Shown here: piece after piece, positions 1 through 64,000 of the stretch
Numbering within the stretch: the stretch's first letter is position 1
Layout: the number at the start of each line of letters is the position of its first letter
Assembly (NCBI RefSeq): GCF_000971215.1
Contig: NZ_BBMA01000011.1
Location: forward strand, 62,001-126,000
DNA: 64,000 bases
Reading direction: 5' to 3'
DNA from: Demequina silvatica
Lineage (GTDB): Bacteria; Actinomycetota; Actinomycetes; Actinomycetales; Demequinaceae
Program-made: the position numbers and the translations under genes
Notes under the pieces: generated by a model
The model's database searches: none
Told to the model about the DNA's origin: nothing
The model's input: only the letters and a program-made list of their open reading frames with translations

Positions 1-420
1 GCCCTCGGTGCGCTGGCGGGTGACGTCGGGGAACACGTCCGCGTACACGAACCCGGTGGGCCGTCCCGCGCCGGGGCCGTGCTCGGGACCGCGCGTGTAG
101 ATGACCTTGGCGAGCGCGGTCGGGGGAGTGGTCGCCTCCTGCTCGAGCAGGGCGCGCACCGCGAGCACGATCGCGTCGCGCAGGCACCCCAGGTCCGGTG
201 CGGGCAGCTCGAGCATCGCGGCGGACTGCGCGAGGCGCTCGAGGTGCGGCTCCAGGTCGTGCATCCGGCCGTGGTGGACGCCGACGGTCTCGAAGACGCC
301 GTCGCCGCGCTGCAGGCCGGCATCCGTGGCGGTGGCGATCGGGGTGGACGGGTCGAGCAGGCGGCTGCCGGTGCCGGGCTGGCCGGCCGCGGGGCCGCCG
401 CACAGGACGAGAGCGGGCAT
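1..420 (-). CDS. pabC: Aminodeoxychorismate lyase-like class IV aminotransferase (partial)
   Basis: Translation of the minus strand from an ATG at 420 stays open for 140 codons to the window edge, so the C-terminus is missing. Residues about 30-46 contain D-A-G-L-Q-R-G-D-G-V-F-E-T-V, the signature of PLP fold-type IV enzymes (aminodeoxychorismate lyase, branched-chain and D-amino acid aminotransferases). GGAGG lies just upstream of the ATG. PabC releases pyruvate from aminodeoxychorismate to give p-aminobenzoate for folate; two folC genes 2 kb away make this the favoured member of the family, but the catalytic lysine region is beyond the window, so a branched-chain aminotransferase remains possible. 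Confidence 0.8.
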   Translation of the reverse strand, partial: MPALVLCGGPAAGQPGTGSRLLDPSTPIATATDAGLQRGDGVFETVGVHHGRMHDLEPHLERLAQSAAMLELPAPDLGCLRDAIVLAVRALLEQEATTPPTALAKVIYTRGPEHGPGAGRPTGFVYADVFPDVTRQRTEG

Positions 421-483
421 GGCTACCTCCGTGTTCACCGTAGCGCGCCCACGCCGCGCGGGCGCGGGAGGGCGTGGGGCGGG

Positions 484-495
484 CATCATGGGGTC
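484..495 (+). promoter_or_regulatory. Candidate leaderless promoter of cysM
   Basis: CATCAT (484-489) is followed by six bases and then the ATG at 496, with no Shine-Dalgarno. This is the -10/start spacing seen repeatedly in this window and predicts transcription starting at or next to the start codon. Confidence 0.4.
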
Positions 496-1416
496 ATGAC
501 CGCGCCGTACACGCCCCCGACCATCGCCGACCTGGTGGGACACACCCCGGTGGTGCGGCTCCAGCGGCTCCCCGCGCCGGGCTCGGGCATGGTGCTCGCG
601 AAGCTCGAGGGCGACAACCCGGCCGGGTCGGTCAAGGACCGCCCGGCGTTCTCGATGATCGACGCCGCGGAGCGCGACGGCCGCATCGCGCCCGGCTCCA
701 CGCTGGTCGAGGCGACCAGCGGCAACACCGGCATCGCGCTCGCCGCGGCGGCCGCCGTCAAGGGCTACCGGATGATCCTGGTGATGCCGGAGGGGTCGTC
801 GCGGGAGCGTTCGCTGTCGATGACGGCGTACGGCGCGGAGGTGGTGGAGACGCACCGCGAGGGCGGCATGGAGTTGGCCCGCGACGTGGCCGAGCAGATC
901 GCCCTCGACACCGGCGCCATCCGGCTGGACCAGTTCGCCAACCCCGCCAACCCCATCGCGCACGAGCGGGGCACCGGACCCGAGATCTGGGAGCAGACCC
1001 GAGGCACCGTGACGCACGTGGTGTCCTCGATGGGCACCACCGGCACGGTCACCGGGCTGTCGCGCGCGCTCCACGCGCTGGCGCCTCACGTCAAGGTGAT
1101 CGGCGTGCAGCCCGCGCCGGGTGCCGCGATCCCCGGCATCCGGGCGTGGTCGCCCGAGTACCTGCCCGCGGTGTTCGACCCCACCCACATAGCCGAGGTG
1201 CGCACCGTCACGCAGGAGGCCGCGGTCGAGACCACGCGCGCGCTGGCCCGCCGCGAAGGACTGCTGGTGGGGATGAGCAGCGGGGGAGCGGCGGCGGTGG
1301 CCCTCGAGATCGCCGCCGAGGACCCGACCGCGACCGTGGTGTTCATCGCGTGCGACCGCGGGGACCGCTACCTGTCGACCACGCTGTTCGAGGCGGACGC
1401 CCCCGTCACCCGGTGA
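496..1416 (+). CDS. cysM: Cysteine synthase / O-acetylserine sulfhydrylase
   Basis: A 306-aa fold-type II PLP enzyme that makes cysteine from O-acetylserine (or O-phosphoserine) and a sulfur donor in the cytoplasm. The PLP lysine is K47 in N-P-A-G-S-V-K-D-R-P, and the phosphate-binding loop T-S-G-N-T-G is at 74-79; a second glycine-rich stretch G-T-T-G-T-V-T-G lies near residue 180. Length and motifs suit CysM/CysK; which sulfur donor is used cannot be read from sequence. The last 11 bp overlap the end of the convergent DUF2510 gene. The longer upstream reading frame is not coding: family similarity begins at this ATG. Confidence 0.88.
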   Translation: MTAPYTPPTIADLVGHTPVVRLQRLPAPGSGMVLAKLEGDNPAGSVKDRPAFSMIDAAERDGRIAPGSTLVEATSGNTGIALAAAAAVKGYRMILVMPEGSSRERSLSMTAYGAEVVETHREGGMELARDVAEQIALDTGAIRLDQFANPANPIAHERGTGPEIWEQTRGTVTHVVSSMGTTGTVTGLSRALHALAPHVKVIGVQPAPGAAIPGIRAWSPEYLPAVFDPTHIAEVRTVTQEAAVETTRALARREGLLVGMSSGGAAAVALEIAAEDPTATVVFIACDRGDRYLSTTLFEADAPVTR

Positions 1417-2071
1417 CGGCCGCGCAGTCCCCCGAGCGGTTCACGAACCCGGCCGGACCGGGCACGTCCAGCGGCGACCAGTGGGCCGTGCGCCCGCTCG
1501 CCGGCGTGGACACCCACACGCAGAACGCGTCCGCGCCGCCCGCGACGTAGCCGCCGAGCTCGACGCCCTCGGACGCGGGGATGGTCGCGTACGGGGTGCC
1601 GTCGGTGAGGACCAGGTAGTCGCCGGCGACCTCGGCCACCTCGACCGCGGCTTCGGGGTCCTCGACCAGCGCCGCGACGATGGTCACGCCGAGCGCGTCG
1701 AGGTCGATGCGGGCCCGCGAGGCGAGCGCCTTCGCGCCGTCGCGCGCGCCCTCCGTCGCGGCCTGCGCGGACGGCGACGCCAGGGAACCCGGGTCGTTCT
1801 GCTCGGGGTCATTCATGCGGTCCGTCTGCGCGATCGCCGCGATGGTGACCAGCGCGATGCCCAGCAGCAGCGTGGACGCGAGGACGCCGAGCACGGCGGC
1901 CAGGCCCAGGCGGTGGCGCTGGGCGGGTGCGGGCTCGGGCTCCGTTTCCACCGGGCGCGCGTGCGCGGTCCAGCCCGTCCCGTCCCAGTAGCGCATCACC
2001 CCCGCGTCAAGCGGGTCGACGTACCAGCCGGGGACCGGCTGGACGCGCGCAGGCTTCATCGACTCGGTCAC
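1406..2071 (-). CDS. DUF2510-domain membrane-anchored protein
   Basis: A 221-aa protein of unknown function. Residues about 14-40 (P-G-W-Y-V-D-P ... R-Y-W-D-G-T-G-W-T) are a DUF2510 domain, a short Trp-rich module found at the N-terminus of many actinobacterial membrane proteins. A single transmembrane segment follows (about residues 54-82), then an acidic/Ala-rich stalk and a small extracytoplasmic domain with two cysteines (C-V-W-V and D-C-A-A) that could form a disulfide. The GTG at 2071 is chosen because the mRNA has GAGGGGGA about six bases upstream; a later ATG at 2059 is possible. Its 3' end overlaps cysM by 11 bp. Confidence 0.75.
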   Translation of the reverse strand: MTESMKPARVQPVPGWYVDPLDAGVMRYWDGTGWTAHARPVETEPEPAPAQRHRLGLAAVLGVLASTLLLGIALVTIAAIAQTDRMNDPEQNDPGSLASPSAQAATEGARDGAKALASRARIDLDALGVTIVAALVEDPEAAVEVAEVAGDYLVLTDGTPYATIPASEGVELGGYVAGGADAFCVWVSTPASGRTAHWSPLDVPGPAGFVNRSGDCAAVTG

Positions 2072-2415
2072 GCAATCCCCCTCAGCATGTGCGGCAACCG
2101 TCGGGACAACATACAGCGAGTGACGATGCGTGTCACGGGGATATCTCACACGTACGGAAAAGTGCGTGTCGCCTGGTACGTGACGGAATGGCCGATTGGT
2201 GGGGAAAGGGCGGCGCGGGCCGCCGCGCGTCCCCGCGCGGGAGAGCGCTCTCGGACCCGGCGCGGCGTGTCGACGGCCGGCGTGTCGCGGACACCCCGGC
2301 GAGGTCCCCGCCCGGCATGTGAAATGCCTGCTATCCCCGCATGTGACGGGGCTCACGGGAACACCTCCGAAAACGTGTCACGAGCACCCCGGAACGTGCC
2401 GCACAATTGACCCTC
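2072..2415. promoter_or_regulatory. Divergent intergenic region between DUF2510 gene and folC1
   Basis: No gene is supported in these 344 bp. It contains the perfect 12-bp palindrome GAGAGCGCTCTC (2242-2253), whose GCGC centre resembles LacI-family operators of actinobacteria; a short inverted repeat GGCAT/ATGCC near 2310-2325; and a one-mismatch copy of the dispersed word (TGACGATGCG, 2121-2130). Next to folC1, CACAAT (2402-2407) lies 8 nt before the GTG start and is a plausible leaderless -10 element. Confidence 0.45.
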
Positions 2416-3879
2416 GTGACAACGGATGTCTTCCCGGAACTGAGCCTCTCCGAGGCCGAGCGCGAGATCGACGCGCACATCTTCGCCCGCACCCCCGAGG
2501 CCGACCATGAGGCCAAGCTCCTGCGCGTCACGCAGGCGCTCTCGCTGCTCGGCGACCCCCACCGTTCGCTCGACATCATCCATGTCACCGGCACCAACGG
2601 GAAGACCTCGACCAGCCGCATGATCGAGTCGCTGCTGCGCGCCCACGGCCTCAGCACCGGCCTGTTCACCTCGCCGCACCTCACCACCCTGCGCGAGCGG
2701 ATCATGATCGACGGCGCCCCCCTCGCGCAGGACGCGCTGGTGCGCCTGTGGCAGCAGGTCTCGCCCGCGATCCACGCGGTCGACCAGGCATCGATCCAGC
2801 GCGGCGGCCCCCGCATGAGCTTCTTCGAGGTCCTCACGGTCCTCGGGTTCGTCGCCTACGCGGACGCCGGCGTGGACGCGCTCGTGCTCGAGGTCGGCAT
2901 CGGCGGCCTGCGCGACGCGACCAACGTCGCCGACGGCCGGGTCGCCGTCCTCACGCCCATGGCCCGCGACCACGACAAGTACTTCGTGGGCGGCCTGCCC
3001 GGCGTCGCGCACGAGAAGTCCGGCATCATCAAGCCCGGCGCCACCGTGGTGAGCGCGCTGCAGAAGGACGAGGCGGCGCAGATCATCGTCGCCGCCGCCG
3101 CGCAGCGTCAGGCCTCCGTGTTCTGGGAGGGCGCGCACATGTCGGTCGCGACCCGCCGCGTGGTCCCCGGCGGCCAGGTGGTCACCCTCCGCACCGCCGC
3201 GCGCAACTACGTCGACGTGTTCGTGCCGCTGCACGGCGAGTTCCAGGCCCAGAACGCCCTCATCGCGCTCGCCGCATGCGAGGCGTTCATGGGCTCGGGC
3301 GTCCCGCGCGCGCTCAGCCTGCCCGCCGTCGCCCGCGGCTTCGCCGGCGCCACGTCGCCCGGCCGCATGGAGGTGGTCTCCGCCGAGCCCACCGTCATCG
3401 TCGACGCCGCGCACAACCCGCACGGGATCGCCGCGCTCGCCGACACGCTCCGCGAGACGTTCGCCTTCGACCGCCTCATCGGCGTGGTCGCGGTGCTCGC
3501 CGACAAGGACGCCGAGGGCATCCTCACGGGCCTCGCGCCGCTCATCGACGAGGTGGTCATCACGCAGACCCGCTCGCACCGCGCCGCCGAGGCGGAGGTG
3601 CTCGCCGAGCGCGCCCGCCTCATCTTCGGCTCCGACCGCGTCCGCGTCGCCGCGTCCGTGCCCGACGCCGTCCAGATGGCGACCGCCCTCGCGACCGAGG
3701 CCGAGGGCGAGGCCGGCGTGCTGGTCGCCGGCTCCATCACCCTCGTCGCCGAGGCGCGCCGCCACCTCCAGGCCACCCACATGCCCGTCACCGTCGACGC
3801 CCGTACCGTCGTCGCCGCGGCCGAGGAGGCCCCCCGCCCCGCCGAGGACGCGGGGGAGCAGGGCGCCGTCCCGGCCTGA
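2416..3879 (+). CDS. folC: Folylpolyglutamate synthase / dihydrofolate synthase family, copy 1
   Basis: A 487-aa Mur-ligase-family enzyme that adds glutamate to dihydropteroate or folates using ATP. The P-loop is V-T-G-T-N-G-K-T-S at 57-65; the family motif E-V-G-I-G-G-L-R-D-A-T-N and the glutamate-ligase-domain motif V-D-A-A-H-N-P-H-G are present. The loop normally reading G-L-D-H is M-A-R-D-H-D here, so this copy is the more diverged of the pair. The GTG at 2416 is chosen because it sits 8 nt after CACAAT and aligns residue for residue with copy 2; a TTG three codons upstream is possible. A perfect hairpin made of two copies of the dispersed word follows the stop. Confidence 0.85.
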   Translation: MTTDVFPELSLSEAEREIDAHIFARTPEADHEAKLLRVTQALSLLGDPHRSLDIIHVTGTNGKTSTSRMIESLLRAHGLSTGLFTSPHLTTLRERIMIDGAPLAQDALVRLWQQVSPAIHAVDQASIQRGGPRMSFFEVLTVLGFVAYADAGVDALVLEVGIGGLRDATNVADGRVAVLTPMARDHDKYFVGGLPGVAHEKSGIIKPGATVVSALQKDEAAQIIVAAAAQRQASVFWEGAHMSVATRRVVPGGQVVTLRTAARNYVDVFVPLHGEFQAQNALIALAACEAFMGSGVPRALSLPAVARGFAGATSPGRMEVVSAEPTVIVDAAHNPHGIAALADTLRETFAFDRLIGVVAVLADKDAEGILTGLAPLIDEVVITQTRSHRAAEAEVLAERARLIFGSDRVRVAASVPDAVQMATALATEAEGEAGVLVAGSITLVAEARRHLQATHMPVTVDARTVVAAAEEAPRPAEDAGEQGAVPA

Positions 3880-3887
3880 GCGGTCAG

Positions 3888-3924
3888 GAGGGACGATGCG
3901 GCGGTCGCCGCCGCATCGTCCCTC
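3888..3924. terminator. Perfect 17-bp hairpin built from two copies of the dispersed word
   Basis: The left arm 3888-3904 and right arm 3908-3924 are perfectly complementary around the 3-nt loop TCG. Each arm contains the dispersed 10-mer (GGACGATGCG at 3891, CGCATCGTCC at 3912). It starts 9 nt after the folC1 stop and ends before the folC2 promoter. It has no U-tract, so termination is inferred from position and stability only. Confidence 0.6.
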
Positions 3925-3937
3925 GCCCCCGGCGTGA

Positions 3938-3949
3938 CAGACTTGGGAC
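3938..3949 (+). promoter_or_regulatory. Candidate leaderless promoter of folC2
   Basis: CAGACT (3938-3943) followed by six bases and the ATG at 3950. The surrounding TGACAGACT is identical to the one before ftsY. Confidence 0.5.
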
Positions 3950-5365
3950 ATGACCGACCTTGACCTCGGCGGCCTCAGCCTCGAGGAGGCCGAGCGCGAG
4001 ATCTACGCGCACATCGTCTCCCGCAACCCCGAGCACGACTTCGAACCCACGATCGACCGCGTCCGCGACGCGTGCGACCTCCTGGGCAGCCCTCAGCAGT
4101 CCTACCGCGTGGTGCACCTCACCGGCACCAACGGCAAGACCTCGACCGCACGGATGACCGAGTCGCTGGTGCGCGAGCTGGGCCTGCGCACCGGGCTGTT
4201 CACCTCGCCGCACCTCACCAGCGTGCGCGAGCGCATCCAGATCGACGGCGAGCCCATCGGGTCCGAGGACTTCGTGCGCCTGTGGCTCGACGTCGCGCCC
4301 ATCATCCACATGGTCGACGCGCGCTCGCTCGAGTCCGGCGGCCCCCGGATGAGCTTCTTCGAGGTGCTCACCGTGCTCGCCCTCGCGGCCTTCGCGGACG
4401 CGCCCGTCGACGTGGCGATCGTCGAGGTGGGCATGGGCGGCGTGTGGGACGCCACCAACGTGGTCGACGGCGAGGTGTCCGTCATCACGCCGATCGGCCT
4501 GGACCACCAGCAGTGGCTGGGCGACTCCGTGGTCGACATCGCGGCGGAGAAGTCCGCCATCATCAAGGACGGCGCCGCGACCGTGATCGCGCTCCAGTCC
4601 GACGCCGTGGTGCCCGTGCTCGAGAGCGCGCTCGCCGAGCGCGGGGCGCGCGGCTACTGGGAGGCCGAGGAGGGCGCCGAGGGCGCCCAGCTCGAGGTGC
4701 TCGACCGCCAGCCCGGCGTGGGCGGCCAGCTGGTCACCCTGCGCACGCCCGCCGCGACGTACGCCGAGATCTTCGTGCCGCTGTACGGCGCGCACCAGGC
4801 GCACAACGCGCTGCTCGCGCTCACGGCGGTCGAGCTCCTGCTCGCCTCCGGCGGCGAGCCCGTCGCGCTCACGGCCGAGGCCGTCGAGGCGGGCTTCGCG
4901 CACGTGAGCTCGCCCGGCCGCCTCGAGGCGGTCCGCACGTCGCCGCTCATCCTGGTCGACGCGGCGCACAACCCGCACGGCATCGACGCGATGGTCGACG
5001 CGCTCGAGGAGTCGTTCGCGTTCGAGACGCTCGTGGGCGTGGTGGGCATCCTCAGCGACAAGGACGCCGAGGGCATCCTCGCGGCGCTCGAGCCCGCGCT
5101 CGCGCACGTCGTGGTGACGGCGTCCCCGTCGCCGCGCGCGATCCCGGTCGAGGAGCTCGAGCGGCTCGCGATCGAGGTGTTCGGCGAGGACCGCGTCACC
5201 GCGACAGGCTCCGTGCCCGACGCGATCGACGCCGCCGTCCAGCGCGCGGAGCGCGACAACGACCTGGGCGCGGGCGTGCTGGTGGTCGGCTCCATCACGC
5301 TGGTCGCGGAGACCCGCATCCTCACCGGCGCGGACCGCCGCAAGGGCCAGGGACGCGCCCGGTGA
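3950..5365 (+). CDS. folC: Folylpolyglutamate synthase / dihydrofolate synthase, copy 2
   Basis: A 471-aa Mur-ligase-family enzyme, collinear with copy 1 from the N-terminus (shared S-L-x-E-A-E-R-E-I) to the C-terminus. P-loop L-T-G-T-N-G-K-T-S at 57-65; canonical I-G-L-D-H and A-E-K-S-A-I-I-K motifs, the latter bearing the lysine that is carbamylated in Mur ligases; E-V-G-M-G-G-V-W-D-A-T-N; V-D-A-A-H-N-P-H-G. This copy keeps the family consensus better than copy 1 and is the likelier housekeeping FolC. It overlaps the next gene by 4 bp (GTGA), so it heads a three-gene unit with two small membrane proteins. Confidence 0.88.
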   Translation: MTDLDLGGLSLEEAEREIYAHIVSRNPEHDFEPTIDRVRDACDLLGSPQQSYRVVHLTGTNGKTSTARMTESLVRELGLRTGLFTSPHLTSVRERIQIDGEPIGSEDFVRLWLDVAPIIHMVDARSLESGGPRMSFFEVLTVLALAAFADAPVDVAIVEVGMGGVWDATNVVDGEVSVITPIGLDHQQWLGDSVVDIAAEKSAIIKDGAATVIALQSDAVVPVLESALAERGARGYWEAEEGAEGAQLEVLDRQPGVGGQLVTLRTPAATYAEIFVPLYGAHQAHNALLALTAVELLLASGGEPVALTAEAVEAGFAHVSSPGRLEAVRTSPLILVDAAHNPHGIDAMVDALEESFAFETLVGVVGILSDKDAEGILAALEPALAHVVVTASPSPRAIPVEELERLAIEVFGEDRVTATGSVPDAIDAAVQRAERDNDLGAGVLVVGSITLVAETRILTGADRRKGQGRAR

Positions 5366-5784
5366 GCGCGCGTCCCCAGCGCTCCGCGGCGCTGATCTTC
5401 TGCCAGGCCGTCCTCGCGCTGCAGGCGTTCGCCGCGCTGTTCGCGGTGCTGGTCCTGTGGGGCCTCGACCGCGCGGGCGAGGTCTCGCTGCCCGGCGCGC
5501 TCCTGTGGGGCGGCGGCCTCGGGCTCGTGGTGGCCTTCGGCTACGCGGCGGGCCAGCAGGCCAAGCCGTGGGGCCGCTGGCTCGGCTGGGCGCTCCAGGT
5601 GCCCATGCTGGTCGCCGGGTTCATCGAGCCCACCATCGCGATCATCGGCGCGTGCTTCCTGCTCACCTGGATCGTGGGCGTGCGGCTCGGCACGCGGATC
5701 GACCGCGAGCGGGCCGAGCGCGACGCCGCCGCGGAGGCAGCGGGGGCTTCGTCGGAGCCCGCGTCCGGCGGCGAGCCCGCGTGA
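5362..5784 (+). CDS. DUF4233 small membrane protein
   Basis: A 140-aa protein with four predicted hydrophobic helices between residues about 8 and 112, then a charged Ala/Glu-rich cytoplasmic tail. The GTG start overlaps the folC2 stop (GTGA), indicating translational coupling. DUF4233 proteins are typically encoded directly after folC in actinobacteria; their function is unknown. No catalytic motif is visible. Confidence 0.75.
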   Translation: MSARPQRSAALIFCQAVLALQAFAALFAVLVLWGLDRAGEVSLPGALLWGGGLGLVVAFGYAAGQQAKPWGRWLGWALQVPMLVAGFIEPTIAIIGACFLLTWIVGVRLGTRIDRERAERDAAAEAAGASSEPASGGEPA

Positions 5785-6230
5785 AGCGGTTCCTCTGGCG
5801 CATGGGCGGCGCTGCGGCGCTCGGCGTGCTCGGCCTCACCCTGGTGTTCTGGCAGCTCGAGCACGCGTCGCTGTACGCGTTCGCGGGCCTCGGCCGGCCC
5901 TCGGCCGGCGTGTACGCGCTGCTGTTCGCGGGCCTGCTGCTGGTGAACGTCGCGGTGTTCTACGCGCTCAACCGGTGGGGAAGGTTCCTCCACGAGCACC
6001 CGGAGACCCGGCAGCTGCCGCCGTGGTTCCTCGTGGGGATCATCGTGGTCTCCGGCGCGATCCTGGTGACCGGCATCGCGGTGCACGCCGGCTACCTGCG
6101 CTCGCTCGACCCGCTGCCCATGACCATCAGCCAGGGCTTCGTGGCGTTCGAGGTGTCCTTCGCGGCCCTCGTGCTGGTGCCGCTCGTCCTGCTCGCCGTG
6201 CGCTGGTCCGGCGGCTACCGGAACCGCTGA
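5781..6230 (+). CDS. Four-helix membrane protein of unknown function
   Basis: A 149-aa protein with four hydrophobic segments, at about residues 9-25, 42-62, 84-106 and 120-142, and a basic C-terminus (R-W-S-G-G-Y-R-N-R). The GTG start overlaps the DUF4233 stop by 4 bp, so it is the third gene of the folC2 unit. I do not recognise the family, and no catalytic residues stand out. A single copy of the dispersed word lies in the 28 bp between its stop and the convergent apt stop. Confidence 0.65.
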   Translation: MKRFLWRMGGAAALGVLGLTLVFWQLEHASLYAFAGLGRPSAGVYALLFAGLLLVNVAVFYALNRWGRFLHEHPETRQLPPWFLVGIIVVSGAILVTGIAVHAGYLRSLDPLPMTISQGFVAFEVSFAALVLVPLVLLAVRWSGGYRNR

Positions 6231-6245
6231 ACGGCCCTCAGCCGC

Positions 6246-6255
6246 CGCATCGTCC
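6246..6255. repeat. Dispersed word, reverse orientation, between convergent genes
   Basis: CGCATCGTCC, followed by C, exact copy in the 28-bp gap between the stop codons of the preceding gene and apt. No partner copy is near, so it does not form a hairpin here. Confidence 0.7.
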
Positions 6256-6258
6256 CCG

Positions 6259-6768
6259 CTAGACGACCACCACGGAGCTGACGTCGTAGCCGTGGAGGGC
6301 GTCGCGCCCGGGCAGTTCGCCGATCTCGATGAGGAAGCTGAAGCGCACCGACGCCGCGCCGCCGCGCTCGAGCATCTCCGCGACCGCGCGGGCGGTGCCG
6401 CCCGTCGCGAGGACGTCGTCGATCACCAGGACGTGCTTGCCCTCCACCGAGCCGGCGCTCACCGCGAGGTCGCGCGCGCCGTACTCGATCTCCGCGGAGG
6501 ACTCGAGCAGGTCGACGCCGGGCATCTTGCCCTTCTTGCGCACCATCGTCATGCCCACGTCGAGGGTCTGCGCCACCACGGGCGCGAAGATGAAGCCGCG
6601 CGCGTCCACGCCCGCCACCACGTCGACCGGGGCGCCGGTCGGGGGCATCAACTGGATGCAGGCCTCGCGGAAGCGCTCGGGGCTCGCGAGGATGGGCGCG
6701 ATGTCGTAGAAGAGGATCCCCTCGATGGGGAAGTCGGGATACGTGTCGAAGTCGTCGATCGTGATCAC
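6259..6768 (-). CDS. apt: Adenine phosphoribosyltransferase
   Basis: A 169-aa type I phosphoribosyltransferase converting adenine and PRPP to AMP in purine salvage. The PRPP-binding loop V-L-V-I-D-D-V-L-A-T-G-G-T occupies residues 113-125, and the Apt-specific N-terminal region (P-x-F-P-I-E-G-I-L-F-Y-D-I) is present. In many bacteria apt lies beside relA; here it stands alone, convergent with the folC2 unit and divergent from ndk. The GTG start is preceded on its strand by CAGGAT plus six bases and no Shine-Dalgarno, predicting a leaderless mRNA. Confidence 0.92.
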   Translation of the reverse strand: MITIDDFDTYPDFPIEGILFYDIAPILASPERFREACIQLMPPTGAPVDVVAGVDARGFIFAPVVAQTLDVGMTMVRKKGKMPGVDLLESSAEIEYGARDLAVSAGSVEGKHVLVIDDVLATGGTARAVAEMLERGGAASVRFSFLIEIGELPGRDALHGYDVSSVVVV

Positions 6769-6780
6769 GGCACCATCCTG
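6769..6780 (-). promoter_or_regulatory. Candidate leaderless promoter of apt
   Basis: Read on the minus strand: CAGGAT, six bases, then the GTG at 6768. The same CAGGAT element precedes the M23 peptidase gene. Confidence 0.45.
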
Positions 6781-6817
6781 GCATGGTGCGCGCGGGCTGC
6801 CCGCGCCCGCGGCCCGC

Positions 6818-6830
6818 TAGGCTCCCCACC
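6818..6830 (+). promoter_or_regulatory. Candidate leaderless promoter of ndk
   Basis: TAGGCT (6818-6823), seven bases, then the ATG at 6831. There is no Shine-Dalgarno, and similarity to Ndk begins exactly at this ATG. Confidence 0.55.
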
Positions 6831-7250
6831 ATGAGTGAACGCACCCTCATCCTGGTCAAGCCCGACGGCGTCAAGCGCGGCCTCGCGGGCGAGGTCCTGC
6901 GCCGCGTCGAGGCCAAGGGCTACACGCTCGCGGCCGTCGAGCTGCGCAAGGCCACCCCCGAGCTGCTCGCCGAGCACTACGCCGAGCACGTGGGCAAGCC
7001 GTTCTACGACCCCCTGGTCGAGTTCATGCTGTCCGGCCCCGTCCTCGCGGTGGTCGCCGAGGGCGAGCGCGTCATCGAGGGCTTCCGCACCCTCGCCGGC
7101 CCCACCGACCCCACCACCGCGGCGCCCGGCTCGATCCGCGGCGACCTCGCGCGCCAGTGGGACCTGCCGGTGATCCACAACATCGTGCACGGCTCGGACG
7201 CGCCCGAGTCCGCCGAGCGCGAGATCGGGATCTGGTTCCCCGGCCTCTAG
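6831..7250 (+). CDS. ndk: Nucleoside-diphosphate kinase
   Basis: A 139-aa enzyme, the usual length for the family, that balances NTP and dNTP pools by ping-pong phosphate transfer. The phosphorylated histidine is H120 in N-I-V-H-G-S-D, and the N-terminal T-L-I-L-V-K-P-D-G strand is intact. An in-frame ATG 48 bp upstream would add residues unlike any Ndk, so the leaderless start is preferred. Ndk is commonly found close to folC in actinobacteria, which fits here. Confidence 0.95.
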   Translation: MSERTLILVKPDGVKRGLAGEVLRRVEAKGYTLAAVELRKATPELLAEHYAEHVGKPFYDPLVEFMLSGPVLAVVAEGERVIEGFRTLAGPTDPTTAAPGSIRGDLARQWDLPVIHNIVHGSDAPESAEREIGIWFPGL

Positions 7251-7281
7251 GCCGGCACGCCAGGCGGACATCCGGGGAGGG

Positions 7282-7878
7282 ATGATGCGCGACACGGTCG
7301 AGCACGGGCTCGAGAAGACGCTGTTCGCGAGCCGCTGGCTGCTCGCGCCCATGTACGTGGGCCTGCTGGGCGGCCTGCTGGTGGTGCTCGCCAAGTTCTT
7401 CCAGGAGCTGTGGCACCTGCTGTCGGGCGAGGCGCTGCGCATGGAGGCGGACCAGATCACGGTCGCGATCCTGTCGCTCATCGACATCGCGCTGGTGGGC
7501 AACCTCATCATCATCGTGATCTTCGCGGGCTACGAGAACTTCGTGTCGCGCATGCACGTCGCCCACGCGTCCGAGGACCAGCCCTCGTGGATGGGCCACG
7601 TCGACTTCTCCGGCCTCAAGATGAAGCTCATCGGCTCGCTGGTCGCGATCTCCGCGATCCTGCTGCTCAAGGACTTCGTCGCCATCGAGAAGGGCGGCAC
7701 GGCCGACGACTACGAGGCCATCGCCTGGCGGATCGGCCTCCACTTCACGTTCGTGCTGTCCGGCGTGCTGTTCGCGCTGATGGACTACTGGGGCGCGAAG
7801 CGCCAGGTGCTTCTCGCCGACGCGCACTCGCGGCACGACGATGTCGAGGACGCGGAGCTGGACCGCATCACCCCGTAG
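7282..7878 (+). CDS. YqhA family (UPF0114) membrane protein
   Basis: A 198-aa protein aligning by eye with E. coli YqhA: A-S-R-W-L-L-A-P-M-Y near the N-terminus, K-F-F-Q-E-L-W-H-L, the central G-Y-E-N-F-V-S, and H-F-T-F-V-L-S-G-V-L near the last helix. Three or four transmembrane helices; function unknown. Two ATGs stand in tandem (7282, 7285); GGGGAGG at 7274-7280 makes the second slightly better spaced. A copy of the dispersed word follows 12 bp after the stop. Confidence 0.85.
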   Translation: MMRDTVEHGLEKTLFASRWLLAPMYVGLLGGLLVVLAKFFQELWHLLSGEALRMEADQITVAILSLIDIALVGNLIIIVIFAGYENFVSRMHVAHASEDQPSWMGHVDFSGLKMKLIGSLVAISAILLLKDFVAIEKGGTADDYEAIAWRIGLHFTFVLSGVLFALMDYWGAKRQVLLADAHSRHDDVEDAELDRITP

Positions 7879-7890
7879 GGGCCTGCCGAG

Positions 7891-7900
7891 GGACGATGCG
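7891..7900. repeat. Dispersed word, forward orientation, between yqhA-like gene and smc
   Basis: Exact GGACGATGCG preceded by G, in the 78-bp intergenic space and upstream of the smc -10 element. Confidence 0.7.
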
Positions 7901-7943
7901 CGGGCGGGCCTCGCGCCTCCGTCGGGCGGGCGAGGGGTTCCCC

Positions 7944-7956
7944 TACACTGCCAGCC
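7944..7956 (+). promoter_or_regulatory. Candidate leaderless promoter of smc
   Basis: TACACT (7944-7949), exactly seven bases, then ATG at 7957; no Shine-Dalgarno. No good -35 hexamer is visible. Confidence 0.6.
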
Positions 7957-10900
7957 ATGCATCTCAAGACGCTGACGCTGCGCGGCTTCAAGAGCTTCGC
8001 GTCGGCGACCACCCTCGAGTTCGAGCCCGGCGTCACGTGCGTGGTGGGGCCGAACGGCTCGGGCAAGTCCAACGTGGTGGACGCCCTCGCGTGGGTGATG
8101 GGCGAGCAGGGCGCGAAGACGCTGCGCGGCGGGCAGATGGCGGACGTCATCTTCGCCGGCACGTCCGGCCGCGCGCCCTTGGGCCGCGCCGAGGTGTCCC
8201 TCACCATCGACAACACCGACGGCGCGCTGCCGATCGACTACACCGAGGTGACCATCAGCCGCACGCTGTTCCGCAGCGGCGGCTCGGAGTACGCGATCAA
8301 CGGGTCCGCGTGCCGCCTGCTCGACATCCAGGACCTGCTGTCCGACTCGGGCCTCGGGCGCGAGATGCACGTGATCGTGGGCCAGGGCCAGCTCGACGCG
8401 GTGCTCCGCGCGACGCCTGAGGACCGCCGCCACTTCATCGAGGAGGCCGCCGGCATCCTCAAGCACCGCCGCCGCAAGGACAAGGCGCTGCGCAAGCTCG
8501 ACTCGATGCAGGCCAACCTCACGCGCGTGCAGGACCTCACGGCGGAGATCCGCCGCCAGCTGGGCCCGCTGGGCAAGCAGGCCGAGGTCGCCCGCCAGGC
8601 GCAGCGCATCCAGGTGGACGTGCGCGACGCTCGCTCGCGGCTGCTCGCGGACGACATCGCGACCCTCACCGAGTCCATGTCGCAGGACAAGGCCGACGAG
8701 TCGGCGCTGCTCGAGCGTCGCGACGCCGTCGAGAAGGCGCTCGCGGAGGCGCGCGCGACCCTTGCCGAGCTCGAGCGCCTCTCCGCGGAGGCCGCGCCCG
8801 CCCTCACCAAGGCGAACGACACGTACTACCGGCTGAGCGCGATCCGCGAGCGGCTGCGCAACCTCTCCACTCTCGCGGAGGAGCGGGTGCGGATGCTGGG
8901 CACCGCCCACAGCGACGCGCCTCCCACCGACCTGGTGGACCTCGACGAGCAGGTGGAGCGCGCGCAGGCGGCCCGTAAGGAGCTCGACGCGGAGGTGGCC
9001 GCCGCGGCCGAGGAGCTCGAGGCCGCCATCGAGGCGCGCAAGGACGCCGAGGAGGCGGCCTTCCAGTCCGACCGCCACCACGCCAACCTGCTGAGGTCCG
9101 TGGCCGACCGCCGCGAGGGCGTGGCCCGCCTCGCGGGCCAGGTCGCCGCGAAGCGCTCGCGCGTCGAGTCCACGGAGGCCGAGATCGGCCGCCTCCAGGA
9201 GCAGCTCGCGGCCGCGGAGAAACGCGCCCACGAGGCCAACGTCGAGTTCCAGCACGTCGAGACCTCCGTCGCCACGGTGGACCCGGGGGAGGAGGACCTC
9301 GACGTCCAGCACGAGTCCGCGACCGAGGCGTGGGAGGCCGCGAAGGCCGCCGTCTCCGAGCTCAAGGACGCCCTCCACACGGCGATGCGCGAGCGTGACA
9401 CCTGGGCCGCCCGCGGCGAGGCCCTCGAGCTGTCGCTGGTGCGCAAGGACGGCGCCGGCGCGCTGCTCGCGAGCGGGACCCGCGCCGTGACCGGCTCGGT
9501 TGCCTCGCTGATCGAGATCGCGCCCGGCGCGGAGGACGCGATCGCCGCCGCGCTCGGCGGGCTCGCCGACGCGCTTGCCGTGGGCACGGTCGAGGACGCC
9601 GTCGACGCGATCCGCTGGCTGCGCGACGAGGACGCGGGCCGCTCCTGGTTCATGGTCGCGGACGCGACCGCGTCCCCCGAGAACCCCGACGTCGCGCTGC
9701 CCGAGGGTGCCGCGTGGGCCTCCACGCTGGTGTCCGGCCCCGCCGGGATCGTCGACACCGTCCGCGCGTTCGTGTCCGGCGTCGCCGTGGTCGAGGACCT
9801 CGCCGCCGCCCGCGCGCTGGTCGCCGCGCACCGCGACGTGGTCGCCGTCACCCGCCGCGGCGACCTGCTGGGCAGCCGCAACGCCTCCGGCGGCGCGGGC
9901 GACGCCCCGAGCGTGCTCCACGTCCAGGCCGCGTTCGACGACGCCCGCGAGAAGCGCGACGCCGCCGCGACCCGCGTCGAGCAGACCGAGCAGCGCCTGC
10001 GCGCGGCGGAGGAGACCGAGTCCGAGACCCGCGGCCACCACGAGCGCACCCTCGCGCGCCTCACCGAGGCCGACGCCCGGATGGCCGCCGCCGCCGAGAA
10101 GTTGGGCCGCCTGGGCGCGCAGGCCCGCGGCGCCAAGGCCGAGGCCGAGCGCTTCACCGAGCAGCTCGAGCAGGCCCACGGCCGCATGAAGGCCGACGAG
10201 GACGAGCTCGCGAGCCTCACCGACCGCCTGGCCGCCGCGCAGGCCGAGCCCGAGCAGTTCGAGGCGGATACGCGCGCGGCGCAGGAGCGCCGCGACGACG
10301 ACGAGGCCGACGCCCGCACCGCGCGCGCCAAGGAGACCGAGGCCCGCCTCGCGCTGCGCACCGCCGAGGAGCGTGCCCGTGCCCTCGCGGCCCGCGCCGA
10401 GAGCCTGGAGAGGGCCGCCGTCGCGGAGCGCGAGGCCCGCGTCCGAGCGGAGGCCGCCGCCGCACGCCGCGAGCGTCAGGCGCAGGCCGCGCGCGAGGTC
10501 ATCGCGGGCAGCCGCGATGCGATCGCGCTGATCGACGTCTCCGTCCAGCAGGCGGACGATGCGCGCGCGGCCGTCGAGGCCGAGCGCGCCGAGCGCACGG
10601 GCCGGCTCGCGGAGGTGCGCCGCAGCGTCGACGAGCTCTCGACCGAGCACGCCCGACTCACCGACGACGCGCACCGCGACGAGGTCGCCCGCGCCCAGCA
10701 GAACGTCCGCCTCGAGCAGCTGCGCCAGCGCGCGGTCGACGACCTGGGCATGGACCCCGACCGGCTGGTCGAGGAGTTCGGCCCGCACCTGGGCGTGCCC
10801 GTGGTCGATTCCGAGGCGCCCGCGCGCGAGGACGGCGAGGACGAGGACGCGGAGCCCGCGACCGTGCCCTACGTCCGCCAGCAGCAGGAGGCGCGCCTGC

Positions 10901-11535
10901 GCAAGGCCGAGCGCGCGATGAACCAGCTGGGCCGCGTCAACCCGCTCGCGCTCGAGGAGTTCGCCGCGCTCGAGGAGCGCCACAAGTTCCTCACCGACCA
11001 GCTGGCGGACATCAAGCGCTCGCGCGAGGACCTCCTCACCATCGTCAAGGAGATCGACGAGCGCGTCGAGGTGATCTTCGCGGAGGCGTTCGCGGACACC
11101 GCCGCGCAGTTCGACCGCGTGTTCCCGCGGCTGTTCCCCGGCGGCGAGGGCCGCCTGGTGCTCACCGACCCCGAGCACATGCTCACCACCGGCATCGAGG
11201 TCGAGGCCCGGCCCGCGGGCAAGAAGGTCAAGCGCCTCTCGCTCCTGTCCGGCGGCGAGCGCTCGCTCACCGCGGTCGCGCTGCTCGTGTCGATCTTCAA
11301 GGCCCGCCCCAGCCCGTTCTACGTGATGGACGAGGTCGAGGCCGCCCTCGACGACGTCAACCTGGGCCGCCTGCTCGAGATCTTCCGCGAGCTCCAGGAG
11401 GACTCGCAGCTGATCGTCATCACGCACCAGAAGCGCACCATGGAGATCGCCGACGCCCTCTACGGCGTCACCATGCGCGGCGACGGCGTCACCACGGTCA
11501 TCAGCCAGCGCCTGCGCGACGACGACGCCGCCTGA
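7957..11535 (+). CDS. smc: Chromosome partition ATPase SMC
   Basis: 1192 aa, full length for bacterial SMC. SMC dimers with ScpAB extrude DNA loops and align chromosome arms. The ABC head is split: Walker A G-P-N-G-S-G-K-S-N with K37, and at the C-terminus the signature L-S-G-G-E-R and Walker B F-Y-V-M-D-E-V-E-A-A-L-D-D. Two long Ala/Glu/Arg-rich coiled coils (about residues 170-480 and 660-1000) flank the hinge (about 500-650, with G-S-V-A-S-L-I and G-G-L-A-D-A-L-A-V). A short acidic insertion (E-D-G-E-D-E-D-A-E) precedes the C-terminal head. A copy of the dispersed word at 10554 is read as Asp-Asp-Ala in the second coiled coil. scpA and scpB are not in the window. Confidence 0.97.
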   Translation: MHLKTLTLRGFKSFASATTLEFEPGVTCVVGPNGSGKSNVVDALAWVMGEQGAKTLRGGQMADVIFAGTSGRAPLGRAEVSLTIDNTDGALPIDYTEVTISRTLFRSGGSEYAINGSACRLLDIQDLLSDSGLGREMHVIVGQGQLDAVLRATPEDRRHFIEEAAGILKHRRRKDKALRKLDSMQANLTRVQDLTAEIRRQLGPLGKQAEVARQAQRIQVDVRDARSRLLADDIATLTESMSQDKADESALLERRDAVEKALAEARATLAELERLSAEAAPALTKANDTYYRLSAIRERLRNLSTLAEERVRMLGTAHSDAPPTDLVDLDEQVERAQAARKELDAEVAAAAEELEAAIEARKDAEEAAFQSDRHHANLLRSVADRREGVARLAGQVAAKRSRVESTEAEIGRLQEQLAAAEKRAHEANVEFQHVETSVATVDPGEEDLDVQHESATEAWEAAKAAVSELKDALHTAMRERDTWAARGEALELSLVRKDGAGALLASGTRAVTGSVASLIEIAPGAEDAIAAALGGLADALAVGTVEDAVDAIRWLRDEDAGRSWFMVADATASPENPDVALPEGAAWASTLVSGPAGIVDTVRAFVSGVAVVEDLAAARALVAAHRDVVAVTRRGDLLGSRNASGGAGDAPSVLHVQAAFDDAREKRDAAATRVEQTEQRLRAAEETESETRGHHERTLARLTEADARMAAAAEKLGRLGAQARGAKAEAERFTEQLEQAHGRMKADEDELASLTDRLAAAQAEPEQFEADTRAAQERRDDDEADARTARAKETEARLALRTAEERARALAARAESLERAAVAEREARVRAEAAAARRERQAQAAREVIAGSRDAIALIDVSVQQADDARAAVEAERAERTGRLAEVRRSVDELSTEHARLTDDAHRDEVARAQQNVRLEQLRQRAVDDLGMDPDRLVEEFGPHLGVPVVDSEAPAREDGEDEDAEPATVPYVRQQQEARLRKAERAMNQLGRVNPLALEEFAALEERHKFLTDQLADIKRSREDLLTIVKEIDERVEVIFAEAFADTAAQFDRVFPRLFPGGEGRLVLTDPEHMLTTGIEVEARPAGKKVKRLSLLSGGERSLTAVALLVSIFKARPSPFYVMDEVEAALDDVNLGRLLEIFRELQEDSQLIVITHQKRTMEIADALYGVTMRGDGVTTVISQRLRDDDAA

Positions 11536-11696
11536 GGGGCCTGGCAGACCGCCGATCCTGGCCGTCGCGGGAACATCCCCGGGCCCGGCACGTTCTCCAT
11601 GCGGGGCGTATGCCCCCAATTGTCGGGGCTTGTCCGGTGCGCGATGCCGGGCGAGGATGCCCGAGGCCGGAGCGGCCTCGGCGTGGGGAGCGGTGG

Positions 11697-11969
11697 ATGT
11701 TCAGCTACATGATGCAGACCCTGGTGGTCGGCGGCCTCATCGCCGCGATCGTCTTCGTCGCGGCCTTCGCGAGCGAGGGTCGTGGGCGCCGCCTGGTGCG
11801 GCTGGCGCTCGGCGTCGAGGAGCGGCGGCCCGTGCGCGAGCACCTGTTCGACGAGGTCGACCGCCCCGACGCGACCCTCGACGTCGTGGGCGAGCTGGGC
11901 CGCGAGACGGCCTCCCTGCCGACGGTGACGGCCAAGGCCGCCCCGGCGCCCGTCCGCCACCGCGCGTGA
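11697..11969 (+). CDS. Small single-span membrane protein
   Basis: A 90-aa protein with one hydrophobic helix at about residues 7-24 and a charged Arg/Glu-rich cytoplasmic region. The ATG is preceded by GGGGAG six bases upstream. It sits between smc and ftsY, an unusual place for an extra gene. I do not recognise the family; codon use is as in the neighbours, so it is probably real. Confidence 0.55.
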   Translation: MFSYMMQTLVVGGLIAAIVFVAAFASEGRGRRLVRLALGVEERRPVREHLFDEVDRPDATLDVVGELGRETASLPTVTAKAAPAPVRHRA

Positions 11970-12001
11970 CCCCGCGCGCCGCGAGGCGCGCCCCGACCTG
12001 A

Positions 12002-12013
12002 CAGACTGTGCCC
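12002..12013 (+). promoter_or_regulatory. Candidate leaderless promoter of ftsY
   Basis: CAGACT (12002-12007), six bases, GTG at 12014. The nine-base context TGACAGACT matches the folC2 promoter. Confidence 0.5.
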
Positions 12014-13189
12014 GTGGACGTTGCATGGATCCCAGGTGACAGTGACCTCCTCGTGGCGATCGTCGCGGGGCTCGTGGTGCTTGGCGGCGTGGGCGCCGCG
12101 GTGCTCGGCAAGGCGCGCCAGGCGCCTCCGCGCGAGGCGCCCCCGCGACGGGACGATGCGCCGGTCGCGGCCCCCGCCCCGGTCGAGGAGGCCGCGGGCG
12201 AGGTGGAGGCGCCGGAGGCGCCCGCCCCCGTCGAGGAGACGGCGCCCGCCATCGAGACGCCCTCGGTCGAGACGCCCGAGGCCGTCGACCACCGCTTCGG
12301 CCGCCTGCGCCGCCGCGTGGGCGCGACGTTCGGCCAGAACCTGCTCGCGATCTTCCGCCGCGGCTCGCTCACCGAGGACGACTGGGACGAGCTCGAGGAG
12401 ACCCTCCTCATGGCCGACGTGGGCGCCGGCGCGACCGACGCGCTCCTCGAGGACCTGCGCACCCGCCTCAAGGCGGAGCCCGACGGCAACCCCAGGGAGC
12501 TGCTCCGTGCGGCCCTGCTCGACGTGGTGGACCCGGCGCTCGACCGGTCCCTCGCGCTCGGCGCCGCCGGCGACGGCGAGCTCCACAGCGCGATCGTGGT
12601 GGGCGTGAACGGCGTGGGCAAGACCACCACGGTGGGCAAGCTCGCGCGCGTCCTGGTCGCGGAGGACCGCACCGTGGTCCTGGGCGCGGCGGACACGTTC
12701 CGCGCGGCCGCCGCCGACCAGCTCGAGACCTGGGGCTCGCGCGTGGGAGTGCCCGTGGTGCGCGCCCACGTCGACGGCGCGGACCCGGCGTCCGTCGCGT
12801 ACGAGGCCGCCGACCGCGCCCGCGCGGACGCCGCCGAGGTGCTGCTGGTCGACACCGCCGGCCGCCTGCAGAACAAGCAGGGGCTCATGGACGAGCTCGG
12901 GAAGATCGTCCGCGTCGTGTCGAAGGTGAGCGCCCCCAAGGAGGTGCTGCTGGTGCTCGACGCCACCACCGGCCAGAACGGCCTCACCCAGGCCCGCGTG
13001 TTCGGGCAGGTGGCGCCCCTCACCGGGATCGTGCTCACCAAGCTCGATGGCACCGCGAAGGGCGGGATCGTGCTCGCGGTGCAGCGCGAGCTGGGCGTGC
13101 CGGTGAAGTTCGTCGGTCTCGGCGAGGGCGCCGACGACCTCGCGCCGTTCGACCCCGAGGGCTTCGTCGACTCCCTGCTGGGCGACTGA
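12014..13189 (+). CDS. ftsY: Signal recognition particle receptor FtsY
   Basis: A 391-aa SRP GTPase that docks ribosome-SRP complexes at the Sec translocon. The N-terminus has one hydrophobic segment (about residues 9-30), then a Pro/Ala/Glu-rich disordered linker to about residue 90, then the NG domain: G1 G-V-N-G-V-G-K-T-T-T, D-T-A-G-R-L-Q-N, and T-K-L-D-G-T-A-K-G-G. The membrane segment instead of an amphipathic A domain is common in actinobacteria. The GTG at 12014 is preferred to the in-frame GTG at 12008 because of promoter spacing. A copy of the dispersed word at 12151 encodes Asp-Asp-Ala in the linker. Its partner Ffh is encoded 3.6 kb downstream. Confidence 0.93.
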   Translation: MDVAWIPGDSDLLVAIVAGLVVLGGVGAAVLGKARQAPPREAPPRRDDAPVAAPAPVEEAAGEVEAPEAPAPVEETAPAIETPSVETPEAVDHRFGRLRRRVGATFGQNLLAIFRRGSLTEDDWDELEETLLMADVGAGATDALLEDLRTRLKAEPDGNPRELLRAALLDVVDPALDRSLALGAAGDGELHSAIVVGVNGVGKTTTVGKLARVLVAEDRTVVLGAADTFRAAAADQLETWGSRVGVPVVRAHVDGADPASVAYEAADRARADAAEVLLVDTAGRLQNKQGLMDELGKIVRVVSKVSAPKEVLLVLDATTGQNGLTQARVFGQVAPLTGIVLTKLDGTAKGGIVLAVQRELGVPVKFVGLGEGADDLAPFDPEGFVDSLLGD

Positions 13190-13298
13190 CCCGTACCCGC
13201 GGGACGCGCGCGAAACGTGCGTCGGGTACGCGCGGCGCGCGCGCATCGTTCCGTTTCGTGCGTCTGTGCAACCTACCTTTTACCTGAGCGCGCCCGAT

Positions 13299-13336
13299 GT
13301 AACCGTCCCGAAACATGGGGGTCGTCCAGGGGTAAC
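13299..13336 (+). promoter_or_regulatory. GlnR-box-like nitrogen regulatory site upstream of amtB
   Basis: Four pentamers lie on an exact 11-bp register: GTAAC (13299), GAAAC (13310), GTCGT (13321), GTAAC (13332). The first pair, GTAAC-n6-GAAAC, fits the actinobacterial GlnR half-site gTnAC-n6-GaAAC perfectly and the second is partial. GlnR activates amtB operons under nitrogen limitation in Streptomyces and Mycobacterium. No glnR gene is in the window. Confidence 0.65.
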
Positions 13337-13394
13337 AGACGTCCGGAAGATTGGGCCCATCGCTGGCCAAGGGGTCAGCGGAGGGAGAGAAACA

Positions 13395-15013
<1,619 letters not shown>

Positions 15014-15033
15014 GCAGGGAGACCGCCAGACAC

Positions 15034-16812
15034 ATGGAGAGCCGTGAAGGCTCCCGCGCTGAGGTCCCGCACCCCCGTGGGGTGCGGGACCTCAAGCGTC
15101 TGAGGAGAGAGCGGGCCGAGGAGCTCGCGCACAGCGGCCTGGGGGGCCGAGAGCGTCGACAGGCGATGTCCGACCTGGTGTTCGCGCACCTGAAGGAGCA
15201 CTGGGACGACCATGCGGACGGCATGCGGGACGGCATCGCGTTCGGCGCGGTGGGATCCGTGGGCCGCGGCGACGCGGGACCGGCGTCCGACCTGGACCTG
15301 GTGATCCTGCACGACGGGTCGACCTACAAGAAGGAGGCGATCGCCGAGCTGTCGCAGAGCCTCTGGTACCCGATCTGGGACGCCGGTCTCGAGCTCGACC
15401 ACTCGACGCGCACCCTCACGGAGTGCCGCCAGGTGGCCTCCAAGGACCTGGCCGCCGCGGCGGGGCTGCTGGACCTCCACCTCATCGCGGGCGACGAGCA
15501 GCTGCTGCTGCAGGCCCGCACGCACATCTACCAGGACTGGCGCGCGGCCGCTCGCAAGCGCCTGCCCGACCTGCTGAGCGCCTCGCGCGCGCGGTCGGAG
15601 CGCCACGGCGAGCTCGCGTACCTCATCGAGCCGCACCTTAAGGAGGCTCGCGGCGGCCTGCGCGACTACGTCAGCCTCACCGCGCTGTCCGCGACGTGGC
15701 TCACCGACCGCCCGCACGGCGCGGTGGACGAGGCGGGCCAGCTGCTGCTCGATGTCCGCGACGCGCTGCAGCTCGAGACGGGCCGCGGCGTCAACGTGCT
15801 GGGCCGCCACGTCGCGCCCGAGGTCGCCGAGCGGCTGGGCTACGACGATCCCGACGACCTGCTCGCGGCGATCGCGGACGCGGGCCGCACGGTCGCGTTC
15901 GCGCTCGACGCCACGGAGCGGGGCGCCCGGCGCGCGCTCGAGCGCTCCGGCGTGGGCTCGCGCGCGTTCCTCGCGCGCCGCCGCGCCGCCGCGCCCCGCC
16001 ACGTCAAGGTCGCCGAGGGGCTGATCGACGTCGACGGCGAGCTCGCGCTCGCCCCGGGCTACGACGCGACCACGGACGCGCTGCTGCCGCTGCGCGCGGC
16101 CGCGACGGCCGCGACCACGGGCCTCACGTTCACCCCGACGCTGCTCGACTCGATGCAGCGCGCCCCCGACCTGCCCGAGCCGTGGCCGGAGGAGGCGCGC
16201 GTGCACCTGCGCGACCTGCTGCGCGCGAGCGCGCACCTCATCCCCGTGTGGGAGGCCGTGGACGTCCACGGGTTGGTGGTGCGCTGGATCCCCGAGTGGG
16301 AGGGCGTCCGCAACCGCCCGCAGCGCAGCCCGGTCCACGTGTTCACGGTGGACCGGCACATGCTCGAGGCCGTCACCATCGCGTCGAAGCACCGCCGGGG
16401 CACGCACCGTTCCGACCTGCTCCACCTCACGGCGCTGCTGCACGACATCGGCAAGCGGGCGGGCGCCACCGACCATTCGGTCGACGGCGCGGCGCTCATC
16501 CCGGCGATCGCGGCGCGCATGGGGCTGTCCCCGGAGACGGCGCACGACCTCGAGCTGCTGGTGCGCGAGCACCTCACGCTGTCGATCCTCGCGACCACGC
16601 GCGACCCGGAGGACCCCGCGACGGTGGAGCGGCTGCTGGAGGCGGTCGAGCACCGCACCGACCTGCTCGACGTGCTGCGGGCGCTCACCGAGGCGGACTC
16701 GAAGGCCGCGGGCCCGAAGGTATGGACGGCGTGGCGCGCGCAGCTGGTCGACACGCTCACGGAGCGCGCCCGCGCGGCCCTGGCCGCCGAGGAGGGCGCC
16801 GCCGGGCGGTAG
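15034..16812 (+). CDS. glnD: PII nucleotidyltransferase GlnD, short form lacking ACT domains
   Basis: 592 aa, well short of the roughly 800-plus residues of typical GlnD. The nucleotidyltransferase motif G-S-V-G-R-G-D-A-G ... D-L-D-L is at about 73-90 and modifies the PII tyrosine; the HD domain (L-L-H-D-I-G-K-R, about residue 470) removes the group. The protein ends soon after the HD region in an Ala-rich tail, and ffh begins 29 bp later, so the two ACT domains that normally bind glutamine are absent. The start is uncertain: a 15-bp hairpin lies inside the first codons, and an in-frame GTG at 15082 is an alternative. Residues from about 27 resemble GlnD N-termini, so the true start lies at or upstream of that region. 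Confidence 0.85.
15057..15098. promoter_or_regulatory. Large hairpin at the 5' end of glnD
   Basis: GAGGTCCCGCACCCC (15061-15075) pairs perfectly with 15079-15093 around the loop CGT; with one bulged A the stem extends four more pairs (15057-15060 with 15095-15098). It lies between glnK and the conserved part of glnD. It could be a terminator or attenuator that lowers glnD expression relative to amtB-glnK, or an RNA processing site; no U-tract follows. Confidence 0.6.
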
Positions 16813-16841
16813 TCTGGTGGGCACGTTGTGAAGGGATAAGT

Positions 16842-18437
16842 GTGTTCGCCAACCTCTCCGATCGCCTGACAGAGACGTTCCGCAACCTGCGGGGCAAGGG
16901 CCGCCTCACCGAGGCGGACATCGACGGCACCATCCGCGAGATCCGTCGGGCCCTCCTCGACGCCGACGTCGCGGTGCCCGTGGTCCGCACCTTCACCTCG
17001 AACATCCGCGAGCGCGCGCTCGGCGCGGAGGTGTCCGGCGCGCTCAACCCGGGCCAGCAGGTCGTCAAGATCGTCAACGAGGAGCTCATCGCGATCCTCG
17101 GCGGTCAGACGCGGTCGCTGCGTCTCGCCAAGACCGGCCCCACCATCATCATGCTGGCGGGCCTCCAGGGTGCGGGAAAGACCACCCTCGCGGGCAAGCT
17201 CGCGCACCACCTCAAGCAGCAGGGCCAGACCCCGCTGCTGGTCGCCGCGGACCTCCAGCGCCCCAACGCCGTCACGCAGCTCACCGTGGTCGGCGAGCGC
17301 GCGGGCGTGCCCGTGTTCGCGCCCGAGCCCGGCGTCACCCGCGAGGACGAGGTCCCGCGCGGCGACCCCGTCGAGGTCGCGCGCCGCGGCCTCGCGGAGG
17401 CGCAGCAGCGTCAGCACAGCGTGGTGATCGTCGACACCGCCGGCCGTCTGGGCATCGACGCCGAGCTCATGCGCCAGGCCGCGGACATCCGCGAGGCGCT
17501 CGAGCCCGACGAGGTGCTCTTCGTCATCGACGCGATGATCGGTCAGGACGCCGTCGCCACCGCGACCGCGTTCCAGGAGGGCGTCGACTTCACCGGCGTG
17601 GTCCTCACCAAGCTCGACGGCGACGCGCGCGGCGGTGCCGCGCTGTCCGTCGCCGAGGTCACCGGCCGGCCGATCATGTTCGCGTCCACGGGCGAGAAGC
17701 TCGACGACTTCGAGGTGTTCCACCCCGACCGCATGGCGTCGCGCATCCTCGACATGGGCGACATCCTCACCCTCATCGAGCAGGCCGAGCGCACGTTCGA
17801 CCAGGCCGAGGCCGAGCGCATGGCGGAGAAGGTCTCGAAGGGCGAGGACTTCACCCTGGCGGACTTCCTCAGCCAGATGCAGCAGCTCAAGAACATGGGC
17901 TCGATGAAGAAGATGCTGACCATGCTTCCCGGCATGGGTCAGGTCCGCGACCAGATCGAGAACTTCGACGAGCGCGAGCTGGTGCGCACCGAGGCCATCA
18001 TCCAGTCCATGACGCCGCTCGAGCGCGAGAACCCCAAGGTCCTCAACGGCTCGCGCCGCTCCCGCATCGCGGCCGGCTCGGGCACCTCGGTCGCCCAGAT
18101 CAACTCGCTCATCAAGCGCTTCGAGCAGGCGCAGCAGATGATGCGCGCGATGTCGCGCGGCGGCGGCATGCCGCAGATGCCAGGCATGGGCGGCGCGCCC
18201 GGCGCGTTCGGCGGGCTGCCCGGCGGCAAGAAGTCCAAGGGCAAGCAGGCGCCGCAGCGCAAGGTCAAGGGCAAGTCGGGCAACCCCGCGAAGCGCGCGC
18301 AGCAGGAGGCCGAGGCCCGCACCCGCGGCACGGCCGCACCCGCCGCGCAGGGCTCGGCGTTCGGGATCGGGCAGCAGCCGCAGGAGGTCGACAGGGACGC
18401 GCTGAGCGCGGACCTGTCGAAGTACCTGGGACGCTGA
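16842..18437 (+). CDS. ffh: Signal recognition particle protein Ffh
   Basis: A 531-aa SRP54 GTPase that binds signal peptides on ribosomes and delivers them to FtsY. N domain at 1-100; G domain with G-L-Q-G-A-G-K-T-T-L, D-T-A-G-R-L-G-I-D and T-K-L-D-G-D-A-R-G-G; Met-rich M domain with S-Q-M-Q-Q-L-K-N-M-G and M-L-P-G-M, then an SRP RNA-binding G-S-R-R-S-R-I-A-A-G-S-G. The C-terminus has a Gly/Met/Lys-rich tail longer than in E. coli. The GTG is chosen because AAGGGA lies five bases upstream and F-A-N-L-S-D-R-L is the usual N-terminus. Confidence 0.96.
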   Translation: MFANLSDRLTETFRNLRGKGRLTEADIDGTIREIRRALLDADVAVPVVRTFTSNIRERALGAEVSGALNPGQQVVKIVNEELIAILGGQTRSLRLAKTGPTIIMLAGLQGAGKTTLAGKLAHHLKQQGQTPLLVAADLQRPNAVTQLTVVGERAGVPVFAPEPGVTREDEVPRGDPVEVARRGLAEAQQRQHSVVIVDTAGRLGIDAELMRQAADIREALEPDEVLFVIDAMIGQDAVATATAFQEGVDFTGVVLTKLDGDARGGAALSVAEVTGRPIMFASTGEKLDDFEVFHPDRMASRILDMGDILTLIEQAERTFDQAEAERMAEKVSKGEDFTLADFLSQMQQLKNMGSMKKMLTMLPGMGQVRDQIENFDERELVRTEAIIQSMTPLERENPKVLNGSRRSRIAAGSGTSVAQINSLIKRFEQAQQMMRAMSRGGGMPQMPGMGGAPGAFGGLPGGKKSKGKQAPQRKVKGKSGNPAKRAQQEAEARTRGTAAPAAQGSAFGIGQQPQEVDRDALSADLSKYLGR

Positions 18438-18438
18438 C

Positions 18439-19512
18439 ATGGCCCTCCACCTCACGGGCCCCGTGGTCGTCGGCGATGACGACGTCCGCGCGGAGGCCTG
18501 GGTGGTGGACGGGTTCGTCACGTACGAGCGGCCCGAGGCCGCCGTGCGCCACGCGCTCGACGGCTGGGTGCTGCCGGGGCTGGTCGACGTCCACTGCCAC
18601 GTGGGCCTCGACAGCGGGGGAGCGGTGGACGCCGACCTCGCGCTCAAGCAGGCCCTGGTCGACCGTGACGCGGGCACGCTGCTCATCCGCGACGCCGGCT
18701 CGCCGTCCGACACCCGCTTCCTCGACGGCGTCACCACCGCGCCGCGGGTGATCCGCGCGGGCCGGTTCATCGCGCGCCCCAAGCGCTACCTGCGCCACTA
18801 CGCGCGCGAGATCGAGGTGGTGGACCTCCCGGCCGTGATGGCGCAGGAGGCCCGCAAGGGCGACGGCTGGGTCAAGCTCATCGCCGACTGGATCGACAGG
18901 GACCACGGCGACCTCACCCCCCTGTGGCCGGACGATGCGCTGGCCGAGGGCATCGCGGCGGCCCACGAGGCCGGGGCGAGGGTGACGGCGCACACCTTCG
19001 CGACGGAGACCATCGACGGGCTGCTCGACGCCGGCGTCGACTGCATCGAGCACGGCACCGGCATGACCGCCGACCATATGGCGGAGGCCGCGCGCCGCGG
19101 CCTTCCCGTGGTGCCCACGATGATGCAGGTCGCGAACTTCGAGGGCTTCGCCGCCCAGGCGGAGGAGCGGTTCCCGGCGTACGCCGCCCGCATGCGGGCC
19201 ATGCACGAGCGCCGCTTCGCGCACGTCCGCGCGCTGTACGAGGCGGGCGTCCCGCTGCTGGTGGGCACCGACGCGGGCGGCACGCTCGGACACGGCGGGC
19301 TGCCGGCGGAGGCGGCGCTCATGGTCGCCGCGGGCATCCCCGACGCCGAGGTGGTCGCGATGGCGTCCTGGCGCGCACGAGCGTTCCTGGGTGCACCCGG
19401 CCTCGAGGAGGGCGCGCCTGCGGACCTGGTGATCTACGGCGAGGACCCGCGCGCCGGCATCCGCGCCCTCGCCTCCCCGCGCCACGTGGTGCTGCGCGGG
19501 GCCCTGGTCTGA
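18439..19512 (+). CDS. Amidohydrolase family protein
   Basis: A 357-aa metal-dependent hydrolase of the amidohydrolase superfamily. D-V-H-C-H-V near residue 51 supplies the H-x-H metal ligands after the first strand; later histidines occur in A-H-T-F-A-T-E and I-E-H-G-T-G, and the final metal aspartate is in G-T-D-A-G-G. The arrangement resembles imidazolonepropionase/prolidase-like members; substrate unknown. It begins one base after the ffh stop, a linkage often kept in actinobacteria. A copy of the dispersed word at 18930 reads Asp-Asp-Ala. A near-match (CGCATCGTTC) follows the stop at 19513. Confidence 0.8.
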   Translation: MALHLTGPVVVGDDDVRAEAWVVDGFVTYERPEAAVRHALDGWVLPGLVDVHCHVGLDSGGAVDADLALKQALVDRDAGTLLIRDAGSPSDTRFLDGVTTAPRVIRAGRFIARPKRYLRHYAREIEVVDLPAVMAQEARKGDGWVKLIADWIDRDHGDLTPLWPDDALAEGIAAAHEAGARVTAHTFATETIDGLLDAGVDCIEHGTGMTADHMAEAARRGLPVVPTMMQVANFEGFAAQAEERFPAYAARMRAMHERRFAHVRALYEAGVPLLVGTDAGGTLGHGGLPAEAALMVAAGIPDAEVVAMASWRARAFLGAPGLEEGAPADLVIYGEDPRAGIRALASPRHVVLRGALV

Positions 19513-19564
19513 CGCATCGTTCCCAGCGAACTCCCAGCCCCGGCGAGGCCCGCTCCCAGGGGTG

Positions 19565-20113
19565 ATGGGTGTGATGGGAGGCATGAAGCGCTCCTCCGGC
19601 ATCATCGTCACCGGCCTCTCCGCCACGCTGCTGTCCACGGGCGCCGTCCTAGGCACCGGATTCCTCTCCCCTGAGGAGGGCGCCGCCAGCGCCGAGGCGA
19701 CCACTGCCGACACCTCCGCGACGGGCGCCGCCACCGGCACCACCACCGACACGACCACGGACTCCACGACCGACACCGCCACCACCGACGCCACCACCGA
19801 CGCCACCACCGACGCCACGACCGACGCCTCCGGCGCCACGACGTACGACGGCGAGGCCGTCTCGAGCCGCTACGGGACGTTCCAGGCGGAGATCACCGTC
19901 GAGGACGGGCAGGTCACCGCGATCGACTGGCTCCAGTCCGGCGAGGCCGACCAGCACTCGCAGCAGATCAACGACTACGCGATCCCCGTGCTCGAGCAGG
20001 CGATCCTCGAGGCCCAGAGCGTCGACGTCGGCTACGTCTCCGGCGCGAGCTACACCTCGGACGCCGTCGAGGAGGCCGTCGCCAGCGCGATGCAGGCGGC
20101 GGGTCTCGCATGA
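19565..20113 (+). CDS. Exported FMN-binding domain protein 1
   Basis: About 182 aa. A hydrophobic signal segment is followed by a Thr/Asp/Ala repeat linker (repeated T-T-D-A units, 19780-19835) and a C-terminal FMN-binding domain ending in Y-V-S-G-A-S-Y-T-S, where ApbE attaches FMN through a phosphoester bond. The usual acceptor threonine of S-G-A-T is serine here. Five in-frame start codons are crowded at 19562-19583; ATG 19583 directly follows GGGAGG and gives a normal signal peptide, so the start is uncertain. First gene of the flavin cassette; its stop overlaps the next start (ATGA). Confidence 0.75.
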   Translation: MGVMGGMKRSSGIIVTGLSATLLSTGAVLGTGFLSPEEGAASAEATTADTSATGAATGTTTDTTTDSTTDTATTDATTDATTDATTDASGATTYDGEAVSSRYGTFQAEITVEDGQVTAIDWLQSGEADQHSQQINDYAIPVLEQAILEAQSVDVGYVSGASYTSDAVEEAVASAMQAAGLA

Positions 20114-21513
20114 CCGCCGTCCAGCACCGCACCGCCGTGGTCCCGAGCCACGCGGCTCCCGCGGCCGCCGAGCGCCGCGCACGCGCCGCGCGCCGCAGCC
20201 GCCGCCGCGACACGATCGAGGCGGCCGCGTGGCTCGCGGGCGTGGGCGGCCTCGCGTTCATGCTCGCCTCGGGCACCGTCGACGTCACCACGGTCGGCGG
20301 CCTGCTCACCACGCTCGGGCGCATCGCGGGGATCGCCGCGTCGACCATGATCATGGCGCAGCTCATCCTGATCGCGCGGATCCCGCTGGTCGAGCGCGCC
20401 CTCGGCCACGACCGCGGCGCCCGCCTTCACGGGCAGCTGGGACGCCTCGGCTTCGTGGTGATCATCGCGCACATCGTGCTCCTGATCGGCGGCTACGCCC
20501 TGCCGACGCAGACGGGGCTGCTCGCGCAGGCGTGGGCCTTCGCGGTCGGCTACGGCGGTCCCATGTTCATGGCGAGCGTCGGGTTCGTGGTGCTGTGCGC
20601 CGTGGTGGTGACGTCCTACGCGATCGTGCGCCGGCGCTGGCGGTACGAGACCTGGCACGCCGTCCACGTCTTCAGCTACCTCGCGGTCGGGCTGTCCATC
20701 CCGCACCAGCTCACCGACGGCCAGACCTTCGCGACCATGGGACCCGCCTGGTGGTACTGGGTGATCCTGTGGACCGTCGCCGTGGGCGGGCTGCTCGCGT
20801 ACCGCGTGGTGCGGCCGCTCGTGCGCTTCCGGCGCCACCGCATCCGTGTGACCGCCGTGGGCACGCTGCCGGACGGCTCGACCGTCATCGCGCTGCACGG
20901 CCGCCGCCTCACCCGCCTGGGCGCGAGGGGCGGGCAGTTCCTGCTCTTCCGCTTCCTCCAGCGCGACATGTGGGGCCAGGCGCACCCGTACTCGCTCTCG
21001 CGCACCGTCCGCGACGGATGGATGCGCATCACGGTGAAGCCGCTCGGCGACGGATCCGCAGCCCTGCGCACCCTGCGCCCGGGCACGCGCGTCATGGTCG
21101 AGGGCCCCTTGGGGGTCTTCACCGACGCGTCACGCTCGGGGGACCACCTGGTCCTCGCCGGCGCGGGCGTCGGCATCACGCCCATCCTCGCGCTGCTCGA
21201 GGACGCGGCATTCCGGCCCGGCGGCTGCACCGTCGTCGTGCGCGCCAGCACCGAGGCCGAGATCCCGCACCTCGAGGAGTTCCGCGAGCTCGCCGCCGCG
21301 CGCGGCGCGACCCTGCATGTCCTCACCGGGCACCGCGGGGACGGCTGGGCCCCCGCATCGTCCCCCGTCACGCTCGCGCGGCTGGTGCCCGCGATCGCCG
21401 GCGCGGACGTGTTCGCGTGCGGCCCCGTCCCGTGGGTGCGGGCGGTGATGGACGATGCGGCGGTCGCCGGGGTGCCCGCGCGCCGCCGGCACGCGGAGGA
21501 GTTCGCCTGGTAG
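20110..21513 (+). CDS. Ferric-reductase-like membrane flavoprotein 1
   Basis: A 467-aa membrane oxidoreductase. The N-terminal half has about six helices of a ferric reductase-like domain with paired heme histidines (L-H-G-Q-L ... I-A-H-I with 13 residues between, and V-H-V-F-S-Y ... I-P-H-Q with 12 between). The C-terminal half is a ferredoxin-NADP reductase-type module: H-P-Y-S-L-S for FAD, G-V-G-I-T-P-I for NAD(P)H, and C-G-P-V-P-W. No 2Fe-2S domain follows. It probably passes electrons from cytoplasmic NAD(P)H across the membrane to the exported FMN proteins encoded beside it. Two copies of the dispersed word lie in it (21354 read Ala-Ser-Ser; 21450 read Asp-Asp-Ala). Confidence 0.82.
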   Translation: MTAVQHRTAVVPSHAAPAAAERRARAARRSRRRDTIEAAAWLAGVGGLAFMLASGTVDVTTVGGLLTTLGRIAGIAASTMIMAQLILIARIPLVERALGHDRGARLHGQLGRLGFVVIIAHIVLLIGGYALPTQTGLLAQAWAFAVGYGGPMFMASVGFVVLCAVVVTSYAIVRRRWRYETWHAVHVFSYLAVGLSIPHQLTDGQTFATMGPAWWYWVILWTVAVGGLLAYRVVRPLVRFRRHRIRVTAVGTLPDGSTVIALHGRRLTRLGARGGQFLLFRFLQRDMWGQAHPYSLSRTVRDGWMRITVKPLGDGSAALRTLRPGTRVMVEGPLGVFTDASRSGDHLVLAGAGVGITPILALLEDAAFRPGGCTVVVRASTEAEIPHLEEFRELAAARGATLHVLTGHRGDGWAPASSPVTLARLVPAIAGADVFACGPVPWVRAVMDDAAVAGVPARRRHAEEFAW

Positions 21514-21602
21514 CACCCCGTACGATGCGGGTACGCGCCGGAACACCCCACGGCCCGCGCGCGTTGCCCCGTCAGGTCCGTCCCCGAACCCCCGGAGGTC
21601 CC

Positions 21603-22946
21603 GTGAGCACGCTCGAGGCGTACGCGCGGCGATCCGCGCGCCGGGAGTGGTGGCGGGACGGGCTCGAGGCGTCGATCTACCTGGTCGCGGCCGTGGGCGT
21701 GGCGCTGTTCGTCGCGTCGGGCGGGCTGCTGGTGACCGCGCCCATCGACCACCTGTACGGGCTGGGCCGCGTCGCCGGGATCGTCGCCGCGGTGCTGGTG
21801 CTCGCTCAGATCACGCTGATCTCCCGCGCGCCGTACGTCGAGCGCGCGATCGGGCACGACCGCGCCGCCGCCACCCACACCCGGCTGGGCAAGGTCGCCT
21901 TCATCCTCATGCTGGTCCACGTGGGCCTCATCCTGGTGATGAACGCCCGCTACGACGGCCGGTCCATCCTCAGCGAGGCGGTGGCGCTGTGGGACCTCGG
22001 CTGGTTCATGGTCGCCGCGCAGGTGGGGCTGGGCCTGTTCACCATCGTGGTCGCGACGTCCCTGGTCGCGATCCGGTCGCGGTGGCGCTACGAACGCTGG
22101 CACGCCGTCCACCTGCTCGTGTACCTCGCGATCGCCGCGGTGGTGCCGCACCAGTTCCTCGAGGGCTCCACGTTCCGCGACGGGGGAGCGGCCTGGTGGT
22201 TCTGGCTGGTCCTGTACGTGCTGGCCGTCGGCTCCTTCCTGGCCTACCGCATCGTCCGCCCGCTGGTGCTGCTCGCGCGTCACGACCTCCGCGTCGCCGC
22301 CGTCGAGCCCGAGCCGGACGGCTCCGTGTCCGTGGTGATGAGCGGCCGCGACCTCGACCGCCTGGGCGCGCGCCCCGGGCAGTTCCTGCTGTGGCGCTTC
22401 CTCGACCGCGAGCGGTGGACGCAGGCGCACCCGTGGTCGCTGTCGCGCGCGCCGCGGTCCGACTCGCTGCGCATCACCGTCAAGCCCTCGGGCGACGCGT
22501 CCGCGCGGCTCGCCCACCTGCGGGTGGGCACCCGCGTGCTGGCCGAGGGGCCGCTCGGGATCTTCACCGACGCGACCCGCACGGCGCCCGGCGCGGTGCT
22601 GGTCGCCTCCGGGATCGGCGTCACGCCCATCCGCGCGCTGCTCGACGAGGCGCAGGCGCCGTGCACCGTGGTGCTGCGGGTCCGGTCCCGCGAGGAGGCG
22701 CCCCTCATCGACGAGGTCGAGGAGCTGGCCGTGCAGCGCGGCGCCGACGTGATCGTGGTCGCCGGCCCGCGCGGCTCCGGCTGGGGCACCGCCGCGGGCG
22801 AGAGCCTCGGCGCGCTGGTGCCCGACGTCGCGACGCGCGACATCTACGTGTGCGGCCCCGTCCCGTGGGCCGATGCGGTGGTCCTGGACGCCCGCGCCGC
22901 GGGCGTGCCGGCGGCCGCCATCCATCGCGAACGATTCGGCTGGTAG
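21603..22946 (+). CDS. Ferric-reductase-like membrane flavoprotein 2
   Basis: A 447-aa paralogue of the preceding gene with the same layout: six-helix ferric reductase-like domain (T-H-T-R-L-G-K ... L-V-H-V; W-H-A-V-H-L-L-V-Y ... V-P-H-Q-F), then FAD (H-P-W-S-L-S-R) and NAD(P)H (G-I-G-V-T-P-I-R; V-C-G-P-V-P-W) motifs. The GTG at 21603 is preceded by GGAGG with four bases between. The 89-bp gap upstream contains a partial dispersed word (ACGATGCGGG near 21531). Two parallel copies in one cassette suggest two electron inputs or separate FMN-protein partners. Confidence 0.82.
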   Translation: MSTLEAYARRSARREWWRDGLEASIYLVAAVGVALFVASGGLLVTAPIDHLYGLGRVAGIVAAVLVLAQITLISRAPYVERAIGHDRAAATHTRLGKVAFILMLVHVGLILVMNARYDGRSILSEAVALWDLGWFMVAAQVGLGLFTIVVATSLVAIRSRWRYERWHAVHLLVYLAIAAVVPHQFLEGSTFRDGGAAWWFWLVLYVLAVGSFLAYRIVRPLVLLARHDLRVAAVEPEPDGSVSVVMSGRDLDRLGARPGQFLLWRFLDRERWTQAHPWSLSRAPRSDSLRITVKPSGDASARLAHLRVGTRVLAEGPLGIFTDATRTAPGAVLVASGIGVTPIRALLDEAQAPCTVVLRVRSREEAPLIDEVEELAVQRGADVIVVAGPRGSGWGTAAGESLGALVPDVATRDIYVCGPVPWADAVVLDARAAGVPAAAIHRERFGW

Positions 22947-22957
22947 AGGGAGAGCGG

Positions 22958-23374
22958 ATGAGGACCATGACCAGGACGGCCGGGGCGCTCGCGTTCGCCG
23001 GCGCCGCCGCGACCGCGCTGAGCGCGTGCGGCGGAGCGGAGGCGGCCGAGCCCGAGGCGGCGGCCACCACCGTGGACCCCGTGTACGCGGACGGCGTCTA
23101 CGACGGCCCGCGGGTCACCAACATCCGCGGCGGCTACCAGGCGCAGGTCACCATCGAGGACGGCACCATCACGGACGTCCAGGCCATCGAGGCGGGCACG
23201 CAGGATGCGGAGTCCGTGTCGATCAACGCCCGCGCGATCCCCGAGCTGCGGGACAAGGTCATCGAGGCGCAGAGCGCGGACGTCGAGGCCGTCTCCGGTT
23301 CCTCGTACACGTCTCCGGCGTTCACCGAGTCCATCCAGGGCGCGCTCGACGACGCGGCCGCGGCGGCGGAGTAG
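22958..23374 (+). CDS. FMN-binding domain lipoprotein
   Basis: A 138-aa lipoprotein: signal sequence with lipobox L-S-A-C (Cys at about 24), then a short linker and an FMN-binding domain (G-P-R-V-T-N-I-R-G-G-Y-Q-A-Q-V-T-I). The flavinylation motif reads A-V-S-G-S-S-Y-T-S, deviating from S-G-A-T at two positions. GAGGGAGAG precedes the ATG. Anchored to the outer face of the membrane, it could take electrons from the neighbouring ferric-reductase-like proteins. Confidence 0.8.
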   Translation: MRTMTRTAGALAFAGAAATALSACGGAEAAEPEAAATTVDPVYADGVYDGPRVTNIRGGYQAQVTIEDGTITDVQAIEAGTQDAESVSINARAIPELRDKVIEAQSADVEAVSGSSYTSPAFTESIQGALDDAAAAAE

Positions 23375-23377
23375 GCC

Positions 23378-24004
23378 ATGCGCACCTCCCGGGCCGTGGT
23401 GGTCGCCGGCGGCTGCGCCGCGATCCTCGGCGCGGGCTGGTCCGTCGCGCCCAAGGAGCTGCCCACGCTCGACCTGGTCGCCCCCTCGAGCCCCGAGCCG
23501 AGCGTCACCGCGAGCGGGAGCGCGGCTCCGTCCGCCACCGCGGAGCCGGAGCCCACCCCGTCGATCACGTGCGAGCCCGACGACAGCGGCGACGACGAGG
23601 ACGACGACAAGGACCTCTCCGAGGACGACGACTGCGCGATCTCCACCCCCGAGCCTGCGGCATCCGAGACCGCGGCGGACCCGGCCCCGAGCGCCACGGC
23701 GACCGCCGCGCCCGACCCGGCGCCCGCATCGTCCACCCACGACGGCCCCGTCGTGACGAACGCCCGCGGCGACTACCAGGCCCGCATCACCGTGGTCGAC
23801 GGCGAGGTCACGGACGTCCAGGCGATCGTCGCCGGGACGCAGGACGCGGAGTCCATCACCATCAACGCGCGTGCGATCCCCGAGCTGCGCGACAAGGTCC
23901 TCGCCGCGCAGACGTGGGACGTCGAGGCCGTGAGCGGCGCGTCCTTCACGTCGCCCGCGTTCACCGAGTCGCTGCGCGGCGCGTTCGAGGACGCCGGCCT
24001 GTGA
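23378..24004 (+). CDS. Exported FMN-binding domain protein 3
   Basis: A 208-aa protein with an N-terminal hydrophobic segment (residues 5-22), a long Pro/Ala/Ser/Asp-rich linker including an acidic run (about residues 68-85), and a C-terminal FMN-binding domain closely similar to that of the preceding lipoprotein (shared A-G-T-Q-D-A-E-S and N-A-R-A-I-P-E-L-R-D-K-V). Flavinylation motif A-V-S-G-A-S-F-T-S. It starts 4 bp after the lipoprotein stop and overlaps the ApbE gene. A copy of the dispersed word at 23725 is read Ala-Ser-Ser in the linker. Confidence 0.78.
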   Translation: MRTSRAVVVAGGCAAILGAGWSVAPKELPTLDLVAPSSPEPSVTASGSAAPSATAEPEPTPSITCEPDDSGDDEDDDKDLSEDDDCAISTPEPAASETAADPAPSATATAAPDPAPASSTHDGPVVTNARGDYQARITVVDGEVTDVQAIVAGTQDAESITINARAIPELRDKVLAAQTWDVEAVSGASFTSPAFTESLRGAFEDAGL

Positions 24005-24777
24005 CGGAGCCGTTCCGCACCACGGTGCACGCCATGGCGATGCCCTTCACGGTCGAGCTCGACGCGCCCGACCCGCTCGAGACGGACGGCGCGGTCGCGG
24101 CGTTCCACTCCGAGCTGGTGTGGGCGGACGAGGTGTTCTCGCTGTGGCGCGACGACTCCTACCTCAGCGGCTACCTGCGCGGCGACCTCACGCTCGACGA
24201 GTCGCCGCGCGAGCTGCGCGAGGTGCTCGAGGCGTGCGAGTGGTACCGCGAGGCGACGCTCGGCGGCTTCGACGCGCGCCGCAAGGACGGCGTGCTCGAC
24301 CCCACCGGCCTGGTCAAGGGCTGGGCGGTGGCGCGCGCGAGCCGCCACCTGCGCGCTGCCCGGGCCTCGGATTGGATGGTCGGCGCGTCGGGCGACGTGC
24401 TCGTGGGCGGCGGGCGCGCGCGTCGCGTCGGCATCGCGGACCCGCGCGTGACGGGCGACCCGACGGGCACGCCCGTGATCGACGTGGTGGAGCTCGGCGG
24501 CGCGTTCACGGCCCTCGCGACCTCCGGCGGGGCGCAGGTGGTGGACCACATCTGGGACCCGCTCACCGGCGAGGTGGCGCGCCACTACATGCAGGTGTCC
24601 GTGGCGGGCCGCGACCTCACCGAGTGCGACGCGTGGGCCACCGCGATCTGCGGCGGAGGGCCGCGCGTGGTGGCCGGCGCGCTCGAGCGCGGGCTCGAGG
24701 TGCTGCTGGTCTCCGGCGGCCGCTTCGACGGCGCGTACGATGCCCAGACGTCACCCGGGTGGCCCAGCGTGAGGTGA
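24001..24777 (+). CDS. apbE: FAD:protein FMN transferase
   Basis: A 258-aa ApbE-family enzyme that transfers FMN from FAD onto Ser/Thr of exported FMN-binding domains. Seen: D-P-T-G-L-V-K-G-W-A in mid-protein, G-A-S-G-D-V-L-V-G-G, the Mg-binding region T-S-G-G-A-Q, and H-I-W-D-P-L-T-G. It lacks an obvious lipoprotein signal, so it may act in the cytoplasm or be exported otherwise. The GTG overlaps the previous stop by 4 bp. As the last gene after three FMN-binding proteins, it is the evident modifying enzyme for them. Confidence 0.85.
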   Translation: MTEPFRTTVHAMAMPFTVELDAPDPLETDGAVAAFHSELVWADEVFSLWRDDSYLSGYLRGDLTLDESPRELREVLEACEWYREATLGGFDARRKDGVLDPTGLVKGWAVARASRHLRAARASDWMVGASGDVLVGGGRARRVGIADPRVTGDPTGTPVIDVVELGGAFTALATSGGAQVVDHIWDPLTGEVARHYMQVSVAGRDLTECDAWATAICGGGPRVVAGALERGLEVLLVSGGRFDGAYDAQTSPGWPSVR

Positions 24778-24791
24778 CGCGGGGCGCCTGG

Positions 24792-24821
24792 TTGGTCGCG
24801 CATCGTCCCGTCTGGCACAAT
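24792..24821 (+). promoter_or_regulatory. Candidate rpsP promoter with embedded dispersed word
   Basis: TTGGTC (24792-24797), 18-bp spacer, CACAAT (24816-24821). The spacer contains an exact CGCATCGTCC (24799-24808). The -10 context TGGCACAAT resembles TGGCAGAAT before rplS. Confidence 0.5.
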
Positions 24822-24939
24822 GGGTCGCTGGCGCGTCCGGCCCTCTACCCGGGCACGCCGATTCGTCTTGCCAGGTTGCCCCGCCGTGATTCCCCGGCGG
24901 ACGCGATCCGGCTCACACCGAATTCAGAAGGAGACAGCC

Positions 24940-25392
24940 ATGGCTGTGAAGATCCGCCTCAAGCGCTTCGGCAAGAAGCGCGCCCCGTTCTACCGCGTCG
25001 TCGTCATGGACTCGCGCACCAAGCGCGACGGCCGTGCGATCGAGGAGATCGGCAAGTACCACCCCACCGAGGAGCCCTCGGTCATCGAGATCGACTCGGA
25101 CCGCGCGCAGTACTGGCTGTCCGTGGGCGCGCAGCCCTCGGAGCAGGTCACCGCGCTGCTCAAGCTGACCGGCGACTGGGCCACCTTCAAGGGTGAGAAG
25201 GGCGTGAGCACCGTCAAGGGTGCCTCCGCCAAGGCCGACGCCGCCGACGCCATCAAGGCGCACGCGGACGCCGCCGAGAAGGCGAAGGCCGACGCCGCCG
25301 CCAAGAAGGAGGCCGCGAAGGCTGAGGAGGCCCCGGCCGCCGACGCCGAGGTCGCCGACGAGGCCGTCGAGGCCCCCGCCGAGGAGAACTGA
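24940..25392 (+). CDS. rpsP: 30S ribosomal protein S16
   Basis: 150 aa; the first 85 or so are canonical S16 ([20 protein letters not shown] start, then G-K-Y-H-P), and the rest is an Ala/Lys/Glu/Asp-rich tail typical of actinobacterial S16. The ATG follows AGAAGGAGA. S16 binds 16S rRNA early in 30S assembly. The next gene begins 2 bp after its stop. Confidence 0.96.
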
Positions 25393-25394
25393 CG

Positions 25395-25625
25395 ATGGTC
25401 GTCGACGCTCTCGAGTTCCTGGTCCGCAGCATCGTCCGCAACCCGGACGACGTGCGCGTGACCGAGCGCTCCGGGCGTCGCGGCACCACCCTCAACGTGG
25501 TGGTGCACCCCGACGACCTCCCCCGGGTCATCGGCCGCCGCGGTCGCACCGCGACGGCGATCCGGACGGTCGTCGAGGCCATCGCGCGTGACGACGTCCG
25601 CGTCAACATCGTGGACGTCGCCTAG
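25395..25625 (+). CDS. khpA: KH-domain RNA-binding protein
   Basis: A 76-aa single KH domain with the G-x-x-G loop in V-I-G-R-R-G-R-T-A-T-A-I-R. KhpA-type proteins bind RNA, often with KhpB, and are linked to cell-size and translation control; they sit between rpsP and rimM in most actinobacteria, as here. Translationally coupled to rpsP (2-bp gap). Confidence 0.92.
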   Translation: MVVDALEFLVRSIVRNPDDVRVTERSGRRGTTLNVVVHPDDLPRVIGRRGRTATAIRTVVEAIARDDVRVNIVDVA

Positions 25626-25641
25626 CCTCAGGCTCAGCGAA

Positions 25642-25683
25642 CGGCAGGCCCCCGCACTCCCTCGGGAGGGCGGGGGCCTGCCG
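25642..25683. terminator. Bidirectional hairpin terminator after rpsP-khpA
   Basis: Fourteen paired bases (25642-25655 with 25670-25683), with a further five-pair inner helix (25657-25661 with 25664-25668). It starts 17 bp after khpA and faces a convergent gene, so it may terminate both. No U-tract. Confidence 0.75.
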
Positions 25684-25721
25684 CGTGTCCGGGCCTTGGC
25701 ACGGGCGTGGGGGCGGCGTGG

Positions 25722-25731
25722 GGACGATGCG
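25722..25731. repeat. Dispersed word, forward orientation, after the khpA terminator
   Basis: Exact GGACGATGCG preceded by G, 6 bp from the stop of the convergent membrane-protein gene. Confidence 0.7.
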
Positions 25732-25736
25732 GGGGT

Positions 25737-26144
25737 TCAGACGCGCGTGCCGCGGAACCAGGCGGAGGCCCGCCGGGTGGACAGCAGCGCGATCACGAGG
25801 ATCGCCAGGACGATCTCGAAGGCCGCCTGCCACACCACAGCGCCGCCGACCTGCCCGAGCGCGTACGCGGCTGCGGCGATCCGCACCACCATCACGATGA
25901 TCACGAGCACGCGCGCGCCCTGGGACCCCATCGCGAGGCCCGCGGCGACGGCCGCGGTCAGCGCGCCGACCACCAGCGTGGTGAGGCCGTACCAGAGCAG
26001 GTCGCCCGAGTCGATGTCGCCGCCCACGGAGTCGGGGTTGTAGTAGAGCCACAGCATCGCCGCTCCGCCGATGAGGTCGAGGATCGCGACGATCCACGTG
26101 AGCGCGGAGACGAGCGTGACGGAGCCGGGCCGGTCGCTGGCCAT
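25737..26144 (-). CDS. Four-helix membrane protein, tandem paralogue A
   Basis: 135 aa with four hydrophobic helices and a short Arg-containing tail (S-A-W-F-R-G-T-R-V). The start is fixed by GGAGG six bases upstream on its strand. It shares length, helix spacing and features such as S-x-L-T-W-x-x-A-x-x-D-L, A-M-G-S-Q-G-A-R-V-L-V, Y-A-L and a final R-x-F/W-F-R with the adjacent paralogue. Function unknown. Inserted between khpA and rimM, which are usually neighbours. Confidence 0.7.
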   Translation of the reverse strand: MASDRPGSVTLVSALTWIVAILDLIGGAAMLWLYYNPDSVGGDIDSGDLLWYGLTTLVVGALTAAVAAGLAMGSQGARVLVIIVMVVRIAAAAYALGQVGGAVVWQAAFEIVLAILVIALLSTRRASAWFRGTRV

Positions 26145-26181
26145 GAGGGCCTCCTCGGTAGGGGCGCGGGTGCGCTCCCTC

Positions 26182-26589
26182 TCAGGATGCTCGGAAGTAC
26201 GCGAAAGCGCGCGGCGTGGCGAGCGCGAGGATGATCAGCGTCGAGCCGATCACCTGCCCGAATGCCTGCCACTTCACCAGCTCGCCCAGCACGGCGAACG
26301 AGTAGACGCCGCCCGCGATGCGTCCCGCCATGACCAGCATCACCAGGATGCGGGACAGCTGGGAGCCGGCGGACAGGCCGAGCGCGAGGGCGGCGGTCAC
26401 CAGCCCGACCGCGAGCAGGATGAACGCGTAGGCGCGCAGCTCGCTCTCGGTGAGCGCGAGGTCGACTCCGGCCATGTTGAGGCTCAGCCACAGCAACGCC
26501 GCTCCGGTCACCAGGTCGCCGAGCGCGGCCGCCCACGTGAGGATCACGCCGAACGTCACGCCCGGCGGACGCCCTGCGGTCGCGGCCAT
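26182..26589 (-). CDS. Four-helix membrane protein, tandem paralogue B
   Basis: 135 aa, same length and layout as paralogue A (L-T-W-A-A-A-L-G-D-L, S-A-G-S-Q-L-S-R-I-L-V-M, C-terminal F-A-Y-F-R-A-S). The ATG at 26589 follows GGGGGAGGG. It probably heads a two-gene minus-strand unit, with a 37-bp gap to paralogue A. Function unknown; a tandem duplication is the simplest origin. Confidence 0.7.
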   Translation of the reverse strand: MAATAGRPPGVTFGVILTWAAALGDLVTGAALLWLSLNMAGVDLALTESELRAYAFILLAVGLVTAALALGLSAGSQLSRILVMLVMAGRIAGGVYSFAVLGELVKWQAFGQVIGSTLIILALATPRAFAYFRAS

Positions 26590-26663
26590 CGACCCTCCCC
26601 CTGTCGGCAACCTGCCGACGTCGGCTCCACGCTAGCGCGGGCGGGACCCGATCCAGCGGAAAG

Positions 26664-26675
26664 TACCCTGGTGTC
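26664..26675 (+). promoter_or_regulatory. Candidate leaderless promoter of rimM
   Basis: TACCCT (26664-26669), six bases, ATG at 26676; no Shine-Dalgarno. The same TACCCT precedes proS. Confidence 0.55.
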
Positions 26676-27209
26676 ATGAGATTGACCGTCGCCCGCATCG
26701 GCCGTGCCCACGGGCTCAAGGGGGAGGTGTCGGTCGAGCTGCGCACCGACATCCCCGAGGACCGCCTGGTCCCTGGCGAGGTGTTCGACACCGAGCCCGC
26801 GTCCGCCGGCCCGCTCACCGTCGGGCGCGTGCGCGTCCAGGCGGGGCGCTGGTACGTCCAGTTCGAGGAGCTCCGCTCCCGCGAGGCGGCCGAGGCCGCG
26901 CGCGGCGTCGAGCTCACCATCGACGGCGCCGAGTCGGACGAGGACGACGCCTGGTTCGTCCACCAGCTGGTCGGGCTCGCGGCCGTGCGGCCCGACGGGT
27001 CCGCGCTGGGCGAGGTGGTGGACCTGGTGACCATGCCCGCGCAGGACCTGCTGGTGGTGAGGCAGCCGGGCGGGCACCGCGCGATGATCCCGTTCGTCGA
27101 GGAGTTCGTGCCCGAGGTGGACATCGACGCGGGGCGCGTGGTGCTCACGCCGCCGTACGGGCTGCTCGCCGGCGAGCAGCCCGAGGCGACGGGGGAGACG
27201 TCCGCATGA
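26676..27209 (+). CDS. rimM: 16S rRNA processing protein RimM
   Basis: A 177-aa 30S maturation factor that binds S19 and helps fold the 16S head. N-terminal [12 protein letters not shown] motif and the PRC-barrel region (W-F-V-H-Q-L-V-G-L, then [12 protein letters not shown]) are intact. Overlaps trmD by 4 bp (ATGA). Confidence 0.95.
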
Positions 27210-27934
27210 GGATGCGCATCGACGTGGTCACGATCTTCCCGGAGTTCTTCGGGGTGCTCGACGTGTCCCTGCTGGGCAAGGCCCGCGAGGCGGAGCTGGT
27301 CGAGACGCACGTCCACGACCTCCGCGACTACGCCGCGTTCAAGGCCGACGGCACGCCCGACGTGCACCGCACGGTCGACGACGCGCCCTTCGGCGGCGGC
27401 GCCGGCATGGTGATGAAGCCCGACGTGTGGGGCAAGGCGCTCGACGACGTCCTGAAGCCCACCGGCGTGCTGGTCATCCCCTCGCCGGCCGGCATGCCCT
27501 TCACGCAGGCGCTCGCGCAGGAGCTGTCGACCGCGCCGCAGCTGGTGTTCGCGTGTGGACGCTACGAGGGCATCGACGCGCGCGTCGCGCAGCACTACGC
27601 GGACGCCGGGTATCGGGTCCTCGAGGTCAGCCTGGGCGACTACGTGCTCAACGGGGGAGAGGTCGCGACCTTCGCGATGATCGAGGCCGTCACGCGGCTC
27701 ATCCCCGGGTTCATGGGCAACGCCCACTCGATAGTCGAGGAGTCGCACTCCGACGGGCTGCTCGAGTACCCGTCGTACACGCGGCCCGCGTCCTGGCGCG
27801 GCCTCGACGTGCCCGACGTGCTGCTCAGCGGCCACCACGCGCGCATCGCGGAGTGGCGGCACGAGCAGCAGCTGTCGCGCACCCGCGAGCGACGCCCCGA
27901 CCTGCTGCCTCCCGAGGACGCCGGCGCCTGGTGA
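27206..27934 (+). CDS. trmD: tRNA (guanine37-N1)-methyltransferase
   Basis: A 242-aa SPOUT-family enzyme that makes m1G37 next to the anticodon and prevents +1 frameshifting. The knot motifs A-C-G-R-Y-E-G-I-D and [11 protein letters not shown] are present, as is [11 protein letters not shown] near residue 60. The conserved position between rimM and rplS supports the call. Confidence 0.97.
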
Positions 27935-27956
27935 CGCGCCGCGACCACCCGGCCCT

Positions 27957-27966
27957 CGCATCGTCC
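27957..27966. repeat. Dispersed word, reverse orientation, upstream of rplS promoter
   Basis: Exact CGCATCGTCC, lying 14-23 bp before the candidate -10 of rplS, where a -35 element would normally be. Confidence 0.7.
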
Positions 27967-27979
27967 GGACACGGTGTGG

Positions 27980-28117
27980 CAGAATAGATCCTCGGTGCGC
28001 GCGGCGCCGGGATCCGCCACAGGGGATCCGGCTCCATCCGCGACGCAGCTGATCAACACCGATCGCCCTCGGGCGGATACCGTGCGTGACCTGTGGCATG
28101 TGCGAGGAGAGAGAGTC
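27980..28117 (+). promoter_or_regulatory. rplS promoter and 5' leader
   Basis: Candidate -10 CAGAAT at 27980-27985 in the context TGGCAGAAT, giving a leader of roughly 125 nt. The leader holds two GGATCCG units (about 28010-28031) that are self-complementary, and ends in GAGGAGAGAGAG before the ATG. Autoregulatory structure is possible but not shown. Confidence 0.4.
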
Positions 28118-28465
28118 ATGCAGAAGCTTGACAACGTGGTTGCGGACCAGCTCCGTGACGACATCCCGGCGTTCCGCGCCGGCGACACCGTGAAGGTCCA
28201 CGTCAAGGTCATCGAGGGCAACCGCTCGCGTGTCCAGGTGTTCCAGGGCGTCGTCATCGCGCGTCAGGGCCAGGGTGTGGGCGAGACCTTCACGGTCCGC
28301 AAGATCTCGTTCGGCGTGGGTGTCGAGCGCGTGTTCCCGCTGCACGCCCCCACGATCGAGAAGATCGAGCTGGAGCGTCGCGGCGACGTGCGCCGCGCGA
28401 AGCTGTACTACCTGCGCGGCCTCCGCGGCAAGGCGGCGCGCATCCGCGAGAAGCGCGAGAACTGA
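28118..28465 (+). CDS. rplS: 50S ribosomal protein L19
   Basis: 115 aa, standard length. L19 sits at the 30S-50S interface. Seen: [13 protein letters not shown] and the C-terminal [14 protein letters not shown]. The start is the ATG after the strong Shine-Dalgarno, not an earlier in-frame codon. lepB begins about 20 bp downstream. Confidence 0.97.
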
Positions 28466-28485
28466 CCATCGCGACCGATGCCGAC

Positions 28486-29181
28486 GTGCCGGCGGGCGGG
28501 AAACCGTCCGCCGGCCGTCGGGCATGGGGCTGGGCGAAGGAGCTCGTCCTCGTCGTGGTGAGCGCGCTGCTGCTCTCGCTGCTCATCAAGACCTTCTTCT
28601 TCCAGTCGTTCTACATCCCCTCGCCCTCGATGGAGCCCACGCTCCTCGAGGGCGACCGCATCCTCGTCACCAAGTGGCGCCCGGACCCGCTGCCCCTGCG
28701 CCGCGGCGACGTGGTGGTCTTCAAGGACCCGGCCAACTGGCTCGGGCACTCGGATGAGGAGGAGAGCGGGCTGAGGCTCGTCGTCAAGGACGTCCTCACC
28801 TGGACCGGACTGCTCCCCGAGGACGCGGGCGAGCACCTGGTCAAGCGCGTCATCGGCCTGCCCGGCGACGTGGTCGAGTGCACCGACCCCGACGCGGAGG
28901 TCATGGTCAACGGCGAGGCGCTCGACGAGGACTTCATCGCCGAGGGCGCACGCCCGTGCGGCACCGAGTTCCGCGTCGAGGTCCCCGAGGGCTACCTCTG
29001 GGTCATGGGCGACAACCGCGACGACTCCGCGGACTCCCGCGCCCACATGGGCGACCCCGGCGGCGGCACCGTCCCCGTCGACAACGTGGTGGGCACCACC
29101 TTCGCCGTGGTGTGGCCGCTCGACCGCCTCGGCGGCGTCGGCAACCCGTTCGAGGACCAGGCCGCGGCCGCGCAGGAGTGA
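28486..29181 (+). CDS. lepB: Type I signal peptidase
   Basis: A 231-aa membrane protease that cleaves signal peptides on the outer face. One N-terminal transmembrane segment (about 18-36); nucleophile S48 in I-P-S-P-S-M-E-P-T-L; general-base K120 in V-K-R-V-I-G-L-P-G-D; and the box E motif G-D-N-R-D-D-S-A-D-S-R. A GTG start without a clear Shine-Dalgarno; translation probably follows rplS. Placement between rplS and rnhB is conserved. Confidence 0.94.
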   Translation: MPAGGKPSAGRRAWGWAKELVLVVVSALLLSLLIKTFFFQSFYIPSPSMEPTLLEGDRILVTKWRPDPLPLRRGDVVVFKDPANWLGHSDEEESGLRLVVKDVLTWTGLLPEDAGEHLVKRVIGLPGDVVECTDPDAEVMVNGEALDEDFIAEGARPCGTEFRVEVPEGYLWVMGDNRDDSADSRAHMGDPGGGTVPVDNVVGTTFAVVWPLDRLGGVGNPFEDQAAAAQE

Positions 29182-29182
29182 T

Positions 29183-29842
29183 GTGACGGTCTCGCTCGTT
29201 CATGAGGCCGCGCTCTGGGACGCAGGCTTCGCCGCCGTCGCGGGCATCGACGAGGTGGGCCGCGGCGCGCTCGCCGGCCCCGTCTCCGTGGGCGTGTCCG
29301 TGGTGACCCGCTGCGACACCTGGCCCGAGGGCCTCACCGACTCCAAGCTGCTGAGCGCCGCGCGCCGCGAGGCGATGATCGAGCCGCTCACGACCTTCGG
29401 CATCGCTCGCGCGGTGGGACACGCGTCCTCCGCGGAGATCGACGCGGTCGGGATCGTCGCCGCGCTGCGCCTGGCCGCGCGCCGCGCGCTCGACGCCGTC
29501 GACGCGCCCGTGGACGCGGTGCTGCTCGACGGCACCCACGACTGGCTCACCCCGCCCCCCGCGGACCTGTTCTCGCTGGAGGGCCCCGGCGAGGACTGGC
29601 AGGCGCCGCCCGTCACCATGGTGGTCAAGGGCGACCGCGCGTGCGCGTCGATCGCAGCCGCGTCCGTGCTCGCGAAGGTCGAGCGCGACGCCCTCATGGC
29701 CGCCGCCCATCTCGAGCACCCCGAGTACAGCTGGGACTCCAACAAGGGCTACGGCGCGAACTCCCACCTCGAGGCGCTGCGCGTGCACGGGCCGTCGCCG
29801 CTGCACCGGGTGTCCTGGAAGCTGCCCTTCCGCGCCGTGTGA
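29183..29842 (+). CDS. rnhB: Ribonuclease HII
   Basis: A 219-aa enzyme that removes RNA from RNA/DNA hybrids and single ribonucleotides. Catalytic acidic residues are in A-G-I-D-E-V-G-R-G and D-G-T-H-D; V-K-G-D-R-A-C-A-S-I-A-A-A-S-V-L-A-K-V and S-N-K-G-Y-G are diagnostic. A mildly expanded loop (about residues 115-140, Pro-rich) is a small deviation. The GTG follows the lepB stop by one base. Confidence 0.94.
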   Translation: MTVSLVHEAALWDAGFAAVAGIDEVGRGALAGPVSVGVSVVTRCDTWPEGLTDSKLLSAARREAMIEPLTTFGIARAVGHASSAEIDAVGIVAALRLAARRALDAVDAPVDAVLLDGTHDWLTPPPADLFSLEGPGEDWQAPPVTMVVKGDRACASIAAASVLAKVERDALMAAAHLEHPEYSWDSNKGYGANSHLEALRVHGPSPLHRVSWKLPFRAV

Positions 29843-29922
29843 CTGCGGGCCCGCCGGGCCGGCGATCCGGCGATCCGGCGCGGCATTCGCGCTCGACCCC
29901 CCGTCCGGTCCATCATTGACGG

Positions 29923-30246
29923 GTGAGCCACGAAGACCTCGAGAACTACGAGACCGAAGCCGAGCTCGCGCTCTACCGCGAGTACCGCGACGTCGTGGGG
30001 CTGTTCCAGTACGTCGTGGAGACCGAGCGCCGCTTCTATCTCTGCAACAAGGTGGACCTCCAGGTCAAGGCGTCCGGCGGCGACATCTACTTCGAGGTCA
30101 CCATGGCCGACGCCTGGGTCTGGGACGTCTACCGCAGTGCACGCCTGGTGAAGAACGTGCGCGTCGTGACGTTCAAGGACGTCAACATCGAGGAGCTCGC
30201 CCGCGACGACGACCTCCCCGACGTCCGCCAGCTCCGCGGCCGCTGA
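29923..30246 (+). CDS. DUF2469 protein
   Basis: A 107-aa acidic cytoplasmic protein of the actinobacterial DUF2469 family, invariably found after rnhB. S-x-E-D-L-E-N-Y-E-T-E-x-E-L-x-L-Y-R-E-Y-R-D is the family N-terminus. Function unknown. The GTG lies six bases after CATCAT, the same arrangement as cysM, so a leaderless mRNA is possible. The 80 bp upstream include a tandem GGCGATCC repeat at about 29860-29877. Confidence 0.88.
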   Translation: MSHEDLENYETEAELALYREYRDVVGLFQYVVETERRFYLCNKVDLQVKASGGDIYFEVTMADAWVWDVYRSARLVKNVRVVTFKDVNIEELARDDDLPDVRQLRGR

Positions 30247-30317
30247 GCCGCCCGTACCCCAGCCGGCCCGCGCGCGCGGGCCGGCAGCCACGTCGCGTCC
30301 CGACCGCCCGCGCGACG

Positions 30318-30353
30318 GGACGATGCCCGGGTCGGGTGACCCCGGCATCGTCC
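30318..30353. terminator. Hairpin built from two one-mismatch copies of the dispersed word
   Basis: Arms 30318-30333 and 30338-30353 pair at 15 of 16 positions around the loop GGGT. Each arm starts or ends with GGACGATGCC / GGCATCGTCC, the dispersed word with its last base changed on both sides so pairing is kept. It lies between DUF2469 and the TetR gene. Confidence 0.6.
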
Positions 30354-30376
30354 GTGCGGCGACGCCTGGCGAGAAC

Positions 30377-30401
30377 TTGCAGATACTGCAAGAATGCGGC
30401 C
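30377..30401 (+). promoter_or_regulatory. Operator and leaderless promoter of the TetR gene
   Basis: Palindrome TTGCAG-ATA-CTGCAA (30377-30391) overlaps the -10 element AAGAAT (30390-30395), which is six bases before the GTG at 30402. A near-identical block precedes the second MFS gene at 32855. Binding here would block RNA polymerase, implying autorepression. Confidence 0.65.
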
Positions 30402-31025
30402 GTGTCCTCCACCGATCCCGCACCCGGCCTGCGCGAGCGCAACCGGGTGCGCCGCATGCGCCGCGTCGAGCGCGCCGCGCTCGAGCTCGCTCTCGACCGC
30501 GGCGTCGACCACGTGACCGTGGACATGATCTGCGAGGCGAGCGACATCTCGCCGCGCACCTACTTCAACTACTTCGGCAGCAAGGAGGGCGCTCTGCTCG
30601 GCATGGGCAACGCGCCTCACGCGCAGGCGGACGTCGACACGTTCGTCGCCGCACGCGGGCACATCGTCGAGGACCTCCTGCACATGGTCGCGCGCAGCTT
30701 CCTCGCCAGCGACCCCGATCGCGAGGTCTACGTCATGCGCAGGCGCCTGTTCGCGAAGGAGCCGGAGCTCCAGGGCCTGCAGCTCGCGCGCATCGCGGGC
30801 CGGCGCCAGGCCATGACACGCATCGTCGAGGAGAGGCTTGCCGTGGAGCGTCCCGAGCTGACCGAGGTCGAACGCGGCGACGAGGCCCAGCTGGTGGTCG
30901 CGGTCGTCACCGGCGCGTTCCCCATCGCGGGTCGGGTGTGGCTCGAGCTCGAGGATCCCGGGGCGGAGATCGACGCGGCCATCTCCGAGGTGATGGCGCG
31001 GGTCCGCCGGATCGCGTCCCCGTAG
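30402..31025 (+). CDS. TetR-family transcriptional regulator
   Basis: 207 aa. The N-terminal helix-turn-helix (about residues 20-66) includes V-D-M-I-C-E-A-S-D-I-S-P-R-T-Y-F-N-Y-F-G-S-K-E, typical of TetR proteins of the AcrR type; the C-terminal ligand-binding domain is not recognisable by substrate. It is followed by two MFS exporter genes, and the same palindrome lies before its own start and before the second exporter, so it probably controls both. The inducer is unknown, likely a toxic compound exported by the MFS proteins. Confidence 0.85.
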   Translation: MSSTDPAPGLRERNRVRRMRRVERAALELALDRGVDHVTVDMICEASDISPRTYFNYFGSKEGALLGMGNAPHAQADVDTFVAARGHIVEDLLHMVARSFLASDPDREVYVMRRRLFAKEPELQGLQLARIAGRRQAMTRIVEERLAVERPELTEVERGDEAQLVVAVVTGAFPIAGRVWLELEDPGAEIDAAISEVMARVRRIASP

Positions 31026-31081
31026 CCGCCGGTCGGTCGCGCGGCCGGCTCGGCGCGCGCTTCTCGCCCGATCCAGGCACG

Positions 31082-32716
31082 ATGGCAGTCATGACGTCCG
31101 ATCACGCCACGGCCGCACCGGCCAGCCGCAGGGAGATCCTGCTCGTCATGGTCGGTCTCATGACCGCCATGCTCCTCTCCGCGCTCGACCAGACGATCTT
31201 CTCGACGGCGCTGCCGACCATCGTCGGCGAGCTCGACGGCGTCGACCACATGCTGTGGGTCACCACCGCCTACATCCTGGCGGCGACGATCATGATGCCC
31301 GTCTACGGGAAGATCGGCGACCTCATCGGCCGCAAGTCGATCTTCATCGGCGCGATCGCGATCTTCATCGCGGGATCGGTCGTCGGCGCGCTCGCCACCG
31401 GCATGACCGAGCTGATCGTGGGCCGCGCGATCCAGGGTCTCGGCGGCGGCGGCCTCATGATCCTCGCGCAGGCGATCATCGCGGACATCGTGCCCGCGCG
31501 TGAGCGGGCGAAGTACATGGGGCTCATGGGCGCCTCGTTCGCCGTCGCCTCGGTGATCGGGCCGTTGCTGGGCGGCTGGTTCACGGACTCGATCGGGTGG
31601 GAATGGTGCCTGTGGATCAACGTGCCGCTGGGCGCCGTCGCGATCCTCTCGGCCATCTTCTTCCTTCACCCGAACCCGCGTGACCGGGGCCGACCCACGC
31701 TCGACGTCGCCGGCATGGTGCTGCTCGCGATCGGGGCATCGGCGCTCGTGCTCTTCACGTCGTGGGGTGGCGGCCAGTACGAGTGGTCGGACCCGATCAT
31801 CATCGGGCTCATCGCGCTCACCGTGGTGGCCGCGGTCGTGTTCGTTCTCGTCGAGCGGCGCGCGGCGGAGCCGGTGATGCCGCTCACGCTGTTCGGCCAG
31901 GCGAACTTCAACCTCACCACCGCGGCGGGCCTGCTCACCGGGGTGGCGATGTTCGGCACGCTCGCGTACATGCCGACCTACCTGCAGATGGTCGAGCAGG
32001 TCGGCGCGACCGAGGCGGGGCTCCTCATGATCCCGATGATGGGAGCGATGCTGCCCACGTCGATCCTTGTCGGCAACGCGGTGTCGCGCACCGGGCGGTA
32101 CAAGATCTACCCCATCGTGGGCGCGGCGGTGGTGGCGCTCGGGCTGTTCCTGCTGTCCACGCTGACGCCCGACCAGACCCTGTGGCATGTCTGCCTGTAC
32201 CTCGCGGTCTTCGGCTTGGGCCTCGGCATGCAGATGCAGACCCTGGTGCTGATCGTGCAGAACACCTTCCCGATCACCATGGTCGGCACGGCGACGGCGG
32301 GCAACAACTTCTTCCGCCAGATCGGCGCGTCGCTCGGGGCGGCGGTGGTCGGCTCGATCTTCACGAGCAACCTCATCGCGATGCTCACCGAGCGCATCCC
32401 GCCCGACGTCGCCGCGGGCGGGATCGACGGGGCGAACAGCCTCACGCCGGAGCTCGTGGGCACGCTCCCGCAGGAGGCCCAGGACATCATCATCGGGTCC
32501 TACAACGACGCCCTGACCCCGGTGTTCCTGTACCTGGTCCCGCTGTCGCTGCTCGCACTGGTGCTGCTGCTGTTCGTGCGGGAGGTGCCGCTGCGTGGCT
32601 CGGTGAGCGAGGACGCGGTGCCCGAGTCGTACGAGGTCGACGGCGGGTCGAGCGCCTACCTCGAGCGGCATGCCGACCAGGACGCCGGCGACGGACGGGA
32701 GCCGACGCGGGCCTGA
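31082..32716 (+). CDS. DHA2-type MFS multidrug exporter 1
   Basis: A 544-aa transporter with 14 predicted helices, the DHA2 drug:H+ antiporter layout. Motif A-like G-K-I-G-D-L-I-G-R-K-S follows helix 2, the motif C region G-x-x-x-G-P-x-L-G-G lies in helix 5, and L-D-Q-T-I-F-S-T-A-L-P-T-I-V is in helix 1. The start could be ATG 31082 or 31091. It lies 56 bp after the TetR gene with no separate promoter evident, so it is probably co-transcribed. Substrate cannot be inferred. Confidence 0.85.
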   Translation: MAVMTSDHATAAPASRREILLVMVGLMTAMLLSALDQTIFSTALPTIVGELDGVDHMLWVTTAYILAATIMMPVYGKIGDLIGRKSIFIGAIAIFIAGSVVGALATGMTELIVGRAIQGLGGGGLMILAQAIIADIVPARERAKYMGLMGASFAVASVIGPLLGGWFTDSIGWEWCLWINVPLGAVAILSAIFFLHPNPRDRGRPTLDVAGMVLLAIGASALVLFTSWGGGQYEWSDPIIIGLIALTVVAAVVFVLVERRAAEPVMPLTLFGQANFNLTTAAGLLTGVAMFGTLAYMPTYLQMVEQVGATEAGLLMIPMMGAMLPTSILVGNAVSRTGRYKIYPIVGAAVVALGLFLLSTLTPDQTLWHVCLYLAVFGLGLGMQMQTLVLIVQNTFPITMVGTATAGNNFFRQIGASLGAAVVGSIFTSNLIAMLTERIPPDVAAGGIDGANSLTPELVGTLPQEAQDIIIGSYNDALTPVFLYLVPLSLLALVLLLFVREVPLRGSVSEDAVPESYEVDGGSSAYLERHADQDAGDGREPTRA

Positions 32717-32725
32717 CGCGTCAGG

Positions 32726-32814
32726 AGACGATGCGCCGGTCCCGTGGGCGACCGCGTCGCCTGTTGCCGCGCGCCCGGGCGACGTCGTCGCGCGCCCGAG
32801 CCACCGCATCGTCC
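32726..32814. repeat. Inverted pair of dispersed words after MFS 1
   Basis: A one-mismatch forward copy (AGACGATGCG, 32726-32735) and an exact reverse copy (CGCATCGTCC, 32805-32814) face each other 69 bp apart, between the MFS 1 stop and the MFS 2 promoter. The intervening sequence is itself rich in GC inverted repeats. Confidence 0.5.
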
Positions 32815-32842
32815 CCATGACCTTCGGCCCTTGCGCGTGCAC

Positions 32843-32872
32843 TTGACGCAAAAATGCAGAGTCTGCAAGAAT
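32843..32872 (+). promoter_or_regulatory. Promoter and operator of MFS 2
   Basis: -35 TTGACG (32843-32848), 18-bp spacer, -10 AAGAAT (32867-32872). The spacer contains the perfect palindrome TGCAGAGTCTGCA (32855-32867). From TGCAGA to AAGAATGCGG it matches the TetR upstream block at all but two central positions. Confidence 0.7.
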
Positions 32873-32969
32873 GCGGACGATGCACCATGCGGCCGCGCGA
32901 CTCGCGCCGGCGGTGCGCCACTCCCTCGGATGCCCTACGCGCGTCCCGTCCCCCCTGCGGAAGGAACTC

Positions 32970-34589
32970 ATGACCGCCACCCTGGACCGGCCCGCGGCGA
33001 CCACGCCCGCGACCCGCACCGTCCTGCCCGTGTTCATCGGGCTGATGACCGCGATGCTGTTGTCGTCGCTCAGCCAGACCATCTTCTCGACCGCGCTGCC
33101 GACCATCGTGGGCGAGCTCGACGGCGTGGACCACATGCTGTGGGTGACCACGGCGTTCATCCTCGCGTCGACGGTCGTCATCCCCGTGTACGGCAAGCTC
33201 GGCGACCTCATCGGCCGCAAGGGGCTCTTCATCGCGGCGATCTCGATCTTCGTCGCCGGCTCGATCGTCGGCGGCCTCGCCGGAACGATGGGCGTGCTGA
33301 TCGCGGCGCGCGCGATCCAGGGCCTCGGCGCCGGCGGCCTCATGATCCTGTCGCAGGCGATCATCGCGGACATCGTCCCCGCGCGCGAGCGTGGCAAGTA
33401 CATGGGGATCATGGGCTCGGCGTTCGCCGTGTCGTCGGTCGCGGGACCGCTGCTCGGAGGGTGGTTCACGGAGAGCCTCAGCTGGCGATGGGGCCTGTGG
33501 ATCAACGTCCCGCTGGGCATCGCGGCGATCGCGATGGCGGCGATCTTCCTCCACCCGGCGCCCGCGGAGCGCGTCAAGCCGCGCCTCGACGTCGCCGGCA
33601 TGGCGCTGCTGGCGCTCGCGACCTCGGGCATCGTGCTGGTGACCTCGCTCGGCGGACGCACGTACGACTGGGCGTCGCCCCAGATCGTCGGTCTGATCGC
33701 CGTCGCGGTGGTCTCCGCCGTCGCGTTCGTGCTCGTCGAGCGCCGCGCCGCCGAGCCCGTGATGCCGCTCCACCTGTTCCGGTCCCGCACGTTCAACCTC
33801 ACCACGGTCGCCGGCATGTTCATCGGCGTCGGCATGTTCGGCGTGCTGGGCTACATGCCCACCTACCTCCAGATGGTCGCGTCCGTCAGCGCCACCGAGG
33901 CGGGCCTGCTGCTCGCTCCGATGATGATGGTGATGCTCGTGGCGTCGACCGCGACCGGCTTCATCGTGTCGAGGACCGGCCGCTACAAGTGGTATCCGGT
34001 GATCGGCGCGGCCGTGCTCAGCGCGTCGCTCTACCTGCTGTCGACGCTGACCTCGGACACCGCCGTGTGGGTGACGTGCGCGTACCTCGGCGTGCTCGGT
34101 CTGGGTCTGGGCATGTCGATGCAGACCATCGTGCTGATGGTGCAGAACGCGTTCCCGTTGACCATGGTCGGCACCGCGACCGCAGGCAACAACTACTTCC
34201 GTCAGGTGGGGGCGTCGCTCGGCACCGCGATCGTGGGCTCGATCTTCACCACGCACCTGATCAGCCTCCTCGCCGAGCGGATGCCGGCGGAGGCGCTCGC
34301 CGCCGGGGGCGGCACGAACTCGCTGTCGCCCGCGGTCATCGCGGAGCTGCCGCCGCAGATCCACGACATCGTGGTGAGCGCGTACAACGACGCGCTCACA
34401 CCCGCGTTCCTGCTGATGGCGCCGCTCGCCGCGGTCGGCGTGATCCTGCTCGCGTTCGTGAAGGAGGTGCCGCTGCGCACCACCGTCGCGCGGGATGCGG
34501 TCGCGGAGTCGCTCGAGATCGACGGCGAGACCCGTGACTACCTCGAGCCCCGGCGTGATGCGGGCGCAGAGGACACGGCGCGCGCCTGA
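32970..34589 (+). CDS. DHA2-type MFS multidrug exporter 2
   Basis: A 539-aa 14-helix transporter, close paralogue of exporter 1 along its whole length (shared V-G-E-L-D-G-V-D-H-M-L-W, A-I-Q-G-L-G, M-V-G-T-A-T-A-G-N-N). One visible difference: helix 1 reads L-S-Q-T-I-F where exporter 1 has L-D-Q-T-I-F, so the acidic residue of motif D1 is missing, which may change proton coupling or substrate. The ATG at 32970 has GGAAGGAA just upstream; earlier ATGs at 32871 and 32880 lie on the -10 region and would add a non-membrane extension. Confidence 0.83.
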   Translation: MTATLDRPAATTPATRTVLPVFIGLMTAMLLSSLSQTIFSTALPTIVGELDGVDHMLWVTTAFILASTVVIPVYGKLGDLIGRKGLFIAAISIFVAGSIVGGLAGTMGVLIAARAIQGLGAGGLMILSQAIIADIVPARERGKYMGIMGSAFAVSSVAGPLLGGWFTESLSWRWGLWINVPLGIAAIAMAAIFLHPAPAERVKPRLDVAGMALLALATSGIVLVTSLGGRTYDWASPQIVGLIAVAVVSAVAFVLVERRAAEPVMPLHLFRSRTFNLTTVAGMFIGVGMFGVLGYMPTYLQMVASVSATEAGLLLAPMMMVMLVASTATGFIVSRTGRYKWYPVIGAAVLSASLYLLSTLTSDTAVWVTCAYLGVLGLGLGMSMQTIVLMVQNAFPLTMVGTATAGNNYFRQVGASLGTAIVGSIFTTHLISLLAERMPAEALAAGGGTNSLSPAVIAELPPQIHDIVVSAYNDALTPAFLLMAPLAAVGVILLAFVKEVPLRTTVARDAVAESLEIDGETRDYLEPRRDAGAEDTARA

Positions 34590-34610
34590 CGGCACGCATC
34601 GCGACTTCAG

Positions 34611-34638
34611 GGGCGGGGAGGACAGATCCTCCCCGCCC
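34611..34638. terminator. Hairpin terminator after MFS 2
   Basis: Twelve perfect pairs (34611-34622 with 34627-34638), loop CAGA, followed by TTCGTCGT. It starts 22 bp after the MFS 2 stop. Confidence 0.8.
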
Positions 34639-34652
34639 TTCGTCGTCCCCGG

Positions 34653-34734
34653 GGACGATGCGCACAGGACCTCCGTACCTGGCCTCCCTCCACAGATCCC
34701 GGCCCGGCAGGGGCGGCCGACCCGCGCATCGTCC
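34653..34734. repeat. Inverted pair of exact dispersed words before yraN
   Basis: GGACGATGCG at 34653-34662 and CGCATCGTCC at 34725-34734, 62 bp apart, facing each other in the gap between the MFS 2 terminator and yraN. They could pair as a long-range stem. Confidence 0.6.
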
Positions 34735-34757
34735 ACCGTGGATCGCGGAGGTGGGCG

Positions 34758-35114
34758 ATGGCGGTCAAGGACGAGGTGGGCCGGTACGGCGAGGAGCTGG
34801 TCGCGCGGCGGCTGGTCGCGGACGGCTGGGAGGTGCTGGCGCGGAACTGGCGGTGCGCGCACGGCGAGGTCGACATCGTGGCGCGCGACGGCGACGAGGT
34901 GGTGTTCGTCGAGGTGAAGACGCGCCGGTCCGACGCGTTCGGGGGCGCGCTCGCGGCCGTGACCGTGCGCAAGGTGCGCCGGCTGCGGCTGCTCGCGGGG
35001 GAGTGGCTCGCGGAGCAGTCGCGCGGGTGGGCGGGGGCGCGCATCGACGTGGTGGCGGTGACGCTGCCGCGTGCGGGAGCGGCGGTGCTCGAGCACGTGA
35101 GGGGGATCGGGTGA
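34758..35114 (+). CDS. YraN family (UPF0102) nuclease-like protein
   Basis: 118 aa. Contains the Holliday-junction-resolvase-like core G-E-V-D-I-V-A-R-D-G-D-E-V-V-F-V-E-V-K-T-R with the D ... E-x-K arrangement of PD-(D/E)xK nucleases. Biochemical role unsettled. The stop overlaps the GTG of the next gene; yraN-comM-dprA is a conserved trio in actinobacteria. Confidence 0.9.
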   Translation: MAVKDEVGRYGEELVARRLVADGWEVLARNWRCAHGEVDIVARDGDEVVFVEVKTRRSDAFGGALAAVTVRKVRRLRLLAGEWLAEQSRGWAGARIDVVAVTLPRAGAAVLEHVRGIG

Positions 35115-36619
35115 TCGGGCGGTGCCGGTCCGTGGTCCTCACGGGCCTCGCCGGGCACGTGATCGACGTCGAGGCGCACGTGGCGCAGGGGCTGCCCGCG
35201 TTCACCATCGTGGGGCTGCCCGACGCGTCGCTCGCGGAGGCGAAGGACCGGGTGCGCGCCGCCGTCGCCTCGTCCGGCGTGGAGTGGCCGCGCCGGCGCA
35301 TCACGGTGAACCTGTCGCCCGCGTCGCTGCCCAAGTCGGGTCCGGCCACCGATCTAGCCATCGCGATCGCGGTGCTGGCGGCGGCGCGGACCGTCGAGCC
35401 GGGCCGCGTGCGCGAGGCGGTGTTCCTGGGCGAGCTGGGGCTCGACGGCCGGGTGCGGCCCGTGCGGGGAGTGCTGCCCGCGGTCGCCGCCGCGGTCGAG
35501 GCGGGCAGCACCGAGGTGGTGGTGCCGGCGGGGAACGCCGCGGAGGCGCGGCTGGTCAAGGGCGCCCGCATCGACGGCGCGATCGCGCTGGCGACGGTGC
35601 TGCAGCGGCTGGGCGCGGACGCGCGTCCCACCTCGCTCCAGCCCGTGCGGGCGCCGCTCACGCGGGTCACGCGCGGCGATCCGCCCGACCTCGCCGACGT
35701 GCGCGGGCAGGCGGCCGCCCGGGTGGCGGTCGAGGTGGCCGCGGCGGGCGGGCATCACCTGCTCATGGTCGGCCCGCCAGGGGCGGGGAAGACCATGCTC
35801 GCGGAGCGGCTGCCGGGGATCCTGCCCGACCTCGAGGACCGGGAGGCCGTGCGGGTCACGGCGGTCCACTCGCTCGCGGGCACGTTCGACGCATCCGAGG
35901 GCCTCATCAGGCGGCCGCCCTTCGAGGCGCCGCACCACACCGCGTCCTCCGCCGCGATCGTCGGAGGCGGCTCGGGGATCGCTCGGCCCGGCGCGGTGTC
36001 GCTCGCGCACGCGGGGGTCCTGCTGCTCGACGAGGCGCCGGAGTTCCCCACGCGCGTGCTCGACACCCTCCGCCAGCCGCTCGAGCGCGGGGAGATCGTG
36101 CTCCATCGCGCGCACGGCGCGGCCCGCTACCCGGCGCGCTTCCAGCTCATCCTCGCCGCCAACCCATGCCCGTGCGGGAGGTTCGCCGGGTCGGGGGAGG
36201 CGTGCTCCTGCACGTCGATCGCGCGGCGACGGTACCTCGGCAGGCTGTCCGGGCCGCTGCTGGACCGCATCGACATCCGCGTGCACGTGGGGGCGGCAGC
36301 GCGGTCGGACCGCCCCGGGGAGCCGAGCGCTACCGTCGCCGCGCGGGTCGCGCAGGCGCGCGCCGCGGCGCGGGAGCGGCTCGCGCCCCATGGATGGTCC
36401 GTCTCCTCGGAGGCCTCCGGGGCGTGGCTGCGCGCCGTCACGTCGCGATCCGCGTGCGCCGGGCTCTGGGCGGCGGTGGACAGGGGAGCGCTGTCCGCGC
36501 GCGGCTTCGACCGCGCGCTACGCCTCGCGTGGACCCTCGCCGACCTCGAGGGCGTCACCTCTCCGAACGCCGGGCACGTCGCCGAGGCGCTCGCTCTCCG
36601 CCAGGGGTTCGAGGCATGA
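35111..36619 (+). CDS. comM: YifB/ComM family AAA+ Mg-chelatase-like ATPase
   Basis: 502 aa. N-terminal Lon-like domain (E-A-H-V-A-Q-G-L-P-A-F-T-I-V-G-L), central AAA+ domain with Walker A G-P-P-G-A-G-K-T-M and Walker B L-L-L-D-E-A-P-E-F, and C-terminal Mg-chelatase domain with a Cys cluster (N-P-C-P-C-G ... C-S-C). ComM of Vibrio is a hexameric branch-migration helicase used in natural transformation; the actinobacterial role is not established. GTG start overlaps yraN; its own stop overlaps dprA. Confidence 0.92.
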   Translation: MIGRCRSVVLTGLAGHVIDVEAHVAQGLPAFTIVGLPDASLAEAKDRVRAAVASSGVEWPRRRITVNLSPASLPKSGPATDLAIAIAVLAAARTVEPGRVREAVFLGELGLDGRVRPVRGVLPAVAAAVEAGSTEVVVPAGNAAEARLVKGARIDGAIALATVLQRLGADARPTSLQPVRAPLTRVTRGDPPDLADVRGQAAARVAVEVAAAGGHHLLMVGPPGAGKTMLAERLPGILPDLEDREAVRVTAVHSLAGTFDASEGLIRRPPFEAPHHTASSAAIVGGGSGIARPGAVSLAHAGVLLLDEAPEFPTRVLDTLRQPLERGEIVLHRAHGAARYPARFQLILAANPCPCGRFAGSGEACSCTSIARRRYLGRLSGPLLDRIDIRVHVGAAARSDRPGEPSATVAARVAQARAAARERLAPHGWSVSSEASGAWLRAVTSRSACAGLWAAVDRGALSARGFDRALRLAWTLADLEGVTSPNAGHVAEALALRQGFEA

Positions 36620-37764
36620 CATCCGACGCCGCGCTCGTGTGGAGCGCCATCGCGGAGCCCGACGACGCCCAGGCACGGTGGCTGGTCGCGCTGCTCGGCC
36701 ACGAGGAGGCGCTCGCGTGGGTGCAGGCCGCGGCGGAGGACGCCGTGAGCGCCACCGTCGCGCTGGCCGCAGTCCCGAGCGACGTCGACCGCGTCATCGC
36801 GGCGCTGGGCCGGTGGACACCCCGGCTCGCCGCCGCGACCCCCGAGCGCCTGCGCGAGCTCGCCGCACGCACGGGCGCGCGGATCCTCACCGCCGAGGAC
36901 CCTGGTTGGCCCGCCGCCATGGACGACCTCGCCGGCGACGCCCCGCACGCGCTCTGGGTGAGGGGCGAGGCGGACCTCGACGCCGCGTGGCGGCGGTCTG
37001 TCGCGGTGGTGGGCGCACGGGCCGCGACGGCCTACGGCGAGCATGTGGCCGCGGAGATCGCCGCCGTCGCCGCGGACCGGGGGGTCACGGTGATCAGCGG
37101 CGGCGCGTACGGCATCGACGTGGCCGCCCATCGGGGCGCGCTCGCGGCCGGCGGCACCACGCTCGCGGTGCTCGCCGGCGGCGTCGACCGGCTCTACCCG
37201 GCGGGCAACGCCGCGCTGCTCGAGCGCGTGATCGCGACGGGCGCGGTGATCAGTGAGCAGCCGCCGGGCTTCGCGCCGCACCGCCAGCGCTTCCTCAGCC
37301 GCAACCGCCTGATCGCGGCCGCGCGGGCGACCATCGTGGTGGAGGCCGCGCACCGCTCGGGGGCGCTCAGCACCGCACGGCATGCGGGCGCGATGGTCCG
37401 GACCGTGGGTGCGGTCCCCGGGCCGGTGACGTCCGCCTCGTCCGCCGGGTGCCTGAGGCTCATCAAGAGCCACGAGGCGGAGATCGTGGTCTCTCCCGTG
37501 GACGCGCTCGACCTCGCGGTGCCCATCGGCGAGGAGGTCGAGGAGGAGGTGCCCGCGGCCGGCGGGCCCGAGTTCGCCTCGCGCGCCGAGCGTCAGGCGT
37601 ACGGCGCGATCCCGCGACGTGGCGCGCCCGTGCCCGTGCTCGCGATCGCCGCGGGACTCACCGACAAGGAGGCGAAGGAGGCGCTCGCCGGGTTGGCGGG
37701 CCGTGGGCTCGTCCGCGCCGTGCGCGGGGTGTGGACCAGGACCGCGGAGGCCGGAGCGGCCTGA
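36616..37764 (+). CDS. dprA: DNA processing protein DprA
   Basis: 382 aa. The Rossmann-like DprA domain (V-V-G-A-R-A-A-T, S-G-G-A-Y-G-I-D-V-A-A-H, A-G-G-V-D-R-L-Y-P) spans about 115-310, followed by a linker and a C-terminal winged helix. In transformable bacteria it loads RecA onto incoming single strands; dprA is also widespread in non-competent species. The neighbouring comM is another transformation-linked gene, relevant to the dispersed word found across this window. Confidence 0.93.
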   Translation: MTSDAALVWSAIAEPDDAQARWLVALLGHEEALAWVQAAAEDAVSATVALAAVPSDVDRVIAALGRWTPRLAAATPERLRELAARTGARILTAEDPGWPAAMDDLAGDAPHALWVRGEADLDAAWRRSVAVVGARAATAYGEHVAAEIAAVAADRGVTVISGGAYGIDVAAHRGALAAGGTTLAVLAGGVDRLYPAGNAALLERVIATGAVISEQPPGFAPHRQRFLSRNRLIAAARATIVVEAAHRSGALSTARHAGAMVRTVGAVPGPVTSASSAGCLRLIKSHEAEIVVSPVDALDLAVPIGEEVEEEVPAAGGPEFASRAERQAYGAIPRRGAPVPVLAIAAGLTDKEAKEALAGLAGRGLVRAVRGVWTRTAEAGAA

Positions 37765-37869
37765 TCAATCGGACATTCCCGTACATACCTGGCGTGATGC
37801 AAGTGGGTGATGTGACAAATGTGACTGAAGGTATTGATTTGACGTGTGAGACGGTGCCATGGTGTCGCC
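37765..37869 (+). promoter_or_regulatory. AT-rich xerC promoter region
   Basis: This stretch is clearly more AT-rich than its surroundings. It has -35 TTGATT (37834-37839), an 18-bp spacer, -10 CATGGT (37858-37863) and six bases to the ATG. Upstream are two direct repeats ATGTGAC (37810-37816, 37819-37825) separated by AA, and further TGATG units, which look like a protein-binding site. Confidence 0.5.
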
Positions 37870-38799
37870 ATGACCAGCACGGACGCCGCCGCGAGCGAGC
37901 TGCTCGCCGCCTTCGAGGGGCACCTGCGCCATGAGCGCGGCCTCTCGGGCAACACGGTGCGCGCCTACCTGGGCGACCTGGTCAACCTCGGCACCCACCT
38001 GGGGGTCGATCAGGGCGGGGACCTCGACGCGGCGCTGACCGCCGTCACCCTCGCCGACCTGCGCGCCTGGCTCGCCGCGATGGACGGCGACGGGCTGAGC
38101 CGCACCACGCTCGCGCGTCGCGGCGCGGCGGCGCGCGCGTTCTACGCGTGGGCCGCGGATGCGGACCGGATCCTCCCGAACCCCGCGCTGCGCCTCGCAT
38201 CCGCGCGGCCGGCGTCGGTGCTGCCCACCGTGCTCTCCGCGGGCGACGTCGAGACGCTCCTCGACGTGGCGCGCACCCGCGCCGACGACGGCGACCCCAT
38301 CCACCTGCGCGACTGGGCCGCCGTCGAGCTGCTCTACGCGACCGGCATGCGCGTGGGCGAGCTCGCGGGGGTGGACCTGCGCGACGTCGACCTCGACGAG
38401 CGGCTCGTCCGCGTGGTCGGCAAGGGCGACAAGGAGCGGGTGGTGCCGTTCGGCATCCCCGCGCAGCGCGCCGTCATCGAGTGGCTCGAGCGCGGCCGGC
38501 CCACGCTCGTGGCCCCGCAGACCGACGCCGCGCTCCTGCTCGGGCGCCGCGGCCAGCGCGTCGACCAGCGCCAGGTGCGCGAGGCCGTCCACGAGCTGTG
38601 CCGGCTCGCCGGGGTCGACGAGGTCGCGCCGCACGCGCTACGCCACACCGCCGCCACGCACCTGCTCACGGGCGGGTCCGACCTGCGCAGCGTCCAGGAG
38701 GTCCTGGGTCACGCGAGCCTCGCCACCACCCAGCGCTACACCCACGTATCCGCAGAACGGCTTCGCGCCGCCTACCACCTCGCACATCCGCGCGCCTAG
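37870..38799 (+). CDS. xerC: Tyrosine recombinase XerC
   Basis: A 309-aa integrase-family recombinase that resolves chromosome dimers at dif, normally with XerD. N-terminal SAM-like core-binding domain at 1-100; catalytic residues visible: R in Y-A-T-G-M-R-V-G-E-L, K in G-K-G-D-K-E-R-V-V-P, H-x-x-R in H-A-L-R-H-T-A-A-T-H, then L-G-H-A-S-L-A-T-T-Q-R-Y-T with the nucleophilic tyrosine. Position between dprA and the WhiG-type sigma gene is the usual actinobacterial xerC site. Confidence 0.92.
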   Translation: MTSTDAAASELLAAFEGHLRHERGLSGNTVRAYLGDLVNLGTHLGVDQGGDLDAALTAVTLADLRAWLAAMDGDGLSRTTLARRGAAARAFYAWAADADRILPNPALRLASARPASVLPTVLSAGDVETLLDVARTRADDGDPIHLRDWAAVELLYATGMRVGELAGVDLRDVDLDERLVRVVGKGDKERVVPFGIPAQRAVIEWLERGRPTLVAPQTDAALLLGRRGQRVDQRQVREAVHELCRLAGVDEVAPHALRHTAATHLLTGGSDLRSVQEVLGHASLATTQRYTHVSAERLRAAYHLAHPRA

Positions 38800-38813
38800 A
38801 GGGAGACGCCATC

Positions 38814-39638
38814 ATGTCCGAGCTCAACGCCCTGCTCTCCGAGACCGAACCCGAGGCACCCGTCGCCGTGCGGGGGCCCGCCGGCGCGACCGCCGTGTGG
38901 TGGGAGATGTACGCCGCCGACGGCCCCGACCGCGCCGCCGCCCGCGACGCGCTCATCACGCATTACGCGCCGCTCGTGACCCAGGTCGCGACCCGCGTCA
39001 TCGCAAAGCTGCCCGACACCGTCGAGCTCGCCGACCTCGTCTCGTACGGCATGTTCGGCCTCATCGACGCGGTGGAGCGCTTCGAGCCCGCGCGCGGCTT
39101 CAAGTTCGAGACCTACGCGTCGACCCGCATCCGCGGAGCCATCATCGACGAGCTCCGCGCCGCCGACTGGGTACCCCGCTCCGTGCGCTCGAAGGCGCGC
39201 ACGCTCGAGCACGCGACCCGCCAGCTCGAGCAGGAGCTCCTGGGACCCGTGAGCGACGAGCGCGTCGCCGCTCACCTCGGCTGGGACACCGCGGAGGTGC
39301 GCACGGTGCGCGCCCAGGTCGCGCTGTCGCACGTCGCGGCCCTCGACGGCATGCCCGCCGAGCCCGACACGCAGCCCATCCCGACGCTCGGCTCGCCCGC
39401 CATGATGCAGGCCTCCACGCGCCTCGAGGCGCGCGAGACCTCAGCCCTGCTCGCGGCCGCGGTGCAGGGGGTGCGCGACCGCGAACAGGAGGTCCTGCGC
39501 CTGTACTACTACGAGAACCTCACCCTCGCGCAGATCGGCGAGATCCTGGGCGTCACCGAGTCCCGGGTCTCGCAGATCCACTCGGCGGCGGTGAAGAAGC
39601 TCCGCGAGTCGCTGATCCGGACCGGCGCATTCAACTGA
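38814..39638 (+). CDS. FliA/WhiG-family RNA polymerase sigma factor
   Basis: A 274-aa sigma-28-type factor. Region 2 includes L-A-D-L-V-S-Y-G-M-F-G-L-I-D-A-V-E-R-F and F-E-T-Y-A-S-T-R-I-R-G; W-V-P-R-S-V-R is the region 2.4/3.0 boundary; region 4 ends in L-T-L-A-Q-I-G-E-I-L-G-V-T-E-S-R-V-S-Q-I. WhiG governs sporulation in Streptomyces, whereas its orthologue in motile Micrococcales and Kineosporiales drives flagellar genes. No flagellar genes are in the window. GGGAGA precedes the ATG; probably co-transcribed with xerC, 14 bp upstream. Confidence 0.92.
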   Translation: MSELNALLSETEPEAPVAVRGPAGATAVWWEMYAADGPDRAAARDALITHYAPLVTQVATRVIAKLPDTVELADLVSYGMFGLIDAVERFEPARGFKFETYASTRIRGAIIDELRAADWVPRSVRSKARTLEHATRQLEQELLGPVSDERVAAHLGWDTAEVRTVRAQVALSHVAALDGMPAEPDTQPIPTLGSPAMMQASTRLEARETSALLAAAVQGVRDREQEVLRLYYYENLTLAQIGEILGVTESRVSQIHSAAVKKLRESLIRTGAFN

Positions 39639-40149
39639 CGGCCTCCGCCAGCGGCAGCAGCACCACCGGCCCGAAGCCCTCGAGTAGGTCGAGCGGGTCC
39701 ACGTAGACACCGTCGACGCGCACGCCCCAGTGCAGGCACGTCGCGGGTGCGCAGTGGCCCGGATCCTCGCCCACCACCGCGAACGCCTCGCCGCGCGCCA
39801 CCGCCGTGCCCGCCGGGGGAGCGTCGGAGACCGGCTCCAGGGACGTCACCACCCCGCCGCCGTGGTCCACGGTGACCACGCCGCGATCCACCACGCGCCC
39901 CGAGAACGCCACCACCCCGTCGCCGGGCGCGACCACCACCTGGCCCACGGCCGCGAGCAGGTCGACGCCGCGATGCCCCGACGCCCACGGCGCCGCCGGG
40001 GCCACGAACAGCGCGTCCGCGCGCAGGGGCGCGACGGGCGCCGTAAGCACCGGCGCCTGACCGTCAGGCGTGGCCGCGGAGGCTCCCGCGGCGCCCATCA
40101 ACGCGCACGCCGCCGCGAGCGTCGCGAGGGCCCGCAGGTACCGTGTCAT
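39631..40149 (-). CDS. Secreted M23 family peptidase
   Basis: A 172-aa protein with a signal peptide (A-A-A-C-A-L-M-G-A-A-G-A-S-A, cleavage about residue 25) and a LytM/M23 fold: H-R-G-V-D holds the first Zn ligands and C-L-H-W-G the last. M23 enzymes cleave peptidoglycan cross-bridges; the small size suggests a minimal domain, and two cysteines (H-C-A-P-A-T-C) may form a disulfide. It is convergent with and overlaps the sigma gene end by 8 bp. CAGGAT lies 7 nt before its ATG, so the mRNA may be leaderless. Confidence 0.85.
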   Translation of the reverse strand: MTRYLRALATLAAACALMGAAGASAATPDGQAPVLTAPVAPLRADALFVAPAAPWASGHRGVDLLAAVGQVVVAPGDGVVAFSGRVVDRGVVTVDHGGGVVTSLEPVSDAPPAGTAVARGEAFAVVGEDPGHCAPATCLHWGVRVDGVYVDPLDLLEGFGPVVLLPLAEAVS

Positions 40150-40485
40150 GCGGTCGATCCTGGTCCCGCACGCGTCCCCGCGCGAGCCCCGCCGGGCCTC
40201 CTGTGGACGGCCGGCTCGACGTGTGGGGCTGGGGACATCACGATGGTTCGCGCCGGGCCCCTCCCTCCGGTACGATTGACCCCGCATCCGGCATGCCCGG
40301 ATGACGTCGCGCGTCACACGGCTCCCGCGAGGGAGACGCCGGAAGGGCGAGGTCCGAGCAATCGGTGCCCGACCGCGGTGGCGCCAGGGATGTGAGCCGT
40401 CCGGCCCGCATCGTCAACCGAAACCGGCACCCGCCAGGGTGCCACGAATGAAGGCACGCGCCGCGCGCGTGCGAAAGGAAGTGCC
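40150..40485 (+). promoter_or_regulatory. Divergent promoter region and structured rpsB leader
   Basis: No gene is supported in these 336 bp. Candidate -10 TACGAT at 40271-40276 would give an rpsB leader of about 205 nt. The leader contains hairpins CATCCGG/CCGGATG (40285-40303) and GGCACCC/GGGTGCC (40426-40443), and a GC-rich inverted repeat about 20 nt before the AAAGGAAG Shine-Dalgarno. CGCATCGTCA (40407-40416) is a one-mismatch dispersed word. The M23 -10 (ATCCTG on the plus strand, 40157-40162) is at the left end. Confidence 0.5.
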
Positions 40486-41361
<876 letters not shown>

Positions 41362-41372
41362 GGACGCATCAC

Positions 41373-42212
41373 ATGGCGAACTACACCGTTGCGGACATCC
41401 AGGCGCTCCGCGAGCGCACGGGTGCCGGCATGCTCGACGTGAAGAAGGCGCTCGACGAGGCGGACGGCAACGTCGACAAGGCCGTCGAGATCCTTCGCGT
41501 GAAGGGCCTCAAGGGCGTCACCAAGCGTGAGGGCCGCTCGGCCTCCGAGGGCCTCGTCCTCGCGTCGATCACGGACGCCGACGGCGGCCAGGTCGGCACG
41601 CTGCTCGAGCTCAACTCCGAGACCGACTTCGTTGCGAAGAACGAGAAGTTCATCGCGCTCGCGGAGAAGGTCCTGGACGCCGTGGTCGCGGCCGGCGCGT
41701 CGAACGCCGAGGAGGCCCTCGCGGCCGACCTCGACGGCGAGACCGTCAAGGACGTCATCGACGCCAACGCGGGCGTGCTCGGCGAGAAGATCGTGCTGCG
41801 TCGCGTGGCGCGTGTCGAGGCCCCGGTCGTGACCGAGTACCTCCACCGCACCAACAAGGACCTCCCGGCCCAGGTCGGCGTCCTCGTGGGCACCGACGCC
41901 GCGGCCGCCCCGGTGGCCAAGGACGTCGCGATGCACACCGCGGCGTACTCGCCCGCGTACCTCACCCGTGAGGACGCGCCGGAGGAGACCGTCGCCAACG
42001 AGCGTCGCGTCGCCGAGGAGGTGTCGCGCGCCGAGGGCAAGCCCGAGGCCGCGCTGCCGAAGATCATCGAGGGCCGCCTCAACGGCTGGTTCAAGGAGAA
42101 CGTGCTGCTCGAGCAGGCGTTCGCCAAGGACCCGAAGACCACGGTCGGCAAGGTCGTCGCGGAGACGGGTGGCGACGTGGTCGCCTTCGCCCGCTTCCGT
42201 GTGGGAGCCTAA
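41373..42212 (+). CDS. tsf: Elongation factor Ts
   Basis: A 279-aa nucleotide exchange factor for EF-Tu. UBA-like N-terminus ([17 protein letters not shown]) and the core T-D-F-V-A-K-N that contacts the EF-Tu G domain. Full length and motifs match the family. Confidence 0.97.
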
Positions 42213-42277
42213 GCCTCGAGGCATCAGCACCACCCCATAAACGAGCAAGGCGCGGCGCGCCGTCAGGAGGTTCTTCC

Positions 42278-43024
42278 TTGTCCGAGACCAGCGATCTGAT
42301 CAAAGGCAAGGAAGCCCCGGCGGCGCGCCGCGTGCTTCTCAAGCTCTCCGGCGAGATGTTCGGCGGAGGCCAGCTGGGCCTCGACCCCGACGTGGTGAGC
42401 CGCGTCGCCCGCGAGATCGCCGACGCGGTCCGCCAGGGCGTCCAGGTCGCCGTCGTCGTCGGTGGAGGCAACTTCTTCCGCGGCGCGGAGCTGTCCGAGC
42501 GCGGCATGGAGCGCTCGCGCGCCGACTACATGGGCATGCTCGGCACCGTGATGAACGCCCTCGCGCTGCAGGACTTCCTGGAGCAGGCCGGCGTCACCAC
42601 GCGCGTCCAGACCGCCATCACCATGGGCCAGGTCGCCGAGTCCTACCTGCCGCTGCGTGCCATCCGCCACATGGAGAAGGGCCGCGTCGTCATCTTCGGC
42701 GCGGGCGCCGGCATGCCGTACTTCTCCACGGACACCGTGTCGCTCCAGCGTGCGCTCGAGACCCGCTGCTCCGAGGTGCTCATGGGCAAGAACGGCGTCG
42801 ACGCGGTCTACACCGCGGACCCGCGCAAGGACCCCGACGCCGAGCGCCTGGAGACCGTCACCTACGCGGAGGCGCTGCAGAAGCGCCTCGCGGTGATGGA
42901 CGCCGCCGCGTTCTCCCTCGCGATGGACAACCGCATGCCCATGCAGGTGTTCGGACTCGACACGCCTGGAAATGTGACTCGTGCCCTGCTCGGTGAGAGA
43001 ATCGGAACCCTGGTGACGGCCTGA
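42278..43024 (+). CDS. pyrH: UMP kinase
   Basis: A 248-aa hexameric bacterial UMP kinase of the amino-acid-kinase family. Seen: [23 protein letters not shown], and the C-terminal [10 protein letters not shown]. The start is TTG, rare in this window, fixed by AGGAGG seven bases upstream (42265-42270); no ATG or GTG upstream fits. Follows tsf in the conserved rpsB-tsf-pyrH-frr order. Confidence 0.95.
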
Positions 43025-43047
43025 CGTCGCACCGTAAGGAGACAAGC

Positions 43048-43605
43048 GTGACTGAGATGATCCTCCTCGAGGCCGAGGAGAACATGGACAACGCGGTGGC
43101 CGTCGCGAAGGACAACTTCGCGAAGATCCGCACCGGCCAGGCGAGCTCCGCGATGTTCGCGAGCATCGCCGTGGACTACTACGGCGCACCCACGCCGCTG
43201 CAGCAGCTCGCGTCGATCAACGTGACCGAGGCGCGCACCGTGGTGATCGCCCCCTACGACGCGAGCGCCAAGAAGGAGATCGAGACCGCGCTGCGGAACT
43301 CGGACCTCGGCGTCAACCCGTCGGACGACGGCACCGTGCTGCGGGTGGTGCTCCCGCAGCTCACGGAGGAGCGCCGTCGCGACTACGTCAAGCTCGCCAA
43401 GACCAAGGCCGAGGAGTCCCGCGTCACCATCCGCAACATGCGCCGCAAGGCCAAGGACGCGATCGACTCCGGCGTCAAGGACGGCGAGTTCGGCGAGGAC
43501 GAGGGCCAGCGGGCCGAGAAGGAGCTCGACGCGCTCACCAAGAAGCACGTCGACGCCATCGATGCTCTCCTCTCGCACAAGGAGAGCGAGCTGCTCGCGG
43601 TCTGA
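43048..43605 (+). CDS. frr: Ribosome recycling factor
   Basis: 185 aa, standard length. RRF splits post-termination ribosomes with EF-G. Recognisable: [24 protein letters not shown] and [12 protein letters not shown] start after TAAGGAG. Confidence 0.97.
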
Positions 43606-43636
43606 TGCCTGACGCGACCGCGCGACAGGGCGTCTC

Positions 43637-44797
43637 ATGAGGTGGGGGCGCCGCCAGCAGGCGGACCCCGACACCTCGGAGCGCGCCGCGACGCCCGGCC
43701 CCACGGTCTTCGCGCCCGTGCACCCCGCGGACACCGCCGCGCCGGCGGAGCCCACCGTGTGGCCCCCCGGCCTGCCCGACGGCGAGGTCGAGCTGCCCGG
43801 CCCGGCCGACGCCGCGGTCGAGCACGTCCCCGAGACCGCCCCGGAGCCGCACGCCGCCGAGCAGATCGCCCGCGCGGTCGCGCCGGCGGAGTCGCTCGCC
43901 GTCCCCCACACCGCGGGGGAGGACGATGCGGTGGACCCGGTGGACGTGACCGTCCCGCTGGGGGAGGTGGTCCCGGCCCCCGCGTCGCGGGCCGGTCGCA
44001 ACCTGGGTCTCGCGACCGCGGTGGGCGTGGTGCTCGCGGTGGGCGCGCTCGTCGCCGCGTGGTGGCACCCGCTCGCGTTCGCGGTCGCGATCTACGGCTT
44101 CTGCACGGCCGCCGTGATCGAGTGGCGCAACGCGCTCGCCCGCCACGGCATGCACATCTCGCTCGCGCCGGTGCTGATGGCGACCGTCGGCATGGGCGTC
44201 GCGACGTGGTTCGGCGGCCGCGAGGGGCTCGTGGTCGCGCTGCTGGTCGCCAGCGCGGGCGTGACCGCGTGGCGCATCGTCGACGACCGCGTCGAGAACA
44301 CCCTGTCCGACTCGCTCGTCGGCATCCTCACGCTCACCTGGATCCCGTTCCTCGCATCCTTCATGCTCCTCATGGAGATGGCGGACGACGGCTGGAAGCG
44401 GATCCTCATCGTCATCGCGGCGGTGGTGCTCAACGACACGTTCGCCCTCTTCACCGGCATGCTCATCGGCCGGCGCCCGCTCGCGCCGCGTGTGAGCCCC
44501 AAGAAGACGTGGGAGGGCGCGATCGGCGGCGCCGTGTTCGGCATCGCGGGCGCGGCCATCTTCGCCCTCGTGCTGCTCGACGGCCAGTGGTGGGTCGGCG
44601 CCGCGGTGGGTGCCGCCGCGGTGGTCGCGGCGGTGCTCGGCGACCTCGCCGAGTCCGTCCTCAAGCGCGACCTGTCCGTCAAGGACATGTCCAGCGCCAT
44701 CCCGGGTCATGGCGGCGTGCTCGACCGCCTCGACTCGATGCTCCCGGCGGCCGCGGTCGCCTACATCGTCTTCGCTCTGCTCCTGGGGACCTCATGA
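43637..44797 (+). CDS. cdsA: Phosphatidate cytidylyltransferase with long N-terminal extension
   Basis: A 386-aa membrane enzyme making CDP-diacylglycerol for phospholipids. About eight helices from residue 120 on; the CDS signature [11 protein letters not shown] ... [11 protein letters not shown] is intact near the C-terminus. Residues 1-115 form a Pro/Ala/Glu-rich acidic extension without recognised domain, absent from E. coli CdsA. A copy of the dispersed word at 43921 encodes Asp-Asp-Ala in it. Overlaps rlmN by 4 bp. Confidence 0.93.
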
Positions 44798-45903
44798 CGC
44801 TTCCGACCCTGCCCATGCTCGCGCCCCGTCGGGGCAAGCCGCCGCGCCACTTCGCGGACCTCGACCCCGCGGAGCGCGTGGACGCGCTCAAGCAGCTGGG
44901 CCAGCCCGCGTTCCGCGCCAAGCAGCTCGCCACGCACTACTACGACCACCTCACGGTCGACCCCGAGGACATGACGGACCTGCCCGCGGGCGCGCGCGAC
45001 ACGCTCACCACCGAGCTGTTCCCGCCCCTGCTCACCCACGTCACCCAGCTGTCCGCCGACGAGGGCGCGACCGTCAAGACGCTGTGGAACCTCATCGACA
45101 ACGCCAAGGTCGAGTCGGTGCTGATGAAGTACCCCGAGCGCGCGACGCTGTGCGTCACCAGCCAGGCCGGCTGCGGCATGGCGTGCCCGTTCTGCGCGAC
45201 GGGCCAGATGGGCCTCACCCGCAACCTGTCCGCCGGCGAGATCATCGAGCAGGTGCGCCTCGCGGCCAAGCAGGCGCGCGACGGCGAGCTCGGCGGCGAC
45301 CCGGTGCGCCTGTCGAACGTGGTGTTCATGGGCATGGGCGAGCCGCTCGCCAACTACGCGGCCGTGATGACGGCGGTGCGCGCGCTCACCAGCCCGCCGC
45401 CCGAGGGCTTCGGGCTGTCCGCCCGCCACGTCACCGTCTCCACGGTGGGCCTGGTCACCGGCATCGACCGCCTCGCGGGGGAGGGCATCCCTGTCACGCT
45501 CGCGCTGAGCCTGCACGCCCCGGACGACGAGCTGCGCGACTCGCTGGTGCCCATCAACGCCCGCTGGAAGGTCGACGAGGCGCTCGACGCCGCGCGCCGC
45601 TACTTCGACGCCACCGGCCGCCGCGTGTCCATCGAGTACGCGCTGATCCGCGACATCAACGACCACGCGCACCGCGCCGAGCTGCTCGCGAAGAAGCTCA
45701 ACGCGCGCGGCGACGGCTGGGTCCACGTCAACCCCATCCCGCTCAACCCCACGCCGGGCTCGAAGTGGACCGCGTCCGACCCCAAGGTCGAGCAGGAGTT
45801 CGTCCGCATCCTCCGCATGCACGGGATTCCCACCACCATCAGGGATACTCGTGGCAGCGATATCGACGGCGCGTGCGGCCAGCTGGCCATCAAGGAGAGG
45901 TGA
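44794..45903 (+). CDS. rlmN: 23S rRNA/tRNA (adenine-C2)-methyltransferase RlmN
   Basis: A 369-aa radical SAM enzyme that methylates A2503 of 23S rRNA and A37 of some tRNAs. The cluster motif C-G-M-A-C-P-F-C and the S-adenosylmethionine region [11 protein letters not shown] are clear, as is the C-terminal G-A-C-G-Q-L carrying the methylated cysteine. The ATG overlaps the cdsA stop. Confidence 0.96.
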
Positions 45904-46466
45904 TGACTGCCCTGTTCCCGAAGGTGGGCTCGCTCAAGCTCGGCTACCACCCGACCCAGGTCGACGAGTTCTTCGACAAGGCCCGCTCCGCGTACGAGCG
46001 CCCCGGCCAGCCCGACTCCTCGCTCGTCTCGCTGGACGTGCGCCGCACCGCGTTCGACCTCAAGCACGGCGGCTACGACACGGGCGCCGTCGACTCGGCG
46101 CTCGACCGCCTCGAGGCCGCGTTCATCGGCCGCCAGCGCGAGTCCTTCGTGCGCACCAACGGCCAGGACGCGTGGATGCAGGACCTCGCGCAGCGCGCGC
46201 AGACCCTGTACCCGCGCCTGCGCCGCCCCGCCGGCGAGCGCTTCGGCCACCCGTCCGCCGTGGGCACCGGCTACCGCGCGAGCGACGTCGACGACCTGCT
46301 CACGCGCATCACCGCGTTCTTCGACCGCGGCGCCCCGCTGACCGCCGACGAGGTGCGCGGCGCGACGTTCCGCTCCGCTCTCGGCAGCCGCGCCTACGAC
46401 GAGGCCACCGTGGACGCGTTCCTCGCGCGCATGGTCGACATCTTGCTCGGCGTCTCCGAGGGATGA
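45903..46466 (+). CDS. DivIVA-domain repeat protein
   Basis: 187 aa. Two copies of a DivIVA-type N-terminal motif are seen: L-G-Y-H-P-T-Q-V-D-E-F-F near residue 13 and G-Y-R-A-S-D-V-D-D-L-L near residue 123, each followed by a stretch including V-x-x-A/T-x-F (the DivI1A repeat). The long coiled coil of true DivIVA is lacking, so this is a small relative, possibly membrane- or division-associated. Overlaps rlmN and dxr by one and four bases. Confidence 0.78.
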   Translation: MTALFPKVGSLKLGYHPTQVDEFFDKARSAYERPGQPDSSLVSLDVRRTAFDLKHGGYDTGAVDSALDRLEAAFIGRQRESFVRTNGQDAWMQDLAQRAQTLYPRLRRPAGERFGHPSAVGTGYRASDVDDLLTRITAFFDRGAPLTADEVRGATFRSALGSRAYDEATVDAFLARMVDILLGVSEG

Positions 46467-47617
46467 CCCGCACCGTCTCCCTGCTGGGGTCGACCGGTTC
46501 GATCGGCACCCAGGCCCTCGACGTGGTCGCGCGCCACCCCGACCGCCTCGAGGTGGTCGCGCTCGCCGCCGGCGGCTCCGACCCGGGTGCGATCGTCGCC
46601 CAGGCGCGCGCGCATCGTCCCCGCTACGTGGCCGTGGCACGCGAGTCCGTCGCCGCCGAGATCGCCGACGCCCTTCCGGGCGTCGAGGTCAGGGGAGGGG
46701 ACGATGCGGTGGTCGAGGCCGCGCGGATGGGCGCCGACGTGGTGCTCAACGGGATGACCGGCTCGGTGGGCCTGCGTCCCACGCTCGCGGCTCTCGAGTC
46801 CGGCTCGACGCTCGCGCTCGCCAACAAGGAGTCGCTGGTCGCCGGCGGCGCCCTGGTGCTGGCGGCGAAGCAGCGCGAGGACCAGATCGTGCCCGTCGAC
46901 TCCGAGCATTCCGCGCTCGCGCAGTCGCTGCGTTCCGGCGCGCACGGCGAGGTGCGGCGGCTGGTGGTGACCGCGTCGGGCGGCGCCTTCCGGGGACGCT
47001 CGCGCGCGTCGCTCGCGCGGGTCACCCCTGCGGACGCCCTCGCGCACCCGAACTGGGACATGGGCCCGGTGGTCACCATCAACTCGGCGTCGATGGTGAA
47101 CAAGGCGCTCGAGGTCGCGGAGGCGCACCTGCTGTTCGGGATCGCGATGGACCGGATCGACGTGGTGGTCCACCCGCAGTCGATCGTGCACTCGATGGTC
47201 GAGTTCGTCGATGGCGCGACCATCGCCCAGGCCTCGCCGCCCGACATGCGCCTGCCCATCGCGCTGGGGCTGAGCTGGCCCGACCGCCTCGCGGACGTGG
47301 CGCCGCGGCTCGACTGGACCCACGCGCAGTCTTGGACGTTCGAGCCGCTCGACGAGGACGCGTTCCCCGCGATCCGCCTCATGCGCGACGCGGTGGCGGC
47401 GTCCGCGCTCCACCCCGCCGTGTTCAACGCCGCGAACGAGGAGTGCGTGCAGGCGTTCGTCGACGGCGTGCTGCCGTTCCTCGGGATCGTGGACACGGTC
47501 CGGCGCGTTGTCGAGGAGTACAGCGCCCCCGCGGAGGTCAGCCTCGAGCAGGTCGACCGCGCGGAGGCGTGGGCGCGCGCCCGGGCGAGGGACGCGATCG
47601 CGGAAGTGAGAAGGTAG
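46463..47617 (+). CDS. dxr: 1-deoxy-D-xylulose 5-phosphate reductoisomerase
   Basis: A 384-aa enzyme of the MEP pathway, making 2-C-methylerythritol 4-phosphate. NADPH loop G-S-T-G-S-I-G-T-Q near the N-terminus; metal-binding D-S-E-H-S-A-L; A-S-G-G-A-F-R and the C-terminal A-N-E-E-C-V motif. Two copies of the dispersed word, in opposite orientation, lie 78 bp apart within it (46611, read His-Arg-Pro; 46699, read Asp-Asp-Ala). Together with ispG downstream it marks an MEP isoprenoid cluster. Confidence 0.96.
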   Translation: MTRTVSLLGSTGSIGTQALDVVARHPDRLEVVALAAGGSDPGAIVAQARAHRPRYVAVARESVAAEIADALPGVEVRGGDDAVVEAARMGADVVLNGMTGSVGLRPTLAALESGSTLALANKESLVAGGALVLAAKQREDQIVPVDSEHSALAQSLRSGAHGEVRRLVVTASGGAFRGRSRASLARVTPADALAHPNWDMGPVVTINSASMVNKALEVAEAHLLFGIAMDRIDVVVHPQSIVHSMVEFVDGATIAQASPPDMRLPIALGLSWPDRLADVAPRLDWTHAQSWTFEPLDEDAFPAIRLMRDAVAASALHPAVFNAANEECVQAFVDGVLPFLGIVDTVRRVVEEYSAPAEVSLEQVDRAEAWARARARDAIAEVRR

Positions 47618-47622
47618 GAGAC

Positions 47623-48936
47623 ATGGCTGAGGTGATCGGGTGGCTGGTGCTGCTCGTGGGGCTGCTGGTCTCGATCGCGCTGCACGAGCTGGGGCACATG
47701 ATCCCCGCGAAGCGGTTCGGCGTGCGGGTGAGCGAGTACTTCGTGGGCTTCGGTCCCACGCTGTGGTCGCGCCGCGGCAAGGAGACCGAGTACGGCGTCA
47801 AGGCCATCCCCCTCGGCGGCTACGTCAAGCTGGTCGGCATGATCCCGCCCGCGGAGGCGGTCAAGCCCGTGCAGGGCACCGGCCGCATCGCGCAGCTCAT
47901 CGTCGACACCCGTGAGGCCTCCGTCGAGGAGATCCAGCCGGGCGAGGACCACCGCGCGTTCTACCACCTCACGTGGTGGCGCAAGGCGATCGTGATGTTC
48001 GGCGGCCCCGCGGTCAACCTGGTCCTCGCGATCCTCATCTTCACGGGCGTGCTGTTCTTCGTGGGCACCCCGGGCCACGCGACCCTGACCGTCGCGCAGG
48101 TCACCCCCTGCGTGCCCGCCGCCGGCGAGGTCGAGTGCGCCGCCGGCGACCCCGCGTCGCCCGCCTCCGCGTCCGGCCTTCAGGAGGGCGACACCGTCAC
48201 CGCGGTCGACGGCTCCCCTGTGACCGGCTGGGAGGACTTCACCGACTACGTCGCGGACCGCCCGGGCGAGGAGGTGGTCCTCACCGTGGACCGCGCCGGC
48301 GAGACGCTCGAGATCCCCCTCACGCCCGCGCTGCGCGACCGCGCCGTCTACGACGACGAGGGCGCCGTGGTGACCGACGCGAACGGCGAGGTCGTCACCG
48401 AGCAGGTGGGCTACATGGGCATCTCGCCCGTGACCGAGACGCAGCGCCAGGGGATCGGCGCCGGTCTCGAGTACACCGGCTACGTGCTCGAGGCGACCGC
48501 CGGGGTGATCGTCCACCTGCCCGAGAACGTCTACCACGTCGCCCGCGCCTCGCTCGGTCTCGAGGAGCGCACCACGGACTCCGTCATGGGCCTCGTCGGC
48601 GTGGGTCGCGTCGCAGGGGAGATCTCGGGCGCCGACCTCGACGGCTACAGCGTGAGCGACAAGGTCGCCGACATGCTGATGCTGCTGGGCAGCCTCAACC
48701 TCGCGCTCTTCGCCTTCAACATGATCCCGCTGGTCCCCCTGGACGGCGGGCACATCGCCTCCGCCTTCTGGCAGGGCATCAAGAACGGGTGGGCGCGCGT
48801 GCGCGGCCTGCCCCGGCCCGCCCCCGTGGACGTGGCCCGCATGATGCCCCTCGCCTACGGCGTCTTCGCCCTGCTTCTGGTCATGGGCGTCATCCTCATC
48901 TACGCGGACATCGTCGCGCCCGTCAGCGTGGTATGA
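47623..48936 (+). CDS. rseP: RseP/Rip1-type site-2 intramembrane metalloprotease
   Basis: A 437-aa membrane zinc protease. H-E-L-G-H at 21-25 gives the zinc ligands, and [12 protein letters not shown] near residue 365 the third. A PDZ domain lies between (about 185-260, [14 protein letters not shown]). In mycobacteria Rip1 cleaves anti-sigma factors; no anti-sigma gene is adjacent here. ATG after TAGGAG. The dxr-rseP-ispG order is conserved. Confidence 0.93.
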
Positions 48937-48961
48937 CGGCCGGGCCGCAACAACCTTGGGA

Positions 48962-48973
48962 GATACTGACAAC
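48962..48973 (+). promoter_or_regulatory. Candidate leaderless internal promoter of ispG
   Basis: GATACT (48962-48967), six bases, GTG at 48974; no Shine-Dalgarno. Would allow ispG transcription apart from the dxr-rseP unit. Confidence 0.45.
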
Positions 48974-50128
48974 GTGACAGCCATCGGACTCGGCATGCCC
49001 GCGATGCCCGCACCCGTGATCTCGCCCCGCCGCAAGACGCGCAAGATCAAGGTCGGCAACCTCTACGTGGGCGGCGACGCACCCGTCAGCGTGCAGTCGA
49101 TGACCACCACCAAGACGCACGACATCAACGCGACGCTCCAGCAGATCGCGGAGCTCACCGCGGCCGGCTGCGACATCGTGCGCGTGGCCTGCCCCACGCA
49201 GGACGACGCGGACGCGCTGCCCGCGATCGCGAAGAAGTCCAACATCCCCGTGATCGCGGACATCCACTTCCAGCCCAAGTACGTGTTCGCGGCCATCGAG
49301 GCCGGCTGCGCGGCGGTGCGCGTCAACCCGGGCAACATCAAGAAGTTCGACGACCAGGTCAAGGAGATCGCGCAGGCCGCGAAGGACCACGGCACGTCGA
49401 TCCGCATCGGCGTCAACGCGGGCTCGCTCGACAAGCGCCTGCTCGAGAAGTACGGCAAGCCCACGCCGGAGGCGCTGGTCGAGTCCGCCGTGTGGGAGGC
49501 GAGCCTGTTCGAGGAGCACGGCTTCCACGACTTCAAGATCTCGGTCAAGCACAACGACCCGGTGGTCATGGTGCGCGCGTACGAGATGCTGAGCGAGCGC
49601 GGCGACTGGCCGCTCCACCTCGGCGTCACTGAGGCCGGCCCGGCGTTCCAAGGCACCATCAAGTCCGCGACGGCGTTCGGCGCGCTGCTGAGCCAGGGCA
49701 TCGGCGACACCATCCGCGTGTCCCTGTCCGCGCCTCCCGTCGAGGAGGTCAAGGTGGGCATCCAGATCCTCCAGGCGCTCAACCTGCGTCCCCGCAAGCT
49801 CGAGATCGTGTCCTGCCCGTCGTGCGGCCGCGCCCAGGTGGACGTGTACGAGCTCGCGGAGAAGGTGACCGCCGGCCTCGAGGGCATGGAGGTGCCGCTG
49901 CGCGTCGCCGTGATGGGCTGCGTGGTGAACGGGCCGGGCGAGGCGCGCGAGGCGGACCTCGGCGTCGCATCGGGCAACGGCAAGGGCCAGATCTTCGTCA
50001 AGGGCGAGGTCATCAAGACCGTGCCGGAGCGCGACATCGTCGAGACCCTGATCGAGGAGGCGATGAAGATCGCCGAGACCATGGAGCCCGTCGAGGGCGC
50101 AAGTCCCCAGGTGATCGCGGCGTCATGA
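48974..50128 (+). CDS. ispG: 4-hydroxy-3-methylbut-2-enyl diphosphate synthase
   Basis: A 384-aa iron-sulfur enzyme, penultimate step of the MEP pathway. TIM-barrel N-terminal part ([15 protein letters not shown]) and C-terminal 4Fe-4S cysteines in S-C-P-S-C-G-R and [10 protein letters not shown]. The GTG matches the promoter spacing; a TTG six codons upstream is possible. Overlaps the GNAT gene by 4 bp. Confidence 0.95.
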
Positions 50129-51045
50129 CGGACTCGCTGCTCAGGCGCGCCCAGCATTCGCTGGCGCCCCTGCAGCGGCGTGACCTGGACGCGGCCCTTA
50201 CGGTCGCGATGCGCGACCCCGTCGCGCACGTGGTCCCGATCATGCACCTCGAGACCGCACGCGCGTCGGGCGTGATGCCCGGCTCGCTGTGGGCGGTGCG
50301 GCGGCGCCTCGGGCTGCACTCGTCCCTGGTGGGGCTGGTGTGGAACGGTGCCAACCTGTCCGCGGTGCTCCCCGACGGGGACCAGGAGGACGCGGACACG
50401 CTGCGCGCCGAGGTGGCCGCGGCGGCCGTCGCGCGGCTCACCCGCCCCGCGGCGCTGGTGGGTCCCGCCGACGTGACGCTGGACCTGTGGGGCCGCCTCG
50501 AGCCGTGGTGGGGGCCCGCGCGCGAGGTGCGCGCCCGCCAGGTGTCGATGGCGATCGACCACGAGCCCACCCGCGTGGCCGGCGTCGACGCCGCGGGCCT
50601 GGACCTCGAGGCGGTGCGGCGCTCGACGCTCGACGACTACGACCTGCTCCTGCCCGCGTGCGTCCACATGTTCATCGGCGAGGTGGGCTACGACCCGATG
50701 CGCCACGGCCGCGCCGGCTACGAGGAGCGGCTGCGCTACCTGGTGCGCGCCGGACGCTCCTACCTGCAGCTCGGCACGGTCGACGGCCGGCGCCAGGTGG
50801 TGTTCAAGGCCGAGGTGGGCGCGCTCGGCGGGGGAGTGGCGCAGCTCCAGGGCGTGTGGGTCCACCCCGAGCTCCGGGGCCGGGGCCTCGCGCGTGCGGG
50901 CCTGGGCGCCGTGGTCGACGCCGCACGCTCGCAGCTCGCGCCCACGGTGAGCCTGTACGTCAACGACTTCAACCCCGTCGCGATCCGCGCGTACGAGGCG
51001 GTGGGCTTCGCCCGGGTCGGCACCTTCGCCACCGTGATGTTCTAG
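50125..51045 (+). CDS. GNAT acetyltransferase with DUF4081 domain
   Basis: 306 aa. The N-terminal half is a DUF4081-like region ([19 protein letters not shown]), and the C-terminal half a GNAT fold with the acetyl-CoA site [14 protein letters not shown] and a final [14 protein letters not shown]. Substrate unknown; this gene follows ispG throughout actinobacteria. It ends the long pyrH-to-GNAT co-directional run. Confidence 0.85.
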
Positions 51046-51125
51046 GCTCCCGCCGCCCGGACAGCCGCGCCGCTTGGCACGGTGTGACGTAGGCCTCAAT
51101 GCATTCCTGACCAGGCGCGACGCGC

Positions 51126-51170
51126 TAGCATCCCTCCACGGGCGTCGGTGCCCGGCACGTCGCAGGGGGA
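51126..51170 (+). promoter_or_regulatory. Possible promoter of the SLH protein gene
   Basis: TAGCAT (51126-51131), with TTCCTG at 51104-51109 (16-bp spacer) as a weak -35, and AGGGGGA at about 51164-51170 as the Shine-Dalgarno before the ATG at 51174. Confidence 0.35.
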
Positions 51171-51173
51171 TAC

Positions 51174-54100
51174 ATGCTCGGCAGGACCATGCTGACGCGC
51201 GCCACGAGCGCGCTCGGAGCCGCATTGATGGTCGCGGGGCTCGCGGCCGCGCCCGCGCAGGCCGCGGAGGCGCTTCCCACCGGCTCGGTCGTGGTCGGCG
51301 TGACCCACTGGGCCGACGGCTCCGTCGCGACCGGGGGATGCGTCGAGGCGTTCGACGCCGCAGGCACGTCGGTGGGCTCGGACTGCGTGGGCGAGGCCGG
51401 CACCTACACGGTGGGCGGGCTCGCGGACGGCGACTACCGCCTCAAGCTCTCCGGCTTCGGCACCGCCCCGACGCAGTACTACGACCGCGCATCGACCCTC
51501 GCGTCCGCGACCGCCGTCACGGTCGCCGACGGTGGGGCCGCCGATATCTCGTATGCGCTGCTGGCCAAGAGCACGATCAGCGGCACGGTGCGCGACACTG
51601 ACGGCGCCCCGATGGCGGGCGTGACGGTCACGATGCGGGACGCCGCGGCTGACGGCGACCTCGCTCGCGGCGCGTCGGTCGAGACCGGTGCCGACGGGCG
51701 GTACGTCCTCACGATCGCGGCGAACACCAGCCAGCTGGTCTCCTTCGAGAAGACCGGCTTCGGCGCCAGCTCGTGGCCCAGCGCGCCCCTGAGCCAGGGA
51801 GGCACGTTCTACGGCCCCTCCGCACCATTCCGGACAAGGGCCGACATGGTGCTCGCCCCGGCTGGCGCGATCGAGGGCACGATCGCCGCGCCGCCCGGCC
51901 TGATCGCGACCGGCGCACAGGCGTGCGTGCTCGTCTACGACTACGCGTCGGACGGTCCGCCGCTGGCCAAGGGCTGTGGTCTCCTCGGCGAGCGGTTCCG
52001 CTTCGACGACCTGCGCGGGGGAGTAGACGCCGTGCGCGGGGGCGGGTACGTGCTCTGCGTCGCACCCTATCCCGCCACCCGGGGGTGCACCAGCGACACG
52101 GGTTGGTTTGGCGGACCGGCTTCGAGCCCCTTGGCGGCCAAGCGCATCGATGTGGAGGCGGGGAGCACCACCGCCGTCGCTCTGGCGTGGGGCGGAACGC
52201 TCAAGATCGCCGTCACGCTCGACAACGGCGCGCCGCTGTCGAGGGGATGCCTGGTTCCCCAGGACGGGCTCCCCGCCCTGGGTCTCACGACCAACTGCGC
52301 GCCGGTCGGCGGTGTGTTCACCGTCACGGCGACGAAGGACTTCTGGCTGAATCCCGGAGCCTTCGACCTGAGAGACGCGCTCAACACGCGCGACAGGAGC
52401 CTGTGGATGCCGCAGACGAGGGTCCAAGCGGGCGGCACCACGGTGATCCCGATCACGGTCCCCGCGCTAGGCAAGGCGTCGGCGACCGTGGCCGTCAAGC
52501 GCGCGGACGGCAACGCCATCACCAAGGGCTGCGTGTATGCGGTGCTCCACGGCCCGGCGAAGAAGGATAGGGGGCAGGACTGCACGATCGCGGCGGACGG
52601 AGTCGCGTCCTTCACGGGGTTGCCCGACGGGACGTACAGCTTCGAGGTGCGGGACGTGCCGGGCTCCTATGCGACCGTGGCCTATCCGGCGGTGGTCAAC
52701 GCGCCCGGGTCCCGGATCACGTTGTCGGGAACCCAGCACGTCCGCCTCGCGATGAAGCTGCCGACCACCCAGACGGTGCGCGGCCATGTGCTCGGCCCCG
52801 ACGGGGCTCCGGTCGCCGGTGCCACTGTCGTGCGAGCGAACAAGTCTGGCGTGCTGTCGACGGCCACGACGGCGAGCGACGGGTCCTACCAGATGGTTGC
52901 ACCTGTCGTGGCTTCCAGCATCGGAGTCATCGCAGCGGATAGCTACGGGCAGGCCTGGTACGCCTCGTCCGCGAGCTTCTCCGGCGCCACGACCGTGACG
53001 GGGCGCGCGAAGGCCCGGACGATCAGCGACGTCGACATCGCGCTCGAGCCCGGGCAACGGATCACGGGCACCATCGCGGTGCCCGACACCATGGCCGCCG
53101 CGTCGGCGTGCGTGATGGCGCTCGACCCGGCGGCGGCGATCGAGCTGGCGCGCGACTGCGGCGACGTGGGAGACCCCTTCGAGCTCGACGGGCTCGCCAC
53201 CGGGGCCTACCGGATCTGCGTCGCCCCCGCGCCGGCGACGGACGGCTGCTGGGGCGAGAAGTTGCCCGGCGCGATCGTCAGCCGCGGTGGCTCGCCGGTG
53301 ACGTCGACGATCGGCGCAGAAGACCTTGCGATGAACCTCGCGTTCGGCGGGACGGTGCTCGCCACCGCGAGGCGTTTCGACGGCACGGTCGTCATGGACG
53401 GGTGCGCCGATCTGCTCGACGGCAAGGCGGTTGCCGCGACGACCTGCGACAACGTCGACGGTGTGTTCACTTTGTCGGTCGGGCACGACCTCGGTCAGTA
53501 TCCGGAAGTGAGGGTGCGCGGCGCGGAGGCGCTGCAGGCGGCTCGACAGTCTGTTGCCGGGGTCGGCGCCGGGCGGACCGAGAACGTCCGCGTGTCGATG
53601 GAGGACGCGCCGTCGCTCAGGGGCACGATCATCCGGCCCGCCGGCCTGGAGGGGCTGACGGTCTGCGCACAGGTGACCGATGGAGCCGGGTTCGAGCGTG
53701 AGCAGTGCCTGGAGCCTGGCGTCTCGAAGTACTCGATCCAGGTGCACGAGCACACCTCCTACTACGTGCAGTTCTACTCCGAGGGCGCGGGCGCGGCGTT
53801 CCAGTGGTACGACGGCGCCGGTCGTAGGGCCAAGGCGAAGCCGGTGGAGGTTCCGACCTACGACGTGACGCTGCCGCCCGCGACGCTGAAGGTCGAGGCG
53901 ACGATCTCGGGAGTCATCACGACGTCCGCGGGAGCGCCGGCCTCAGGTGCGAAGGCGGTCGTGGTCGACATCGATGGCCGGGCGGTCCAGGCAGCCGTCG
54001 CCGGCGAGGATGGCGCCTACACGGTGGACAGCCTGCCGGCCGGCACGTACACGGTCCGATTCCTGGGTTCACCGGGGCAGGCGTCGCTTTGGTACGGCGG

Positions 54101-55598
54101 CACCCTCACCTCCGCGGGCGCGAAGACGATCACCGTCGCCGCGGGCGGCACCGGCCACGCCAGCGGACGGCTGCGCCCCGCGGGGACCATCCGAGTGTCG
54201 GTCACCGCCAAGTCGGGCGAGGCCGTGGCGGGCTGCCTCGAGGCGTACACGTCGCGCCTCGACTATGTGGGCCGCTATTGCGACACCGTCGATGGCGCCT
54301 ATGCGCTCGACGATCTGCTGCCAGGCACGTACGTGGTGCGTGCGGTGGGCTTCGACGGCCTCGGCGACAGGTGGTACCCGTCGGCGGTGGGGGTGTCGGA
54401 CGCCAAGCGGCTCACGGTGCGGACAGGCGAGACGGTCGCCGCGCGCATGGTGCTCGGCAAGGGAGGCACCATCGCCGGTCGGGTGTCTGCACCCCTGTTC
54501 GAAAGAGACGGGACCCCGATCAGGCTCTACACGCTCGCAGGTCAACTTGTGGACTCCACGACCGCGGACGTCAGCGGTAACTACTCCTTCGATCATGTCC
54601 CCGCCGGGTCGTTCCGCGTGTACATCGACCCGGCCGGACACCTCGGGGGATGGGTGCGCGCGCGCACCGCGATCTCGCCGCGCACGCTGACCTTCCCCAC
54701 CGCGTCGGGATCGTGGTCCATCACCGGTGCGGACCGGACACTGGGCCGCACGGAGCACGAGGGTGTGTTCGTCGGGTCGCTCAACGTCCCGCTCGACTTC
54801 ACCAGCAAGACCGTCTGCGCGGTGGCCATCAACAAGTGGAAGAGTGCGCGGGGCGCCATCTGCGGACCCCAGGGCGCGCCGTTCGCGCTCGAGGTGCCGG
54901 ACAGGGACTCGGTGCGCGTGGTGATGACCGACGGCGTCGTGACTACCCCCGCGCAGTGGAATGCCTTCACCGGGCGGCGGATCTGGGTGGGCGGGGCCTC
55001 GACGTACCGCTCGAGCCCGGCTTTCGACGGGCTATACGCGACCGAGGCGTACATCCCGGTCTACTTCTTCACGGACGTGACCTACGCAAGTCCGGCCTGG
55101 TTCGAGATCTCGTGGATCGCGGACGCCGGCATCGCCACCGGGTTCGGGGACGGGAGCTTCCGGCCTCAAGCCACCGTGACGCGCGGCCAGATGGCGCAGT
55201 ACCTCTACCGCCTTGCGGGCGAGCCTGACGTCCGCCTTCCCAAGGCGTCGCCGTTCACGGACGTCGCGGCGACGTCGCCGATCTACCGCGCTGCCCTGTG
55301 GCTCCGCCAGGAGGGGATCGTCACCACCCGCGCGTACCGCCCGGGCGACGCGGTGACGCGCGGCGCCACGGCGGACCTCCTCTACCGACTCGCGGACAAG
55401 CCGGCCTACACGCCTCCGTCGAAGTCGCCCTTCAAGGACGTCAAGACCACGAGCAGCACGTACAAGGCGATCACCTGGGCCGCGTCGAAGGGCATCGCGA
55501 TGGGGGACCCGGACGGCACGTACAAGCCCAACGCCTCGTTGACCCGCGTCCGCATGGCGCAGTCGGTGTACCGCTGGGCCGCCAAGTACGGCGGGTGA
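51174..55598 (+). CDS. Large secreted protein with carboxypeptidase-regulatory-like modules and C-terminal SLH domains
   Basis: A 1474-aa exported protein. Signal peptide about 1-31 (A-A-P-A-Q-A). Then about a dozen beta-rich modules with the pattern G-x-V-x-x-x-x-G-x-P-x-x-G-A-x-V and D-G-x-Y-x-x-x-x-L-x-x-G-x-Y, typical of CarboxypepD_reg-like/Cna-B-like folds. Many carry a pair of cysteines 12-17 residues apart (e.g. G-C-V-E-A-F ... S-D-C-V; G-C-L-E-A-Y ... Y-C-D). Three S-layer-homology repeats from about residue 1295 (F-T-D-V ... W-x-x-x-x-G-I; F-x-P-x-x-x-V-T-R) anchor it to the cell wall. Codon use is less biased than in the neighbouring core genes. A surface adhesin or structural role is inferred, not shown. 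Confidence 0.85.
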   Translation: MLGRTMLTRATSALGAALMVAGLAAAPAQAAEALPTGSVVVGVTHWADGSVATGGCVEAFDAAGTSVGSDCVGEAGTYTVGGLADGDYRLKLSGFGTAPTQYYDRASTLASATAVTVADGGAADISYALLAKSTISGTVRDTDGAPMAGVTVTMRDAAADGDLARGASVETGADGRYVLTIAANTSQLVSFEKTGFGASSWPSAPLSQGGTFYGPSAPFRTRADMVLAPAGAIEGTIAAPPGLIATGAQACVLVYDYASDGPPLAKGCGLLGERFRFDDLRGGVDAVRGGGYVLCVAPYPATRGCTSDTGWFGGPASSPLAAKRIDVEAGSTTAVALAWGGTLKIAVTLDNGAPLSRGCLVPQDGLPALGLTTNCAPVGGVFTVTATKDFWLNPGAFDLRDALNTRDRSLWMPQTRVQAGGTTVIPITVPALGKASATVAVKRADGNAITKGCVYAVLHGPAKKDRGQDCTIAADGVASFTGLPDGTYSFEVRDVPGSYATVAYPAVVNAPGSRITLSGTQHVRLAMKLPTTQTVRGHVLGPDGAPVAGATVVRANKSGVLSTATTASDGSYQMVAPVVASSIGVIAADSYGQAWYASSASFSGATTVTGRAKARTISDVDIALEPGQRITGTIAVPDTMAAASACVMALDPAAAIELARDCGDVGDPFELDGLATGAYRICVAPAPATDGCWGEKLPGAIVSRGGSPVTSTIGAEDLAMNLAFGGTVLATARRFDGTVVMDGCADLLDGKAVAATTCDNVDGVFTLSVGHDLGQYPEVRVRGAEALQAARQSVAGVGAGRTENVRVSMEDAPSLRGTIIRPAGLEGLTVCAQVTDGAGFEREQCLEPGVSKYSIQVHEHTSYYVQFYSEGAGAAFQWYDGAGRRAKAKPVEVPTYDVTLPPATLKVEATISGVITTSAGAPASGAKAVVVDIDGRAVQAAVAGEDGAYTVDSLPAGTYTVRFLGSPGQASLWYGGTLTSAGAKTITVAAGGTGHASGRLRPAGTIRVSVTAKSGEAVAGCLEAYTSRLDYVGRYCDTVDGAYALDDLLPGTYVVRAVGFDGLGDRWYPSAVGVSDAKRLTVRTGETVAARMVLGKGGTIAGRVSAPLFERDGTPIRLYTLAGQLVDSTTADVSGNYSFDHVPAGSFRVYIDPAGHLGGWVRARTAISPRTLTFPTASGSWSITGADRTLGRTEHEGVFVGSLNVPLDFTSKTVCAVAINKWKSARGAICGPQGAPFALEVPDRDSVRVVMTDGVVTTPAQWNAFTGRRIWVGGASTYRSSPAFDGLYATEAYIPVYFFTDVTYASPAWFEISWIADAGIATGFGDGSFRPQATVTRGQMAQYLYRLAGEPDVRLPKASPFTDVAATSPIYRAALWLRQEGIVTTRAYRPGDAVTRGATADLLYRLADKPAYTPPSKSPFKDVKTTSSTYKAITWAASKGIAMGDPDGTYKPNASLTRVRMAQSVYRWAAKYGG

Positions 55599-55777
55599 CG
55601 CTGCGGGGCAGGGCGACCCTTGCATCGTCCCCTCAACCTTGGCCCCATACAAGGAAAAAAGGAAAAAGCGTGCCAAAGCGCGCGAAGCGGAGTATGTTCC
55701 CAATCATCCGCACCGGGACACGGCGGTGATGCCGCGTTCCTGATCCATGTGCGGGTCGCATGACTGGGGGAACAGAT
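55599..55777. other. Intergenic region with an A-rich tract and a possible 19-aa ORF
   Basis: Contains a one-mismatch dispersed word (TGCATCGTCC, 55621), a run GGAAAAAAGGAAAAAGC (about 55653-55669) unusual for this genome, and a 20-codon reading frame GTG 55670 to TGA 55729 coding a basic peptide (P-K-R-A-K-R-S-M-F). Promoter or leader function for the next gene is possible. The true Shine-Dalgarno of that gene (GGGGGAA) lies just before 55778. Confidence 0.4.
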
Positions 55778-57862
55778 ATGCATCAGAGGGGGAACCGGCT
55801 GCGCTCTCGCGCCGCCATCGGGGGGCTGGCGGCGGCCGTGATGCTCGCGACCAGCCTGATCGCGACGCCCGCGGGCGCGGCCACGGATGATCCACGCGTG
55901 GACACCGTGTACCAGTTCGCGACAGACCAGTACACGGATCCGGGCGGCCACCTGAACCTGCAGACGCGCTCGATCGCCGAGCTGGGCGACCGGATCACGC
56001 TGGCAGGCGAGGCCCGTACGCTCGACACCATCCAGGTGACTCTGCAGAGCTTCGCGTGCCAGACCGGCGGCTGGAACAACGAGAACTGCACCAGCGCGGC
56101 CAACGCCAGCTTCAGCCACCCGGTCACGGTCAACGTGTACGCGGTGGGCGCCGGCGGCGCGGTGGGCGACCTGCTCGCCACCCTGACCCGCCAGGTCAAC
56201 ATCCGCTACCGCCCGAGCTCCCAGCCGGGCACGTGCGTGGACAACCCGGACACGAGCTTCTACGTCGAGTCGGCCTGGTGGTACGACGCGGCGAGGGGAC
56301 GATGCGTCGCGAACTACGTGCAGACGGTCACCTTCGACCTGCACAACCAGGGCGTGGAGCTGCCCACCGAGGTGATCGCCGCGGTGACCTTCCCGACCAG
56401 CCGGTTCGGCTCGGGGCTCGCCGTGGGCGGGCCCTGGGACAGCATCGACGTGTCGATGGCGGACGAGGCGCCCGTGCGGGGCACCAACGTCAGCCAAGGC
56501 GTGCTCTACTTCGACTCGAACGATGACGTGAACTTCCCGGCCGAGGACGAGACGCCCGAGCTGGGCGTGTTCAAGGCCGCGAGCGGGTGGCAGTTCGACA
56601 ACAACAACTACCGCACGCCGCTCATCACGATCACTGCGACGCCGCAGACCGACCGGGTCCTGCCCGCCACGTTCGTGGGCGGCTTCGAGCAGGGCACCTC
56701 GGCGGGGCTGGGGCTGGTGACCAGGCAGAACGACGGGCTGCTCGCGTCCTCGGGCTGCTGGTACGCCGAGGCTCCGGTGACCAACTACGGCACCCACAAC
56801 GGCACCGGCACGGTGACCATGGCCTACGGGGGCTACGCGACGGAGTTCCCGTCGGGCGGCTACACCACGTCGGCCGACTTCTACCTCGATGCGGACGCGG
56901 CCTCGGGGCAGTTCACCTGGGCCCACGCGGTCAACGGCACCGACGGCCAGCTGCAGCGGAGCTTCATGTTCTACGCGGGCGCGGACGGCTCCGGGACGTG
57001 GACGGTGGGCACCGGGCTGACCGCCGCGACCACCGCGCCGTACCGCAGCAACTACGGCACCAGCCCTCTCTTCATCGAGGAGTCCGGGTGGTACACGCTG
57101 CGTCACCGGCTGTACGCCCAGGGCGGGCTGCTGTACGCGGACCTGTCGGTGCTCGACGACTCGGGGGCGGTGCTCGACACCTGGACCCTGGGCGGGAACT
57201 CTCAGGACCTGGTCCCGACGCTCGTGGGCGGCAACCGGTACGGGTGGCTGATCAACAACTCGTACGCGGGCCTGCGGATGGACAACGTGGTGCTCGGCGC
57301 ACCGCGGCCCACCAACGCGTGCGTGCAGACGTTCACCACCGCGCCGACCCCGACCATCACGGGCGTGCCGAAGGCGGGCGTGATCCTTCGCGCGCAGACC
57401 GGCGACTGGGCGCCCGAGCCGTCGGAGTTCGCGTACCAGTGGATGCGCAACGGCGTGCCGATCGCGGGCGCGACGGCAGCCTCGTACAAGGTCTCATCGA
57501 AGGACCGCGGCAAGAAGCTCCGCGTCGACGTGACCGCGTCGCGGCCCACCTTCGTCGACCGCGAGGTGCGTTCGGCCCCGCTGTACGTACCGAAGGTCTG
57601 GGCAACGCCGGACCGTCCGCCGCTCAAGGGCACCGCGGCGGTAGGAAGCCGGCTCTCCACGGTGGTCCCGGCCTGGTCGCCCAAGCCGGACACCGTCGCC
57701 TACCAGTGGATGCGTGACGGCAGGCCCATCTGGGGCGCGAAGTCGTCGACCTACGTGGTGAAGAAGGCAGACCGCGGCCACCTGATCAAGGTGAGGATCA
57801 CCGCGAAGAAGACGGGCTACATCAAGTCCGTGGTCTTCTCGAAGGCCCGAACCATGTCGTAG
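55778..57862 (+). CDS. Large secreted protein with C-terminal Ig-like repeats
   Basis: 694 aa. Signal peptide about 1-35 (S-L-I-A-T-P-A-G-A-A). Residues 36-515 form one or more beta-rich domains that I do not recognise, with aromatic-rich segments (W-W-Y-D-A, N-N-N-Y-R-T) and scattered cysteines. Two C-terminal repeats (about 520-605 and 608-694) share G-x-x-L-x-x-x-x-x-x-W-x-P, Y-Q-W-M-R and D-R-G, the actinobacterial Ig-like repeat seen in many surface proteins. No SLH, sortase or membrane anchor is visible. ATG 55778 is preferred to 55760 because of GGGGGAA upstream. The word at 56297 is read Gly-Arg-Cys here, off the usual frame. Confidence 0.75.
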   Translation: MHQRGNRLRSRAAIGGLAAAVMLATSLIATPAGAATDDPRVDTVYQFATDQYTDPGGHLNLQTRSIAELGDRITLAGEARTLDTIQVTLQSFACQTGGWNNENCTSAANASFSHPVTVNVYAVGAGGAVGDLLATLTRQVNIRYRPSSQPGTCVDNPDTSFYVESAWWYDAARGRCVANYVQTVTFDLHNQGVELPTEVIAAVTFPTSRFGSGLAVGGPWDSIDVSMADEAPVRGTNVSQGVLYFDSNDDVNFPAEDETPELGVFKAASGWQFDNNNYRTPLITITATPQTDRVLPATFVGGFEQGTSAGLGLVTRQNDGLLASSGCWYAEAPVTNYGTHNGTGTVTMAYGGYATEFPSGGYTTSADFYLDADAASGQFTWAHAVNGTDGQLQRSFMFYAGADGSGTWTVGTGLTAATTAPYRSNYGTSPLFIEESGWYTLRHRLYAQGGLLYADLSVLDDSGAVLDTWTLGGNSQDLVPTLVGGNRYGWLINNSYAGLRMDNVVLGAPRPTNACVQTFTTAPTPTITGVPKAGVILRAQTGDWAPEPSEFAYQWMRNGVPIAGATAASYKVSSKDRGKKLRVDVTASRPTFVDREVRSAPLYVPKVWATPDRPPLKGTAAVGSRLSTVVPAWSPKPDTVAYQWMRDGRPIWGAKSSTYVVKKADRGHLIKVRITAKKTGYIKSVVFSKARTMS

Positions 57863-57943
57863 ACGAGCGCACGGGCTGACAGGGCCGTCGCCGGGGTGAC
57901 CCGGCGGCGGCCCTCGGCGCGTACGGCGACGTCGGGGTCCCGC

Positions 57944-58996
57944 TTACGGAGCGAGCGCGGCGGAGAGGAAGCCCACCACCTGGTCACGCCACGCGTGCGG
58001 ATCGGTACGGAGGGCCCCCGCATGCGCCGCGCCCGGTACCGTCCACACGTCGACGTCCGGGTCGACGTCCGCGAGGGACGATGCGGCGGTCGCCTCGTCC
58101 GGCACGTCGCCGGCGACGATCAGCAGCGTTGGCGCGGTGGACCGGGCCGCGGCGCCCGCGAGCGGCCCGGGCCTCGCAGCAGGGGAGAGCAGTTCGAGCA
58201 GCACGTCGCGCTCGAGGTCCATCGCACGCTGGATCGCGCCCGCGGGGCCGCCCGGCAGCCAGGCGGCCTTGTCCTCCGCGGTGCGTCCGGTCGCCCCCTC
58301 CGCGACCACCGCCTGGATCCGCGCATCGTCCCCCGCCGCGCCCAGCGCCTCCTCGCCGCCCATCGAGATGCCGACCACGCCGATCCTGTCGGGGTCGACA
58401 CCCGGCAGCGCCTCGACCGCGTCGACGGCCGCGCGCACGTCGCGCTCGCCCCACCAGCCCAGTTCGTGCGGCGACCCTCCGGACGCGCCGTGACCGCTCG
58501 CGTCGAGCATCAGCACCCCGTAGCCCGCGTCGCGGAGCACCTCGGCATGCTCCACGACCGCGGCGCGGGTCGATCCGGAGCCGTGCAGCAGCACCAGGGC
58601 CGCGCCGTCGCGCGAGGGCAGCCACCACGCCGCGAGCTCGACCCCGTCGCCCGCCTCGACGGTCAGGTCGGACGCGCCGTCCGGACGGACGGCGCTGGAC
58701 GGCGCGAGCGCCGGGTGCGCCGCCCAGGTCGCCACCCCGACGGGGAGGGCGAGGATCGCGACCACGGGCAGCGCGGCGACCAGCACCAGGGTCCGGGACC
58801 ACCAGCGGCGAGCGACCCGCGTCGCGATCCACACGAGCGCCGCCAGCGCGGCGATCAGCGCGACCGTGGCGACCAGCGCGACCGGCGAGAGGCCCGTGCG
58901 GGCCAGTCGCGCGGGCCCAAGCGCCGCGCACGCGCCCGCGAAGCTCGCCAGCACCACGGCCGCGCCCGCGGCCGCCACGACCGTCCATGCGCGCAT
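57944..58996 (-). CDS. Membrane-anchored alpha/beta hydrolase
   Basis: A 350-aa protein. Three N-terminal transmembrane helices (about 4-24, 38-58, 68-90), then an alpha/beta hydrolase domain: oxyanion L-L-H-G-S-G, nucleophile elbow G-I-S-M-G-G, and a late histidine in P-G-A-A-H-A-G. Substrate unknown. The start is the ATG with GAGGGGG upstream on its strand. Two copies of the dispersed word lie in it (58076 read Ala-Ser-Ser, 58322 read Asp-Asp-Ala in the gene's frame). Opposite in strand to its neighbours and divergent from proS. Confidence 0.82.
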
Positions 58997-59072
58997 GGTG
59001 CCCCCTCGGTGGGTGCCGCCGCGCCGTGGTCGGGGACCGCGCGGTCTCCTCCGTCCCACGGTAGGCGACCCG

Positions 59073-59082
59073 CGCATCGTCC
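59073..59082. repeat. Dispersed word, reverse orientation, before proS
   Basis: Exact CGCATCGTCC in the 114-bp divergent region, 15 bp upstream of the proS -10. Confidence 0.7.
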
Positions 59083-59097
59083 GCCGTCCGTGCCCGA

Positions 59098-59110
59098 TAC
59101 CCTAGGACCC
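59098..59110 (+). promoter_or_regulatory. Candidate leaderless promoter of proS
   Basis: TACCCT (59098-59103), seven bases, ATG at 59111; no Shine-Dalgarno. Confidence 0.6.
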
Positions 59111-60913
59111 ATGCTTCGCATGTCCACTCTCTTCCTGCGCACCCTGCGCGAGGACCCCGCCGACGCCGAGGTCGCGTCGCACAAGCTGCTCGTCCGTGCC
59201 GGCTACATCCGCCGCGCCGCACCCGGCATCTACACCTGGCTCCCGCTGGGCCTGAAGGTGCTCGCCAAGGTCGAGGCGATCGTGCGCGAGGAGATGGACG
59301 CCGCCGGCGGCCAGGAGGTCCACTTCCCGGCGCTGCTGCCGCGCGAGCCCTACGAGGCCACGAACCGGTGGACCGAGTACGGACCCAACCTGTTCCGCCT
59401 CAAGGACCGCAAGGACGCCGACTACCTCCTCGCGCCCACGCACGAGGAGATGTTCACGCTGCTGGTGAAGGACCTGTACTCCTCGTACAAGGACCTGCCG
59501 CTGACGATCTATCAGATCCAGACCAAGTACCGTGACGAGGCTCGCCCCCGCGCGGGCCTGCTGCGCGGCCGCGAGTTCATCATGAAGGACTCGTACAGCT
59601 TCGACGTCACGGACGCCGGCCTCGACGCGTCGTACGCGGCGCAGCGCGCGGCCTACGTGCGGATCTTCGACCGGCTGGGACTCGAGTACGTGATCGTGAC
59701 CGCGACGTCCGGCGCGATGGGCGGCTCGAAGTCGGAGGAGTTCCTGTCGCCCACCGAGGTGGGGGAGGACACGTTCGTGCGCTCGCCCGGCGGCTACGCC
59801 GCGAACGTCGAGGCCGTCACCACGCCCGTCCCCGACGCCCTGCCCTGGGACGATGCGCCCGCCGCCCACGTCGAGGACACCCCCGACACCCCGACCATCG
59901 ACACGCTGGTCGCCGCCGCGAACGCCGCGCACCCGCGCGCCGACCGCGAGTGGACCGCCGCGGACACCCTCAAGAACGTGGTGCTCGCGCTCACGTCACC
60001 CACGGGGGAGCGCTCGCTCCTGGTGGTGGGCGTGCCCGGCGACCGCGACGCGGACATGACCCGGCTCGAGGCCGCCCTGGCGCCGTTCGGCGTCGAGGCC
60101 GCCAACGAAGAGGACTTCGCCAAGCACCCCGAGCTCGCGAAGGGCTACATCGGCCCCGGCGCGCTCGGCCCGCAGGCCCGCCCCGAGGGCGTGGAGCGGG
60201 GCTCCGAGGAGGACCGGGCGATCCCGTACCTGCTCGACCCGCGCATCGTCCCCGGCACCCGCTGGATCACCGGCGCCGACGTCCACGGCAAGCACGTGTT
60301 CGAGCTCACCATGGGCCGCGACTTCACCGCGGACGGCACCATCGAGGCCGCCAGCGTGCGCGCCGGTGACCCGTCGCCCGACGGCTCCGGGCCGCTGGAG
60401 CTCGCGCGCGGCGTCGAGATCGGCCACATCTTCCAGCTGGGCCGCAAGTACGCCGAGGCGCTCGACCTGCGCGTGCTCGACGAGAACGGCAAGCAGCAGG
60501 TGGTCACCATGGGCTCGTACGGCATCGGCGTCACGCGCGCCGTGGCGCTGCTCGCGGAGAACAACCACGACGAGCTGGGCCTGGTCTGGCCCATCCAGGT
60601 CGCGCCGTACCAGGTGCACGTGGTCGCGACCGGCAAGGACGACGCGGTGTTCGAGGCCTCCGCGCGGCTCGCGGGAGAGCTCGAGGCCGCGGGCATCGAG
60701 GTCTGCTACGACGACCGCTTCAAGGTCTCGCCCGGCGTGAAGTTCAAGGACGCCGAGCTGCTGGGCGCGCCCTTCATCCTGGTGGTGGGCCGCGGCCTCG
60801 CCGAGGGCACCGTCGAGCTCAAGGTCCGCGCGGCGGGCACCAGCGAGGCGCTTCCGGTGGACGATGCGGCGGCCGCTGTGATCGCCCGCGTCCAGGAGGC
60901 GCTGGCCGGCTGA
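59111..60913 (+). CDS. proS: Prolyl-tRNA synthetase, bacterial type
   Basis: A 600-aa class II synthetase. N-terminus [15 protein letters not shown]; class II motif 2 R-D-E-A-R-P-R ... [16 protein letters not shown]; the INS editing insertion (about 215-390) that removes mischarged alanine; motif 3 G-S-Y-G-I-G-V-T-R; and a C-terminal anticodon domain. Three copies of the dispersed word (59848, 60242, 60859) lie in it, two read Asp-Asp-Ala, the most of any gene here. Confidence 0.96.
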
Positions 60914-60941
60914 GCGGCCCGCCCCTCTCGACCGCGTTCCA

Positions 60942-60973
60942 CACGGAGCCGGTCCCTGGGGGCCGGCTCCGTG
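60942..60973. terminator. Hairpin terminator after proS
   Basis: Eleven perfect pairs (60942-60952 with 60963-60973) around a ten-base loop, 29 bp after the proS stop. Confidence 0.7.
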
Positions 60974-60998
60974 CATGTGCGCGGTCACATCTGGGCGT

Positions 60999-61040
60999 TC
61001 GTGTGGATCAGCGTCGCATCCGTGTGGATCAGCGATCGCG
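60999..61040. repeat. Two-copy 21-bp tandem repeat
   Basis: CGTGTGGATCAGCG occurs at 61000-61013 and again at 61021-61034, in a 21-bp period, between the proS terminator and the end of the convergent DUF4439 gene. Confidence 0.65.
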
Positions 61041-61048
61041 GGTGCGCC

Positions 61049-62005
61049 TCAGCCGGCGGCGGTGACGCCCGGCAGCGCCGGCACGTCGGCGAGGTCGAAG
61101 CCACGGAGGGACGCGGCCTGCATCCAGGCGTCGTACGCGCCGTTCAGGATCCACGGCACGTCCTCGGCGTCCGCGCCGTCGATGAGCGCCGCGTAGCTCT
61201 CCGCGATCTCGGTCTCCACTGCGCGCTCGGTGGCGGCCCGCGCCTTGCGCGTCCCGGTGCCGGCGGGAGGCACGTCATAGAGGCTCGCGCGGTCGTCCTC
61301 GACGCCGGGCAGCGCGACCAGGGCGGCGGCGCGGGCCTCGTGCAGGCGGGAGCGCGTGAGGGCCCGCTCGCGTTCGACCCCGGTCGCGCGCGCCGCGGCG
61401 ACCTCGTAGGCGAAGGACGCGCGGTCGTGCGCGACCGCCAGGGACGCGAGGGCCGCCGCGTCCGCGGACGTGCCGTCGGCCGGCAGCCACGGGCCCGCCT
61501 CATCGCCCAGCGAGGGCATGGCGCGCTCGCGCGGCGCCTTGCCCGCGACGGCGGGAGCGTCCGTGACCACCGCGTGGGACAGCGCGACCGCGCGCAGCAG
61601 CGCGGCCAGCGAGGGGTCGTCCGCCTCGGCGGCCTCCGCGGCCTCGAGCGCGCCGTCGATCGCGTCGGCGACAGCGACCTCGAGCGTGGGATCGGGCGTC
61701 GGCGACGCCGTGGGGGACGGCGTGGGCGACGGCGTCGCGACGTACACGCCGCCGAGCGCCGCAAGCCGCTCGGGGGCCAGCAGCGACTCGGCCACGCCGG
61801 ACTCGGAGGAGTCCGCCACGTCGATCACGGTCTGCTCCCGGATCGCGGCCTGGTCGCGCAGCACCACGGTGGGCGTGGGGGTGCGCCGCTCGAGCGGCGG
61901 CGTCTCCACCCGCCACGAGCAGCCCGCGACCGCGACCGCCAGGATGCCTGCGGTGATGACCACGCCGAGCGCGCGGGAGGGACGGGACGGCATGGGCGCC
62001 ATCAT
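61049..62005 (-). CDS. DUF4439 ferritin-like lipoprotein
   Basis: 318 aa. Signal sequence with lipobox A-V-A-G-C (Cys about residue 27), a Thr/Pro-rich stretch including P-T-P-S-P-T-A-S-P-T-P-D, then a helical Ala/Glu-rich region ending in a DUF4439-like ferritin-like domain (about 170-310, with E-x-x-x-A-E-S-Y-A-A-L). Such genes are found next to rimP-nusA in many actinobacteria; function unknown. The ATG at 62005 has AGGGG upstream on its strand; nearby in-frame ATGs (62002, 61993) are possible. Confidence 0.75.
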   Translation of the reverse strand: MMAPMPSRPSRALGVVITAGILAVAVAGCSWRVETPPLERRTPTPTVVLRDQAAIREQTVIDVADSSESGVAESLLAPERLAALGGVYVATPSPTPSPTASPTPDPTLEVAVADAIDGALEAAEAAEADDPSLAALLRAVALSHAVVTDAPAVAGKAPRERAMPSLGDEAGPWLPADGTSADAAALASLAVAHDRASFAYEVAAARATGVERERALTRSRLHEARAAALVALPGVEDDRASLYDVPPAGTGTRKARAATERAVETEIAESYAALIDGADAEDVPWILNGAYDAWMQAASLRGFDLADVPALPGVTAAG

Positions 62006-62032
62006 GACATGCCCCTGCGAGGGTCCTAGAAT
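62004..62032 (+). promoter_or_regulatory. Promoter of the rimP-nusA-infB operon
   Basis: ATGACA (62004-62009), 17-bp spacer, TAGAAT (62027-62032). This is the best conventional promoter seen in the window; it gives a leader of about 50 nt with GGGAGG before rimP. Confidence 0.65.
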
Positions 62033-62087
62033 GTGGGTCGACCGAATTTCAGGAACGGAACGCGCGCCGCGCGTGGGAGGCGATGCC

Positions 62088-62552
62088 ATGGACATCACGA
62101 GCCGCATCATCGAGCTCGCCGCGCCGGAGGCCGAGGCCGTTGGGCTGGTGCTCGAGGGAGTCGAGGTGACCGCCGCAGGCAAGCGCTCGCGGGTCGTGGT
62201 CACGCTGGACCTTCCGGAGACCGAGGTGGGCAGCGCCGACCTCGACGCCATCGCCGAGGCCTCCCGCCGCATCGGCGCCGCCCTGGACGAGGCGAACGTG
62301 CCGTCCACGCCGTACGTCCTCGAGGTCTCGACCCCCGGCACCGACCGCGTCCTCACCGAGCGCCGCCACTTCATGCGCGCCCGGACCCGGTTGCTCGAGC
62401 TGCGCCTCGCGGACGGCACGCTCACGGGACGCCTCACCGACGTCGACGGGGACGAGCTGGTGCTCGACGTCGACGGCGAGGAGCGTCGCGTCCCGGTCGC
62501 GCAGGTGACGGACGGTCGCATCGTCGTGGAGTTCAAGAGGCTGGGAGAGTAG
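62088..62552 (+). CDS. rimP: Ribosome maturation factor RimP
   Basis: A 154-aa 30S assembly factor. G-L-V-L-E-G-V-E-V, the central L-E-V-S-T-P-G-T-D-R-V-L and the C-terminal SH3-like domain (L-V-L-D-V-D-G-E) fit. ATG 62088 lies 8 bp after GGGAGG. First gene of the nusA operon. Confidence 0.93.
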   Translation: MDITSRIIELAAPEAEAVGLVLEGVEVTAAGKRSRVVVTLDLPETEVGSADLDAIAEASRRIGAALDEANVPSTPYVLEVSTPGTDRVLTERRHFMRARTRLLELRLADGTLTGRLTDVDGDELVLDVDGEERRVPVAQVTDGRIVVEFKRLGE

Positions 62553-62558
62553 TAGGAC

Positions 62559-63566
62559 ATGGACATCGACATGCAGGCCCTGCGGGGCCTCGAGCGCGAG
62601 AAGGACATCCGTCTGGACGTGCTGGTCGACGCGATCGAGCAGGCGCTCGTCTCCGCGTATCACAAGACCCCGGGCGCGTACCGGCACGCCCGCGCGCACC
62701 TCGACCGCGTCACCGGCAAGGTGACCATCCTCGCCCGCGAGGACGTCGAGGAGGGTCAGGACCCCGCCGAGCTCCCCGAGTTCGACCACACCCCGGCCGA
62801 CTTCGGGCGGATCGCCACGTCGACCGCGCGTCAGGTGATCTTCCAGCGCCTGCGTCAGGCGGGGGACGATGCGGTGCTGGGCGAGTACGCCGGGCGTGAG
62901 GGCCACCTGGTGTCGGGTGTCATCCAGCAGTCCTCGGACCCGAAGAACGTGCACGTGGACCTGGGCGACGTCGAGGCGATCCTGCCGCCGCACGAGCAGG
63001 TCCCCACCGAGGTGTACGTCCACGGCGAGCGCCTCAAGGGCTACGTCCTCGACATCTCCCGCGGCGCCAAGGGCCCGTCCATCACGCTGTCGCGCACCCA
63101 CCCCGGCCTGGTGCGCAAGCTGTTCGAGCTCGAGGTGCCCGAGATCGCCGACGGCACCGTCGAGATCATGAGCCTCGCCCGCGAGGCCGGCCACCGCACC
63201 AAGATCGCCGTGCGCGCGACGGTCCCGGGCGTCAACGCCAAGGGCGCGTGCATCGGCCCGATGGGCTCGCGCGTCCGCGCCGTCATGAGCGAGCTGCGCG
63301 GAGAGAAGATCGACATCATCGACTGGGACGACGACCCGGCCACGTTCGTGGGCAACGCGCTGTCGCCGTCGCGCGTCGTGTCGGTCGCCGTGGTGGACGA
63401 GGAGGCCCGCGCCGCGCGCGTGGTGGTCCCGGACTTCCACCTGTCGCTCGCGATCGGCAAGGAGGGGCAGAACGCCCGCCTCGCGGCACGCCTCACGGGG
63501 TGGCGCATCGACATCCGTTCGGACGAGCAGCCCGACGTGCCCGGGCGAGCCGGATCCGGGCGCTGA
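62559..63566 (+). CDS. nusA: Transcription termination/antitermination protein NusA
   Basis: A 335-aa elongation factor modulating pausing, termination and antitermination. N-terminal RNAP-binding domain 1-105, S1 domain (about 110-180, G-H-L-V-S-G-V-I ... V-H-V-D-L-G), two KH domains ([11 protein letters not shown] and [12 protein letters not shown]). It lacks the C-terminal acidic repeats of E. coli, normal for actinobacteria. A copy of the dispersed word at 62864 reads Asp-Asp-Ala. Confidence 0.96.
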
Positions 63567-63584
63567 CGGGGATCCGCTAGACTG

Positions 63585-63869
63585 GTGAAGCCGAGAGACC
63601 CGTCTCGTGACGTCGGCGCCCCCGCCACCGCTCCTCAGGAACCGGTGCGGACGTGCGTCGGATGCAGGGGTCGGGCGTCTCGGTCGGTCCTTGTGCGGGT
63701 GACGTGCGTGGACGGCCACGCGGTCGTCGACGAGCGTCGCAGCCTGCCGGGCCGGGGAGCCTGGCTGCACCCCGATCCGGAGTGCCTCGCGCAGGCGCTG
63801 AGACGGAGGGCCCTGCCCCGCGCGCTGCGCGTGGCGGACCTGGACGTCACCGGCCTCACGGTCGGCTAG
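63585..63869 (+). CDS. ylxR: YlxR family RNA-binding/nucleoid-associated protein
   Basis: About 94 aa. R-T-C-V-G-C-R and R-G-A-W-L-H are the DUF448/YlxR hallmarks. Lies between nusA and infB as in most Gram-positives. The GTG at 63585 sits only one base after TAGACT (63578-63583), which looks like a -10 element, so the real start may be the GTG at 63642 just before the conserved R-T-C-V-G-C. Confidence 0.85.
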   Translation: MKPRDPSRDVGAPATAPQEPVRTCVGCRGRASRSVLVRVTCVDGHAVVDERRSLPGRGAWLHPDPECLAQALRRRALPRALRVADLDVTGLTVG

Positions 63870-63997
63870 CGTGGACCGTGCCCACCATCGAATCAGACGG
63901 GATGAAAGCCCATGGCCCAGCGATGAGCATCTCACGATGAGCACCCAGCCGTAACGATGGCTCGACCCTGTCTTGGGCGAGCCGAGACAGGAGAGAA
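63870..63997 (+). promoter_or_regulatory. infB leader with competing hairpins
   Basis: Direct repeat GATGAGCA (63922-63929, 63937-63944). GGCTCG (63959-63964) can pair with CGAGCC (63978-63983), while CCTGTCT (63967-63973) can pair with AGACAGG (63985-63991). The second pairing takes in the Shine-Dalgarno region AGGAGAG; the two are mutually exclusive as simple nested stems. Confidence 0.45.
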
Positions 63998-64000
63998 GTG
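63998..64000 (+). CDS. infB: Probable infB start codon (truncated by window end)
   Basis: The window ends on GTG preceded by AGGAGAGAA, directly downstream of ylxR, where initiation factor IF-2 is encoded in nearly all actinobacteria. Only the start codon is inside the window, so the call rests on position. Confidence 0.55.

Follow-up and report, generated by a model that had tools for sequence, protein, structure and literature searches.

The window analysed here, 64 kb of the Demequina silvatica genome, carries a comM-like gene and a dprA gene (Table 1); genes of both kinds are tied to competence elsewhere, yet are widely conserved. Dispersed over the same DNA is the word GGACGATGCG, of which we counted 28 exact copies on both strands. 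The original prediction had listed 27 copies, and all 27 coordinates proved right, but one reverse copy at 22248 had been overlooked. Eighteen copies extend to the 11-mer GGGACGATGCG, as had been claimed, and the three one-mismatch copies given as examples (32726, 40407 and 55621) are all present; in total, 61 sites in the window match the word with 0-1 mismatch versus 20.7 expected. A known RNA element was rejected, as 0 Rfam families passed the threshold in the window.

Table 1. Exact copies of the word GGACGATGCG and two further genes in the window
Feature	Positions	Strand	Remarks
Word	3891-3900	+	Intergenic; inverted pair with 3912-3921, gap 11 nt, hairpin -38.1 kcal/mol
Word	3912-3921	-	Intergenic; other arm of inverted pair with 3891-3900
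Word	6246-6255	-	Intergenic
Word	7891-7900	+	Intergenic
Word	10554-10563	+	Coding
Word	12151-12160	+	Coding
Word	18930-18939	+	Coding
Word	21354-21363	-	Coding
Word	21450-21459	+	Coding; same in 4/4 aligned relatives
Word	22248-22257	-	Coding; absent from the original prediction
Word	23725-23734	-	Coding; same in 4/4 relatives
Word	24799-24808	-	Intergenic; same in 4/4 relatives
Word	25722-25731	+	Intergenic
Word	27957-27966	-	Intergenic; same in 4/4 relatives
Word	32805-32814	-	Intergenic
Word	34653-34662	+	Intergenic
Word	34725-34734	-	Intergenic
comM-like gene (Mg-chelatase/ChlI-type AAA protein)	35132-36619	+	Pfam PF01078, PF13541, PF13335
dprA gene	36616-37764	+	Pfam PF02481, E 1.2e-63
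Word	43921-43930	+	Coding
Word	46611-46620	-	Coding
Word	46699-46708	+	Coding
Word	56297-56306	+	Coding
Word	58076-58085	+	Coding
Word	58322-58331	-	Coding
Word	59073-59082	-	Intergenic
Word	59848-59857	+	Coding
Word	60242-60251	-	Coding
Word	60859-60868	+	Coding
Word	62864-62873	+	Coding

The chance level of GGACGATGCG in the window is a mean of 0.99 copies (maximum 4) over 100 dinucleotide shuffles, or 0.66 copies under an order-3 Markov model. The earlier expectation of about 0.3 copies assumed a single-base composition; the over-representation first described is confirmed and had been understated. For GGGACGATGCG, the order-3 Markov model predicts 0.14 copies per 64 kb, or about 6 when scaled to the genome, whereas 884 copies are found in 2.92 Mb (458/426 on the two strands). 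The word is thus far above the Markov expectation and spread well outside the window, contrary to two of the outcomes named beforehand as refuting the observation. The reversed control of GGGACGATGCG occurs once; such controls are weak for GC-rich words, for which synonymous shuffles are the better control.

Placement, orientation and extent of the word

Placement statistics were obtained from 504 kb, 17% of the D. silvatica genome, with genes and intergenic regions assigned by the ORF caller of the present analysis. In this sample 90 of the 264 copies are intergenic, in 12% of the sequence, and the density of the word is 1.46 per kb between genes versus 0.39 per kb inside genes, a 3.7-fold difference. 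The eleven intergenic copies originally reported for the window were confirmed with the same gene calls. Intergenic density is highest between convergent genes (2.46 per kb), followed by tandem (1.73 per kb) and divergent (0.86 per kb) arrangements, and no gene-end bias of the word was found. The longest word-free gap is a 20.6-kb low-GC polysaccharide island with two transposases, low-GC genes being word-poor anyway (0.05 per kb).

Strand counts in five blocks of 20-200 kb were 57/50, 45/52, 15/13, 9/9 and 6/8 (all p >= 0.54), in agreement with the near-balanced orientation, unlike that of Chi or KOPS, described before for the window (15/13). Neighbouring copies lie in opposite orientation more often than in the same one (161 vs 98, p 1e-4), and gaps of 110-600 bp between copies are depleted (32 vs 55.7 by random placement), with an overall gap CV of 1.04, as expected of random spacing. 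Six +/- pairs with a gap of at most 30 nt (12 of the 264 copies) were detected, all of them strong hairpins and one intragenic, compared with about one pair expected from copy density by our own estimate. When named genomes were scanned for such close pairs, 89 of 101 loci, among the matches listed, belonged to Demequina.

The motif shared by the copies of the 504-kb sample extends to about 17 bp, GGGGACGATGCGssGG[T/C]CG, beyond which common sequence ends. Within it, 86%/80% of copies have GG at +12/+13. The word is non-palindromic, as GGGACGATGCG and its reverse complement differ.

Dialects and losses within Demequina

The 11-mer of D. silvatica, which we call dialect A, reaches at least 120 copies in 16 of 44 genus genomes, and GGCCGATGC reaches at least 409 copies in 20 of the other 28. 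Five dialect-A genomes also carry 447-664 copies of GGCCGATGC, so that dialects are not always pure. Besides the A word, the dialects GGCCGATGCC, ..GCG and ..GCT share the core CGATGC, and two further dialects are probable. In coding DNA, copies of the B, C and D words outnumber those in synonymous shuffles 4- to 30-fold, and the second G of the spaced GG is enriched in the nine B/C/D species too. Intergenic enrichment is less marked in B/C/D species (1.3- to 2.4-fold), and G021 shows the reverse. Close pairs in near dialect-A relatives numbered four divergent and three convergent. In samples of eight B/C/D species, no more than 2 of 272 copies start a +/- pair with a gap of at most 30 nt.

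Eight of the 44 genomes have low counts of both words; for 14 species with low counts, the dialect was determined on 40-140 kb each. Among the eight, G003 and G012 carry other candidate words, and sampling was insufficient or absent for G005, G009, G013 and G032. In G027 and G001, GGACGATGC stays within the shuffle range (5 vs 4.5 and 6 vs 4.8), and no other candidate word was found in either, whereas G038 and G004, their respective sisters in our tree, have 510 and 438 copies of the dialect-A word. As a separate observation, TCGCGCTCG lies above its shuffle in G001 (51 vs 18.8), with one intergenic copy.

Comparison with sister species had been proposed as a means of following gain and loss within aligned sequence, and it showed two sisters to be word-free and the word to change by substitution rather than insertion, with a gap at only 5 of 80 aligned word sites in four relatives. 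Three window copies sit where none of the four relatives align. At about 78% identity, words were kept at 5 of 18 and 6 of 22 sites versus a fraction of 0.19 for other 10-mers, which is hardly better. In four A-versus-B/C comparisons, the other dialect occupied the same site at 1 of 28 aligned sites, which lends such a correspondence no support.

To look beyond the genus, GGMCGATGCNNNGG was counted in two samples. Among 396 genomes of the order, of which 34 are Demequina, high counts are confined to this genus and a single outlier of a different kind; among 396 genomes of the phylum, with D. silvatica as the sole Demequina, others had at most 107 copies. The highest count outside Demequina was 262 in 4.2 Mb (control 37) in G351, from another family, and G159 had 136 in 9.4 Mb (control 48). 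In 260 kb of G351, coding GGCCGATGCC occurred 45 times versus 12.2 by shuffle, and three copies were intergenic. G351 was not counted as the same system, its copies being without intergenic enrichment; a search for a type IVa pilin in this genome gave no match. A separate search for related loci with a window protein found nothing.

Competence genes, proposed role in DNA uptake and rival readings

Demequina possesses a type IVa pilus locus and comEA-comEC in addition to the dprA and comM-like genes of the window. ComEC was found in 43 of the 44 genus genomes, all 44 have T2SSE-family ATPases, and each of 30 loci gave a comEA match; word-bearing and word-free species thus cannot be told apart by their machinery. 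Three kinds of pilin were considered as receptor, and none is supported. Two cassette kinds of the pil-operon minor pilins both occur with dialect A, and two sister species of this dialect share 58% identity in PilA. The metE-linked orphan pilin of D. silvatica is closer to those of C, B and D species (63, 57 and 57%) than to those of the A species G004 and G023 (41 and 44%), and its gene is open and full-length in the word-free G027 and G001. No receptor candidate therefore tracks the dialects.

We consider it probable that this word represents the core of a DNA uptake sequence, similar to DUS/USS, in a monoderm. The ~17-bp motif would be bound by a receptor on the cell surface, belonging to the machinery for natural transformation (the type IVa pilus together with ComEA/ComEC, or a different pilus), so that DNA from its own or a close species would be preferentially taken up and then recombined in. 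The word would accumulate in both orientations wherever coding and regulation tolerate it, through molecular drive and/or selection, because word-bearing fragments that are taken up would replace word-free alleles. A shift in receptor specificity may then let the word drift to a new dialect, and loss of specific uptake would let words decay. Of the explanations first put forward, an uptake signal survives best, in view of the lack of orientation bias, the dialects, the intergenic and, for some copies, inverted-pair placement and the change by substitution; a HIP1-like palindrome, REP-like insertion and Chi/KOPS-like polarity are contradicted, and a site for a nucleoid protein or a methylase is less probable. 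Several results count against the uptake reading: the machinery occurs in word-free species too, no pilin follows the dialect, B/C/D species have few close pairs and a weaker intergenic enrichment, divergent close pairs are as frequent as convergent ones in near dialect-A relatives, overall gap variation is that of random placement, a gene-end bias is absent, words at about 78% identity are kept hardly better than other 10-mers, and G351 has many GGCCGATGCC copies with no type IVa pilin match.

The deficit of 110-600 bp gaps, the excess of opposite neighbours and the long, non-palindromic motif would also suit a site that is bound inside the cell by a chromosome-organising or nucleoid protein, or by a replication/repair factor, and that selection has spread. 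We regard this as unlikely, since sister species lack the word and its spelling differs between species around a constant core, both of which would be odd for a housekeeping factor, and since strand polarity is absent; the available text of PMC1939737 argues against a comparable reading of the USS. A HIP1-like site recognised by a DNA methyltransferase or by a restriction system is very unlikely given a non-palindromic word within a motif that contains an internal spaced GG. At about 17 bp, this motif is long for a methylase site. Parallels for such a site do exist, as cyanobacterial HIP words are linked to orphan methyltransferases and Campylobacter uptake depends on methylated DNA, according to the available portions of the respective reports.

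Polar recombination or segregation signals such as Chi or KOPS are likewise short, frequent and species-specific, but the five unbiased blocks, together with the intergenic preference and hairpin pairs, make a signal of this kind still less probable. The hairpin pairs that some copies form near gene ends are reminiscent of a REP/MITE-like selfish element or a terminator family copied by transposition; as nothing is shared past ~17 bp, 174 of the 264 copies are intragenic and aligned relatives rarely show a gap at the word, we give this origin even less credence. Least credible of all, to the point of being negligible, is codon or peptide usage in a GC-rich genome. The coding copies of the 504-kb sample fall mainly into three reading contexts on both strands, and x-Asp-Asp-Ala is indeed encoded on the coding strand by 87 of the 174. 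However, 79 of the 174 are read as ASS or RIV from the other strand, one third of all copies are intergenic, and two relatives remain at shuffle level. Synonymous-codon shuffles of the same genes gave a mean of 16.9 copies and a maximum of 23 (50 shuffles), a tenfold excess of observed over shuffled copies that speaks against strings of DDA codons as the explanation; a rerun on the D. silvatica coding copies gave a mean of 18.6 and a maximum of 28 (20 shuffles).

The Neisseriaceae and Pasteurellaceae are the only families known to have uptake sequences according to the available text of a 2025 paper. It appears rather likely to us that Demequina harbours a third system of this kind, which would have evolved independently and be the first from a monoderm (Gram-positive) phylum. 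It would comprise at least four dialects (GGACGATGCG, GGCCGATGCC, GGCCGATGCG and GCCGATGCT) in one genus, at least two losses and a receptor that is none of the pilins compared. The uptake-sequence reading also predicts natural transformation in Demequina. The literature listings consulted yielded no reports of uptake or transformation for the genus, and the available text of PMC8339730 contains "Demequina" and "natural transformation" once each. Because this actinobacterial genus is culturable, shows a large part of the DUS/USS genomic signature and several dialects, and includes sister species that carry or lack the word, it would allow tests of the old question of why uptake sequences exist, and the competing views of selfish drive, mate recognition and genome repair could be examined in an independent origin.

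As far as the accessible descriptions go, the DUS of Neisseriaceae (receptor ComP) resembles the Demequina word in its hundreds to thousands of dispersed copies, its permissive or intergenic sites and its dialects; inverted pairs at terminators and absence from recently acquired genes are also described for the DUS and have possible counterparts in Demequina. In contrast, the Demequina word is unrelated in sequence, belongs to a GC-rich actinobacterium and forms a longer spaced motif for which uptake is predicted; some species lack it, and inverted pairs are few in B/C/D species. The USS of Pasteurellaceae (predicted receptor ComN/PpdA) shares a core plus conserved spaced flank and the lack of orientation bias, and the parts of its literature at hand place ~65% of copies in genes with a non-coding excess (174/264 in genes in Demequina). 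It differs in sequence and phylum, Demequina being a member of the Actinomycetota, in its AT tracts where the Demequina flank is GG, and in a bias to gene ends that Demequina does not have. The cyanobacterial HIP1 is similarly a short word over-represented genome-wide in part of a clade, but is described in the available text as a palindrome, GCGATCGC, linked to methyltransferases, whereas the Demequina word is non-palindromic. Micrococcus luteus, which transforms naturally by means of Flp/Tad pili, is likewise an actinobacterium with comEA-comEC in the portion of the literature available; the term "uptake sequence" is absent from the M. luteus transformation paper searched, and Demequina has a type IVa pilus locus in addition.

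Abundance and placement of the word

The window contains 28 exact copies of GGACGATGCG; the original prediction had listed 27 copies of the 10-mer and missed one on the minus strand, and 18 copies carry the additional 5' G of the 11-mer. Dinucleotide shuffles gave a mean of 0.99 and a maximum of 4 copies, and the 9-12-mers of the window that rank highest in over-representation under an order-3 Markov model are GGACGATGCG together with the words that it contains or that contain it. Genome-wide (G000, our own genome; 2,918,791 bases in 17 contigs), the 11-mer GGGACGATGCG occurs in 458 + 426 copies and its reversed control once. The over-representation is real and far above chance.

We placed 264 copies in a 504-kb sample of G000 (the window plus further stretches; 453 genes by our own ORF caller), 174 of them coding and 90 intergenic, corresponding to densities of 0.39 and 1.46 per kb, respectively. 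Convergent intergenic regions were the densest in copies (2.46 per kb), ahead of tandem (1.73) and divergent (0.86) ones. The coding copies read x-D-D-A on the coding strand in 87 cases and x-A-S-S (50) or R-I-V-x (29) on the other strand, and within-gene synonymous codon shuffling (50 shuffles) left a mean of 16.9 and a maximum of 23 in place of the 174. In the same sample, a G follows at +12 in 86% and at +13 in 80% of copies, then C or T, C (66%) and G (57%), and the 5' flank is G-rich, giving an extended motif of approximately GGGGACGATGCGssGG[T/C]CG. No strand bias was found in any of the five blocks examined, and no gene-end bias in the 504-kb sample. Gaps of 110-600 bp between copies are scarcer than under random placement (32 observed vs 55.7 expected), and the gap distribution as a whole varies like random placement (CV 1.04). 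In six cases a + and a - copy stand no more than 30 nt apart, and each of these pairs folds into a hairpin (-34 to -44 kcal/mol); one of the six lies within a gene, and at least 101 inverted-pair loci of the word occur among named genomes, with 89 from Demequina among the matches listed.

Adjacent words lie in opposite rather than the same orientation in 161 vs 98 cases (p 1e-4) in the 504-kb sample, and in 147 vs 92 at gaps >100. This excess is weaker elsewhere (137 vs 106 in eight samples of dialects B, C and D, defined below; 49 vs 36 in dialect A relatives).

Dialects and turnover

GGMCGATGCNNNGG was counted in 396 genomes from the order, including 34 Demequina. It reaches 267-1104 copies in 28 of the Demequina genomes and is low (28-104) in the other six (G001, G003, G009, G012, G018 and G027). 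Outside Demequina it reaches at most 262 (G351, 4.2 Mb, control 37), then 136 (G159, 9.4 Mb, control 48), and in a phylum sample of 396 genomes it is high in our own genome only, the next highest count being 107. G351 (family f11, genus g13; loci L220-L222 and L265-L274) contains 943 copies of GGCCGATGCC vs 74-222 in 37 congeners; it gave no type IVa pilin match, and its GGCCGATGCC copies are not enriched between genes. The top words of G351 include a palindromic TGAACGTTCA repeat.

The word is spelled in at least four dialects (A to D) sharing the core CGATGC, our own species being A. In the genus set of 44 genomes (our own and 43 others), the A 11-mer occurs 120-884 times in 16 and 1-52 times in the remaining 28. 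Twenty of these 28 carry 409-2018 copies of GGCCGATGC and the other 8 carry 68-282, while five of the 16 A genomes additionally carry 447-664, the reversed control being 34-139 across all 44. Word discovery in 40-60 kb samples from 14 low-count species recovered a CGATGC-core word in nine, namely GGCCGATGCC (frequently continued by GTGG), GGCCGATGCG or (G)GCCGATGCT. Coding copies against the synonymous shuffle were 23 vs 2.5 (G015), 35 vs 5.9 (G024 and G039), 22 vs 1.1 (G016), 12 vs 0.4 (G010), 17 vs 4.0 (G042), 15 vs 0.8 (G021) and 45 vs 8.8 (G008 and G036). These words are 1.3- to 2.4-fold denser between genes than within them, except in G021, where the relation is reversed (intergenic 0.11 vs coding 0.30 per kb). 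Among the other five low-count species, candidate words supported by fewer copies are GCCGACGCT in G003 (20 coding vs 3.0 by shuffle), GCCCGACGCT in G012 (9 vs 0.9, plus 8 intergenic) and, as a weak candidate, GCCGATGCC in G018 (16 vs 4.1).

The word turns over inside aligned sequence. Window words are identical in four close relatives at 16/25, 16/22, 12/20 and 5/13 aligned sites, against 0.43, 0.31, 0.33 and 0.30 for random aligned 10-mers, and at approximately 78% identity they are kept at 5/18 and 6/22 vs 0.19, barely over background. The 31 changed sites in the four relatives comprise 26 substitutions and 5 sites with a gap; the word is not brought in by insertion. In four A-versus-B/C comparisons, the other dialect's word stood at 1 of 28 aligned sites.

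Comparison with known uptake sequences, and receptor candidates

From the genome signature alone, we infer that the word probably belongs to an uptake-sequence system, the best reading of these data. We compared it with literature that includes the Neisseriaceae DNA uptake sequence (DUS) and the Pasteurellaceae uptake signal sequence (USS) (PMC3630211, PMC2397512, PMC7811141, PMC1939737, PMC12616744, PMC5217627, PMC6370729, PMC4322843 and PMC2346458). The traits described for DUS and USS are copy numbers of 1,465-1,892, about 10% of copies as inverted repeats, 65% of USS within genes with a non-coding share above expectation, balanced orientation, and dialects. Our word resembles DUS and USS in the number of its copies, the proportion inside genes (66%), the surplus in non-coding DNA, orientation balance and dialects. 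Its inverted pairs are fewer (12/264 copies) and its spacing is partly even, a property ascribed to DUS and USS and contested in PMC1939737 itself, and, unlike the Pasteurellaceae USS in PMC2346458, it has no gene-end bias. The text of PMC12616744 compared here names Neisseriaceae and Pasteurellaceae as the sole families known with such recognition; among the matches listed from open-licence PMC papers, there was no uptake sequence for Actinobacteria or Demequina.

The own type IVa pilus locus has the order pilB-pilT-pilC-pilA-two minor pilins-619-aa protein-pilD-pilM-pilN-pilO, flanked by genes read as alaS-ruvX-mltG-aroE and aroC-aroK-aroB. Pfam matched PilB, PilT, PilC, PilD, PilM and three pilins; PilN, PilO and the 619-aa protein gave no Pfam match and are designated by position in the locus. 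comEA-comEC adjoin a gene read as holA, and a comM-like gene and dprA lie inside the window. PilB, PilT, PilC and PilA are present in 19/19 loci compared, a comEA match in 30/30 loci, ComEC in 43/44 and T2SSE-family ATPases in 44/44 genus genomes. The gene set permits transformation, without accounting for which species carry words.

None of the receptor candidates compared (minor pilins, PilA, orphan pilin) tracks dialect. The minor-pilin cassette is not supported as dialect receptor, since at least two kinds occur alongside dialect A (our own, G025, G022 and G038 vs G004, G020 and G006). PilA of our genome and G025 share 58% identity vs 88-99% for other pilus proteins, which we read as the major pilin having diversified or been exchanged. 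The orphan pilin, a type IV pilin by sequence of approximately 137 aa, has two cysteines invariant across 19 aligned copies, and ComP, the DUS receptor, is comparable to it in size and in position outside the operon. As dialect receptor it is nevertheless not supported, because the A copies of G004 (41% identity to our own) and G023 (44%) are further from ours than those of G016 (C, 63%), G008 (B, 57%) and G010 (D, 57%), and because the word-free species G027 and G001 retain the gene (56 and 41%). Nine further genus genomes gave no certain trace of it. The C-terminal part of a DUF2510 (Pfam) protein in the window resembles the globular end of some Demequina pilins, and by tblastn its D. phytophila copy (L097) matches two orphan pilins (39-44% over 77 aa).

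Coordinates of features (C12, contig of G000; L, locus handles)
Feature	Sequence	Coordinates	Strand	Remarks
Additional copy of the 10-mer	window	22248	-	
Hairpin pair	window	3891-3921	+/-	
DUF2510 protein	window	1406-2071	-	
1456-aa protein	window	51228-55598	+	
Orphan pilin	L245	3317-3727	-	19 further loci, L246-L264; beside putative GNAT and metE genes
PilA	L180	10637-11047	-	compared with L191 (G025)
Word-free island	C12	105443-126043		L205/L206

Word-free sequence and word-free species

The longest word-free stretch in the 504 kb (20.6 kb) is a low-GC (0.64) polysaccharide island. It encodes Wzz, glycosyltransferases and a Wzy-type ligase, and its two transposases are a Mutator-family and a DDE enzyme. 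Low-GC genes are word-poor generally (0.05 per kb), and three window copies lie in sequence where none of the four relatives aligns. DUS are described as missing from recently acquired genes in the passages compared (PMC2397512); the island is a single instance. Among other window genes, the 1456-aa protein combines carboxypeptidase-regulatory-like repeats with S-layer homology domains; peptide patterns found no relative in a scan of genome contigs.

No CGATGC-type word was found in 140 kb of G027 or 120 kb of G001, where A and B-type words stay within the shuffle range; genome-wide, the A 11-mer occurs 15 times in G027 (reversed control 3) and 40 times in G001 (reversed control 0). On a tree of PilB, PilT, PilC and AlaS from 19 genomes, all seven A genomes included, together with G012, G027 and G001, fall on one side of a branch (support 0.994), and G027 and G001 are sisters of the A species G038 (1.000) and G004 (0.935), respectively. 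Word sites of G038 are identical in G027 at 0/11 aligned sites (random 10-mers 0.19) and those of G004 in G001 at 0/9 (0.18). Because these sisters of A species are without the word, two or more losses of it appear to have taken place. Genes in the samples of G001 (L178, L179, L189 and L239-L241) are enriched for TCGCGCTCG, with 51 copies where synonymous shuffling gives 18.8; one further copy is intergenic.
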